In this document: positions 1 through 64,000 of the stretch, piece after piece | Position numbering within the stretch: the stretch's first letter is position 1 | Layout: every line of letters starts with the position of its first letter | Origin: Cephalotus follicularis | Lineage: Eukaryota > Streptophyta > Magnoliopsida > Oxalidales > Cephalotaceae | Direction of reading: 5' to 3' | Length of the DNA stretch: 64,000 nucleotides | Assembly (NCBI GenBank): GCA_001972305.1 | Contig: BDDD01000045.1 | Span: forward strand, 617,040 to 681,039 | Notes under the pieces: generated by a model | Told to the model about the DNA's origin: nothing | What the model saw: only the letters and a program-made list of their open reading frames with translations | Database searches by the model: none | Translations under genes and position numbers: made by a program

Positions 1-413
1 CTTTAAAAGTTGAGCTTCCAATCAATCGATCGGCAGAAAACGCCCAATAATCCGCTACTTTCTTGTTCAATCGGTAAGCCACCACTTGTAATCGGTGTCC
101 TTTTTGAAGGAGCTGCAAATCTGGCTGCAAGAGAGAAAGATGGAGGCTCCAGCTAGAGAGAGAGGGGGAGAAGGATAGAGAGAGAAGAAGAATGAGAAAT
201 GTGAGAGAAAAGAGAGAAAGAATTGACTTATATAGTTGATTCTATCAACTCTCTGAAACTCAGCCCAAAATCCTGACTATACATGCATACAATCAATACA
301 ATCACAATAGGTATATGAATACCTCAATTCAATACAGTTCAATACAATTCAGTTCAGTACAATACGGTACAATGTATGCATGAACAGTACAAAAGGGAAT
401 TCGGGTTGTCACA
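1..413 (-). repeat. K: LTR head fragment, Tekay-like family A, inverted
   Basis: Read on the minus strand, this starts with TGTGACAACCCGAATTCCC and follows the first ~400 bp of the LTRs of element A (17381 and 23106). It has the same runs of GTACTGTTCATG, ACCGTATTG and ATTCTTATACCT, then a TATATAAGT box and a CT-rich leader near 140-220. The window edge cuts it. Only the U3 and promoter part of the LTR is visible, so the rest of the copy must lie to the left. It is a second copy of family A in opposite orientation, about 17 kb from A. Confidence 0.85.
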
Positions 414-1133
414 TTTCAAGAACTAGTTTTTATTTGGATTGATTAATTCCGCTGTTGTAATATGATTGTTTAAAGTTTTAAATTTGTAGCACTTTTTGGA
501 GTATGAATTATATGACTAAATGGACTGAAAGGAAGGTATCTCACGGGTCGGATCGTGGGGGTTTACTCTCGCGGTTCGGGGCGCGACAGTTCTTGGCAGA
601 GCTTGAGAGCTCGGATGGTTTTTGGTTCTTGGTTCCTCTGTTATGTGGGATGCACTGGAATGTGCGGATACAATGCACTGGGATGTGCGGATGGGATGCA
701 TGGGTTCGGTCGGTGGTAAAGGGTACGTCCGAGAACCAACTATCTTTAGTATTCTCATTGTCTATGATGGGATGCTTTGGGGAACTGCCCCCGGGTTCCA
801 TACCTGTATCTGCAGTGAACTATTGTCTATGATGGAATACTGCGTTGAGTGCAAGGGAGTGCTCCGTTCCTTACCATTTGTCTGGGGTTAGCGGGCAAGG
901 CGTGGATAGATACTAGCGGACGAGGTCCGGATAGATTCTAGCAGGCCAGGCCCGGACAGGTGGTGTGTGAGTATGTGTTTGTCCTGGTATGGTAGCAGAC
1001 CACGGATACAGTGGTGGATAGCGGGCAAGGCCCGGATAGATACTAGCGGACGAGGTCCGGATAGATTATAGCAGGCGAGGCCTGGATAGATGTGTGTGTT
1101 TTGCCTGGTATGGCGGCTGATGTGTATGTTTTG
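414..1133. other. Repeat-derived stretch, unassigned (left half)
   Basis: No gene is recognised. Around 570-610 a GC-rich stretch ending in GGGGCGCGACA is followed by GTTCTTGGCAGAGCTTGAG. This resembles an LTR end followed by a degenerate methionine-tRNA primer site, but the match is weak. 891-1092 is a tandem repeat (listed separately). The motif TTTTGCCTGGTATGGCGGCTG at ~1099 recurs at 4015, showing that solo LTR E split one continuous stretch. Small open frames over 503-891 overlap on both strands and show no protein family features. Confidence 0.5.
891..1092. repeat. 25-bp minisatellite
   Basis: Six copies of a ~25-bp unit close to GCGGRCRAGGYCCGGATAGA plus WWCTA occur as two groups of three (891-965 and 1020-1092). 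They are separated by ~55 bp containing CCTGGTATGGTAGCAGACCACGG. The higher-order pattern of three units plus linker is itself repeated. The linker motif CCTGGTATGG recurs at 1101, 4020 and 4050. Confidence 0.8.
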
Positions 1134-1293
1134 TATAATACCCTGCTTACCTGTACGTATTCTTCTTACGGGTTTTATCTGTTTCGTTTATGTATTTGTC
1201 CATTTTATGTTGGGTTTATGTTTTTGGGCTGACTGATACCAGCCTTAATTTTGGGCTTGTTAGTATGGACTTTGTTCTTGGGTAAATTAGTCA

Positions 1294-1429
<136 letters not shown>

Positions 1430-2398
1430 TCCACAAATCAAATATTTTAAAAACCTTTTAAAATACCACCTTTTATTTTATTTTATTTTATTCTTTTCCT
1501 TTTCTTTATTTCCCTTTTTCTTTTACTTCCTTTTTATCTCTTCTCAAACTCTCCCTCTCTCTCACGACATCTCTCTCTCTCTCAAACTCTCTCTCCCGTA
1601 TCTCTATCTTCTTTCCTTCTTTTCTCCCAAAAAATCAACTCTTTTTCCTTATCCAGCAGATTGGATTTTCCCTTTTTGCGATTCTTTCCCGTTTGGTCTC
1701 TTTTGCTATATATGTATGCCAAAGCAATCGAGTTAGCCATCTCCTTTCCTTGTGGTTGCTGCCGAACCTATCATTGTGAGTATGCTACATTTCTGTGTCT
1801 CTGGCTTCAACAATAAGGTTTGTCTCTCCATGAATTAATTGTAGGAATCATGCTTACATTGTCTTGTATGGTGGGCAGGCTTTGAGTTCATTGTTTTCTT
1901 TCCTTTTCTTTCGTTTTGAGCAGCTACTGTGACTTCTGATTTGGTGTTTCTCCAACTGGTTTTGCCAGAACCAGGTTGGTTTCCTACGTTGTTATATCAT
2001 GGTGATTGGTTATATGTTTTTGTCTATCGAAATTTTATGTTATAGGCTGCTAGATTTCCTTTAATTCCGTTTGGTTCCTGCCTTCTGTCAATCGTTTTCT
2101 GAGTTGGTTAGCAAGCCTATTGTCATCGTATATGTGTTGTGTAATCTGGTATTAGAAATTGACAATGGTAATTTGACAGAAAATTTAATTGAAATTAGCA
2201 TCCAATGGTTTGCTTCTCTTACTCACAACTCATTAATCGCTGTCAATGTATCTAAATCGAATTCAGTATTATGATGCTGTTTTTAATACCCTATGGAGTC
2301 CTTGTAAGTGTTGGTAGCTTCCTGGTATTGAATGAATTGAGTTTGGGCAGCCAGATTTCACCAAACTGTCATATTTCTGTTTTCTGTCGCCCAGAACA

Positions 2399-2602
2399 GT
2401 CGACTGCCCATATGAACAGTCGACTGTCTAGTTTGAGTAGTCGACTACCTTGTGCAAACAATCGACTGTCTTGTGTTGAGTAGTCGGCTGGGCCCCTGAT
2501 TCAGTCGACTGCTTGCATGTCCAGGTTGAGTAGTCGACTGGCCCTGTTGTGTAGTCGACTGCCACCCTCTGTTTAGTCGACTGGATTCTTAAAACAGTCG
2601 GC
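2399..2602. repeat. Phased palindrome array, CAGTCGACTG type
   Basis: Ten copies of GTCGAC or a one-base variant are centred at about 2401, 2421, 2442, 2463, 2485, 2506, 2535, 2556, 2578 and 2599. Spacings are 20, 21, 21, 22, 21, 29, 21, 22 and 21 bp. Most copies extend to AGTCGACT or CAGTCGACTG. The ~11-bp spacers between palindromes are unrelated to one another, so this is not a simple minisatellite. It lies downstream of the CT-rich leader of LTR E. Confidence 0.9.
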
Positions 2603-4014
2603 TGGTTTGTCCTGTAAACTTCTGTTTTCATCCGTTTGTTCTTCCGATGATCCGGGTCTATTCTAAACATCATTATGATTCCGTTTTATGTTCAAAATGA
2701 ATTTTAGACCCTTATTTGAACATTGTTATGTTGTTTAGATTATTGTGCTACGTGATGCAAATTAAATTCACCGGATATTCGTAAGTTAGTTTGTGATCGC
2801 ATAAGGTACGGATTTTCGTTTCTTGCTACACTCTTACTTATTCGATTCTGTTTTGAGAATAAATACAGATTCTTTGTTTTGGGTTATTATTCGGTTTTAC
2901 GAATATGTTCCCTTTTGGTTTATGAACTCCGTTATATTTGGATTTTGAAAATAAAGCCACTTGATATTTTATGAGGTAAATATTTCTGACTTTATGAATT
3001 CAGTTATGATGTGTTTACGAAATGTTATGCAATCATCTCTTTATTGTGAAATTAAATGAGTTGATTTTTCCGATTATGAAAGCATGTGTTTATATCATTT
3101 GAGAACGATTTATGTTTATGTTTGGGAAACCTTCCTATGAATTTTAAAATGATTTGATGAAATCATAGTTTTTGAAATGGTGAAATATTGAGCTTTTATA
3201 ACCACCTATGGGGGTACCATAGGCATGCTGTGAGCCTGGCATGGGGGCATGACACTTTCCGTAACGGTGTGATTTGTTTACGGCATCTCTCTGGGATATC
3301 CTTTGATAGGATTTGGGATAGAGGCGTATGGATCGATCCTAGTTATATGTTTTTGGGATAAGTTTTGGGATATGAGAATTGTATGTGTAGTGCTGTACAC
3401 TGCAATTCCATTTGGCAATGTGGGTGTCGCGAACCCCTTGCTATTATGTGATTGTGATATGTTATGGGTTTTGGTGCTCAGTTATGGATCCTATGTTTTG
3501 GAAAGGTATACTTTATGGTTTCAAGTTATGAACTTGTTTTATATGTTTTGCCGAGGGCATTTACAAAGTATGTTTTACATTATTTTATTGCTTAAGATTT
3601 CTGCTCCTAAGGTACGTTTGAAATCTTCTTGCTTTAAAATATCGTTTACTGTTTTATATTCTATATCCGTACTGAGGTTTGCTCAGCCGCGTTTTTGTTT
3701 CCATGCGGCAGGTTATCAGGAGCAAAGGGGCAATGTGTGATGAGAATGACTCCCATATGTATGAGGATCATCTAGGAGCTGATCCCTCTGTGTTTATGTG
3801 GTTGTAGTGGGACCCGTTTAATAAACATATGTTATTTCAGTTATGACTTTTGGGATTATGAAAAAGTTTCAGTTATGATCAATTTTAGTATGTTATTGGT
3901 TATGCTTTAAACCATCACGTATTTTAATAAAGATGAACGTTTTTAATATGATATGTTATGTTTAGTTTCTGTTATATGCACCTGTGGCGACTCCCACAGA
4001 TCGGGGGTGTTACA

Positions 4015-5398
4015 TTTTGCCTGGTATGGCGGCTGATGCGTATGTTTTGCCTGGTATGGTGGCTGACCACGGGATATTGTGGTGTTGTTTCTCTTTATTT
4101 ATCTTGGGCACAGTTGTTTTACTTGTGATATTATCTTTTGTTGGAATCCTCTACTTATTCATATTTGACTATCTTTTCCTTTGGCAGACTCTGAGGAGTG
4201 GAGCCTTGTGATATTGCTGAGTTTGTGTGTTCCTTTGTTTATCCCTTGACTTGTTCTTTTTTTCCCAGTGGGGCTTGTTTATATATTTCTTTTCCTTGTG
4301 TGTCCAGTGGTTGTGGATGCTCTGGAGAATGCTTGTTCTTGCTCACTAGTCATTTGGACTAATCCCCTCCCAGTTGTTTTACAGAGGAAGTTGTTATGGT
4401 TTCCAGGGCAGTTTTGTGAGTTGACAAGGTAGTCTGCGGGGGACGTGCAGAGCTGCTAGCTTCACGGGCTCGTCCTTACATGCATTCATGGGGGCATATG
4501 GGTTTTTGTTCTTTTGTTGTATGGTCCCCGGCCTGGGGAGGATATGATATTCTTTTGTAGGGTTCCCTGGCTTTTGACCAGGGGTTGATATTGTGAATTT
4601 GATATTCTTTTGAAATGTTAATATGATGTGTTCTCTTGATGATTGTTGTATTTAAATGATGTGATTGTTGTGTTTCTATTTGACGAGTTATGTTACGTTC
4701 TTCCGCGGTTAATCGAGAAGTTTACCCGAGGTCAGGCAGGTTGGGGGGATCTCCCCGGGGCGGGGGTCAACCTGTGGGTTCGTGTCCTGACTTTAGGGTT
4801 AGTGCTGGGATGGTTTATGTTGTGGTCTGGCTATGTTGTCGGGCTCTGTCCGAGGAGAACATGTTGTCTGAGGAGATGTCCGAGGAGAACGTGTTGTCCA
4901 GGGAGGACATGCCCGGGGATGGCATGCCGGGGGTGGACATGCCCAGGAAGGACATGTCCGTGGTCAGTCGTCCAATGAGGACATGCTCGAGGACAGCTTA
5001 TCCGGGGAAGGCATGTCTTAGGATGAGGTGCAGGTCTGGCTTGTGTTTTGCTGTGTTGTGCTGAGTAGTGTTGGTATCCCCTGCCTGGGACCTCTGGCGA
5101 GGTGTAGTGTTGTGTTCTCTTCCTTGGCTCCCTCCCTTGGCAAGTTCGTTTAGTGGAACGGTGCGTTTGGGCAGTGGCTGTTATGTTCCTTTAGTGGAAC
5201 GGTGCGTTTGGACAGTGTTGTTATGTCCCTTTTAGTTAAACGGTGTGTTTTGAAATGGTTTTAAATGTATCCCTTTGTTTCTTCCCTGCCTTGTGTTTGG
5301 GCGTGTTTTGCATGGCGCTTTTGGTTTAGAGGAGATGGGAAATTCCTCCTTCCTGTCGGGCGGTTCGTCCGAGGTGGCCTTCCTGAGGGACGGGTCAC
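4015..5398. other. Repeat-derived stretch, unassigned (right half)
   Basis: This continues the stretch broken by solo LTR E. No protein family is recognised. It holds CCTGGTATGG-type repeats (4015-4070), a ~15-bp minisatellite (4845-5015), and two-and-a-half copies of a ~55-bp unit with TTTAGTGGAACGGTGCGTTTG (5149-5260). Just before H it ends with GACGGGTCACA, which resembles the complement of the TGTGACGACCCG start of element I. It may be a relative of element I, unproven. Confidence 0.5.
4845..5015. repeat. Degenerate ~15-bp minisatellite
   Basis: About eleven GC-rich units of the form GAGGAGGACATGTCC, variable and partly palindromic (ACATGT, GCATGC). The open frames across it are low-complexity products of the repeat. 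The GAGGAGA wording recalls the arrays in element I near 62180-63380. Confidence 0.7.
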
Positions 5399-6270
5399 AG
5401 TTTAGAGGCTGGGCCTTGGATTTGATTGGGAAAGTATATCCAACATCATCTAAGCAACATACATTCATTATTGTGGCAACTAATTACTTTACCAAATGGG
5501 TAGAAGTTAAACCCCTGAGGAAGGTTGAGCAATCGAATGTTATTGACTTCATCAAAGAAATTAGAATCCATCAGTATGGTTTCCTTGAAACCATTACGAC
5601 CGATTAGGTAACAACATTTGCTGGAAGTCAAGTAAGGGATTTTGCTGAGAGTTATTATTTTAATATTATCCACTCCACTCTTCACTATGCTCAAGCTGAA
5701 GCTTCGAATAAGGTGATTATCAACATATTAGAGAAAATGATAGAAGACAATCCTAGAGAATGGCACAAATTACTTTCTAAGGTGCTTTGGGCATATAGAA
5801 CATCTCGTCGGTCAGGGACGGGTGTTAGTCCATTCTCGTTAACTTATGGACATGATGCGGTGATTCCAATAGAGACGGTCATCAGATCAGCGCAGGTAGC
5901 CATGCAACATAAGTTGACCTCGACTGAATATTCACAAGCCATGGTAATGGAACTAGACGGGTTGGATGAGGAAAGACTGAGGGCTTTAGGCTATATTAAG
6001 ATACAAAAGAAAAAAGTAGCCAGAGCATATAATAAATGCCTTAAAGCCAAAAGCTTTACTAAAGGAGATTTAAGGTGGAAGACAATATTACTTGTTATGT
6101 TAAAGGACCCCAAGTATGGCAAGTGGTCTTCAAAATGGGAATGACTGTTTCAGGTTCTAAAAGGGGGATCTTATTGGTTGAAAGATTTAGATGGCCATAT
6201 TCATTCAAGATACATCAATGGTCGATACCTAAAAAATATTATCCTACTATGCAGGATAGTATGCGATGAA
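5399..6270 (+). pseudogene. H integrase remnant (Tat type)
   Basis: Ty3/gypsy integrase acts in the nucleus to join element cDNA to host DNA. The visible parts are the start of the catalytic core (GWALDLIG, TNYFTKWVE), the late core and C-terminal part (VLWAYRTSRR, GVSPFSLTYGHDAVIP) and the Tat-type C-terminal tail near 6170-6250. The wording is closest to plant Tat/Athila integrases. It reads toward the antisense gene that follows, as in Retand-type elements. It is a fossil with a few breaks and no function is expected. Confidence 0.8.
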
Positions 6271-6469
6271 GTCAATAAAGGTAAATGCTTACAAGACCGA
6301 TCAAAATTCAATCGGTCATGCAAGTTTGGTCATTCATAATAATTAAGTAAAAGCATTAAATAGGGATAGCCATATATCCCAAAGAGTTGTTCAGAGATCA
6401 GAAGTCACCCTTGTGGCCGCAAATGTGAAATGTAAATTGTTCAAAAATCATGGCCACATGTGGCCGAAA

Positions 6470-9150
6470 CAAAATTGTTTTTTTGAACATAGAGAACTTA
6501 AAAAAGGAGGTTGAAATAGGAGTTCCATTCTTCCAATAGGTCCTTGATCTTTGCGTTAGCTGTATCGAGATCATGCACCCAAGCTAGGTACTTGGAGTTG
6601 TATTCTTTTGTGGTGGCCATACTGGTATCAATCTCTGCCTTCTCTAACCTAATCCGCTTTTTATTGTCATCAATTGTTGGCAAGCAAACCAACCGCATTC
6701 TTCATATTGATAATTTTGGCATGAAGAGTTTGGATTGTCTCTTTGCTGGCCGCGTTCAGCGCTTCAAGTTCGGCATTCTTGTCCCTTGACCCAAATGCAA
6801 GTCCCGCTTCTCAAAAAGGAATTTGGCCAAGTCTTCATAGCCTTTCAGCTTTTCCTGGTCGATGATTTGTCATATACGGTGGTCGGGTATCTATTGGTTA
6901 AGCCTTGAATTGTAGCAGAGGTTTTGTTGAGCCACTCAAGTTGATCAGTAGACAGGGAGTCATCATGGAGAAAAGTAGTAATTACAGCCAACAATGTAGG
7001 ATCTTTCATTGATCAAAGAAATCTTTCAAAGAGAGACCAAGAAGATTCCTGATGATTTCCTTTGACTTTGTAATTTCCTCAGTTTTTGAGATAGGAGTAG
7101 ACGAGTTAGTTGGGTCCTCTACGAGCGGTTTAGGAGAGAGAGTCAGCAGTTCATCAATGCCTCCAAAAGGATCATCATCAGGAGAGTTGACCTCATCGGT
7201 TGTCTCATCTTTTGTGGCCGAGGGTTTCTAGAGAAGTAGATGAAGAAGATCGATAAATATAAAAAAATAAATCATACAAAAAGAAGTTACAACTTTTTTC
7301 TTCCTACGGATGAGTTTGGATCCCTCTTATTCTTCTAGAATTTCAATTGGATTGGAAGGAATGCTTGGCAAGGACAACCGAGGAGATATGATACTCCTGA
7401 AAAGAGATCTGGTGCTTCAGTTGGGAGGAAGAGTTCTTTTGGTTGGAATGGATTTCTTTTTGCTAAAGATTTGGGTTGATACTGGAGGATTACGTGGTGG
7501 AATTGGAGTGGGTTCATTTGGTTTAAGAGCAACTTCATTCTCTATGTTGGCTGAAATGATCGAGGAGGAATCTGTAAGATAGACAGAAAATGTTAGGGAT
7601 CTAAAACGGTTTCAGATTTGTAATAAGGAATGAAAAACGGTTAAAATACCTGTAGGTCGTTTCCTTTTTTCGTCCGGTGCTCGCACAACAAAGTCAGGAG
7701 GGAAGAGTTCTGTTAGCAAAATGTCTAAGTTGACTATGCACCAGTGATGCACATAATCTATCCACCAAGATTTAAAAGCAGACGAGCAATAGGGAACAAG
7801 AGGAAGTTCGATTAATGAAAATTGGCAATAAGATTTTGAATGTTCTCAATGATGGTCGTATGACCATCATCACCAGAAAAGATCACGCAACCAATGAGTG
7901 AGTCATTCAATGAAGAATAGGAGGGGAGAGGAATACCTTGAGTAAAGCCAAACAATCGAGCACAGTGGTGAGGACGTAGATTTCTACACCGATTTTGGAT
8001 ATGATATTGTTAGAACCCATACCATAATTCAAATCTCAAGCAAGAAGATAACTTGCCCAGATGAATCCTTATTCTTTACAAATAGATTCAAGGTTATCTA
8101 TCGTAACCAGCGGAGTATACCAAGAAGGGCTGTAAGTACGAAGGGCAAAAGGGAAGTACATATCATCAGATTATAGGCAAAGCAATCTTTGAATGACTGA
8201 TTGTAACCGGATCGTTCTTAGAGAAGAGACCATAATTGTTAGGAGCACTATCAAGAAAGCAATCAGGAGGAGCAAATTCAGGAAAGTAATGGTAAAACCA
8301 GAGTTGGAGAATCCAGAAGGGGCCACTAGCTTTTTGAAAAGGATCTATGGTAGCATCCCTACGGTTGTAAAAAAGATAGGATAAGGCAAAAGGAGCAAGA
8401 GCGAGTTTGCGACCACTTGCTAGTTCAACTGCAAGAGGAATGAGTTCCTTAGAAACTTGCAAGGTAGGAATGGAAAAAAGGAATTTAGAGAGAAGGATTA
8501 ACAAAAGGGAGTAGTGTTCTTGGTTAGTATATGGGGGCATTGAGCTTGAAGCACTTTTTCATATAAGAATTGTAGGGACATTTGGCAGTCCCTATAGGGT
8601 CACAATCAAAATCCTTGTCAGTCATTGCCAAGTAGGTTGAGACTTCTTCTCCCAGAACAGGGAGTGACGTAAGAGAAATAATATCTAGAAGAGTCATGGT
8701 CATTATACCACAAGGAAAGTGGAAGCAATTATGAGAGCAATATCAGAAATAGAGTGCGACCATCAGGACAGATCGGCTGTAGGACAAATTATAGGTTGTC
8801 AGCTCAATGAAGTTTAGAATATCTAATTCTTTCCAAAGACTTGAAAATTTTGGGGACAATTATTCGACCCAGGCCATCCACTAAGGGTTGGTTCATGGCC
8901 AGGTTCTCAGAGGGTTGTGAGTCCATTGAGTCCAAATTAGGACATTCTTTTCTAGAGGGAGGGCTTCGAAAGCTAATTGAGGAAAATGAAATCCTAAACG
9001 AGGATTTGTTGATGAATAAAAATTGGACCGAGAATGTGTAAAGATTAAAAAAAAATGAGTACTTGATCTTGAACGTTTTCTCCCTCTATTTCAATGATGT
9101 CGGCGATCATCTCGGCTAGTGACTTGCCAGAAGAAGGATTTGTGGCCATT
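6470..9150 (-). pseudogene. H antisense extra gene, plant mobile domain (PMD) type
   Basis: On the minus strand, a likely start near 9150 gives MATNPSSGKSLAEMIADI. Around 8166-8540 lies a stretch with FALSYLFYNRR and GPFWILQLWFYHYFPEF. That is the signature of the aminotransferase-like plant mobile domain (PMD, Pfam PF10536 family) found in some plant genes and transposons. The 3' end (6498-6698) is charged and helical, like a coiled coil. Its place between integrase and the 3' LTR, antisense to pol, is known for Tat/Retand elements. It carries many breaks. The role of such genes in the element cycle is not established. Confidence 0.65.
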
Positions 9151-9549
9151 TTTTAGAAAGTTTGAAGTGTTTTGAGGTTTTGGAAGATGTTGAGGTTTCT
9201 GGTTTAGAGTGGCAAAAATATAAAAAAATGAATGAAAAGGGTGATGTGAGAGATGATGGGAAGGGACATTGAGCACTTGAAGTGCAACCTTTTTTTATGG
9301 GAATGTGTGTGTTTAATGATATTGGGAAAAGTTTAAAATTTGAAAAAAAAATGATAAAAGTGATGAGGTGAAATAAATCGTATTTATATGATTATTATAG
9401 AAAGATAAAAATGAGGGCGGAAATGTTTATCCCCAAAATTAACATTACCGACCGATGGAATGAGTATGGGCTCGGTCGATTAAGATTCAACCGATTGGAG
9501 GTGGAATACATCATTAATGACCGATGAACGATCGAAAAAAAAACGTGCA

Positions 9550-10235
9550 GCAAACTTCTCTCTTGACTTTTTGCAACTGTAACATGTTTTAACTTTAAGA
9601 ATGATTGCTCGAATCCACTAATGGTTGATGGAGACTTTGTAGGGAAGGTGGAGAGGCAAAGTAAATGAATGGGTTACGTGGCGTTAAGTGAGAAAAATGA
9701 GGAACCCAACTACCCATGATCCAGCAACTATCAAGAGAGTGTTTCATATAAATATGAGATCTCTTCTTGAAAGCAAGGGTCCTACATCAGTCAATCAAAA
9801 ACACCCAAGTCTTGTATCTTCAATTTATTTTTACTTATTGTAGTACTTCAATTTTAGTGATTTACTTCAGTTTCGATCGATCAATTGTTGTTATGAGCTT
9901 AAGGGATTTTCTTCTTTATTCAAAGTTTGAATTTTGAATTTTCCTCAATCGAGTCCAGTACTCAGGTTGTGAAGTTTGCTTATTATATTATATTTTGCAA
10001 CTTAATCCACCTTTCAATATCTAGTAATGTTATTTACTCAGTCCTTAATTCATGTTTGTTGATTGCTTTAAGCTCTATATTTCACGTGGCATTGATTTGT
10101 TTAAGTCCTTTAATTCACAAGGCAATCATAAAAAACTTTAAGGAAACTACTCCAGTCCTTTTACACAATTACTTGTCAATTTTCTTTTATGTTTAATTAC
10201 GATGTTCAATCTTACAGTCGATTTTGGGTCTAACA
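9550..10235 (+). repeat. H probable 3' LTR
   Basis: A purine-rich stretch (~9640-9660), a TATAAATA box at 9747-9754, a leader-like T-rich stretch and an end reading GGGTCTAACA near 10235 fit a Tat 3' LTR. The left boundary is not clear because no partner LTR is in the window. Upstream (9440-9540) are repeated ACCGAT/ATCGGT half-palindromes. 9151-9550 otherwise holds nothing I recognise. Confidence 0.4.
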
Positions 10236-10401
10236 GTTCCTCACGACCGACTTATAGAATCTGGTTGCAAGCTGTAGGATTTGAAACTGGGGTCGTAGAG
10301 TACCTTCAATTTACTTTGAGAAAAAAAAATATATAAATCTCTGACACGCCCGCATCCGATCAATTTGCGACCGAGATTAGCATTGGTGTAAATTTTAGGC
10401 A

Positions 10402-11652
10402 ACAACTTCTTTCTTGAAAGATGTTGACGCTTTTCCTTCTACTTCACGTTGGAGTTTGTTTCATGGCCTTAACTTTACATTTTCAACTTGGTTTCTTCAG
10501 GGTACTTTCCTAGACCCGTAAACACTGTTTTAATCCTATTTTTAACACGAATCGATTATGTATCGATCTTCGCTTAATACTGAATTGCTTTCTACTTTGC
10601 TTGAACCAACTGAACCGTATTTTCTGAACCAACTGAATGTACTGACTGACTGATTGATAGTATTCACTGATTGGTTGAATCTATTAAAGAAACTTAGTGA
10701 CTTCTAGTCAGGCATGCTAGGCGTTGAACTCTGTTTAACTATTCTCTCTGATTAGATAGCCACCCGCCATAATGGCTTTCATTGATCGGTTAACTCCAGT
10801 ATATGGCCGCGTATCTATTAGGTTGATCCATTGACAACTATACCTAACCGTGTATCTATTGGGCTGATCTATAGACAGTTAGGAGACTTAGTTGCGTATT
10901 CTTTGGGCTGATACATGACAGCTAAGTTAGATCTAACTGTGTATTCCTTGGGTTGATCCATGACAATTAGATTACTATCTAGTCAAGTATTTATTGAACT
11001 GATCCTTAGATGACTATATTATCTAACCTACCAGTTTTGAAGAACTTCATTCTATAGGTAGGTGCACTGTATTGATACCGACGCCGAAGGTCATAAAGTT
11101 CTATAGGTTGTTTAAGTGTCTTCATACACTTGTACTAGATTGTCTAAAAGATAATTGGATATAAGCGATTGACCATATCCTATTCTTATACACCGACAAG
11201 GGATGATTGTATATGAATAGTCAAATCACAACTGGCATTCATGAATATGTCATGACATGCATTAGTACTGCATAAATTGTTCATTCAATTTATGCATGGG
11301 GACTTTTCTGCGTAGTCATATGGCTAACCCATCATTTGGGATGGGACATTGATATTGTGTACAGGACAAGCAATAGGGAGTAGTGGTCAATGAGTAGATT
11401 GATACAAATTATTGGACTAAGGGATTATCAAAGGATTTATTATATTGAGCTGTTTAAGACTGTATTGAATATTGGATTGTAATGAATACAAATGTTCATT
11501 TAAGCTTTCTGAATGGATTAATGTATTTTCATTGAAAGTTTTTAATTGTTTCGTATATTGTTAGACTTAACCAGTCCCAATCATTGGACTAAGTGACTGA
11601 ATATGACTGAGAGTGATTTCACAAGCTCACCCTTTAGGCTCCGGGTGTTACA
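10402..11652 (+). repeat. D 5' LTR, tail part (U5)
   Basis: It ends in CCGGGTGTTACA at 11652, directly before the primer site. It includes a five-unit hairpin array (10799-11016), a long imperfect hairpin (11180-11220), and a TAGTCA/TGGCTA hairpin followed by CCCATC/GATGGG near 11313-11345. These sit in the same order as related hairpins in element A's LTR. Confidence 0.85.
10799..11016 (+). repeat. D hairpin array: conserved loops, variable paired stems
   Basis: Five units of ~36-47 bp share a loop near GTATCTATTGGGCTGATC plus YATGACA, but each closes with its own stem. GTATA/TATAC is at 10799 and 10839. CCTAAC/GTTAGG is at 10843 and 10878. ACTTAG/CTAAGT is at 10886 and 10922. ATCTAA/TTAGAT is at 10931 and 10967. 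TAGTC/GACTA is at 10980 and 11012. Stems differ between units while complementarity is kept. Confidence 0.8.
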
Positions 11653-11655
11653 GAA

Positions 11656-11667
11656 TGATATCAGACA
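11656..11667 (+). promoter_or_regulatory. D primer binding site (Met-tRNA type, diverged)
   Basis: TGATATCAGACA lies 3 bp after the LTR end. It matches the family pattern TGGTATCAGAGC, complementary to the 3' end of initiator methionine tRNA, with differences. Confidence 0.8.
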
Positions 11668-11839
11668 CTGTGTTGGCCTAGTAGGTCGAGTTTACATATT
11701 GAATTGCTATAGATTGACTGAATGGACTTGCATAACTTATGTTCCTACATTTGTCTATGCTTTTGAATTGAAAATTTGACAGTGATTAGATGTGTTGTTT
11801 ATCTAATCATTTATATTTACCTTCTTATATGAGGTAGAT

Positions 11840-12740
11840 ATGGAAAAAAGAGGTTGAAGAGACCGCAAAGGTCATGGAAGGAGAGACACCTTGGCTCTCG
11901 ATTTTAAAAATGAATCAGTACATAAGCATGCTGGATCGGAGTATGGTGCAGATGCTTTACCCTGGGAGCTAACCATGACACCTGGAGAGACGTGTGCCAC
12001 CATGGCGCACATGGGAGACCTTACAAAAAAGAGAGCTACTAAAGAGGAATGTCTGCCACGAAGAGATGATGCCTTAGCTAGATTCCTGAAAATGAACCCT
12101 TTTGTTTTCATGGTACATCTAGATCCTTTTGTAGCTGAGTCTGGGATCCTTCTCATCCCAGATGATGAGAAGGATAAGAAGGAAGTTGAATTTGCCAATC
12201 TAATACAGTGAAGCATGACAGTATCACAGTATGAGACTAGGTTAACCCAACTAGATCCACATATAGTGGGAGATGAATCATGAAGAGCAAAGAAGTTTCT
12301 TCGTAAACTAATAATTGCATTGAGGAGACAGTAGTGGCAAGGTGGTGGTAGCAACAGTGGCGGTCGGAATACTGAACAGACTGACAGTAGTGGATCTCCT
12401 ATTAGAGGCTACTAGAGTGGAAGTTCACAGGGAATTCCTGAAGGATGTAGGGGTCAACCCCTGTCTTCAGGAAGGAGATGACAGTCACGGAGTTCCTATC
12501 GGGGGTATTGATCTAGAGTACCCAACCAGGTTATACCATCAAGATTTTCCAATACGGGTAACCAGTTTACTCCCATTCCTTGTGAGCATTGTCAGAAGAC
12601 CAACCATACTTCTAATAACTGCCATTGGTACTTAGGTAACTGCTTGGATTATGGGGCCTCAAATCACATTGTGAGAGACTATCCACACAGCTATGTTAAC
12701 AACGGACAGACATAGACACCGCAAGTACAATCACCACAGA
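11840..12740 (+). pseudogene. D gag remnant
   Basis: Structural protein of the virus-like particle. Recognisable parts are TCATMAHMGDLTKKRA, the ATG-proximal basic stretch, VEFANLIQ, and a zinc-knuckle-like stretch near 12590-12690. It aligns by eye with A's gag in the same order. It carries many breaks and is read as a fossil only. Confidence 0.75.
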
Positions 12741-12809
12741 GACAGATATCACAATGACAAATTGGTAATGCACCATCTTCTCTCTCAGGGATTGGTCAGC
12801 CTAAAGGGA

Positions 12810-14680
12810 AAGTGGTTATGGGTTCTGCATCGATAGTTCAGGCAAGGATCTTCGCCATGAATCAGGGTGCTGTTTCTAGGTCAAACACTGTCATTAGAGG
12901 TACCCTTTGACTTTTGTAGCATTCAACGAGGGTTCTTATAGACCTGGGCTCATCCCATTAATACATTGCATCTTATTTTGTATGCCGCATAGGTGTGAGC
13001 CTTGAGTTCCTACCATTTCTGATGGAGGTGAGTACACCTGTCGGTGAGTCAGTGACTACCAATAGGGTGTGCAGAGGATGCAATGTAGAGATTGATGATC
13101 GCAACCTATAGGTTGATATTATTGTTTTACCGATTGATGAACTGGATGTGGTCATGGGTATGGACTAGTTGTAGCACATTATGCTCAGGTGGACTGCTAT
13201 CAGAAGGTAGTGACTTTCAACTTATATGATCAATTACCTTTCTGATTTGTGGAAAGTTTTGAGCCACAGACTGTATAGATGGTTTCGGATATGCATGTAG
13301 ACCGACTACTGAGACATGGTTGTCAAGGATTTCTAGCACATGTCATTGATACTTATAAATGGCAACCTAGACTAGAGGATATTCCAGTGGTTTGTGACTT
13401 TGAGGATATGCTTCCTCAGGACTTGACTTCCTTACCGACCAACAGAGACACCGAGTTTGTGATCAACTTGATACCAGGAAAAACTCCAGTTTTTAGAGCA
13501 CCATACCGAATGACATCGATTGAATTGATGGAGCCGAAGTAATAACTTCAGGACCTTCTTGACAAAGGTTGCACAAGGCCCAGTGTTTCACCCCAGGAGC
13601 ACCAGTTCTCTTTGTCATGAAAAAAGATGAATAATTGAGAATGTGCATTTACTATCAGTAGTTTAATAGGGTCACTATTAAGTACCCTCTGTCGCATATT
13701 GACGAGTTGTTTCTTAGAGGTTCTACAGTTTTGTCAAAACTTGAGTTGAGGTTAGGTTACCATCTACTGAAGCCTAACTTTCTAGCAGGGTTACATCAAC
13801 CTTTGTCTGTTTCTGAGTGAAAGTGGGAACATATTACCACTGATTGTCACTGGATTACCTATGACTCGTTGTAACCATGATGCATTTGGGTTGTGGTCGA
13901 TCGACTCATGAAGTCGACCCACTTCCTACCTATCCGGGTGACTTACTCTATTGAGAGATTTTCTCAATTATACATAAATGAGATTGTCAGAATGCATGGA
14001 ATTCCACTTAGCATTGTGTTAGATAGAGATACTCATTTGACTTCCAATTTCTGGAGGAAGTTTCAGTCAACTATGGATACACAATTGAACTTCAATATTA
14101 CGTTCCATCCACAGTTACATGGAGAATCCGAGAGGACTATACAGACATTGGAAGACATGCTTTGGGCATGTGCTATTGACTTGGAGGAAAACTGGGATTA
14201 TCCTCTTCCTCTGATTGAGTTTTCATAAAACAATAGCTTTCACGCGAGCATCCAGATGGCTATGTTTAAAGCTTTGTATGGTAGGAAATGCGATCACCTA
14301 TTTGTTGGGATTAGGTCTACGAGAGGAGTATACTGGGACCAGAAATTTTATAGATAATCTTTGAGAATGTGAAACTAACCAGGGACAAATTGTTGGTAGT
14401 TCAGAGCCACTAGAAGAGTTATGCTGATGTTCATCAAAGAGGGGTGGAACTCCTTGTTCACGTATTCGTCAAAGTGTTGCCAACGATAAGAATTATGAGA
14501 TTCAGGAAGAAAGGAAAGCTTTCACCCTGTTTCATTGGACCGTTTGAGATACTGGAGAGGATCGGTCGTCCTGCCTACCGGTTTGCCTTGCCTCTAGCAT
14601 TGTCATGAGTTCATGATGTGTTTCATGTTTCTTAATTAATAAGGTATCATCAGGATCCTTCGCATGCGATTGACTACAGA
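12810..14680 (+). pseudogene. D pol remnant (protease, RT part, integrase)
   Basis: Protease-like sequence lies near 12910-13170. The stretch to the RT start follows (13279-13542, with FVINLIPGKTPVFRAPYRM). Integrase core and C-terminus lie at 13893-14650 (VDRLMKSTHFLPIRV, FHPQLHGESERTIQTLED, and a GKLSP..IGPFE-like stretch near 14510-14550). It is related throughout to A and B, shorter than a full family pol, and heavily broken. Confidence 0.75.
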
Positions 14681-14873
14681 CCGATACAGTTGGGACCAAA
14701 CTTGTCTATGAGCAGACACCTATATAGATTACTGACTTAGAGGACCGAGTACGAAGGACCAAGACCATCTCTTTGGTTAAGGTTTTATGGCAGCACCATG
14801 GTATGGAGGAGTGTACCAGGGAGTGAGAGGAGGATATGAGGGAGAGACACCCTTGAATCTAGGGACTAGATTC

Positions 14874-14890
14874 CTTTGAGGAGGGGATAA
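14874..14890 (+). promoter_or_regulatory. D polypurine tract
   Basis: CTTTGAGGAGGGGATAA lies directly before the TGTAGCAAGC start of the 3' LTR. Its equivalent in A is CTTTAAGGAGGGGAGAA. Confidence 0.85.
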
Positions 14891-16012
14891 TGTAGCAAGC
14901 AGAATCTGGTAGGTTTGTTTACTGCTTTATTGATATTGTATTTGTCTGCATTGTGAACTAATTGACTGAACAAGAGTATTTAAAACTCATTTATATGATT
15001 TACGTGCTTGTTAAATGGCTCTATTTGAGCATGGGGTAGTTTTACAGATTAATTGAGGGATTATTAACCTTATCATACTCTGAGATACACTGAAACATTA
15101 CCCTAACCCTAATTATTTCTCTCTCACCCGATTTTTCCCCAACGTTCTCTCAATCCTTACGCAAAAACTTCTCCTCAAACCCTCTATCTATTTTCGTTGC
15201 TTGCCAAGATGAAAGGGGAGGGATTTGTGAAGTTTTTTATACTGACTTCTTGCCATTAAAACTGATTGAAGCTGGTAGAATTCAGAGAAACTAGAGTTTT
15301 TTTTTCTTCTGATTTCTCTCAAAGATGAAGATCAAAATTGATCGGTAGAGTTTCTCTACCTTAAATGCACCATGGATACATGGTTATTGCTTTATATTAT
15401 GCATAAAGTGAATGATTGAACTAATTGACTTGATTGAATTGAATTGAAATGAGTTTTAGGTAAAAATTGGGTTTTTCTAAACTAATTAATGAATCTAGTA
15501 ATTTAGTGGCCTACTAGTTTAGAAGTGTTTAAAATGCGTTTTTAAACTTACCTAGACCTTTAAATGACCAAGTTTTTGAACTGGGGCCGAATTGAGTTAG
15601 ATTTAGGTCAAAACTGCTGGGTTTGTTTCCCAGCACGTTGACGCATTTTCTTAAAGACGTCCTCGTGTTCTTGATTAAGACAACGAGTCTCTCTTTTGTT
15701 TCCTTCCCAACATATCAACGTCTTCTCCCATAGACGTCAACGTGTTTCCTTAAAAGTCTCTGCCTCTACATCCCAGCTTCAACGTCAACGCTTTCCTTTG
15801 AGTGTCAACGTGATACTAAGGAAACGTCGATGTCTTTCACTTGAAATTTCGATGCTTCCATTTTGAGCCACTGTGAGAATATATCACCAACGAGTCGACT
15901 TCTTTCCCAAAAGAAGTTGACGTTTTGCGAGACTATGAAGGAGCATTGAAAAACATTGACTTCTTTTTTGATAGACGTCGACGCTTTTCCTACTGCTTCA
16001 TGTTGGAGTTAA
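14891..16012 (+). repeat. D 3' LTR, head part
   Basis: It starts TGTAGCAAGC after the polypurine tract and runs through an AT-rich U3 and a CT-rich leader (15110-15190) into a palindrome array (15635-15985). It stops at ~16012, inside that array. Confidence 0.85.
15635..15985. repeat. Phased palindrome array, GACGTCAACG type (element D)
   Basis: About 13 copies of a core near ACGTC|RACG are centred at ~15639, 15661, 15682, 15716, 15738, 15786, 15806, 15828, 15850, 15896, 15918, 15957 and 15979. Spacings are mainly 20-22 bp, with others at 34-48. Many cores read TCAA or TTGA, as expected if TCGA lost a CpG by deamination. Spacers are unrelated. Confidence 0.75.
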
Positions 16013-17375
16013 TTAAAAAAAAACGCGCCCCACTTGTGATTTTATTCTCAAAGAGCTTAATATTTAGAGAGTATCCTGTAGTTTGATCATTAGGACTAAA
16101 CACTATTTTTTTAATCCATAAAAAATAATTTAATATTTATAACATAAGATCATGAGGTAGGATAAATTACCACTTGGTTACACCACTGAATACCACTTAA
16201 TGAAGTGCATTAATTTTAACACCCTAGCTAATGCACTTCATTGGGTGGTATAAGATGGGGTGAAAAACTAAAAAAATTTCCTCCTGATGTTAATTTATCC
16301 TAACTCTAAGATCATATCCAAACATATAACTCCATATTAAACATGGGATTTCTTATTTGTAAAAAAAATGTCATTCTTAAGGCTTGAGCTCAAGACCCTA
16401 GAGACTTTCAATATGAGCGGTCAAACAGGCTAACACAACTTTTGGTAACAATCCCCAATAAAATTTCATGTAATAATAATATTTTACAATCTTAAATATT
16501 ATACGGTTTTGTGTTTGAAAAAAGAGAGAGGCAATCTTGTGGTTTGACCCACAGTCTTCAACGAGAATGCGTACCAAATGAACCAAACCACATTTGGTAA
16601 TAGTCTTCACCGTAATTTTATATAATAGTATCTCAAGAATCGTCATAGGAAATAATCTTAGCATAGATTTTTCAAAATAGGAAATCTTGAGGCTTGGACT
16701 CAACACCTCATAATCTTTAATGAGAATACTTACCAAATGAATCACACCAAATTTTGCTAATAGACAATGTTAAGGCTTGAACTGAAGACCACATAGTCTT
16801 CAATAAGAACACTTACCAAATGAACCACACCAAATTTTTCTAATTAGTTTTATATAATAGTATCTCAAGAATCGTTATAGGTAATAATCTTAGCAGAGAA
16901 GATATATCATGAACTTCTGTATTTTACAAAGTTTTCGTTGCTTATTGTGTTTGTAAAATTTCGGTTACAACAAAAAGCAGTCTTGTCTTCTGATTATTAT
17001 TCAATGTAATATAAAAAAAGAATTTTGAAATATTAGATCGTATCCGTCATATATAGTTTATGCATAAAACGATCAATTATGTTTTTACGACTATTATAAC
17101 ATAAGTTCTTTGCTGGGAATTTTTTTTTGCAATCTTTAATGACTCAACATCTCCATCTCTGATCCTTACTGCCACGCACGCGTAATTATACAGTTTGTTC
17201 ACATTCTTAATTCACGTCTATTGGTGCAAGCATTGGTTCTCTCAATGTCTCCATAAACTCGACATTGACTATTCATTGTCTAGTTGTGGTTCATCTGGGG
17301 AGCCTGCTACCATGTGTACGTTCGGACGTGTGAGTGGTATTTTGATTGTATGTCTTTTCTGGCTCCATGTTGATG
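16013..17375. other. AT-rich intergenic stretch with diverged ~250-bp repeats
   Basis: There is no gene. 16381-16880 holds four diverged copies of a motif near GCTTGAACTCAAGACC plus AGTCTTCAAYGAGAAT and ACCAAATGAACCACACC. Two longer copies (~16535-16670 and ~16785-16900) share ATATAATAGTATCTCAAGAA. The one open frame on the minus strand (16398-16745) follows the repeats and is not a credible gene. Family unknown. Confidence 0.65.
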
Positions 17376-17549
17376 AATTGTGTGACGACCTGAATTCTCT
17401 TTGGTACTGTTCATGTATACATCGTACCGTATTGGACCGTACTGAACTGCATTGAATTGAGGTATTCTTATACCTATTGATATTGTATTGATCATATGCA
17501 TGTATAGTCGGGATTTTGGGCTGAGTTTCGAAGAATTGACCGAATCGAC

Positions 17550-17557
17550 TATATAAG
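17550..17557 (+). promoter_or_regulatory. A LTR TATA box
   Basis: TATATAAG lies 170 bp into the LTR, followed after ~25-30 bp by a CT-rich stretch where transcription probably starts. It is repeated in the 3' LTR at ~23275-23282 and in fragment K (minus strand). Confidence 0.7.
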
Positions 17558-18050
17558 TTAATTCCTTTGTCATTTCTCTCATTCTCACCATTCATCCTTC
17601 TCTCTCTATCCTTCTCCCTCTCTCTCTAGCTGGGCAGCCTCCATCTTCCACCATTGCAGCCCCGGATTGCATCTCCATCGACAAGAACAACGATTGCAAG
17701 GAGTGGATTGACACTTGAACGACACAGCAACCGATTGAGTGTTTGCAAGCTCAACTTTTGAGCTTCAGTGATAGGTAGGACTTCTTTACTGAATTGTCTA
17801 CTGTTTTATTGATTGATTGATTGAATTGCATGATTGAATTGAGTGATTGAATTGAGGTTTTTAGGGTTTATAGCAAACCCTTGACCTAATTGTTAAATTG
17901 AATGATTGAAATCGAATTTGGAAGGTTGTAACTAGTCTTACTAACCTCCAATGAGTGATTGTAAACTTTGGTTTTCAAAGAATGTCTTTTAATTGGATTT
18001 TGGCTTGAGATTGGCCCCATTTTCTACCAGAAAAAACGACCCTGCCCGGA

Positions 18051-18364
18051 AAGACGTCGACCCTTAGCCCAAAGGCGTCGATGTCTTGTTCATACGAGTG
18101 CTTTATCCTTGATTCTGCAGCAAAGACATCGACGTCTTTGCCTCGAGATGTCTCTCCCTTGGAAAGACATCGATGCTGAACATCGATGCGCATTCTCAGG
18201 CTATTTTTATTGAAAAGCGTCGACGCCTTTCTCCAAGGACGTCGATGTCTTTGGCCAGTTCTCTGCATAAACAGGGAAGGACATCGACGTCTTTCTAAAG
18301 GCATCGACGTCTTTCCTCCGTTTTAAAGAGGAGTCGATGTCTTTCACCAAAGACATCGACGCCT
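18051..18364. repeat. Phased palindrome array, AAGACATCGATGTCTT type (element A)
   Basis: About eleven copies of an up to 18-bp palindrome, best AAAGACATCGACGTCTTT, are centred at ~18058, 18079, 18130, 18171, 18184, 18221, 18243, 18285, 18305, 18335 and 18357. Spacings cluster at 20-22 and 41-42 bp. Spacers are unrelated. The array is in the 5' LTR only. It lies 500-800 bp downstream of the TATA box, so it should be in the transcribed leader. Confidence 0.88.
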
Positions 18365-18859
18365 AATGTACTGAAAGGAGTTTTTAACTGTTTTAAAGCT
18401 AGTTTTCCACTTCTTTTCACATCGCCACTTGACCGGAGCCTCACTTGAGGCGTTCAAGTGTTTGAAAATAGTTTTAATGATTGCACTGACCGATTGATTG
18501 CTTGGGTCATGAGTGTTGCTGCGAGTCTAAGTCGGTAAAATGGATGCACGTTCCCATCCCTCCATTAGGCACCACCACTTATTGCGTTGCTTCGATGTTG
18601 TATTGATACATCGATTGATTGCTTGAGTCGTGAGTGTTGTTGCGAGCCTAAGTCGGTACGATGGACGCACGTTCCCATTTCTCCATTAGACACCACCACT
18701 TATTAACTTTACCCAATATTGTATTGACTCGATTGATTGATTGTATTGTATTGTATGGATCCTATAGAGCAACCTCATGATTCGTGTCGGCATGTTAGGT
18801 CGTTGACTCTGTCCACCTATTCTGCCAATCGTTTCATTTATTGTATTGTATTGACCCGC

Positions 18860-19393
18860 TGACGAGCGGTACCGATTGATTGTCGATTAATGCTCCCTTG
18901 AGGCCGTAGCTCACTAACGGTATCAGTAGCTCCCTCGGTTGTAGCTCATCGAGACCGTATTGACCCAGCCATAGGCTGGAAGATCTATGAGTTTCAGACC
19001 TGATCAATCTGAAAACCGTAGATAGATCTCCCACCCTTTTTGAAGGACTACCTTCCGTGGGATTGATCACCGCTAACCGATTGGCATTGTATTGACTCGG
19101 TCGCATGCTCTATAGGATATTGATTGATTGATTGGGTGTTTTATACACCACCACTGAGTGTCTGCCATTGATTGATTGTTATAGATCCTATCCGTATGCT
19201 CTGTTTGGGCCACCGTCATACGGATAGTATGATCACCAATTGTACATGTACATTTGCCATGTCATGCATTGATATTGTACACTGCACATTGATATTGTAT
19301 AGATTGTCATCGATATTGCACATTGTACATGCATACATACTGCATAGGGTTTCTGCTTAGCCAGTGTGGCTAACCCCATCCTTCGGGGTGGGG
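18860..19393 (+). repeat. A structured U5: series of hairpins
   Basis: In order: GAGC/GCTC around 18865; CCAGCC-ATA-GGCTGG near 18965; a two-part hairpin AGATCTAT/ATAGATCT (18981, 19022) enclosing TTTCAG/CTGAAA (18992, 19009); an 11-bp perfect stem CTATCCGTATG/CATACGGATAG (19188, 19217). It ends with two abutting hairpins: TTAGCCA-GTG-TGGCTAA (19357-19373), then CCCCATCC-TTCG-GGGTGGGG (19374-19393). The final pair is unchanged in the 3' LTR at 24154-24190. Confidence 0.85.
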
Positions 19394-19756
19394 CTGTGTT
19401 GTACCTTTGTGTGCGGCATAGGTAGGGCAGCAGGTAGCAATGGACAGAAGGACTGAAGACCGTTGATCTCATGACTGCTTGGGTACCGTGGAGCTGGTTG
19501 TTAGACTTTGTAGTGGAAATTAGAATGTATTGTATTGAGATATTGTATTGAAAGATTGTTAATGTATTGAAAGACTTGTTTTGTAAGGGATTTGTATCGT
19601 ATGTATGGATCAGTGTATTGTATCTTCCGCAACTGATATATATTGTAAAGTTTTAAGTTTTTCCGCATTTTTATATTGCTAGTCCCGACCATTGTATTGT
19701 ATTTTGGTTTGAGCGTAATGCCACGTGTCCGCCCTGCGGGCGTGGGGTGTTACAGT

Positions 19757-19768
19757 ATGGTATCAGAG
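19757..19768 (+). promoter_or_regulatory. A primer binding site (Met-tRNA)
   Basis: TGGTATCAGAGA lies two bases after the LTR end, matching the TGGTATCAGAGC primer site of plant chromoviruses with one difference. Confidence 0.92.
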
Positions 19769-19937
19769 ACATTGGTCGGCCTGCTAGCTAAGTATAGAAA
19801 TGCGTTGATTGAGATTGACTGAATGGATTTGCATGATATGTGTTCTTGCTTATTCATGCTATTGTTAATGAATAAGAGATTGATATTGGAATTGAAAGTG
19901 ATTACATCTGATCATCCCATTGTTGTCTCTTATAGTA

Positions 19938-21116
19938 ATGGAAAACAGAGGAAGGCGTGGCCGACGGGGTGGAAGGAATGCTCCTGCCCTTGCTCCTGCC
20001 CCTGCTCCTATTGATGATGAACCGGCTCCTGGTAATGCTTTTCCAGAGTATGACCCCAATGCTCCACCAGTGGGTGCTGACCCTGAAGTTTGGAGACAAT
20101 TGTGTGCCACTATGGCACAGATGCATACTCTGATGGGACGTCAACAGGATAGAGTGGAACGTAGACCAAGGAGAGAAGATATGTTGAGCCATTTCTTAAA
20201 GTTGCAGCCTCCAGCATTTGTAGGACTCCCCGATCCTACCCTTGATGAGTCTTGGCTAACCCATCTGGAAAAGATTTTTGAGGGCATGGGATGTGATGAT
20301 GAACAAAGATTGGTTTTGGCAGTGTATATGCTCCAAGGAGAAGCCGAGCATTGGTGGGCTATGGTTAATACAGATTGGACAAGAAATGGTATAGTCCGCT
20401 CTTGGGATGCCTTCAAAAGAGAATTCAATGCAAGGTACTACCCTCAAGTGGAGATAGACAGAAGGGAGATTGAATTTGCTAACTTGGTACAAGGAAGCAT
20501 GACAGTTGCTGAGTATGAGGCGAGGTTCACGCAGTTAGCCCGATCTGCCCCATACTTAGTGGAAGGCCAAGAGCGTAGAGCAAAGAAGTTCCTTCGGGGG
20601 CTGAGATTGGATTTGAGGAGGCAATTGACTCGCTTGGGGTTGACCTCCATATCAGATATTTCTTCCCGAGCTATGCAGCTTGAGGATATTGCAGCTGAGG
20701 CTAAACTGATGAGGAATGCAGCCCGCACCAGGCCTACTCCTTCTTCTTGGCAGAGTGGTATTGACAGTGGCAGTGCTAAATCACAGAAGACTGATAGTAG
20801 CCCCTCACCTGGTTCTCAGGGTAGCAATCAGGATAGCGGGAATCTGTCCCGTTCCCAGAGGAGAGGCAGATCGAGGAACGCACGTCGAGGAGGCCGATCT
20901 TCAGCACCTAGTCAGGGTACACCCTCCAGACTTTCTGAGAGTGGTAATCAGAGTGCTACGGTTCCTTATGTGCATTGTCAGAAGACCAACCATACTTTTA
21001 AGAATTGTAGATGGTTCTTGGGCCATTGCTTGGTTTGTGGTGGTCCCGACCACATTGCTAGAGATTGTCCTCGGAGTTCTCGTCCTAGAGGATTTGATCA
21101 GACACAGCGGGCATAG
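19938..21116 (+). pseudogene. gag: A gag
   Basis: Structural protein of a Ty3/gypsy particle, about 392 residues from MENRGRRGRRGG at 19938. This start is chosen over the frame's first ATG at 19920 because the basic N-terminus matches B and C gag (MDGRRRSGR, MDGRGRSGR). In order: a basic, proline-rich N-terminus; the retrotransposon gag core (LQPPAFVGLPDP, MLQGEAEHWWAMV, ~75-170); FANLVQGSMTVAEYEARF; a serine-rich basic linker (~265-340); and the CCHC knuckle CLVCGGPDHIARDC near 365. The frame is open throughout. As part of a broken element it is a fossil. Confidence 0.9.
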
Positions 21117-21209
21117 CCTCCACCAGGACCGACAGCTAGTGTACCGTCTTCTTCCCGTGGGACTTCGCAGACCAGGGGGAAGCAGCCTATGAGTTCTGCT
21201 CCGACAGTT

Positions 21210-23050
21210 TAGGCTAGAGTGTTTGCTATGGAACCGGGTGCTGCAGCAGGGTCAGATGTTGTGATTGGAGGTACCATTCGACTCTTTCAGCTTCCAGCAC
21301 GGGTTCTTATTGATCCGGGTTCATCCCATTCATTCATTGCATTGCATTTTGTCTCTCATGTTGGTTTGAGGCCGGAGTACCTTCCTTTCTTTATGGAGGT
21401 ATCCACACCTCTCGGTGAGTCAGCGACCACCGATCGAGTGTGTAGAGATTGTATTATTGAGATTGATGATCGTTGCTTGTTAGCTGATCTTATTCTTTTA
21501 CCGATGGATTGCCTAGATGTGATTCTTGGCATGGATTGGTTGTCTGCTAGCTTTGCTCAGGTGGATTGTCATCGGAAAGTAGTGGTTTTCAGTCCTCCGG
21601 GACGACCACCTTTTCGGTTTCTTGGCACCTTAGAGCCTTTGTTTGTTCCGATGATTTCGGCTTTACATGCGGACAGATTGTTGCGACAGGGATGCCAGGG
21701 GTTTCTGGCACATGTGCTAGATACAGACAGATGGCGGCCGGAACTGGAGGACATTCCAGTGGTTTGCGAGTTCGGAGATGTTTTTCCTCAGGATTTGACG
21801 TTGTTGCCACCAGACAGAGAAATAGAATTTGTCATTGATCTGATACTAGGAACTGCACCGATTTCTCGAGCACCGTACCGAATGGCACCGATAGAATTGA
21901 AAGAGTTAAAGATACAGTTACAGAATCTTCGCGGCAAAGGTTTTATAAGACCTAGTGCTTCACCCTGGGGAGCACCTGTTCTTTTTGTCAAGAAGAAAGA
22001 TGGATCGCTCCGTATGTGTATTGACTACAGACAACTCAATAAAGTTACAGTGAAGAACAAGTACCCTCTACCGCACATTGACGAACTGTTCGACCAGCTT
22101 AGAGGAGATTCGGATGACTTATTCTAGAGAGAAGTTGTCCAGATTGTTCATGAAAGAGATTGTTAAAGCACATGGAGCTCCTGTTAGCATTATTTCGGAC
22201 GGAGACTCTCGCTTCACTTCCGGGTTTTGGAGGAAGTTACAGGTAGCTATGGGTACAGAATTGAGTTTCAGCACTGCTTTTCATCCCCAAACAGATGGTT
22301 TGTCCGAAAGGACCATTCATACATTGGAGGACATGCTTTGAGCATGTGTACTCGACTTTGGAGGTAGTTGGGATGACTACTTGCATTTGGTTGAGTTCTC
22401 GTATAACAATAGTTATCACGAGAGCATACAGATGGCCCCCTATGAAGCCCTATATGGTAGGAAGTGTCGATCACCAGTTTGTTGGGATCAGGTCGGTGAA
22501 AAGAGTATTTTGGGGCCGAAGATTGTACAGATTACTGTAGAGAAAGTGAAATTGATAAGAGACCGACTGATTGTTGCACATAGTAGACAGAAAAGATATG
22601 CCGATGTTCATCGCAGAGGCTTAGAGTTTAGTGTTGGTGACCATGTTTTCCTCAAAGTGTCGCCCACTAAAGGAGTCATGAGATTCGGGAAGAAAGGAAA
22701 GCTTTCTCCTCGTTTTATTGGACCTTTCGAGGTATTGGATCGGATTGGCCGACTTGCTAACAGGCTTGCCTTGCCTCCAGCATTGTCGGGAGTGCACGAT
22801 GTGTTCCATGTTTCTCAGTTGAGGAGATATGTTCGAGATCCTTCACACATCATTGAGTATGGTTAGATTCGATTGGAACCTGACTTATCGTTTACAGAGA
22901 CTCCTATACAGATTGTTGACCGAAAGATCAGAGTATCGAGGAACAAGACCATCCCTTTGGTAAGTGTTCTATGGCAGTATCATGGTTCTATGGAGCGCAC
23001 CTGGGAGCGCGAGGACGATATGAGAGAGACATATCCTTTCCTATTTGATT
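21210..23050 (+). pseudogene. pol: A pol remnant (protease, RT N-part, integrase C-part, tail)
   Basis: Recognised parts, in order, are as follows. The aspartic protease lies near 21290-21560 ([24 protein letters not shown]). The linker to RT is [20 protein letters not shown]. The N-terminal RT fingers follow ([20 protein letters not shown], ~21960-22100). Integrase core end and C-terminus lie at 22140-22866 (FHPQTDGLSERTIHTLED, KGKLSPRFIGPFEVLDR, VHDVFHVSQLRRY). The last part is a chromodomain-like tail ending WEREDDMRE (~22900-23050). Pol is much shorter than the family's usual length and cannot be functional. Neighbours are gag upstream and the polypurine tract downstream. Confidence 0.88.
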
Positions 23051-23088
23051 GATTGATCGTTTGACCGATGAATCTGGGGACCAGATTC

Positions 23089-23105
23089 CTTTAAGGAGGG
23101 GAGAA
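23089..23105 (+). promoter_or_regulatory. A polypurine tract
   Basis: CTTTAAGGAGGGGAGAA lies immediately before the 3' LTR. It is the plus-strand primer for reverse transcription in this family. Confidence 0.9.
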
Positions 23106-24400
23106 TGTGACGACCCGAATTCCCTTTGGTACTGTTCATGCATACATCGTACCGTATTGGACCGTACTGAACTGCATTGAAGTGAGGTATTCTTATACCT
23201 ATTGATATTGTATTGATCATATGCATGTATAGTCGGGATTTTGGACCGAGTTTCGGAGAATTGACCGAATCGACTATATAAGTTAATTCCTTTGTCATTT
23301 CTCTCATTCTCACCATTCATCCTTCTCTCTCTATCCTTCCCCCTCTCTCTCTAGCTGGGTAGCCTCCATCTTCCACCATTGCAGCCCCGGATTGCATCTC
23401 CATCGACAAGAACAACGATTGCAAGGAGTGGATTGACGCTTGAACGACACAGCAACCGATTGAGTGTTTGGAAGCTCAACTTTTGAAGCTTCAGTGATAG
23501 GTAGGACTTCTTTACTGAATTGTCTACTGTTTTATTGATTGATTGATTGAATTGCATGATTGAATTGAGTGATTGAATTGATGTCGGCATGTTAGGTCGT
23601 TGACTCTGTCCACCTATTCTGCCGATCGTTTCATTTATTGTATAGTATTGACCCACTGACGAGCGGTACCGATTGATTGTCGATTGATGCTCCCTTGAGG
23701 CCGTAGATCCCTAACGGTATCAGTAGCTCCCTCGGTTGTAGCTCATCGAGACCGTATTGACCCAGCCACAGGCTGGAAGATCTATGAGTTCCAGACCTGA
23801 TCAATCTGGAAATCGTAGATAGATCTCCCACCCTTTTTGAAGGACTACCTTCCGAGGGATTGATCACCGCTAACCGATTGGCATTGTATTGACTCGGTCG
23901 CATGCTCTATAGGATATTGATTTATTGATTGGGTGTTTCATACACCACCACTGAGTGTCTGCCATTGATTGATTGTTATAGATCCTATCCGTATGCTCTG
24001 TTTGGGCCACTGTCATACGAATAGTATGATCGCCAATTGTACATGTACATTTGTCATGTCATGCATTGATATTGTACACTGCACATTGATATTGTATAGA
24101 TTGTCACTGATATTACACATTGTACATGCATACATACTGCATGGGGTTTCTGCTTAGCCAGTGTGGCTAACCCCATCCTTCGGGGTGGGGCTGTGTTGTA
24201 CCTTTGTGTGCGGCATAGGTAGGGCAGCAGGTAGCAGTGGACAGAAGGACTGAAGACCGTTGATCGCATGACTGCTTGGGTACCGTGGAGCTGGTTGTGA
24301 GACTTTGTAGTGGAAATTGGAATGTATTGTATTGAGATATTGTATTGAAATATTGTTAATGTAATGCCACGTGTCCGCCCTGCGGACGCGGGGTGTTACA
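23106..24400 (+). repeat. A 3' LTR (short form)
   Basis: 1,295 bp with the same first and last bases as the 5' LTR but without the palindrome array. It keeps the U5 hairpins. The TTTCAG/CTGAAA pair of the 5' LTR reads TTCCAG/CTGGAA here (23789, 23806), and the TTCG hairpin is at 24171-24190. Confidence 0.92.
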
Positions 24401-24405
24401 AATTG

Positions 24406-26135
24406 AGTGGTCAATACGCATGTTGTGTATTTTTGTCTTGGAGTATTCTTAGCATAGTTATTAAACTTGGACCAAATCGGCCGGTTCGACCGGTGAACTG
24501 TGAATCTGTCTGAGTCAACCAAACAACCATTTACGTAGTCAACCTGGTTGACCCAGTCAATCGAACTGATGATCCGGGGTTGACCCGATTGGTCAGATCA
24601 GTGAACCACCCAGGTCACACTAAATCGGCTGGGTAAATATTTTTTTTTTGTTTTTTTATTTTTAAACTAATTTACCTGTTCACTCATTCCTTTACCTCAG
24701 ATCAGTGATCCATTGACGTAATCATAGGTCCAATTATAACAATTATAGTTCTTAAGAGAGTCTACCAATCCTCTAAGAGTATTTTTACATTGTTGAATAA
24801 ATAAGAAATCTCGTTACATATAGGGTTGGAAAGTAGTAGTTATAGGTATAAAATCATTTTCGGTAAAGAAAAATATAGTTTTAGGTGACAACTTAGTTCA
24901 TATATATATACTAGTGCGTGACCTGCACGTTGTTGCAGGTTGATGTAATTTTTATTTATGGTAGATGCTACTTATTTATATTATTGAATATACAATAGAA
25001 AACATTAAATAAAATATGATGAAATAGTAATAAATATACAAAAAGTATTGATATATTAATTGTAAATTAACATAAATTACAAATAATTACTCATTTATTT
25101 ATAACCTTGCGAAATGTTTTTTTTTCTTCACAAAACAAAGGGAGGTGAGATGTGATCTTTTCAACTAATGCGCTTGAGAATGCTTGTCGTAGCTTGAACC
25201 TGTAAAAGTATATTAGTATTGAGGTTATCATGTGACAAAGATATATAATCATATAGTTATATTTGATATGTAATATAATTTTTTAATGTATAAAATTTTT
25301 TACCATTTGCTAGCGTTTGAAAAGTTTTCCTTTGCTTTCAGGCTATTAGCAGTTGATTCTTTAAGTATCTTCTACTATAGGAACATATAATGTTGGTGTT
25401 GTGGAATTGTCTAATTCTTCTCATGTTATTTCTACTCGTGCAATGTTTCTTTATTAGGTTTGGACACTATAAATTATGGTGCGTTATTTCAAACCATTTG
25501 CTATTGAAGTAGACTTGAAAATTCATTGTTTGTCCAATCAAATCATTGATCACTGTTATTATTAGATCACCATTTCCTTCATTTAGAATGAGTTTTTTTT
25601 TTTTTTTTTTAGGAATTTTCAATTATCATCTGAGTTTGCTTGTCAAACATGATAAATATTCCTCTTTTAGATTCATTAACAACTGCAGAGATTTTCTCTC
25701 ACGAAATTGGACATCTGACTTGATAAGTCTATGTACTAGATTTAAATAGAATTCAAATATCACTTGATTGATAATATACAAATAGCTTATGTGAGAATTA
25801 TTTGACATCTAGGTGACAATTTATGAGGATGTCTAAAATCTTTGGTATTTACTACTGGAGTGTGAACTATTACATTTATATATTAGTATTAGATTTGCCT
25901 AAAACTATGTGATTGCCTTTGTTATTTTTTATGATAGATTTAATAATAGACTTGAGAATAAGTTAAAAGCTAACATTAAAATAGACAAATCACTTAAGTG
26001 AATAGCACAAATAAAACTTTATTCTAAAAAATTAGTGAAAATATAAGGTTAAAATAGGTAACATCACCAAAGACGTAAAAGTAGATAAAAGTATTTAGGA
26101 GTAGAGAATTACAATCATTGTGTAATTCTCCTTTA
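24406..26135. other. AT-rich intergenic stretch
   Basis: No gene. 24465-24610 is a GC-richer patch of overlapping inverted motifs (CCGGTTCGACCGG, GGTTGACC, CAACCTGGTTGACC) like a dispersed plant repeat. 24895-24950 has CTAGTGCGTGACCTGCACG, a wording seen in some plant non-autonomous elements, not enough for a call. There is a poly-T run near 25590-25612. 26040-26135 recurs in diverged form at ~36845-36935. The short frame 25546-25749 has no family features. Confidence 0.6.
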
Positions 26136-26140
26136 GTATA

Positions 26141-26579
26141 TGTTGATGCTGAAATCAACTACACATTGGGAAGTAACGCTGAATGCTTCAAGGATGATGT
26201 TGGATTTGTGTTCTTTAGTCTTCCCTGCACAAACGAAAAGCAATCTATTGAAAGTCCATGAGGGTTTCCTCCCGGGGACACTCCGATACTTAAGTTAGTT
26301 AATTACAGAGAAAACAGTAAGTGTAAATGGCAAATTGCTCGACCCTCTCTCAATCTTCTTTGGGAGTATTTATAACCATACCTGACTGTAACATCTACTA
26401 GAATCTTGGTGAAGTTACTGGTCCCTTGGTAATGGCTGGGATTCCAAGCCATTACTTCATTGTGTGTGGAGACGTTTTCCCCCCATTATAACCACGTACT
26501 TGGCCGTTTTTACCCGTAATTGTGAGTACTAAAGGACACGTGTCAGTGCCTTAATAATAGATGAATTTTTCCCATATCA
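26141..26579 (-). repeat. F 3' LTR
   Basis: 439 bp. On the minus strand it starts TGATATGGGAAAAA after a purine tract and ends CATCAACA. A TATAAATA box on the minus strand lies near 26370-26380. Confidence 0.9.
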
Positions 26580-27108
26580 TATACCCCTGGTCTTTCTTTT
26601 CTGTGCGTAGCATAGGAGGAGGAGCATTAGTGATGTGGACTAGATTTGATTGGATCTTTGGAGCGTAATTAGGCCTGTTTTGGCTTATGGGCTTTGCTTT
26701 TTGGCCCAGCTCTGACTTTAATTGTTGCGTGGCAGAACGAGTGTAACTCCAACCCCCGTCTCTTCGTTTATTGCGTGCAGTTTTTTCATTTCCCGCGCCT
26801 GATTGATGGGATGATCTAGGCCCCTTGATTCCGTAGAGATCGTATGGTCTGGAATTAACCTAAGACTCTTTAAAACGCTTCTTCTTCTTGGAAAAGTTTC
26901 TTTACTCTGATCTTCTTCAACTTTCAAAATTCTTGCTCTACAAAGCTTTTCAATCTTCCAGTCTTTCAATTGATTTCTCTTCAAATCTTCTTTTGCAAAA
27001 TCTTAGGTGAGTCATTCTTTTCTACTTGCTTTCGCAAGTTGATTTAAGCGTCTCTTTGGGTTTTTCTAGCTTCTCATCTCCTCTCTCTCCCTCTCTATGA
27101 GTTTATAG

Positions 27109-29337
27109 ATGGCTAGAGTTAAGCGAACCTCCATACTAGCTACTTTAGCAGAAATACGCTGCATGACTGTGGCGGTGACAGTTGCCAAGTGTCCTCTTGG
27201 TGCAGAGGAAGCCATGGATGCCACCGCAGTGGGCGGTCCGGAAGTCGCCTCTTCCGAAGTTAGGAATCAGGTCTTTAGGACGCACTTTGATAGGAACGTA
27301 CTTAGTCTCGACAAAGTGATGAAGCTGGCTAAATCATATTGTTTCTCCAGAGGCTAAACGTTCTCCCTTTCCTGAGATCCCAAGGAGGTCACAGAGAGCA
27401 GACCTGGCCTCTTCGTGATTTTTGAGGATGCTCTCTCACATGGTTTGAGACTTCCTGTACCCTCCTTCGCTATTATGGTTTTAAGGAGTTTCAGACTTCA
27501 TCCCTTACTCCTTCAAGCATAGTCCTGGAACTTCATAATGGGCTTCTTAGTGAAGTGTTTGGAAGCACGGGTGACACTGACGGTGGGGCTGTTTAAGGAG
27601 TTTCATGTCCTCACTACATCTTGTAGAAAGCGTGGATACTACTTCAAGTCGCACACTGGTCTGACCAAGAAACTGTTGGCGGATCCTACGAAATCCATCA
27701 AAAACTTGAGGGAGAGGTACTTACTTATTAGGAATCTCCCTAACTTCACTCCCTCCCATTGGTATGATTCGTTGGACACCCAACGCCTCAATCAGAGAGA
27801 AATTTTATTTGAGGCAGAGAAGGCAGACCTTACAAAGCTGTCAGCGCTGGAGCCAGAGGAGGTGAATTCTACGATAACCGAGGAATGTCTGCACGACGTT
27901 GGGCTGAGTATGTCTGAGGTTGCAGAGACGTCTTAGACGATGCAGAGGAGATTCCAATAGGGATTGAGAGATAGGGAGTTCAAGAGAGCAGAGAAGAACC
28001 AGAAGTTGCATCTGTTATCGAGGGAGAAATTTGTATTAAGCATTTGTCTCCTCCTCTGCTTCTAATTTCTTCATTCTTGCTTACTCATTATTTTATATGA
28101 TTCATGCTTTTAACTCCAATTTCATTGTTCTCTGTAGTAATGGCTTCTCGGCTCCATTTCGCAGATGTCTTGAGGGCTAACAGAGAAAAATAACAAGGTG
28201 CTGCCGAGGAGGCAAGGCAGAGAGCCTTGAGGGAAGTCGTCGCGTGTGCAAAGAAGAGAGCAGAGAAGGAGGCTACTGCAGCTGTGAAAATGAGGTCTGA
28301 CCCTGGCAAGCGGGCTGAGGAGGATTTTCCCCCTTCTGCTCCACCCGTTCCTCCATATAAAAAACACAAGGGAATGCAGGGCGAAGAAGGCTCTTCTCGC
28401 AGTCAAACAACTGCTCCCCCTATGGTGAGTTCTCGGGATCCCATTCGCCTTGGCGTGACTGGGGACATCAATCGGGTGGAAGAAGAGCTTGATGCACTCG
28501 GCGACTCTGGTCTGGACCTGAATACTCTGGGGGCACCTTTTGAGCTTAGCCGACTGTGCTTCCTTCCCTCCGAGCTAAAAGCAAGAATGGGTTGGACCCT
28601 TGACCAGCTCTGGAATCACTGCGTTTGGAGCAGTATTTGGGTATGTGACTTCTTCCTCATTTTCTTTCTAGATACACCTTCTGCTCTTCCTTTTACTCTG
28701 GTCTTTCTTTGGCAGGCTCTGAATGATATTCAACTGATGATGGAAAACTCTAAGGCCGACCATGAACTTATCAACCAGCTTCGCGAAGAGGTTGCAGAGC
28801 TCAAGCAAGCGGCTAATTCGGCCGATGCCTAACTGGAAGAGGTTCTTGGGGCCCAGGAGTCAGTTCTGGAAGATAAGAGGTAGGCTTTTGGCCAAGGAGG
28901 AGGAGGACAAAGAGAAACTCGTTTGGGCTCATTCACGACTTTACGACACGCTGAAGGCTACGGAGGAGAGGTTCTCTAGGATCCAAGAGATGGAAACTAC
29001 TCGGACTCAAGTGGTGGTGGACAAAGCCCTTATGGAGTTCAAAGCTTCCGTTGAATTCCAAGCGTTAATAGAAAACTCTGTGGAATACTTTAAGGCTTCC
29101 CCAGCTTTTGAGGAGGAAGTCTTCAAGGAGTCTGCGGAATTCTTTTGCCAGGACTTCTACACTTGCCGCAACTGGGTGGTTGCTCTTCATCCGGAGGTTC
29201 CTTTGGCTCCTATTGTTTGTTGTGAATTAGCGGGGCCTTCAACTTCTTTCTCGAGGGGGTTGAGGCAGAGGAAGAGAAAGCTCCCCTCGCCACAGAGGAA
29301 GAAAATCGCCTCGCCCAGTAGGATGAAGAGTTAGAGA
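27109..29337 (+). pseudogene. F antisense extra gene (PF04195-like, coiled coil)
   Basis: It runs on the + strand, opposite to pol, between the 3' LTR and the pol end. The first part begins MARVKRTSILATLAE. Near 27390-27500 it reads like GLFVIFEDALSHGLRLP, the motif of the plant 'putative gypsy type transposon' family (Pfam PF04195). The second half has a basic, proline-rich part (28227-28430), then a heptad-rich coiled coil (28720-29130). A GT...AG intron fits 28641-28715, placed just before the coiled coil, as in G. AATAAA at ~29518 may end the transcript. It carries several breaks. Role in the element cycle unknown. Confidence 0.7.
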
Positions 29338-29589
29338 GGGTAGAGCTTCCAGATCCAAATATCATGTCTTCTAAACTTTCTGTAGAACCTGTCTTTGCTC
29401 CTCTACCCGAGGATTCTCAAGATCCTGCTACTTCTCTTCATGTAGATAATTCCCTTTTAGGGGATGACAATGTTTGAATTGTTCTTTTGTACACTTATGT
29501 AATTTTTACCCTTTAGTAATAAAACTTGACTTTTGCTTCATTTGAGCTTTTACATTCCCTTAGGAATTTTTATGCCTTTGTAGACATTT

Positions 29590-30340
29590 TTTGTACCGGC
29601 CTGATATTGTTCAGACCAGGTTACCTGAGCTTTTTAGCCTTCATGGGACACTTGTATAAAAGTGCTTAACCAATAAGACTTGATCTTTGCGAGTTCTTAA
29701 GTGTTCGTAGATCAAGATTAGTTTATGGTCTGACAAGTTCTTATGGGTTTGCAGACTAGGATTTCATACTGGCCTGATATTTTTCAGACCGGGTCGACTG
29801 AGCTTTCTAGCCCCAATGGGGGCACTTTTTTCAAAGCGCTCAGCTAACCAACTTGATCTTTGCGAGTTCTTATGAGTTCACATATCAAGATACGATTTAG
29901 GTTTGGTCTGACAAGTTCTTATGGATTTGACGACCAGCATTTGCTCCCTTAGGAGTCTTTAAGTAAACTTGTGTTAAAGTTTTAGTCTGCTCGAGACTTA
30001 CTTTGATTGCTCTCGTGGGAGTCTTGTTTGATTGCTCCCTTAGGAGTCTTCTCTGATTGCCCCATTAGGAGTCTTCTTGGATTGCTCCATTGGGAGTCTT
30101 CTCTGATTGCTCCCTTAGGAGTCTGTTAGGATTGCTCCCTTAAGAGTCTTCTCTGATTGCTCCCTTATGAGTCTTTTAGGATTGCTCCATTGGGAGTCTT
30201 CTCTGATTGCTCCCTTAGGAGTCTTTTAGGATTGCTCCCTTAGGAGTCTTTTAGGATTGTTCCCTTAGGAGTCTTCTATTGTCGAAGTGTCAAAGGGTGT
30301 TCATTAAACATCCTTGTATGACTGCTCCTGTGGGAGTCTG
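29590..30340. repeat. F spacer repeats between convergent genes
   Basis: Two ~180-bp direct repeats (29590-29770, 29770-29940) hold hairpins whose arms differ between copies. CTTGATCT/AGATCAAG (29679, 29709) stands against CTTGAT/ATCAAG (29852, 29884). GTCTG/CAGAC (29728, 29752) stands against TGGTC/GACCA (29904, 29932). Then comes a ~30-bp minisatellite, about 12 copies of GATTGCTCCCTTAGGAGTCT (29940-30290). Tandem repeats in this position are known for Tat/Ogre elements. It lies between the 3' ends of the antisense gene and pol. Confidence 0.8.
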
Positions 30341-30649
30341 ATCTGATTGGAGGCTTTAGTCTGTTCGAGACATTAGTTTGCTAGAGCCTTTCATTTGTTT
30401 GAGACCTTAGTCTGCTTAAGACCTTGGTCTACGCGAGACTGGGAGAGTTCTGGTCCTGTATCAAGGCCTTGCTCTGATAAGCTTGTATTAAAGCTTTTAT
30501 TGAGGGAATTGCTAAAGGCTGTTTAGAGGTTTTAAGGATGTGAACATTGGACCTCATATCCCTTGCAAACTTGGAACCAACTCTTGAGTTTAAAGAAAAA
30601 ATCATCTTTATTGATATGTCTTGAACACTTGTACATTTTTTTGAAACTT

Positions 30650-33600
30650 CATTGATAATATTTCCTAAGGTGCTTGGAATTCCAGGCCCTAGGGATCTCT
30701 CTGCCCCCCATAGTTTCAAGTTTGAATGTTCTTGATCGGAGCACCTTCTTCACCTTATAGGGACCCTCCCAATTAGGAGCTAACTTCCCTCTAGTTCCAG
30801 TAGGACCACTGATTGCGCATTTCTACGGACTAAGTCTCCTTCCCTTAGTGGTCTGGTGTTTACTCTTTTGTTATAATAACGGCTCACCCTCTACTGGTAG
30901 GATGCTATTTAGATTACTGCTTTATCTCTGAACTTTTCCACTAAGTCGAGGAGTGCCCTCAATCCTTCTTCATTCTCAGCTTGATTGAAATGTATAACTC
31001 TGGGAGAATGCACTCCAATCTCAACTGGTATCATGGCTTCTGATCCAAAACAAAGGCAAAATGACGACTCTCCAGTTGTGGTTCGAGGAGTAGTTCTATA
31101 AGCCCACAATACACTGGGGAGCTCCTCTGTCCATCTTCCTTTGCTAGCTTCGAGGCATTTCTTCAACCCTAAGATGATTTCTCTGTTGATGACCTCCGCT
31201 TGACCATTGCTCTGCGAGTAGGATACGGAGGCAAGCCTATGTTCAATCCTCCATTCTTTGCAAAAATTTTGGAAGGCTTCACAATCAAATTTCTTCCCAT
31301 TATCAAAGACAATTACTCTGGGGACGCCGAATATGCAAATGATTGATTTCCAGACAAAGCTCTCCATTTTTCTCTCCTTTATTGTGGCTAGGGGCTCTGC
31401 TTCCACCCATTTGGTGAAGTAATCCACCGCCATGATTAGGAACTTTCTTTGCCCTGGTGCCATAGGTAACGGTCCCACAAAATCCATTCCCCACTGTAAG
31501 AAGGGCCAAGGGGGGCAATGATGGATGTCAGAGGTTCTGATGGTCTTCTACTTATGTTGGCATTCCTCTGACACTTATCACATTTTCTCACAAAGTTGAT
31601 GGCATCTTGGTGCATGGTAGGCCAGAAGTAGCCTTGCCTCAACAATTTATTAGACAAGGTTCTGCACCATGTGTGATTTCCACATACTATTTCATGGACC
31701 TCCCTTATAGCGTAGTTGTCCTCTGAGGGAGTTAGACATCTTAACATAGGAAAAGAGAAAGACCTGTTGTACAAAATCCTTTCTCTAAATTGGTAGCGGT
31801 TGGATCTGTATACCAACTTTCTTTCCTCCTCTGGGTCCTCTAGCAAAATGCCATCTCTTAGCCAACTAATGAATGAAGTCATCCAATTTGGCTCCTGTTG
31901 GATATCGATGTCCATCACCTCCACCTCTGAAATAGTAGGCCTGTCTAGATAGTCTACTAGCACAGTTTGGTTTTTCTCCAATTCTTCAGCTGTAGCTAGC
32001 TTCGACAACTGGTCTGCTCTTGCATTTTCTGCTCTGGGAACTTTCAAAATCTGGTAGACTTGGAAAGTAGACTTCAAACTTTGCACATGGGCTAAGTATT
32101 TAGCCATGGTATCTTCGCTGGCTTCGTACTCCCCACTTGTCAGACCAACCACCAACTGAGAATCACTAGAGGCTTCTAGTTTTTGAACCTCTAAATGCTT
32201 TGCTATTGTCAATCCGGCAATTAGAGCTTCCCATTCTGCCTCATTACTTGTTACCTTGAACCCAAATCTCAGAGCATACTCTAAGGTCCACCCATTTAGA
32301 CTAGTCAGTACCAATCATGCCCCACTTCTGGAAATGCAGGATGACCCATCAACGGACAGCTTCCACATGTCATTCTCACTCTTAGAGGAGTCTTCTTCCA
32401 TATACTCTATGGGTGTATTATCTCCCACAAAATCAGCCAAGACTTGATACTTTATTGCTGGTCTGGCTTCATACCTCACATCGTATTCGCCCAATTTGAT
32501 AGACCACTTGACTAATCTTCCTGAAGTATCTGGCTTTGCTAACACTTGTCTAAGTGGTTTATCGGTTAATACTTTGATGGTGTGGGCTTGAAAATACGGC
32601 CTGAGTTTTTTCGCTGCAATGATCAGAGCATATGCAAACTTCTCCACCTCTGGATACCTTACCTCAGCATCATTCAAGGCCTTGCTTACATAATACATCG
32701 GCCTTTGAACCTTGTCTTCTTCTCTTACTAGCATCGCACTTACTGCGCCTTGTGTCGCCGCTAAGTACAAATACAAGTCTTCCCCATCTTTTGGTTTTGA
32801 CATCATAGGAGGGGAAGCCAAATATTCCTTCAATTCTTCGAAGACTGCTTGACATTCTTCAGTCCAGAGGAACCCCTTGGGGCCCCTTAATATTTTGAAG
32901 ACACTTCTCTGCTGACTTAGAGACAAATCTTCTCAGAGCTGCAATCCTTCCGTTTAGCCTCTGTACTTCCTTAATAGACTATGGAGGCTTCATGCTCTGT
33001 ATAGTAGAGATTTTCTCTAGGCTGGCCTCTATTTCTCTGTTGGAGACCATAAACCTGAGAAATTTTCCATAGGTGACCCCAAAAGTGCACTTGGAAGGAC
33101 TGGCGCGCATCTTGTATTTTCTCAACACCCCAAAAGTCTCCTCCAAATCCTTGATATGCAGACTCCTCACTGGTGTCTTGACGAGCATGTCGTCAATGTA
33201 TACCTCCATATTTCGCCTGATTTGAGGTTGAAATATTTTGTTTTACAACCGTTGGTAGGTCACTCCAACATTTTTTAATCTGAAGGGCATGACTTTATAA
33301 CAATACATACCCTTGTCTATGATGAAAGCTGTCTTGTTCTCATCTGGTCCATATATAGGAATTTGATTGTAGCCAGAGTAAGCATCCAAGAAGCTCAACA
33401 TCCTATAGTTGGAGGTTGCATCTACTAATTGGTCAATCTTTGGGAGAGGAAAGTGATCTTTTGGGCAAGCCTTGTTGAGTTCTGTGAAGTCTATACACAT
33501 CCTCCACTTGCCATTTTCGTTCTTGACTAGTATTGGGTTCGCCAGCCAGTCAGAGAAGTGCACTTACCCTATGAACCCCTCTTGCAAAAGCTTATTGAAC

Positions 33601-34360
33601 TCTGCTTCTATTGCTTGTTGCCTCTCGGGGGCGAAGTTTCTCTTCTTCTACCTGACCGGGGGTCGCATTGGATCCACACTGAGTTTGTAAACCATTATCT
33701 CTAGGTTGATCCTTGGGACCTCTTCTACCGACCAGGCAAATACATCTCTATTATTCTTTAGGAACGTTATTAGTTCTTGTTTCTCCACCTGTCCCAGTTG
33801 TGAACCAACCTAGAAGGCCTTCTCCGCATTACCACATCCTCTATCGGTTGTGGACGTCCGGGCTCTACCTCTCCTAAGCTCCACATTTTCTATGGGAAGT
33901 GCTTTTCCCTCCCCCTTATCCTTTATGGAAGTCTGCCTTGCAAATTATTGATCTCCTCTGACTTATCCCACACCAAACTTGGTCAGGAACTTTACAAGTG
34001 CCTTGTTGACACTATAGCCTCCATCATGTTCAATCATGGATGCCCAATTATTGCATTGTACGGGCTTGGTGTGTCAACCACCAGAAAAGTCATTTGTACC
34101 TGGGTCTGATAGGGGGCCGTGCCTGCAATGATGGACAAGTTGATGGAACCCAAAGGATGGACCATCTCTCCTACAATGCCTACCTGAGGAGTCTTTACCG
34201 GGTTTAACTGGTCCTCTGGAATTCTCAACTGATCAAAAGCTGGCTTGTAGAGGATGTCTGCCGAGATCCCACTGTCGAGGAGGATTCTCTTCATGGTGAA
34301 TAATTCCACCTGAAGTGTGACCACCACTGGATCATCATGAGGGAGACGTACTCCCTCCAA
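30650..34360 (-). pseudogene. pol: F pol (protease, RT, two RNase H, integrase)
   Basis: On the minus strand, in order: protease-like part (34034-34360, ILLDSGISADILY); RT (32980-33700, MCIDFTELNKACPKDHFPLP and YIDDML); gypsy RNase H (32315-32926, ALIIAAKKLRPYFQAH); archaeal-type RNase H (31940-32314, NEAEWEALIAGL, SDSQLVVGL), a hallmark of Tat; and integrase with an H2C2 finger (CDKCQ), core (MDFVGPLPMAPGQ, VDYFTKWVEAEPLAT, SNGQAEVINREI) and Tat-type C-terminus to ~30650. These would copy RNA into DNA and insert it. It carries several breaks and is a fossil. Confidence 0.9.
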
Positions 34361-34539
34361 GTCCGCCTCTGAGAAGGATATTACCTCCTATTTTCCAACA
34401 ATCTTCAGCCTTTTTCCATACGTATGTTGTTGTTGCACGGAAAAGGTTTGTCTGGCATTGGCTTTTCTAGCTCGATTATGATTGCCACCAGATGCGACCC
34501 CTCCAGAGATGGCGTGTATCACCCCTCTAGGTTGTTGTT

Positions 34540-36108
34540 ATGCTTCTTACTCTGGAGTTTCTTCTCCGCGCTCCCTTCTTCCCTGGGGAGCATCTCTGTC
34601 TACATACTTCCTTAGGTGACCTTTGCGGATCATATCATTTATCCGATTCTTCAAATGCCTACACTCCTCTGTATCATGTCCATGATCACAGTGGTAATGA
34701 CAATATTTGTTTGAGTCCCTCTTGTTTGCTGGGGATCTCAATGGTGCTGGCCACTGGAATGGGACTATTTCCTTCTTCACTGTCAGTATTATGGTCCGTG
34801 TCTCCAAGAGAGGGGCAAAATTGATGTAGTTGGGGATTGGTGTTCCCCGTTTCGGTGACTCTTCCCACCTTGTGCCTCAGGTCATCATTCGTCAACTTTG
34901 GCCCCCATTTTCTCTTCTGCTTCTTCCCTAGAGCACTTCATGAGTGCTCCTCTTTATCCTGATGATCAGACCAGGAGGCCTTCTGCTTCCTAGTTGCCAA
35001 TCCCTCCTCTGCATTCACATATTTCTCTGCTCTTCTGAGGAGGTCTGTCATATCATGGGCTGGATTCTTCATCAGCGAGAAGGTGAAAGCCGAGTTGTCT
35101 CTCAACCCACTGTTCAAAGCTGCCAGAGCAAAGGAAGGCTCTAGGTCCTTTACCATGAGAGACTCCTTATTAAACCGAGTTAGGTAGTCCTCGAGGGATT
35201 CATTCTTCCCCTGCACCACGTTGATCAGATGATTTGAATTCTTTCTCTTGGTGGTGCTGTTCACAAATTTTATGACGAACATCTCGCTGAACTGCTCGAA
35301 GTTCGCCATTGACTTTGGGGGTAGCGTGGCGTACCACATCTGAGCTGGACTGCATCTGAGGCTTGATGCACCAGCATAATCTGAGTGTAATACCTCACAT
35401 GTTTATGGGATCAGAAGACCCATCATATTCTCTGAATGTGGGAAGTTTGAACCCTCTCGGTCTGGGCTCCCTCAATATCTTTGGACCGAAAGGAGTGTAG
35501 TTTAAATTCGGCACCTTTAACAGATACCCCCTCGTCTGCTCTGCTCCTCTGAGCCTTCTCTCCATCTCTGCAAACCTCTTATTCATGATCTACTTAATGT
35601 CTTCTAGGTTCCTAGTCTTGCTAGAGACCTGAGATGGCCCTGCTCTGACCGAGTAGTTTGACCTACTCCTCAACCATGATTCAGTCCTATGAGAAGCGTA
35701 GGAATGTGCAGGAGGCTCCTCTACTTCTGTTGAGTAGTCTGAGTAGTCCTCCTCCATTGGATCTTGCTCAGGTAAGTCCTGCTGGGGATCATAGTTATTG
35801 TCCCTAGCGCTGGAGGACTCTACTCGTAGAGATGTATCAATCTCTGACCGCCTTAGAGGACGTGTGGCCCTCCTTTGCGGGTTCCACCTAGCCTCTTGAG
35901 GCTGTTGTTGTTCTGGGGCTAGTCTGCTTGGTCCAGCCTGATCTTGTGGGGCTGGTCAGCTTGGTCCAGCCTAATTTTGGCTAGCCATGTTGTTCACCAG
36001 CAAGGTTGTGAGTCTCCCCATCTCTTGGAGGAACTGGTTAAATTGCACTTCAGTGAGAGGAGCTTCTTTGGGAGTGGCAGCATGGTTGGTGATTCTTCTT
36101 AGAGGCAT
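34540..36108 (-). pseudogene. gag: F gag
   Basis: The start at 36108 gives MPLRRITNHAATPKEAPLTE, 28 bp inside the primer site, a normal distance for Tat. The gag core (34938-35339) has MWYATLPPKSMANFEQF and LTRFNKESLMVKDLEPS. A CX2-3C/H-type knuckle stretch near 34640-34730 reads CHYHCDHGHDTEECRHL. It forms the particle shell and binds RNA. Several breaks. Confidence 0.85.
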
Positions 36109-36136
36109 TGTTGAATTAATTGAAACAACTCATGTC

Positions 36137-36156
36137 GGTTCCCACAGACGGCGCCA
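36137..36156 (-). promoter_or_regulatory. F primer binding site (TGGCGCC type)
   Basis: The minus strand reads TGGCGCCGTCTGTGGGAACC, the standard primer site of plant Tat/Athila-branch elements, two bases inside the 5' LTR. Confidence 0.92.
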
Positions 36157-36158
36157 AC

Positions 36159-36626
36159 AGTTGATGCTGAAATCAACTACACAACAGTCCTCTACGTGTG
36201 GAGGTTTGATTTGTTGGGAAGTAACGCTGAATTCTCCGAGGATGATGTTGGATTTGTGTTCTTTAGTCTTCCCTGCACAAACGGAAAGCAATCTATCGAA
36301 AGTCTAGGAGGGTTTCCTCCCGGGGACACTCCGATGCTTAAGTCAGTTAATTACAGAGAAAACAGTAAGTGTAAATGGAAAATTGCTCGACTCTCCCTCA
36401 GTCTTTTTTGGGAGTATTTATAGCCTTACATGGTTGTAACGTCTGCTAGCATCATGGTGGAGTTACTGGTCTCTGGTAATGGCCGGGATTTCAGGCCATT
36501 ACTTCCTTATGGGTGAAGGCATTTTCTCCCCCATTATAAACACATACTTGGCCGTTTTACCTGTAATTATGGGTATTAAAGGACACGTGTCAGTGCCTTA
36601 ATAATAGATGGCTTTTTCCCATATTG
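36159..36626 (-). repeat. F 5' LTR with TATA box
   Basis: 468 bp. A TATAAATA box on the minus strand lies at 36415-36422. The copy is ~29 bp longer than the 3' LTR. Confidence 0.9.
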
Positions 36627-36631
36627 GTATA

Positions 36632-37997
36632 TATAATAATTACCAAATCACATGCACTCTTTTATTTTTTTGACTTTTGTTTTTTAGCCGAATAAAAAAA
36701 AAAGAATACAACAAGAATATAGGCATGACATCCCAATAACAAAGTACAACAAAGTTTTATTCATTTTTTGGCTTTTGAAAAACCAAGCATAGGCTTTATG
36801 CCTTTATATTTAACTCTTTAGGCTTTATCATAGTGACAAAAAAAAAAGGTAACATCATCAAAGACAAAAAAGTAAATAAAAGAAATTAGGGGTAGAGAAT
36901 AGTAAATTGTACTTCTCCTTTTAGATTCTATATCTATATAATTAGACAAATTAGGGGATGTTACGCATGACATGCGACAACACCCTCTCAATTGGCGCAT
37001 TAAACGTGTTTTTTTTGGTCTTTTATTATAACATAGAGAGTTTTACAGATGATATGTGGTCTTCTTTTTTCAAATCTTATCCAGTCATATCTTATCTTAT
37101 CCTATCAAATCGCATCACATTAAATATAATCATATAAAATAATATAAAACAATAAATTTGATTTGAAATAATTTAGATAAGATAAAATAGAAAAAGGTTA
37201 GGAGTTGCTACACATGACATGTCGCAACATCCCCTCAACTTGGCCAAAGTTATGACATGTGGTGCATTAGACATGCTTTTTTTTTTATCTTCTATACTAA
37301 CATAGAAAGTCTTGTGCTCGTCTTCTCTCTTCAAAATTTATCAAATCATATCTTATCTTAATTTATCTTATCATATACTATCAAATCATATCACATAATA
37401 GCAAATCTAATCATGTCGTACCATGTGTTATCACATTACAAGCGGTTAAATATCATTCAAGAGAAGAGAGTGAGAGCGAGAGAGGAGGGAAAAATTGATT
37501 ATGACCTGCTATGATTTACAACGGGTGAAGAACTTTTAAAGAAAGAGGACAAGAGAATTTTAAGAGTGTTTGATGCTTTGATATTAATAAGCATGGTGAA
37601 ATTTTGAATATCATCTGTAACAATTTTGGACCAGATAAATTGTGAATGTTTGGATTGTTGGGGTTGGATATTAAACTGAATTCATATCTAGTTCAAACTT
37701 ATATTTCTTAGTAGAATTTAGAATTTTGATTGATTATTATGTATTCTTGCAATACATACAATTTGAACCTGGATTTTTAGTACCTTAAGTACGTTTATCA
37801 AACATGATGTATTTTAATATTATATTTGATATTTTTAAACAATATAAAAATATAAAATAAACATAATTTAACCATGATCAAAATAAAATCATAACCAACT
37901 TTAAAAAAAACACCGTATAAAATATATCACACCTTTTAAGCAAGTCTCGAGTACTGAGAATTACGCTAGTTTATAATAATATCCAAATCTTAATTGT
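36632..37997. other. AT-rich intergenic stretch with a diverged tandem duplication
   Basis: No gene. A ~200-240-bp segment occurs twice (about 36957-37140 and 37197-37430). Shared features are CATGACATG(Y)CGACAACA-like starts, a T-run, TCTTCT-rich centres and TCATATCTTATCTTA tails. 36845-36935 resembles 26040-26135 left of F. The family is unknown; it could be a non-autonomous DNA element or simple local duplication. Confidence 0.55.
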
Positions 37998-38488
37998 TGT
38001 TGATGCCGAGAACTGGTTCCTTGATCAACACCACTTTTACTGATATCTACGTCAATTGTCTTCAACCTGCAAAACAGAGAAGTGACTGTAGATTGACTCT
38101 GGGAACACCCTCCGATGGTTAAGTAAAACTAGATTGAAGATTTCGTATATAGAAGACTCAAGAGTATATGGGATTGCTCTAGAGTTTCAATGATCGAACT
38201 TGGTTTTTTGTCTTGTAATCAAATATTTATATTGATTTAAATATGCTTACCTCAGAGTCCTGGTTATTATAGAAGATTCCAATAATTAGGGAAGCTCTCC
38301 CTTACTTCCAAGGATTCAAAAGAGTTTCATCCCTTTATTATAGAGATTTTCCATTGATTGTAGTAATTTGATATTAATTAGAATATCAAACATAATCCCG
38401 TGCAATTAATATGTCGTTGCTCTAGCAACAATCATTGACGTGTGCATGTGTCATACTTTGATTGGCCAAGATATTTTTACATGTATCA
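37998..38488 (-). repeat. G 3' LTR
   Basis: 491 bp, + strand ends TGTTGATGCC and GTATCA, parallel to F's TGTTGATGCT and ATATCA. A purine tract on the minus strand (complement of TATGCCCCCATACTTTCC) lies just inside. Confidence 0.8.
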
Positions 38489-39110
38489 TATGCCCCCATA
38501 CTTTCCAGATCTCTAAACCCCTTGATCAGAGATGGAAAGTATTATCTTGATGCACCAAATAATGTTGGCTTTCTAAGAGTAGAACGAGCTTGTGGACATC
38601 GAGACATGGTCCAAGTTTTGTTGAAAAGGGGAGTTCCAAAGTACAAATGGTCTACTCTGCGCATTGATTTGGATGGGATGACGTGGGAGGGTAATAAGTG
38701 TCATTGTAATGCTTGTCATTAAGAACATTTTGAAGAGAGAGGGAACACGTGGCGTTTTAAATGTTTCAAGTGTAATACATTGTCTTTTGTCCTCATAGTT
38801 ATAAAGTAACTAATAGTGAATTTGAAAAGTCTGGTGATCTGAGCCGTTGATTGTGTATTTTTTTACCATTGGATCTAGGCAATCATTTTTGGGGATTTAA
38901 ATCTCTTATTTAAACTATCATCTTTTACTACTCCTTACCTTCCAAAAACCTTATGAGTCTCTGATTCTCTCTATCATCACCTTCACCATTATTCTTCACT
39001 TACACTTCTCAAGACTTCTCTCCAGTTCAGATCATCTTCTTCAGTGACCAAGCTTCCACGGTGAGGTTCTGTCCTTTCCTTTTTACATTTGTGCTTCTGG
39101 TTTCGATTTT

Positions 39111-41553
39111 ATGAGCTCCAAATTTCACAGGCCATTGCCTAGTGAATTTGGACATTTATTCGCTGGTCTCGATACCGTTTGGGAAGAGTCCAACTTTCTT
39201 CCTTATAATATGAATCCCCCTCACCTAACATTAGAGCATAGGGTTTCCCCTATTAGAGAGACTTTTGGCTCACCAATTAGGGTTTTAGATGAATGGCCTA
39301 GGTCTCCTCGTCCTTATTGTAGGCGTAATTTCCTTACTGTTTACTCTTCAAATTGTATTGATAAGAAGGATAGATTAATTCTTGTTACTATGATAGCGAG
39401 GATAAAACAAACTTCAGAGCATACTGAGAATATCAAGACTGGTGTAGACCTTGAAAACTCAGTTCCAAGTAGGGCTGCTCCTTCGCTTTCCATAAATTTT
39501 CCTAAGAGTAAGATAAACCGGTCCCGTATCATCGAACTAGTGAAGGAGTACCACATCCGTGGTTGCAAAGAGGTGTGGATACCTCATGATGGGACTGAGG
39601 TCAGAGTGAGTGTTTCTGGTAGATTCGTCGTGTTTGAAAATGCGCTAAAACATGGTCTGCGTCTCCGCTTATCTGACTTGGCTTATGGGGTGTTCGATCA
39701 TTATGGTTTGCACCCTGGTCAAGTACAGGCTTAGTCATGGACATTTATCATGGGATTCCATGTTTTTTGCATTGGTCAAAAATTGTTCCAAGTATCTCCC
39801 TATTTAAGGTGTTTTTCCAAATTTGTAGCGGCCAAGAATATGGTTTTTATTATAAATCCCAAACAAGCGCAAAACAGCTAATCAAGCAAACCAAATCTGA
39901 CAAAACTGGTGGTATTGGTATTTTTTGGTGGAAGGACTTGTTAATTTCACTCCTACGGTCTAGAATGACGCTTCTATGGCTGAATTGTCCATGACTAAAC
40001 TGCTCTCGTTAGGACCTGTTTTTGTTCAGATTCTCGTCACACCACAGAAGTTAAAAGATGCTAGTTTATGTGCTCCTCGGAGATTTGAAGATGAGGAAGA
40101 GGAGTCCGACTCCATTGACTCTGGTAGCATAGGAACTCTTCAAAGGTTTTCTTTTCTAAGTTTTGATCTAACATCATCCACACATCTAACTAGTTCTATT
40201 CTTTGTTTGGTAAAGATGTCCGGAGGAGCATTGTTTAGGTATATGAGTGCCTATGCTTCCCGAATTAGGAGTAGCTCTACTATTGTTCATAGTTTTGATG
40301 TGATAGTTGCTATTCAGAGTTCTGATGTGATCCCCTAACCCTTAGAGCCTCCTGCCAAGAAGGATAGGTTGTTGGAGTCCAAGAGGGAAGATCTTGCAGA
40401 AGATCAAGCCACTTATTCCTGAGGCTTTTGAACCTTCTAAGAAGCCTCATACCAAGAAATCACTTTCTCAGAGGAAGAAGACAACTACTCCATCTAGCAA
40501 GGACAAACAGTCTGAGGAGGAGTCTTACCAGGCTTTGTTCTCGTGAGGCCTCGGTATATGAGGAACTCTTAAACTTGTCCTTCATGCCTGCAGAGAGAAA
40601 GGGTAAAGACAAGCTAAATCCAGCAGAGCTCAAAGATGAGGCGTGGAGTACTACTATACGGGTAGATAAACGACAAATCTCGTATGTTATTCTTGTCTGA
40701 GTTTCTTTGACCTTTCCCATTTTTCTCTAATTTTGTTTTTGCAGAATAGCAATAATATCATGCTTCTCACTGAGAGATTGGAATAGCTGAGCACCATTTT
40801 GGAAGACAAGGAGGCTAGTTTGGCCCATAAAGAAAAAGAGTTAGACAGCCTATGGGTTTCTAATGTAGAACTTGGTGAGATGATCGAGAAAGTCCTCCAA
40901 AACAAATTAGATCTTGAATCGGAGGTCGATGAAGCGTGGAGGTATTCTAACACGCTACGTGATGAACTGAATATTCTAAAGGAGAAATATTTCACAGTTA
41001 TTAGGACTCATGATTGACAATCCGAGCTATTGAAAAAAGTTTGTGAGGAGTTGGAGGATCTTCAGAAAATTCAGAGTTCTTTGGCAGAGAAGGCAGTGAC
41101 AAATTTCAAGACCTCATAAAGTTTCCAGGAATAGGTAGATAAAGAAGCATATCTATTTAGGAGAATATTTTTCTATGGATGCAGGAATTGGATCCAAGGC
41201 TTGCATCGTGAGTTGGATCTCTCCCAAATTGTGGTAACAAGAATTCATGAGAAATATGATTTCAACTAGACGGGGTCATTGACGTTGAAGTCGTAGCTTT
41301 AGAGGCACGAATAAGAGGTGCTGAGCCTTCCTCTGCCATCTCACAATCCTCTGATCCTCCCATTGTTGACACAATTGATCCTCCTCTCACAACTATTCAA
41401 ATCAAAGTTGATACTGAGATTGTTGATCTTGCTGCTGATGTTCAAGATCTTACCATTGGAGAAAACTTGGAAGTTGAGGAGTTAGACCAAGCTGGGGCTG
41501 AGTCAAAGAACCTTGCTCCTCTTAATGTTGAAGGTCTTCCTCACATAGAGTAG
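39111..41553 (+). pseudogene. G antisense extra gene (PF04195-like, coiled coil)
   Basis: It starts MSSKFHRPLPSEFGHLFAG and runs opposite to pol. The N-terminal part has VRVSVSGRFVVFENALKHGL near 39605-39660 and GVFDHYGLHPGQVQA, the same motif block as F's gene and the PF04195 family. A basic middle part (40428-40680) is followed by a GT...AG intron that fits 40682-40744. Then comes a long coiled coil (~40745-41130, LAHKEKELDSL, LRDELNILKEKY) and an acidic tail. The intron before the coiled coil matches F. It carries several breaks. Function unknown. Confidence 0.7.
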
Positions 41554-42880
41554 ACCTGTTCTTTTTGTAAATAACAATTTTCATATGGGTTTGCTGTAAT
41601 GAACTCCTTCATACTTTATTTAGAATTGCTATTGTATTTAGTTTTCGAGTTGGTGTTCATAAAAAGATTAATCTGTGGATTGAATTTCACTTTAACTTTT
41701 GGTTGAAAATCAATAGAAAGACCTTCACTACACCAACACTTCAGTCAAGATCGCACAAATCTGTTTACCAAAGACCTTTATGCCACTTTTCATATTTGAC
41801 TACTTAGAATAATGGAGCCACATCTTTCATTTATTGTTTTGGACATTGGAAACACTGGTATTTTTGGATAAATACAGGGAAGACAATTAACACAATTCAC
41901 ATACCCAAAAATTTTAAATCATGACTGATACGAACCTTGCTCGAGAGCTTATGGCAACTCGCCATGAATTCCTTTTTGCCAAAGAGAAAATCGATTTCCT
42001 ATAACAGATACTAGATCTCAATCAAGGAAGGTCGAAGAATGCAAGGAGGGCCTTCAACTTAGCAGAAAACTCATTGCGCAACCTCGGTATTGAGGACTTG
42101 AAGAATCAGATCAGCAAGGCCTGCCCTATCTCGACGTGAATGAACTCTTCGCGGATATGGGAGAAAGGATCTGCTTGGTTCAAGAAGGGCTTATTGAGGC
42201 TGTTGAGGATGGTGGGCCCTTGTGAGGGAACTTTTTGTTTTTCTTCTTGTAATCCTTTGCTCTTTGGAAGGGCTCTTTGATAAAATTTTATGGTTTCACA
42301 TTAGGATATCTCCATTTTTATTTTTATTATTATTTATTTTCAAAGACTTAGGAATCAAGTAACCTGTAGGTGATCCCTTATTTGCCTCTCAATCTCATCA
42401 AATAGGTCTAGTTGATGGTACCTTGTTCAGTGATACCCTTACCAAACTTCAATGTAACTTGTATACTGTAAATAGTCATTTTTTATTCCTGAGTAGATTA
42501 AAATTGCGAAGAGTAGAGTTTCGCATGTGCACCTCACATCATTAAGGGATTTTGTGGGTTTAAATAAAAAGCCTATCTTCCCACTATATTTATTCTCTAA
42601 TGTTTTAGAGAGACAATGAAATACTCCTTCATCAGAAGATCTTTGCATTTAACAAAAGATAACTTTGCAGAAAGATTTATAGATCTCTGATATGAGTTCT
42701 GAAGTTTTCCATTAAATCTTAGAAAAAGTATGTAAATGATATTTTTAAAGGGATTAAAAGAGAGTGAAATCTTGTTCAACATTTTATTGGATCAAGACAA
42801 CCTAATGCTATCTATTATTTACATATAACATTAGGAACAAGAGTTGGTGAAAATATGTCCTTATTGGTAATACTTACTAA
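41554..42880. other. G spacer between antisense gene and pol
   Basis: AT-rich, between the 3' ends of two convergent genes. No hairpin minisatellite like that of F is seen. An open-looking + strand stretch at ~41921-42220 starts MTDTNLARELMATRHEF and is helical in character. I do not recognise it. Confidence 0.5.
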
Positions 42881-45800
42881 GGTGTTCTGCGTTCCAGCTC
42901 CAGTTGATTTCCCTACCCCCCAAAGTTTTCAGCTTAAAAGTACCTGGCCTAAGGACCCGTTTTATCTTATACGGGCCTTCCCATTATGGAGCTAATTTTC
43001 CTCTGGTTTTGGTTGGGTCAAAGGTACTCGACTTTCTGAAAACCATGTCACCTTCTTTCAAGCCTTTTGGAAATACCCTTTTGTTATAATGGCGACTTAT
43101 CCTCTATTGGTATGCTGCCACCCTTATCGTAACTTTGTCCTTAAGTTCCTCAACCAAGTCCAAGTTGTTCCTCAAATGCTCTTCATTGTTCTCTTCATCA
43201 TACTCCTTGACCCTTTCAGAAGGCAGGTCAATTTCTAAATGAATGACTGCTTCTGATCCAAAGCACAAACTAAAGGGGGTTTCACCCGTTGTTGACCTTG
43301 GGGTTGTTTGATGTCCCCATAAAATTCTCGGTAGTTATTTCATGCACCGTCCTTTGGTTAGCTTCAGTCTTCCCTTCAGACCAGCTAGGATTTCCCTGTT
43401 CATCAGATCAGCTTGTCCGTTGCTCTGGGGGTATGCTACAGAGGCTTGTCAGTGCTCTATATTCCATGTTTTGCAGAATTCTCTAAAGGCCTCGCAATCA
43501 AACTTCTTGCCATTATCTGAAACCAAAATCTTTGGCACTCTGAATCTGCATATTATAGATTTTCATATAAAGTTTTTTGTCTGCTTCTCTATCCTATTAG
43601 CTAGTGGTTCGGCAGCTACCCACTTGGTGAAATACTCGATGGCGATGACTAAGTGCTTCCTCTGTTCGGTGGATTGGGGTAGAGGTCCCAAGAAATCCAA
43701 ACCCCATTGGGTGAAAGGCCATGGTATTGCTATCGTTGTCAGAGGTTCACTGGGTCAATGAGTTACCCTGGCAAACCTCTGGCACTTGTCACACCTTCTT
43801 ACAAAATCGATACTGTCCTTATGCATAATGGGCCAAAAGTAGCCCTGCCTGAGGATCTTATACGATAAGGATCTACCTCCGATGTGATTCTCGTATATGC
43901 CTTCGTGTACGTCTCTGCGGACGTAGTCTGATTTAGATGGGCTCAAACATCTTAGTAGTGGCATGGCATAGGACCTTTTATATAAGATTCTATTCATGAG
44001 TTGGAACATGTTGGCCCTATATACAATCTTTTTGGCTTCCATCTTATTCTAGGGAGACTACCATTTCTAAGCCAATTGATCTCTTTTTCTTGAGTAGGAG
44101 TACGTTCTATTACAAAGTCTACTAGGACTTAGGCCTTTATAGCTGTCCTAGACTCATATTTGATATCATACTCCCCTAGTTCCACAGACCACTTCACTAG
44201 TTTACTCGAAGTGTTAGGTTTTAGCAAAAGTTTTCTGATAGTTTTATTAGTTAACACCTTAACGGTGTGAGCTTGAAAATATGGACTAAGCTTTAGAGCG
44301 GAGATCACGACATCATAGGCAAACTTTTCAATCTCTGAATATGTACATTTAGTTTTGTTCAGAACTCTGCTAACATAATAGATTGGTCTTTGAAGTCTTT
44401 CTTCTTCTCAAACCAATACAAAACTTATCTCTCCTTCTGCTATTACAAGATATAACAACAATGTATCCCTAGGTTGGGGTTTATTCATCAGAGGAGGAGA
44501 AGTCAAGTGGCTTTTTAACTGCTCGAAGGCACTCTGACATTCCTGTGTCCATTGGAATCCTGTTGAGTTTCTTAAGACTTTGAAGAAATGAAGGCATTTC
44601 TCTGCAATCCTTAAGATAAACTTTCTCAATGTTGTTACCTTGTCATTGTGTCTTTGTATCTCTCTAATTGTTTTGGGTGGGGACATGCTCAATATCGCCG
44701 AGATCTTCTCTGGGTTGACTTCTATCCCCCTTCTTGACACCATAAAACCCAAAAATTTTCCTAAAGTGACCACAAAAGCACAGTTAGCTTCAATTTCAAT
44801 TGGTATCCTCTCAGTATCGCGAAAGCCTGCCTGAGATCTTCCACATGAGATCCTTGCCCTTTGGTCTTTACTAGCATATCGTCTACATACACCTCCATGT
44901 TTTTATCAATATGCGTCTGAAAAATCTTGTTAACCAGGCATTGATAAGTTACACTAGCATTTTTTAGACCAAAGGGCATCATTCTACAACAATATACGCC
45001 TTAGTCGATGATGAAAGATGTCTTGTCTTCATTTGGAGGGAACATTATAATTTGATTATAACCTGAATAGGCATCCATGAAACTCAGAAGCCTATGACCT
45101 GAGGTTGCGTCCACCAATTGATCAATTTTAGAGAGAGGAAAATGATCCTTGGGGTATGCCTTATTCAGATTAATAAAATCGATACACATTCTCCACTTTC
45201 CGTTGGCTTTATTCACCATAGCAACGTTTGCCAACCATGAAGAATATTGTTCTTCTCTTATGAACCCAGCTTTGAGAAGTTTTTCCACCTCCTCTACGAT
45301 TGTCGCCTGTCTCTTTGGGGGAAAAGTGTCTCTTCTTCTGTCTGATATGAGGGTGGTCTGGATCAATACTCAACTTGTGAACTATGACCTCTAAACTGAT
45401 GCCTAGGACCTCCTCTGTAGACCACGCAAAGATATCTTTAGTATCCCTCAAGAACAAGATAATTTCATCCTTCTATGGACTTTGCAACTTTGAACCTATT
45501 TGAAAGAACTTACTCTGATCCTCCTCATTGGCTACCACATGGATGAGCTCATCTACGGGCTCTGGTCTATCTGACTCAATTTCATCTCTGAAACTTACAT
45601 TACCTATAAGTAATGCTCTCTCTGGGTGCTTCATTTTTATGGCTACCACCTGGCACTTCTTTGTAGCCTATTGGTCTCCTTTAACTTGTCCTACTCCGAA
45701 CCTGGTGAGAAATCTGGCCAACAAATGTTTAGTAAAAACTAGCCCCAAATGTATTCAAACCTTACATTCCTAGTATTGCATTATAAGGGCTTGGAGTATT

Positions 45801-46172
45801 AACTACTATAAATGTGGTATTTGTCCAAGCTTTTTGATCCTCACCAATGATGACTGGGAGTTTTATTTCCCCATGGGATAGACCACTTCTCCTAAAAAGC
45901 CAACCAAAGGAGTTCTGATAGGTTTAAGTTTGTCCTCTGGAATATTCAATTGGTCAAATGCATGCTTATACAAAATCTACCGAGCTCCCCACATCTACAA
46001 GGAACCTTTTCATATCGAAGAGGTCCACACTAAGCTTTACCACTACTGGGTCAACATAGGGTAACCACAAACCTTCGAGGTCAGCATAACTGAAACTAAT
46101 CACATTTTCTGGCTCTGCCACCATTTCTTTTGATTTTCCTACTTTCTGCCTTTTGGGCTGTTGGACAACCAT
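42880..46172 (-). pseudogene. pol: G pol remnant
   Basis: On the minus strand: protease-like part (45966-46172), RT (44640-45460, MCIDFINLNKAYPKDHFPL, YVDDML), RNase H (44060-44640), and integrase with finger (43755-44042, CDKCQRF), core and Tat C-terminus down to ~42880. Wording is close to F. Many breaks. Confidence 0.82.
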
Positions 46173-46199
46173 GGTTCGCCTTGCATAAGCCTTATGGGA

Positions 46200-47640
46200 C
46201 TATGGGCCATCTCATTCGAATGAAGGTCCCCCAGAGATAGTGTGGATGGTTCCTCTAGATTCCCTTGCCCCCCTGTTCTTGGGTTGTTCGTCCCTGTGCT
46301 CCGCTCTTTGATCTCCCGCATCAGTGTCCTTGAGTCGTCTGAGGTAACCATCTCTGATTAGTCTTTCATTCTCATACTTCAAATGTTTGCATTCATCCGT
46401 GACATGTTTAATATCCTGATGAAATTGACAATACCTATTTTGATCCCTTTTGGTTGGTGGTTCTTTGAGTCTCTCTAGCCACCTGAAGAGTTCATTTTTT
46501 ATCTTGCACAGTATATTGACATATGTCTCATTCAATGGAGTATACTGCTTGAAATCCTTGAACTTCGGCTTTTCCGGGCCTCTGGCCACTTTATTTTTGG
46601 AATCTTGTTTGGGGAGATCTTCTCTATTTCTCCTTTTTTCTCCTCTACCCTATCCGGTTCTGTTGGACTTTGTTCTGTTCCGCCAGTCCCGCTGGGTTCA
46701 TTTCTCTGGAGTTTGTCGCTTCTTGTGCATTAATATATTTCTCTGCCCATTTTAAGACATCTTGTAGATCTATAGGGAGTTTCTTCATGATCGAGAATGG
46801 AAATTGTGATTCGTTCAAGCCACCAAGGATAGCCGCTATAGCAAAAGATTGATCTAGGTTTCTGACCTGCAAAGACTCTTCATTGAAATGGGCCAAATAT
46901 TGCCTTAACCTTTCGTCCTATTTCTGCACCACTAAGATCATATTTGAAGAGGTCTTCTTTTGCCTCCTGCTATTAATGAACTTCACGATGAAGAGTTCAC
47001 TAAGCTACGTGAAGGAATAGATGGAATTGGGAGGGAGCTGACTATACCACTTTTGTGTAGCACCCGTGAGCGTGACTGGGAAACCACGACAGAGAACTGC
47101 ATCCGAAGCCATATGGAGAAGCATGTTATGTTTGTATAAATGAACATGCTCTAGAGGATCTAAAGTACCATCATATTTTTCTATTGGTGATTGTCTGGAC
47201 GAACGCAATACTGGTTCTGCCATGATCTGTGTAGAGAAAGGATGGATTTTGAAGCTTCTCAACTCAGCTAAATAACCACCTCTAACTTCCACCTCCTGGG
47301 TAATCTAAGGCCTAGGCTTACTGTCGGTACCTGATGGTCTCCTTCTAAGAGGTGCAGTGTGAATTAGATTCACAACAATTCTATAAAAAGCTGATATTCG
47401 TTCACCTCCAATAGACCGAGGTTGACGAATATTTTCTTCCACAAAAAATCTTCACCAGTTGAGTCTCCAGTTGAGTCATATTCCTCATTGACGAAGTCCT
47501 GATCTCTCGTGTCAGAGGATTCTCTGCATTCTGTCTGTGGGTGTGCGAACCCCTATCCTAATTCCTGGTGCGCCTAAGGGGATTTCTCCTCTACTCTACT
47601 TCATGGGCAGAACGTCAGAGTACACTCTCCCGGTGTGTTG
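46200..47640 (-). pseudogene. gag: G gag remnant
   Basis: Recognised parts are KWYSQLPPNSIYSFT (47005-47292), FNEESLQVRNLDQSFAIAA (46645-46896), and a knuckle-like stretch (CQFHQDIKHVTDECKHL, ~46340-46440). They match F's gag in order. Broken, N-terminus indistinct. Confidence 0.78.
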
Positions 47641-47689
47641 ATTGTTGGAAGGATCAGACTAACTGTCCAATCTATTGATGCAATTACTC

Positions 47690-48339
47690 AAAGTCAACAC
47701 GAGTTATATATATGCTGGTATGGGACGACTATATATATATATGGATTTGTTAACTGCAATCGTACATGTATTATGCCATGACATGCTTACAACTATTATT
47801 ATTGTTCATTCATATCACAGATATATATTGTTATGAAAAATGTGCATTCATTTCTTATGCACGGGGTTACTACCTCCTTGGCCGTATGGCTAACCCATCC
47901 TTCGTGATAGGACACCTATTGTGTTTAGGTGTAGAGCAAGTAATAGTGGACAAGGACAGAGAGATCAGTGATAGTTGGGATGTATGGATCATGAATGATT
48001 TACTTATGGTTTTATCTTAAGGAATGTATGAGATGTGGATTATGTTATGAATGAATTGTATTAGAATAAGAGATAGATATTGAATGTTTACGAATTGTAA
48101 ATGTTGAGTATTCATGTTAAGGATTTGTACTAAATAGAATGAGCTTATGTATGTCTTGATATATGTATTTTAGAATTAAGAGCATTTGAATGGACACGCA
48201 CATATGTATTGTTAAAGTTTTAAATTGTTATGGTTTTTTCGCTGAATAGAATAAACTTATCTGGTACCCAACTATGAATTAAGTGATCAAACGGACGTTG
48301 GTGATTTCTCGGAACCCCCTACAGGTTCGGGGTGTCACA
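47690..48339 (+). repeat. J: LTR tail (U5) of a Tekay-like family
   Basis: It ends GGTTCGGGGTGTCACA. It contains TTGGCC-GTAT-GGCTAA followed by CCCATCCTTCG (~47876-47905), the same place-marker hairpins as in LTRs A, C and D. No primer site follows, so it is a truncated LTR piece. It abuts the 5' end of G's gag. Confidence 0.75.
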
Positions 48340-49351
48340 AGAAATATGTTAGACAAAAAATTTTGCAAAAAAAAAAAGGTCATTCAAAATCTCGAGTAAG
48401 ATTTCTTTCATTGTTTTTATTTACGCTTTAAACGTCTTGCCAAATGATTAATCTATAAAATAATCGTACTTTTTGATTGAACATTAAAACCTAGGTAAAA
48501 ATACATTAATAAAATTCCCATATTGTAACGACCCAAAATTTATCTATTGTATTTTATTTTATGTTTGGTACTATATGTACCCTATTTGTATTTGTTTGGA
48601 TTGGAGTATTTATACTCATCCTAATTGTTATGGATATACATATCCACTGTTTTATCAGTCGGGTTCGTTACGTTTGAACTTCAGAGTGTAAGGCTACTTT
48701 TATTGTGGACCACATGGACTGAACCCACATAGACCACATATTGCTCTTTAAATTTAACCCACATACCCTTATCTCCCATGATCCTCCTATTTCTCTCGTA
48801 GCCTTGCATTATTAGCTCCTTATCTTCACTTTTCTCCACTTGTTATATAGTACACTAATATACAACACACACATCACTTTACTACATCAAAAAACAAAAA
48901 CAAAACACACTTTCCCTTTATCTCCTCTCACTCTCGTACCCGCCCAGCTACAAAGAAAGAAGTTTTGATCTTCTCCTTACATCAAGAACAACAAAAACAT
49001 TTCTTCAACATCATCCTTGAAGCTTAGCATCATTGGGGATCCTTGGCATGAGTTCAATCTCCATTTTTTGTTGTTATCAACAAACCAAAAGCTTCATGCA
49101 TTTTGGCAGAGTTTCTCTACCAAAAATGCTACTAATTATAATATTTCTACTTGGATAAATTGATTTGTGAACTGATTTGGTGATTAAAAGTGGTTTAGGT
49201 TATTTGTGATTAACGACCTAGAAATGGGATTAGGGTTAAATCAATGGATTCAAGTGGTTATAAACTATTTTAAAGACCCCAATATAACTATACAAACACT
49301 TAATACTAGAAGAAAACGATTTGATAAAAGACTGGATCGAAAATAGCTTTG

Positions 49352-49660
49352 AAAATCAACGTGGACAATACCATTGTCTGTCTAAGCGTTGATGCTTTAC
49401 CCAGAAGCATCGCCGCTTAGTACAATTTATACTTAAAAACCATACGAAACCTGACCAAGTGCTGACGCTTTGATATTAAGCGTCGCCGCTTAACCTACGT
49501 TCTTCTTGATGCTAAGAGTTGTTGACGGTTGCTAAGTGTGGCCACAAATCGCTGACCTCTAAGTGTCGTCGTTTTAGTCAAATTGTCGTCGCTTAGTACG
49601 TTTTCTACAGAACTGAATTAAGGCTTTAAGCGTCGCCGCTCATGACTGAAGCTCCTCCGC
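49352..49660. repeat. Phased palindrome array, TAAGCGTCGCCGCTTA type (element C)
   Basis: About 13 copies of a core near AAGCGTC|GCCGCTT are centred at ~49357, 49390, 49411, 49463, 49484, 49507, 49523, 49540, 49553, 49567, 49587, 49634 and 49654. Spacings of 20-23 bp recur, mixed with shorter and ~50-bp gaps. Best copies are at 49477-49492 and 49627-49640. It is more decayed than the arrays in A or E. Confidence 0.7.
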
Positions 49661-50233
49661 TTATGCCTTGTTTTTTACTATTTAACTATTTCAATACGTT
49701 TTCAAATATAACTACTTGATCGAATCGATCTTGAGATCACTCAAGCCTTTTAAAAACTGTTTTCTCTCTGCTAAGGCAAGTCATCTTTGATCTTTCTGCA
49801 GATCAATTGATTGTACAACACTATCAATTGACACGATTGGCTAACTGATTCATCAACGAAGTAGAATTTCTTGACTAACTGATTTGGGACTACAGTCCAC
49901 CCGTTGACTGACCTATTCATATTGCATGATTGTATAGTCACTTCGATTGACACTTGATTGATTTGACTGCAACTATAGGCGCTTAGCGATCTCTATTCGG
50001 GCTGGCCAAAAGATGGTTATATGTCCATTGTTTCCCATGTTAGACCTTCACCGCCTATTGGCTTTTACTATTGATTTGTATTAATTGATTGTTCCTATTA
50101 GAGCTACCTCATGACCTTAGTCAGATGTGAAAGGATCGTTATATACCATTTGTTCAACCTGATTGGACTGTCACCAGCCTTCAGGCGATATTATTATTAT
50201 TTAAATAGCCTACTGACAGAACTATTGCCCTCC

Positions 50234-50391
50234 GGTAGAACTTACCACTATGAATACGCTTAGATGACACTTATCGTCGCGTGCACGATGACACTTTCCA
50301 TCGAGGATGCACTTGGCAACACTTACCACCAAGTATGCACCCAAGTGGCACTTACCACTGAGTAGGTACTTAGTCGGCACTTAGCACTAAG
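50234..50391 (+). repeat. C hairpin array: conserved CACTTA loops, variable paired stems
   Basis: Units of ~30 bp share a CACTT(A) loop, but stems differ and still pair. GGTA/TACC is at 50234 and 50243. CGATG/CATCG is at 50286 and 50299. ACTTGG/CCAAGT is at 50311 and 50329. AGTGG/CCACT is at 50344 and 50355. CTTAGT/ACTAAG is at 50369 and 50386. A weak sixth unit lies near 50263. It occupies the same part of the LTR as D's array, but loop and stems are unrelated to D's. Confidence 0.8.
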
Positions 50392-51372
50392 AAGGCCCAG
50401 TGGAACTAATCTATCGATCTAAATCTACTAGGTCGGGTCTAGCCGTCCTCTCTACAAGACTACCTTCTGGGGGTTAGATTGTCACTTGATTTGACTTGAT
50501 TTGACTTGTACACATTTGAGGTCACACGCTCTATAGGAATTACTTGATTTGATTGGATTTGAGGTTAGTGTACTCGCACTCTACTATTGATTGTCTGTTA
50601 GATGATTGATAGGACTGATGATATTAGATCCCACTCTTATACACCGGGATGAAACAATTGTATACGACTAGTACATCAAAATAGTCATTCATACATTTTA
50701 CTTGCCATACATCATTACTGTACATTTGACATTTGACACTGTGCACTTGCACACTTACATGATAATGTATATTTGTACATAGCATAATCTGCGCAGGGGG
50801 ATGTATCTAGTTGGCCTTATGGTTGACCCATCTTTTGTGATGGAGACTGTCACACCCCATTCTCTGCAATAGGTAATATAAGACCCGGGGTTGTAGTAAT
50901 TAACATATATTTATATATATTAAGCTTATGCGAAATCGGGAAAATTAAAAACTTTCCAAATCAATTAATAAATTGCGGAAGCATTTAAACATAAGCCGAA
51001 TTAAAATACATAACATGTATCCCATACTACATATTAGTAATTGTCCTACCATAATACAAATATTCAATCGTTAATTGCCCTCAAACGGAGCATGATCAAA
51101 ACATTATCCATTCAATACATAACTCCACCGGTTACGATAAACATTAATCCATTGTTTACGATAACAATTTAACAATCTCCAAAAGGAAATACAATTCCAT
51201 CAATTAGAATTATTATAGCTTTATTCTTCTCCCACGCTTGCCCATATAGGTCTCACTGTATCAGTCAAAAATTGATAGGGTTAGCCGAATCCACTGGCTA
51301 AGTAGGAAAAATATAAATACATTTTGGGGTCAACAATATTAAATGCCATGTAATGAATGCATTATAATGGAA

Positions 51373-51420
51373 TACACACACACACACACACAAACATATA
51401 TATATATATATATATATATA

Positions 51421-51454
<34 letters not shown>
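51373..51454. repeat. Compound microsatellite (AC)n(AT)n(GT)n
   Basis: An AC run, an AT run and a GT run follow each other, making a near-perfect inverted repeat of ~80 bp. The other LTR of B has only a short AT run here (58818-58840). Confidence 0.95.
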
Positions 51455-51456
<2 letters not shown>

Positions 51457-52029
51457 CAACCATGCCAAGTGGCTACATCGACACAATCCAGCAATCATGT
51501 CCTCAAAGGACCAAACAATCCAATCAATCAGTACGAAGAGCGTCGCCATCTTCTGGCCCCGATGTCGTGCTCCTACTCCAGCCCCGTCTCCGGCTGGCTC
51601 GAAGCAGGTCAACAATCCATGTTACTAGCACGGAGGCTAAGTAACCAATATGGGTGTCCCTAGTCATCTCATGGCACCTAGAGCCCAAACCCGCCATTAG
51701 CCGTTAATGGCAACCTCCGCCACGCGACTAATACGGCAACAATCCCAATCACAATCCAACAATCAATCCAAAAAGCAATCCGTTTCAAGTAATTTATAAG
51801 TTATAAAATACTTGAATACTTACATTTGTTCAAAATGTAAATCCAATCCTTAAAACCATTTTCAATCCTTTGAAATATAATATTTCATGTAAAATAATTA
51901 TTTATTTAAAATCATGTATGGACTTTCCAAAATGATAAAACATTTTAGAAGTCAATAACAGTCCAATCAACAATTCAATCCATAACAATATGCAAGCAAA
52001 CATATGCTCAAAATGCAATAGGGTCTAAT

Positions 52030-52416
52030 CGCGTCAACGTGTACCATATAGGCGTTAACTTCCAAAATAGTAACTTTAAGCGTTGCCGTTTAACTTCTAG
52101 GCATCGACGCTTATGACCTTTAAGCGTCGGCGCTTAATCCTTAGGATCCGCGCTTATTAGAAGCTTTATGCGTTAACATGTTGTCACCTTGGCATCGACA
52201 CTTAGGGCAAAGACCCTTTAGTGTCAGCGCTTAACCTCTAGCGTCGACGCTTTAAGGTAGGAACCTTAGGCGTCGATGCTTCACGCGTCCATTTCTACGC
52301 TTAACGAATTATAGCGTTGACGCTTTCCTCTGAGCGTCGACGTTTAACTCAAAATCAATGTTTATTCACCACATAACAATCAAAGCGTCGACGCTTCCCT
52401 CATAAGTGTCGACGGT
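52030..52416. repeat. Phased palindrome array, AAGCGTCGACGCTT type (B 3' LTR)
   Basis: About 16 copies with core GCGTC|GACGC or decayed forms (GCGTTAACGC, GCATCGACGC) are centred at ~52035, 52056, 52084, 52105, 52128, 52148, 52174, 52196, 52225, 52245, 52274, 52318, 52338, 52356, 52389 and 52410. Spacings are mostly 20-23 or 28-29 bp. A smaller cluster lies at 53240-53400. Confidence 0.85.
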
Positions 52417-53553
52417 TCTGCAAACCAAAACATCATCTTCTTCATCTCAACACAATACCAGTGGAATTTAAACTAATCATACATGCAATTCAGTCCAATA
52501 TTTACTCAGAATACAACATGCATTGGCAGGTTAACAGCTTAGGGTAATCATAGCATCAATCACACAATCCAATCAATCCATAACAACCATGTGATTCACC
52601 AATGAACACTTATTACCAATGAACTCAAATTTGCATGTATATAATCCCTACCGTAGATTCCAAGTTAGGAATCGAAGTCCACCTCTTTAAGTCCACTGAC
52701 CAGTAGCTTTCGAGCTTCTCAGCAGCTCCAAATCCGGCCTAGCAGCTCTAACCAAGTTCAACTCCAAGTTCCAAGCTCCCAAGCTTTTATACTGATTCAA
52801 AAATGGAGAAATGTTCTCTCCCTTTCTTTCTTTTTCTTTTCCACTTCTTTCTTGTATTCTCTCTTTCCTTTCTGGTTTTTCCCTACTATTTTCTTTTCTT
52901 CACTTTTTACTTTCTCAACTGAAGGTTGAAGGAGATGAGAGCTATTTTATGCAGGTTACTTTCTCTCTCCCTTTCTTCAGCCCGTTTTGCATGGCACTAG
53001 GTTCCCTCCACTTTGTTTTCCATAAGCTGGATGTGCACAGGTGTCCATCTGCCCTCCACTTTCTTTTCCATTAGCTGCATGTGCATAGGTGTCCATCTCC
53101 TACTTTCATCTGGCCAGAATGGTGTACAGGTGTCCCATTCTTTCACCCCTTTGGTCGCATGACGCACAGGTGGCATTCTAATTCATTTCCCTTGAAGAAA
53201 ATGGTGGACACTTAGTGCATTTGTGCTGTCAGACAGCCTAGGTGTCGGCGTTTATATTGTGGGCGTCGACGCTTAACCCTGTGTACGCATTGGCTTCAAC
53301 GCTTATTTCTGGGCGTTAACGCTTTGAAAGTTTGTACCTTAAGCTCGTGTTTTGCTCTATAGGCATCGACCCTTGCTTCAAGGCGTCGGTGCTTAAGGTC
53401 ATTTCCACTATTTTCAAATCCATAAAACACTTCTAGCATTCTTTACTCAAAATTCAGTGTCACAAGTTGGAAAATTCCACCATTCTCATTAATTCAACAT
53501 TTAATTACAATGGAATTACAACAATACATTGGATAGATATTTGGGACATTACA

Positions 53554-53572
53554 ATCTCCCCTCTTTCAAAGA
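53554..53572 (-). promoter_or_regulatory. B polypurine tract
   Basis: The minus strand reads TCTTTGAAAGAGGGGAGAT immediately before the 3' LTR start. Confidence 0.88.
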
Positions 53573-53599
53573 AATTCGTCTTCGAATCTAAACACTTCT

Positions 53600-56500
53600 A
53601 GAACAAGCATTTCTAGAACAAGTGAGGGTAACGCTCCCGAATATCATCTTCTCGTTCCCACGTTGCTTCATCCGGATGATGGAATTGCTGCTGAACCTTC
53701 ACCATAGGAATGGTTCGGTTCCTCAATACTTGAGTCTTCCAATCCAGAATCCTCACTGGCAATTCCTCGCAGGAAAGATCATCTCGTACCGGGACCATAT
53801 CATAATCCAAGATGTATGATGGATCTCGGACGTAACCTCATAACATGGGAACATGAAAAACATCATGTATACCTGTCAACGCTGGAGGCAAGGCGAGTTG
53901 GTAAGCCACCTCCCCAAGTCTCTCGAGAATATGAAAAGGACCAATATAGCATGGAGCTAGCTTGTCCTTTTTCCCAAATCTCTGTACACCTTTCCACAGA
54001 GAGACTTTGAAAAAAACATGATCTCCGACATCAAACGTCAAAGGTCTCCTTTTCACACTGTCGACGTAACTCTTTTGTCGACTCTGAGCTGCAAGCAATC
54101 TCTCCTTAATCGCTTTGACCTTTTCTGGAGTTTCCTCCACCCGATCCGACCCAAGTATCGGTCACTCACCCACTTCATCCCAACAGATAGGCGATCTACA
54201 TTTCCGTCCATAAAGAGCCTCGTACGGAGCCATACCAATGCTTGAGTGATAACTGTTATTGTACGAAAACTCAATCAAGGGAATATGATCCTCCCATGTA
54301 CCGCTGAAATCAATAACACAAGCGCAGAGCATATCCTCCAAAGTCTGGATGGTACTCGCTGACTGTCCATCTGTCTGTGGATGAAACGTTGTGCTAAAAT
54401 TCAATTTTGTCCCAAAAGCTAACTGGAATCTCTTCTAGAAGTTGGAAGTGAAAATCGAATCTCGATCACACACAATACTAGCAGGAACACCATGCAGTCT
54501 CACAATCTCCTTAATATACAGCCGAGCCAACTTTCTCGCCAAATCAGTAACATGTGTAGGTAGAAAGTGAGCGGACTTTGTGAGTCTATCAACGATAACC
54601 ACACTACATTGTGACAATTCCAAGTCAACGGAAAACCTGAAACAAAATCCATGGTCACGTGTTCCCATTTCCATTTCGCTACCGATAACGACTGCAATAA
54701 TCCCGCTGGTCTCTGGTGTTCAGCCTTGACCATCTGGCAAGTCAAGCACTTAGCAACATACTCAGCAATCTCACACTTCATGCCGGACCACCAATAGTTC
54801 CTCTTCATATCCTTGTACATCTTCGTACTATCAGGATGAATGCTGTAATGAGATTTATGAGCCTCATAAAGTAGCTCATTATTCAATCCTTCATCATTCG
54901 GAAGACAAACCCGTCCTCGATATCTCAGTATGCCATCAGAATGCATGCAAAAGTCTGGTCTTGATCCCAAACTCTCTCGAATTTTCGGTAGTTCAAGATC
55001 ATAAATCTGAGCACTTTTAATCTCATCAAGCATTGATGGCTGTGCTCGAAGGTTAGCAATATATATCCCCGGGGATTGTACAAATGGAGTCCATTTCTGA
55101 AAATCTTCCAACGTCCTCCACTGAGACACCATCGTACTAGTTATCATCGCTTTACGACTCAACGCATCAGCAACAACATTTGCTTTCCCAGGATGATACT
55201 GGATGCTGCAATCATAGTCATTGAAAAATTCAATCCATCTACGCTGTCTCATATTCTGTTCATCTTGGCAGAACATGTACTTCAAACTCTTATGATCGGT
55301 AAATATCTCAAACTGTGCCCCATACAAATAGTGTCTCCATTTCTGAAGAGCAAAGACAATGGCAGCCAATTTGAGATCGTCTGTTGGGTAATTCTCTTCA
55401 TATGGTTTCAGCTTCCTCGAAGCATAAGCAATCACCCTACCACGTTGCATCAATACGCACCCCAATCCTTTACCCGAAGCATCGCTATACATAGCGAAGT
55501 CTTCACTACCATCGGGCAATGCCAAGATAGGAGCAGTAATCAACCGATCCTTCAATTCCCAAAAAACTAGTCTCACAATCCTCATCCCAGATAAACAAAG
55601 TCTTCTTCTGGGTCAATCGTGTCAATGGCACGACAATCTTTGAGAATTTATGGATGAATCTCTGATAGTAACCCATCAACCCAAGAAAACTGCATACTTC
55701 AGTCACATTCTTCAGTTCTGGCCAATCCCAGACAACCTCAGTCTTCGACGGATCCACCGCCGATCCTTCTCCCAAAACTATGTGACCAAGAAAGATCACA
55801 TGATCAAGCCAAAACTCGCACTTACTGAATTTGGAGTATAAGCATTGGTCTCTGAGAATCTGAAAAACTACTCTCAGATGGTGTGCATGCTCCTCCTCAC
55901 TCTTCGAAACCACAAACTAATCCAGATATGGCCGGAACACATCGTTCATCAAAGACATGAATGCTTCCGGTGCATTGGTAACACCAAACGGCATTACGAG
56001 GAACTCATAGTGACCATACCTTGTTCGAAAAGCTGTCTTTTTGATATCTCCTTCCCGTACTCTCAACTGGTGATAACCCGATCTCAAATCGAGTTTAGCG
56101 AATACTCTCGAACCTTGTAACTGATCGAACAATTCCTCAATGTGGGGAACAGGATACTTGTTCTTAACTGTTGACTTATTCAACATCCGATAGTCAATAC
56201 AAAGTCTCATCGACCCATCTTTCTTCTTCACAAATAACACGGGTGCACCGCATGGCGAAACACTGGGTTGGACGAAACCTTTGTCAATCAAGTCCTGCAA
56301 TTGTACCTTCAACTCCATCAATTCTGCAGGAGTCATTCTGTATGGTGCCTTAGAAATAGAAGTTGTACCAGGCACGAGATCAATGACAAATTCCATATTC
56401 CTCTTCGGCGGCAATGATACAAAATTTATAGGAAATACATCAGGAAATTCACTCACAACAGGAATCTCCTCAAGGCTCAATCCTTTCTCTTTTCTACAAT

Positions 56501-57060
56501 CATCACATAAGCCAAATATCATTCGCATCCCTTCTCAAGATACCTCGATGCACGAGTGAAGGATATAATCGGTGTCAAGAACCCTTTGTCTCCCTCAAAT
56601 TGGAATGTAGTACCATCGAACAGACAAAATTCACTATTTTGCTGTAACAGTCCATACAAGCATGATGAGCTGACAGCCAATCCATACCCAAGATGACATC
56701 GAAGTTTCGAATGGTTAATACAATAAGATCCGCATATAATGGAATCCCTGCCATAGAAATCTCACAACTCTTATACACAGAATCTGTACACATGGAATCT
56801 CCAGCAGGTGTACTCACATCGAGAACATATGACATACAATCATGTGTTATGTCCAAACATGATGCAAATCGTGAAGCAATAAATGAATGTGATGCTCCCG
56901 GATCCAACAGTACGCTAACATCAAAACCATAAACATAAAGTGTACCCCCAATAACAAAAGTAGATTTTAGAACCTCTGTTTGAGCAAGAGTAAAGACTCT
57001 ACCTTTCATGATGCTCTTCCCAGTATCCTTCCGCTGCGAAGGTCCAGCTGCAACACCGCT
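53600..57060 (-). pseudogene. pol: B pol (protease, RT, RNase H, integrase, tail)
   Basis: On the minus strand, in order: protease (56600-56960, [23 protein letters not shown]); RT (55600-56470, [49 protein letters not shown]); RNase H (55100-55585, [25 protein letters not shown]); integrase with an H2C2 finger (~54700-54860, [14 protein letters not shown]), core (54162-54674, [18 protein letters not shown]) and C-terminus (53838-54140, KKDKLAPCYIGPFHILER); and a chromodomain-like tail (53613-53810, ATWEREDDIRERYPHLF). It is nearly complete for a Tekay/Del pol but broken in several places. Confidence 0.9.
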
Positions 57061-57079
57061 ATCACTCGCAGGTCTAGTA

Positions 57080-58167
57080 GGCACTGTCACCTGACCTTTC
57101 GGACAATCCCTCGTTAAATGACCGGATGTTCCGCACCATACGCACAATCCATTCTTCACCCAACAATCCATCTATTGATGGCCTGCACGGCCGCAATGAA
57201 AACAAACTCCAGGTTTTGCATTACTCCCCTAACTAGGAGTACCCTGAGCGGCAGACTGCTATGATTTGTTCTTTGATGACTTAGTTGGAGAACCACTACC
57301 TTGCCACTTCGACGAAGCTGGCCTAGACTGTGTGGAGGTTTGTTTAGCTTGTTGGGCTCGGGCTCTCTCCACATGATCTTCATTCTGAATACTCTCCAAC
57401 AACCTCGCCTTTTGGGTGACCTGTACAAAAGTATCCAACTCCATAGCTCTAATCTTTGCCTAAAGATTCGGTCGTAGGCCTTTCAGATACCTCCGAATAT
57501 TTTTCTCCTCATCTGTCACCAGATAGGCTGAATGTCTAGCTAACTCCATGAACTTGGCCTGGTATTCGGCCACTGTCATCTAACCTCGACGCAACTCCAA
57601 GACCTCCGTCTCTCTTCGCTCACGCTCCACATGTGGCACATAAGCCTCCAAGAATTCTGCCCGAAACCTATCCCAAGTATTGTCAAGTCCCATAGACTCC
57701 CACTTCGCCTTGACCATCTCCCACCAATGAGTGGCCTCGCCCCATAAACGATAAACAACAAACTTCAACTTCTGATCATTAGTGCAACCCATCATATCAA
57801 AGATCTTCTCTAGATCTTGCAACCACCTTTCTGCAACAGTAGCATCAAGCTCTCCCTTGAAGATAGGAGGGTTTTGCCTCATGAATCTATCAAGGTTCCT
57901 CCCAAACTGGTTTGCATCGTGCCGCGCACCATGGCTGGGAGCCATGTGCAGTGGCTGAGCCTGTGCGTATAACCGACGCATCTCCTCCATATGAGCTGCA
58001 TTAGCAGCCATCTGCTGCTGGAAGTAGTTAGCTATCCAATCCATCGGATCTCTCCTTTCATTTGCTACCTCAGGAACATTTATATCAGCATCTTCCCCGT
58101 TATTTGCTTCATGGGGAATATTTGGATTGACCGTGCGAGCTCTTCCACTCCTCCTCCTTCCATCCAT
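57080..58167 (-). pseudogene. gag: B gag
   Basis: The start at 58167 gives MDGRRRSGRARTVNPNIP, ~100 bp after the primer site. The gag core (57580-58000) has RFMRQNPPIFKGELDAT and LWGEATHWWEMVKAKW. The CCHC knuckle CVWCGTSGHLTRDC is near 57103-57144. It is homologous to the gags of A, C and D. Broken in the second half. Confidence 0.88.
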
Positions 58168-58264
58168 TTCGTTTCCTATAAGGAAGATGTGATTAGTCAT
58201 CTCAAGGAAACAAGAGTTAATTGCCAAGGAACTTATCCAAGCTAAGCATATAATATTCATATAT

Positions 58265-58276
58265 GCTCTGATACCA
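58265..58276 (-). promoter_or_regulatory. B primer binding site (Met-tRNA)
   Basis: The minus strand reads TGGTATCAGAGC, an exact match to the usual site, four bases after the LTR end. Confidence 0.95.
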
Positions 58277-58280
58277 CTGC

Positions 58281-60905
58281 TGTCAAATCCCGTTCTCCAC
58301 AACATGTAATACAAGACCCGGAGGTCATGGCAATTAACATATATTTATATATATTCAGCTTATACGAAATCAGGAAAATTAAAAACTTTCCAAATCAATT
58401 AATATATTGCGGAAGCATTTAAACATAAGCCGAATTAAAATACATAACATGTATCACATACTACATATTACTAATTGTCCCACCATAATACAAATATTCC
58501 ATCGTTAATTGCCCTCAAACGGAGCATGATCAAAATATTATCCATTCAATCCATAACTCCACTAGTTACGATAAACATTAATCCATCGTTTACAATAACA
58601 ATTTAACAATCTCCAAAAGGAATACAATTCCATAAATTAGCATTATTACAGCTTTATTCTTCTCCCATGCTTGCCCATATCGGTTCCACTGCATCAGTCT
58701 GAAATTGATAGGGTTAGCCGAATCTACTGGCTAAGTGGAAAAAATATAAATACATTTTTGAGTCAACGATATTAAATGCCATGTAATGATTGCATTATGA
58801 TTCAATACATAATATATAACAATATATATATATATATATGTATATTTACTAATACGTGAGCAACCATGCCAAGTGGCTACATCGACACAATCCAGCAATC
58901 ATGTCCTCAAAGGACAAAACAATCCAATCAATCAACATGAAGAACGTCGCCATCTCCTGGCCCCGACGTTGTACTCCTACTCCTGCCCCGTCTCGGGCCG
59001 ACTCGAAGCAAGTCAACAATCCATGTTACTTGCATCGCGGCTAAGTAACCAATGTGGGTGTCCCTAGCCATCTCCTGGCACATAGAGCCCAAACTCGCCA
59101 TTAGTCGTCAATGGCAACCTTCGCCACACGACTAATACGACAACAACCCCAATCACAATCCAGCAATCAATCCAAAAAGCAATTCGTTTCAAGTAATTTA
59201 TAAGTTATAAAATACTTGAATACTTACATTTGTTCAAAATGTAAATCCAATCCTTAAAATCATTTTCAATCCTTTGAAATACAATATTTCATGTAAAATA
59301 ATGATTTATTTAAAATCATGTATGCACTTTCCAAGATGCTAAAACATTTTAGAAGTCAATAACAATCTAATCAACTATTCAATCTATAACAATAAGCAAG
59401 CAAACATATGCTCAAAATGCAACAGGGTCTAATCGCGTCAACGTGTACCATATAGGCGTTAACTTCCAAAACAATCACTTTAAGCGTCGCCGTTTAACTT
59501 CTAGGCATCGATGCTTATGTCCTTTAAGCGTCAGCGTTTAATCCTTAGGGTCAGCGCTTATCAGAAGCGTTATGCATTAACATGTTGTCACCTTGGCGTT
59601 GACGCTTAGGGTAGGGACCCTTTAGCGTCAGTGCTTAACCTGTAGCGTCGATGCTTTAAGGTAGGAACCTTAGGCGTCGACGCTTCACGTGTCCATTTCT
59701 ACGCTTAACGAATTATAGCGTCGACGCTTTCCTCTGAGTGTCGACGTTTATCATGGAATCAACGTTTATTCACCACATAACAATCAAAGCATTGACGCTT
59801 CCCTCATAAGCATTGACGGTTCTGCAAACCAGAACATCATCTTCTTCATCTCAACACAATACCAGTGGAATTCAAACCAATCATACATGCAATTCAGTCC
59901 AATATTTACTCAGAATATAACATGCATTGGCAGGCTAACAACTCAAGGTAATCATAGCATCAATCACACAATCCAATGAATCCACAACAACCATGTGATT
60001 CACCAATGAACACTTATTACCAATGAACTCAAATTTGCATGTATATAATCCCTACCTTAGATTCCAAGTTAGGAATCGAAGTCCACCTCTTTAAGTCCAC
60101 TGACCAGTAGCTTTTGAGCTTCTCAGCAGCTCCAAATCCGGCCTAGCAGCTCTAACCAGGTTCAACTCCAAGTTCCAAGCTCCCAAGCTTTTATACTGGT
60201 TCAAAAATGGAGAAATTTTCTCACCCTTTCTTTCCTTTTCTTTTCCACTTTTTGTATTCTCTCTTTCCTTTCTTGTTTTTCTCTATTGTTTTCTTTTCTT
60301 CACTTTTCCCTTTCTCAGCTGAAGGTTGAAGGAGATGAGAGGTATTTTATGCAGGTTACTTTCTATTTCCCTTTCTTCAGCCAGTTTTGCATGGCACCAG
60401 GTGCCCTCCACTTTCTTTTCCATCAGCTGCATGTGCATAGGTGTCCATCTCCCACTTTCATCCGGCCAGAATGGTGTACAGGTGTCCCATTCTTTCTCCC
60501 CTTTGGTCGCATGACGCACATGTGGCATTCTAATTCATTTCCCTTGAAGAAAATGGTGGACACTTAGTGCAGTTGTGCTGTCAGACAGCCTAAGTGTCGC
60601 CGGTTATATCGTGGGCGTCGACACTTAACCCTGTGTACGCATTGTAGTCGATGCTTATTTCTGGGCGTCAACACTTTGAACATTTGTACCTTAAGCGCAC
60701 GTTTTGCTCTATAGGCGTTGATGCTTACTTCAAGGTGTCGGCGCTTAAGGTCATTTCCACAATTTTTAAATCCATACAACACTTCTAACATTCTTTACTC
60801 AGAATTCAGTGTCACAAGTTGAAAAATTCCATCATTCTCATTAATTCAACATTTAATTACAACGGAATTAAAACAATACATTGGATAGATATTTGGGACA
60901 TTACA
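58281..60905 (-). repeat. B 5' LTR
   Basis: 2,625 bp. A TATAAAAG box on the minus strand lies at 60188-60195. Palindrome clusters lie at 60590-60750 (upstream of the box) and 59440-59825 (downstream). On the minus strand TTAGCC/GGCTAA pairs near 58713-58735, matching the A-type marker hairpin. A GCCATTA/TAATGGC-like hairpin is near 59097-59117. Confidence 0.92.
59440..59825. repeat. Phased palindrome array (B 5' LTR)
   Basis: The counterpart of 52030-52416, with cores GCGTCGACGC and variants at matching positions. The two LTR copies show different decayed sites, mostly CG to TG or CA. Confidence 0.85.
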
Positions 60906-60910
60906 GAGAC

Positions 60911-61252
60911 TCTATTTTGTTACAGGTAACACCACCGGGACCTGTGGTCATCAAGATTGCTAGTTCCACATATCCGTAGAAATCTTAAAGTTTGTAATAC
61001 TTTATTTTCATTGCTTTTAACATGTATTTAACTTTTATTGTATTTGTATTGATATCATATTGGAGCTCATGTTTGTAATAATTAAGTATCAATTATTGTT
61101 AGTACTTATGAAACTTAATGAATTACATCTGTTTTGATAAAATTTTAAATTATCCTGCTTTTTAATAAGGTACCTTGGCCCGACTACTATCTTTGACTAT
61201 ATTCACCGCGTGTGACGCAACGCATCTGGCCCTCTTGGTATGGGACGTCACA
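60911..61252 (+). repeat. C: rest of the LTR
   Basis: Continues C's LTR after the GAGAC duplication made by B. It ends GGGACGTCACA and is followed by TTTGGTACAGAGC (61253-61265), a diverged methionine-tRNA primer site. Confidence 0.82.
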
Positions 61253-61359
61253 TTTGGTACAGAGCGACATGTCGGCTTGCTTGGTGAAGTATTGAATTTT
61301 AGTGATAATTACTGTCGATGTTCCTAATATGAATCTAACCTTTTTCCTTAATAAGGAAG

Positions 61360-61650
61360 ATGATGGATGGTAGAGGAAGAAGTGGCCGCAGAGGTAGACG
61401 AAATGTTCAAACCCTTGTTGTTGAAGATGAGTCCGTATTTGAGAGCTTTTCTGGAGTATGATCCTAATGCTCCACCTCAAAGAGCCGATCCTAAATTATG
61501 GAGGCAAGTGTGCGCGACCACGGTACATATGAGAAATCTAATGGGACACAAGGCTAAAAGGGTAAAGCGTAAGACAAGGAGAGATAGTCCTTTGAATTAG
61601 TTTCTTAGGTTGCAACCACCCGCCTTTTTAGGACTTCCAGATCCTTCTAT
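61360..61650 (+). pseudogene. gag: C gag, N-terminal part
   Basis: It begins MMDGRGRSGRRGRRNVQ at 61360. It includes YDPNAPPQRADPKLWRQVCA, matching YDPNAPPVGADPEVWRQLCA in A's gag, then LQPPAFLGLPDPS. Element I starts directly after it. Broken. Confidence 0.85.
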
Positions 61651-62189
61651 TGTGACGACCCGTTCCCGAACCCGAGCCGCTACAAGGATCTGGGATGACT
61701 TTAACCATAACCAATAGCACAAACTGGTCATATGAAAAACCTTCAGTCATCTTCTCCTTCATATTTTTTTTCTCAGCACAGCACGAGAGCAGAGGACTGG
61801 ACGTCCACCTGCGCCTCGGCTACCCACTGCAACGGACTGGCACCAAGCGCCAAGGTCTTGCTTGTCCTCAGTCTCCACGGCAGAGGACCAGACCTACAAC
61901 CATATGGACATAGCATCCATGCATACACACATACATGATAAAGAAAGAGTAGAAAGAGATAGTCATTTTATAGTGGTTCGACATAGAATATGCATACGTC
62001 CACTTCCTCAATCATCCATGAGGTTCCACTAGTATGAAGTTCATTACATACAAGGTTACATAGCTTAGAAAATACAGAGAATGAAAGGATAACTACACCG
62101 GCCATATATGGTAGAGAAGCCGCACCAGACTTCATCATTCAGGGAAGCTATGTGAAACCAGAGGCCACTGCTCAACAAGACCCGAGGAG

Positions 62190-62450
62190 AGCACCCCAAG
62201 GATGTATTACGAAGAGGAGCAGGGGACTTCAACTAGAGGAGAGCCTCAACTCACTGTTTCATTAAATCCTCAACACTGTCTTCCAAGACACCAACGCGCA
62301 CTGTATCACTTAAAACCCAAGGGAGCACCCACGAGCTCTACACGTGATCACTTAACACTGTCTTCCAAGACACCAACACGCATCGTATCACTTAACACCC
62401 GAGGAGAGCACCCACGTGTTCTACACTTGATCACTTAACACTTTGGTCTA
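62190..62450. repeat. ~82-bp tandem repeat in I
   Basis: Nearly three units with AACACTGTCTTCCAAGACACC (62272, 62354; partial at 62437) and GAGAGCACCCACG. Confidence 0.85.
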
Positions 62451-62599
62451 TGGTCAGGGGAGACACATCGCCAGAGGAACCACAACACCAGACCACAATG
62501 CTAGGGGAACAACAACGGCAGACCACAATCTCTGTAAGGCACCAGACAACATGCTCCACAAGTACCAGGCCACAAGCACTACAAGGTACCAGGCAACAA

Positions 62600-62812
62600 G
62601 CTAGACCACAAGTACTGCCTGCCCAGACAACAAGCCAGACCAGAAGCACTTCCTGCCCAGTCAACAAGCCAGACCACAAGCACTGCCTGCCCAGTCAACA
62701 ACCCAAACCAAAGGCACTGCCTGCCCAGACAACAAGCCAGACCACAAGCACTGCCTGCCCAGTCAATAAGCCAGACCACAAGCACTGCCTGCCCAGTCAA
62801 CAAGCTAGACCA
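62600..62812. repeat. 34-bp tandem repeat in I
   Basis: About six copies of a unit containing GACCACAAGCACTGCCTGCC and CAGTCAACAAGCCA. Confidence 0.92.
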
Positions 62813-62984
62813 TGGATATCAACCATCCACAGATGCCAACCCACTCCCAACACCAGACCAGGTAGCCCGAGGAGATTCACGCTCGAGAAGGAATCTTCAA
62901 TAAAACACCAGAGAAGCCACTTCGCTCAGTCAACGCCCGAGGAGACTACTACATAAGCAATACCCGAGAGGGGGGGGGGGGGTT

Positions 62985-63385
62985 GGGACCACCACAACAG
63001 CAAATGGCCGGGGAGACCATCACACAAGCGATACCCAGGGAGACCACCACACAAGCAAATGCCCGGGGAGAAACCACACCAGCAACGCCCGGGGAGACCA
63101 CCATACCAGCAATGCCCGGGGAGACCACCACACCAGCAAATGCCCAAGGAGACCACCACAACAGCAAATGCCTGGGGAGACCACCACACTAGCAAATGTC
63201 CAAGGAGACCACTATACCAGCAATGCCCGGGGAGACCACCACACCAGCAAATGCCCAAGGAGACCACCACAACAGCAAATGCCCGAGGAGACCACCACAC
63301 CAGAAAATACCCAAGGAGACCACCACACCAGCAATGCCTGGGGAGACCACCACAACAATAATTCCCGGGAAGGCCACTGCAGTAA
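62985..63385. repeat. ~29-bp tandem repeat in I
   Basis: About 13 copies of a unit containing GGGGAGACCACCACACCAGC and AATGCCC, preceded by a 13-G run at 62970-62982. Confidence 0.92.
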
Positions 63386-64000
63386 CAATGCCCGTGCACA
63401 ACGAAACGACAACGTTTAACATCAGTAATGCCTGGGATCAAGACAAAGGCCCGGGGACAAACGCCAAGCATGGGACAACTACTCGAGGTCCCTCCAATGC
63501 TCAACTTACACTAAGGAGATGAAATCTCACCCCGGCCTGGTACCCAAGAGATCCACCAGGGCTCACCCGACAAAACGTCTTCAGGGACCGAGCTGGTCCG
63601 AGGTCGGGAGGACGGGCAAAACTAAGGAAAACTCTTTACTCGCATACTTCCATAGCTGGAACCACCTCAGCAAACACAAGTAACAACTCCGTTGAAGGTC
63701 CATCAACATGGTCATGGGCTACAGGACTGTAAACATCCTTCATATACGCATATCGATACCCACTTCCAGAGCACCGCATGAACATCGACAGAAGGGCTAC
63801 GCGAGCACTCCTTCCCCGGCAATGACACGTTTAGCGCACCTCACTACATGAACATCGATCGAGGGTCTACGTAAGCCCACCGCCGTCGAAAATCACCGCT
63901 CAGCCACTACCGAGGAGACACTTCAACTGGTAAATGCTCAAGAAGATGTTTGACATGCACTGCTCACAAAGGGACACCCAACGTGAACTACTCAGCAAGG

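Follow-up and report, generated by a model that had tools for sequence, protein, structure and literature searches.

Why do the LTRs of several retrotransposon families in one plant genome carry rows of short palindromic words that share a core and differ in their arms? The question is raised by a window of 64,000 nt from Cephalotus follicularis (contig BDDD01000045.1, positions 617,040-681,039, forward strand), in which a preliminary description had reported such clusters in five LTR families, A to E. Our analysis confirmed that these arrays are real. An unsupervised EM motif search (width 16, order-2 background) returned the palindromic array word as the top motif of each of the five LTRs, at the places described before, with objectives of 85.5 (E), 53.2 (D), 91.9 (A), 65.0 (C) and 143.3 (B). 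Simulated LTRs (five order-2 simulations per LTR) gave objectives of 29.0-41.1, all below the real LTRs, when every position was used as a seed in the real LTRs and every second position in the simulations. Some EM matches lay outside the arrays or were not array copies (E 2/12, D 1/12, A 1/11, C 3/11, B 0/21). An initial Hamming-seed search picked out the array word in B and D, but its output was dominated by AT-rich words in the other three LTRs (E, A and C), and the order-2 EM was used in its place.

When the 64 kb were tiled with 32 windows of 2.3 kb each, array-type motifs with 20-22-bp steps were found over the arrays only. The remaining windows displayed tandem repeats, or objectives of 33-64 without a 20-22-bp step. 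No array was present in the 2.3-kb windows between about 24 and 48 kb, in agreement with the earlier statement that elements F, G and H lack them. A 25-bp tandem repeat is located at 30004-30277 in this region. At a lenient score, 10 (E), 11 (D), 10 (A), 9 (C) and 22 (B) copies were counted per LTR. As the score cut-off of 8 used for the copy lists allows 3-6.5 chance matches per whole LTR, the weakest listed copies may be chance matches.

Family E is represented by a solo LTR (1134..4014, + strand) flanked by the 5-bp target duplication TTTTG (1129-1133 and 4015-4019). Its array (2394..2607, +) consists of 10 copies with the core AGTCGACT and gaps of 20, 21, 21, 22, 21, 29, 21, 22 and 21 bp. 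The incomplete 3' LTR of D (14891..16040, +; right end approximate) starts with TGTAGCAAGC after a purine-rich tract and adjoins a decayed chromovirus-like pol (13932-14854, 71% similarity to 22108-23038). No TATAWA match was found near the start of this LTR, and its array (15632..15987, +) comprises 11 copies, all five tight gaps being 22 bp. The 5' LTR of A (17381..19754, +) exhibits TATATAA at LTR offset 169, a CT-rich leader from offset 181 and 10 copies of the AAGAC-RTCGAY-GTCTT type (18051..18365, +). The coding region of element A (19902..23105, +) gave Pfam matches to gag, protease, the start of RT, an integrase C-terminal SH3-like piece and, weakly, a chromodomain; the distance from the PBS at about 19758 to the gag frame is about 140 bases. 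The 3' LTR of A (23106..24400, +) is devoid of the array, the missing part corresponding to about 17858-18732 of the 5' LTR.

LTR C (48524..50847, +; TATATA at offset 320) harbors 9 copies of the AAGCGTCGCCGCTT type (49383..49663, +) and is interrupted by element B (50848..60905, - strand), whose insertion is flanked by the target duplication GAGAC (50843-50847 and 60906-60910). Element B has a Met-tRNA-type PBS at 58276 and the domain order gag, protease, RT, RNase H, integrase and weak chromodomain; RT (56534-55920, -) precedes RNase H and the integrase zinc domain (55612-54503, -) and thus the integrase. In its 5' LTR, seven copies in U3 (60551..60747, -) are positioned upstream of TATAAAA at LTR offset 710, and 15 copies (14 in the EM search) downstream of it (59432..59822, -). 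The corresponding copy lists of the 3' LTR cover 53199..53395 and 52028..52418 (both -). No CT-rich stretch was found in LTR B. Arrays A, C and E, and D judged by position, lie downstream of TATA, and B has copies on both sides. The earlier placement at or just downstream of a promoter and CT-rich leader does not apply to B, with seven copies upstream of TATA and no such leader. Several hundred bases separate the arrays of A, C and E (D judged by position) from the likely promoter upstream of them, an unusual arrangement for classic promoter sites.

Ty3-type gag and domain order were found in A and B; C and E are LTRs only, and D was assigned by pol similarity. The Chromo matches of A (18.7 bits, E 0.0017) and B (16.1 bits, E 0.01) are both below the 25.1-bit cut-off; the integrase C-terminus is the typical place of this domain in chromoviruses. 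The host elements look like chromovirus-like members of Ty3/gypsy, and their long LTRs may fit the Tekay clade.

Within the five families, 32 of 56 adjacent gaps measured 18-23 bp (mean 21.03, sd 0.98) and the others 26-55 bp, which supports the commonest spacing of 20-23 bp reported before. The 3' LTR of B (B3) was left out of pooled gap and spacer counts because it repeats the 5' LTR (B5). A wider set of 30 clusters had 76 of 149 gaps at 19-23 bp, a count that still includes four clusters (5, 13, 19 and 45) of other repeats without the core. Array E forms a near-continuous 21-bp row, and A, B, C and D consist mostly of 21-bp pairs. Helical phasing of the long gaps at 10.5 bp was not significant (p about 0.05, n=24; p 0.75, n=63); a 12-13-bp period in the larger set (n=63) reached p about 0.02, uncorrected.

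The EM motifs displayed RTCGAY or GTCGAC as the core across arrays. Of the family words proposed earlier, the types were present, and exact full-word matches were few (E 3, A 1, B 1, C 1, D 2); the other array copies differ from the full words largely by CpG-type transitions. Information amounted to 0.94-1.25 bits per position in the words compared to 0.11-0.30 in flanks of ten positions each, the motif-only values being inflated to some degree as copies were located via the motif itself. The words have outlived the spacers, so that plain tandem duplication followed by drift offers no explanation. Moreover, the words were rich in CpG, with an observed/expected ratio of 1.82 as against 0.77 in spacers and 0.60 in the rest of the sample (215 sites, 6,465 bases, including three clusters judged to be other repeats).

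Across 26 array groups, the two arms matched in 89 of 130 cases compared to 60.0 +- 5.6 after permutation, and none of 10,000 permutations was as high. A dimeric reader would give such a match between families, and the shared core with symmetrically differing arms, as described before, was thereby borne out. Element A was represented by a relative in L172 in this test; four of the 30 clusters (5, 13, 19 and 45), taken by eye for other repeats lacking the core, were dropped here and in the pair-complementarity test. The arms of exact GTCGAC sites in the sample (n=139) matched on average at 2.03 of 4 positions, compared to 0.93-1.40 for four control cores, and only three of the 139 were fully symmetric at all four arm positions. 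With families pooled, a deviation in one arm of a single copy was not accompanied by a compensating change in the other (p 0.72); E alone gave p 0.022. In 17 arrays with unequal halves, asymmetric copies were mostly arranged head to tail (44 same, 8 opposite), with each array's own majority direction as the reference, which favours "same" somewhat.

The arrays are not confined to this window. When 20 stretches of 10 kb were taken arbitrarily from the host genome, arrays were called in 16 of them, and 35 of 38 called arrays in the sample were of the kind described here, since three of the four discarded clusters lie there. Half-sites were coded by the letters before GTC (a, AAGC; b, AACA; c, AACC; d, AACT). 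The class aa word AAGCGTCGACGCTT occurred 18,108 times in the genome compared to 15 occurrences of a reversed control. Class ac (AACCGTC followed directly by GACGCTT) was found 16,582 times and its symmetric form cc 324 times, and the counts of the other classes were 10,524 (ad), 11,812 (bb), 4,102 (ab), 215 (bd) and 67 (dd). Heterotypic sites thus exceed symmetric ones about 50:1 for ac over cc and about 160:1 for ad over dd. These counts demonstrate that half-sites combine non-randomly, that heterotypic sites are common genome-wide and that symmetry is not obligatory.

Comparison of 10 A-family copies revealed turnover of whole units. Steps of 19-20 bp were found in three of them, L191 having one unit more and L183 (the copy in the window) and L194 one fewer, and 14 bp were missing at one place in three others (L186, L189 and L193). 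Purifying selection on the word was not seen among these copies, non-CpG divergence being 6.1% in the word and 6.6% in spacers; divergence is inflated where L194 and L189 enter non-homologous sequence past a breakpoint. Between the two LTRs of B, the word was less conserved than the spacers (7.6% vs 5.0% divergence), and CpG positions differed by 25.5-27.3% compared to 5.0-7.6% elsewhere. Most of what the two comparisons show may be decay that followed insertion.

What the sequences show directly is arrays with a common core and 21-bp spacing, information confined to the words, arms matched between families, heterotypic sites, unit turnover and CpG density. We favour a cis-regulatory role, to which we give an even chance of being correct: the arrays would be clustered predicted sites for a sequence-specific dimeric DNA-binding protein that controls transcription or chromatin of the LTR. 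Each unit, a site of 14-16 bp, combines a nearly invariant core (GTCGAC or a close variant) with two modular arms and most often lies 21 bp, or two helical turns, from its neighbour. We infer the reader to be a homo- or heterodimer, probably encoded by the host. Differences in the arms between families may arise as each family follows a different dimer or evades a repressor. That family B carries one and the same word upstream and downstream of TATA is what DNA sites would lead one to expect. A more elaborate version appears unlikely, if conceivable: a combinatorial code in which GTCGAC is fixed, arms are interchangeable in 21-bp steps, and the half-sites are read by homo- and heterodimers from a single family of co-evolving regulators, AAGC and AACA being used homotypically and AACC and AACT almost only heterotypically with AAGC. 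If it were true, retrotransposon families would own private transcriptional or anti-silencing addresses within one genome.

Alternatively, the palindromes might act after transcription by pairing with one another, which would produce hairpins, genome dimerisation or double-stranded RNA feeding siRNA production. In fact, array RNA from all eight stretches was more stable than its dinucleotide shuffles (z -2.0 to -9.5), inverted-repeat spacers that would lengthen a hairpin occupy two 29-bp gaps in family B, and the inverted-repeat test of spacers gave p<0.05 in 4 of 24 (B3 not counted). Furthermore, LTR palindromes of maize Sireviruses are reported hotspots of small RNA (Bousios et al. 2016, as summarised in PMC5311732 and PMC10760457). 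However, controls that kept the words and randomised the spacing folded nearly as well (z +1.5 to -2.4), so spacing is at most weakly tuned for RNA folding (lowest z: D -2.4, A -2.0). For 73 tight pairs, the complementarity scores were equal (inner 5.19, outer 5.22, self 5.21, each out of 8) and no higher than with permuted partners (p 0.32 and 0.59), and covariation of pairing arms in the five families was absent (pooled p 0.59-0.69, single families 0.12 to 1.0). The head-to-tail copies and the missing pooled covariation within pairs speak against RNA hairpins or kissing, as do the excess of ac and ad over cc and dd and the additional U3 array of family B. We therefore assign RNA pairing a low probability and do not maintain the kissing or dimerisation suggested in the preliminary description.

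Improbable, too, is an origin without function, by which a unit of 20-21 bp is multiplied through slippage or template switching in reverse transcription, the arms being kept alike by palindrome correction. Unit gains and losses and the 14-bp losses among the A-family copies fit this scenario, and head-to-tail orientation fits tandem duplication; yet slippage would copy spacers along with the words, and the spacers are near random. Palindrome correction predicts an excess of symmetry within copies, which was absent from the pooled families though E alone gave p 0.022, and would erase the abundant asymmetric classes. Anti-silencing as in VANDAL transposons, where family-specific motifs recruit a VANC protein removing methylation from cognate elements, resembles our arrays in its dense non-coding clusters, family-specific motifs, same-orientation copies and unit turnover (PMC5735166), and a 5' additional ORF, predicted to give a nuclear product, has been described in some Tekay elements (PMC11728184). 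In contrast, the interval between PBS and gag leaves no room for an additional ORF in A and B, and the high CpG divergence of the B LTRs is as expected of methylated rather than demethylated copies. VANDAL elements encode the binding protein themselves, and their motifs YAGTATTAY and AGTTGTMC are not described as palindromic, a term with 0 occurrences in PMC5735166. This mechanism is accordingly judged quite improbable. Highly improbable is the idea that the word matters mainly by packing CpGs, the LTR stretch being read as a CpG island when unmethylated. The CpG ratio of the words over the rest of the sample agrees with it, and Sirevirus repeats likewise define predicted CpG islands (PMC2829016); but CpG density could be had without 21-bp spacing, an invariant core or arms that match, and words of the E type (CAGTCGACTG) hold just one CpG each.

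If the cis-regulatory reading is right, one plant genome provides natural variants of a spaced modular site by the tens of thousands, and the readers of LTRs, as well as the sharing or avoidance of regulators by related families, become testable.

No usable plant relatives were obtained from IMG/VR and prokaryote contigs. The B-type word gave 42 stretches with one palindrome each, the three-GTCGAC pattern at least 120 stretches, none usable as a plant relative, and the RT piece 13 pattern stretches without a relative; the RNase H/integrase piece gave two in prokaryote contigs, likewise without a relative. GC content was at least 0.496 in at least 150 of 162 of these loci. The core alone corresponds to a catalogued plant element, CRTDREHVCBF2, whose original source is reportedly Xue 2003. 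In PLACE, GTCGAC is listed under this name as a low-temperature AP2/CBF element (PMC4553201). It accounts for the core only, not for arms, dyad or spacing, and is a lead rather than evidence. SIRC elements of Arabidopsis share short repeats with diverse spacers, some of them palindromic, and altered copies partly in Gypsy elements; they are, by contrast, a class found genome-wide, delimited through CRISPR-like repeat detection and linked to MITEs, and LTR position, core and 21-bp spacing are not stated in the portions of PMC10342631 consulted.

No description of such arrays in Ty3/gypsy LTRs was recognised in the open-licence PMC literature, covered mostly at title and abstract level, nor in the consulted parts of PMC6911290, PMC11963269, PMC12844716 and PMC11302176. 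The claim that no named feature fits and that VANDAL motifs come nearest has to be revised, as the closest precedent is the palindromic repeated motif (RM) boxes of Sireviruses (Bousios et al. 2010; PMC2829016, from the sections available), a named and published feature. These boxes of Ty1/copia elements, with a CGG-CCG core upstream of the TATA box, were called Sirevirus-specific within the Ty1/copia set of their authors. Common to both systems are clustered high-copy LTR palindromes with a shared core and element-specific flanks, CpG density and a minimum of eight copies in each element; GTCGAC is even contained in the Vitis RM (CGGTCGACCG). The palindromes of maize Sireviruses also cluster in a cis-regulatory region of the LTR and reportedly evolve rapidly, but their motif CACCGGACNNNGTCCGGTG includes a 3-nt loop and is able to fold singly, which our gapless words cannot. 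The carrier elements differ, A and B being Ty3-type. The core of our arrays is not CGG-CCG, which the Sirevirus Tnd-1 lacks as well. In the LTR, RM boxes lie upstream of TATA, whereas our arrays are found downstream or, in B, on both sides; some RM boxes precede an env gene. Pairing at 21 bp and heterotypic half-sites are features of our arrays for which no mention was found in the available sections of PMC2829016. If the cis-regulatory reading holds, dense palindrome arrays would not be limited to Sireviruses and would occur in Ty3/gypsy at another LTR position, which would point to the two groups having converged on a similar regulatory design.

The window is plant DNA crowded with nested LTR retrotransposons. 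LTR E (1134-4014) is a solo LTR flanked by TTTTG duplications, with a 137-bp TAT microsatellite (1294-1430) close to its promoter end. Element A has LTRs at 17381-19754 and 23106-24400. Its 3' LTR is without the entire palindrome array; the missing part corresponds to 17858-18732, compared with 23584, and both edges of this segment are ATTG-rich repeats. A further A-related LTR start (79% identity) lies on the minus strand at 49-413 and continues past the left end of the window, which would place any array of this LTR beyond that boundary. LTR D, an incomplete 3' LTR, starts at 14891; an LTR-like end at 11645-11652, after which comes a decayed Met-tRNA-type primer site, is perhaps the 5' LTR end of this element. 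LTR C starts at 48524 and is split by insertion of element B (50848-60905, minus strand; GAGAC duplication). Pfam matches revealed pieces of Ty3-type gag, protease, RT and integrase in both A and B, and weak chromodomain matches under the Pfam cut-off. Both carry a Met-tRNA-type primer site, its last base altered in A, and by sequence they look like chromoviruses. Elsewhere, a minus-strand fragment at 8169-8558 matches the Pfam plant mobile domain (PMD; 60.7 bits). Eleven 25-bp tandem copies at 30004-30277, lying 3' of a Ty3-type pol on the minus strand, differ from the arrays; their unit holds the interrupted inverted repeat CTCC-CTTA-GGAG. A 13-copy 28-bp tandem repeat at 62987-63354 has higher-order periods of 55 and 111 bp.

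The palindrome clusters that a preliminary description had reported in five LTR families were recovered by a motif search blind to palindromes. Run per LTR with five simulations each as control, it ranked the array word first in 5/5 LTRs (objectives 53-143 versus 29-41 simulated). When the window was tiled into 32 windows of 2.3 kb, array-type words with a 21-bp step were confined to the arrays. Information per position was 0.94-1.25 bits within the word and 0.11-0.30 in the ten positions on either side, demonstrating that the copies have the word in common but hardly the spacers. The commonest spacing had been given as 20-23 bp; 32/56 adjacent gaps within the arrays of the window measured 18-23 bp (mean 21.03) and none of the 56 measured 24 or 25 bp. 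Longer gaps displayed no reliable helical period in the window arrays or in a wider cluster set. Copies are mostly paired in A, B, C and D, and E forms a near-continuous row at 21 bp.

In approximate LTR offsets, the array lies at 670-985 in A (TATA 169), 859-1140 in C (TATA-like 320), 1260-1474 in E (TATA-like 289) and 741-1097 in D, which has no TATAWA; B (TATA 710) has arrays at 158-355 and 1083-1474. Thus, in every family an array sits downstream of the putative promoter, in D by position; B departs from the preliminary description in having a second one, upstream of its likely promoter.

The arrays are real and abundant. Exact counts on both strands of the 1.58-Gb assembly, which can be lower bounds for large repeat families, gave 18,108 occurrences of AAGCGTCGACGCTT (15 for the reversed word) and 11,812 of AACAGTCGACTGTT (reversed control 25). 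For a sample of 200 kb (9,271 bases masked), bases 400,001-410,000 of contigs 1-20 were picked before inspection, an arbitrary rather than random draw. With a minimum of four units per array, calls were obtained in 16/20 stretches. The 38 arrays, 35 of the present kind and three other repeats, comprised 215 sites over 6,465 bases. Chromovirus-type coding matches occurred in 10 of the 16 array stretches (no coding match at all in five, Tat-type only in one) and in two of the four array-free stretches, so that the association with chromoviruses is suggestive, not exclusive. A row at L171:5601-7600 holds about 15 words close in sequence to CTGAGGTCTGCCTTCG, many of them spaced by 19-21 bp; it lacks the GTCGAC core and perhaps represents another array type. 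Three loci of a viral-contig scan (L123, L113, L097) have 8-10 GTCGAC words inside 400 bp.

Symmetric, family-specific arms had been proposed, and this held in part. Across 26 array groups, not all independent, outer positions were equal between halves in 89/130 cases, compared with 60.0 ± 5.6 when right halves were redistributed among groups (0/10,000 permutations reached 89). Exact GTCGAC sites in the sample had a mean of 2.03 of four arm positions equal, versus 0.93-1.40 for four control cores, but only 3/139 were fully symmetric. The two words counted above carry AAGC (a) or AACA (b) before GTC in both halves. With AACC as c and AACT as d, and reversed controls (summed over strands for non-palindromic words) in brackets, the remaining classes numbered 4,102 for ab (2), 16,582 for ac (30), 10,524 for ad (15), 215 for bd (2), 324 for cc (1) and 67 for dd (1), all values being influenced by family copy number. 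As far as counted, some arms therefore serve symmetrically, and c and d almost only opposite a. Among the places listed, several sites of the ac and ad classes stand 21 bp from one another on one strand (for example, contig positions C1:618152/618173 and C8:859405/859426).

Slippage alone would have duplicated spacers along with words, yet the spacers of units are unrelated. Correction between palindrome arms predicts symmetry within copies, which was absent in a pooled test (p 0.72; E alone 0.022). The evidence counts against both. Within one LTR, units keep the word among unrelated spacers, a good argument for past constraint, not a conclusive one, because motif-based detection inflates this contrast to some degree. 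Divergence among ten A-family copies outside CpG was about equal in words (6.1%) and spacers (6.6%); between the two B LTRs words differed slightly more (7.6% versus 5.0%), and CpG positions by 25.5-27.3%. These values probably reflect post-insertion decay and hold little information on selection in active lineages. Single units of 19-20 bp were gained in one and lost in two of the A-family copies, and 14 bp are absent from 3/10.

Kissing or dimerisation of array RNA had also been suggested. Array RNA folds strongly, and family B has two inverted-repeat spacers; these 29-bp gaps (59657-59701 and 59608-59652; AAGGT/ACCTT and AGGGT/ACCCT) are foldable in the other B LTR too. However, respaced control sequences folded almost equally well. 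In 73 tight pairs, self, inner and outer complementarity were equal and not above permuted partners. Furthermore, asymmetric copies, searched in both orientations, stand mainly head to tail (44 versus 8), and heterotypic half-site classes are abundant. We therefore favour a DNA-binding reader over action as RNA; that this reader is dimeric with modular half-sites has about an even chance.

GTCGAC is a listed CBF-type element (PMC4553201), which offers a lead only. The analogy to VANDAL elements, whose anti-silencing VANC proteins bind motif clusters, applies to array dynamics (PMC5735166), but the space ahead of gag in elements A and B is too short for an extra ORF. No named feature had been thought to fit; the palindromic repeated motif (RM) boxes of Sireviruses provide one. 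An element carries 8 to 32 of these boxes, which have element-specific flanks and, with one exception, a CGG-CCG core, and which lie upstream of the TATA box in the LTR (PMC2829016); LTR palindromes of Sireviruses were later tied to small-RNA hotspots (PMC5311732, PMC10760457). The present arrays are not members, differing in superfamily, core and position. They are an LTR architecture resembling the RM in anatomy.
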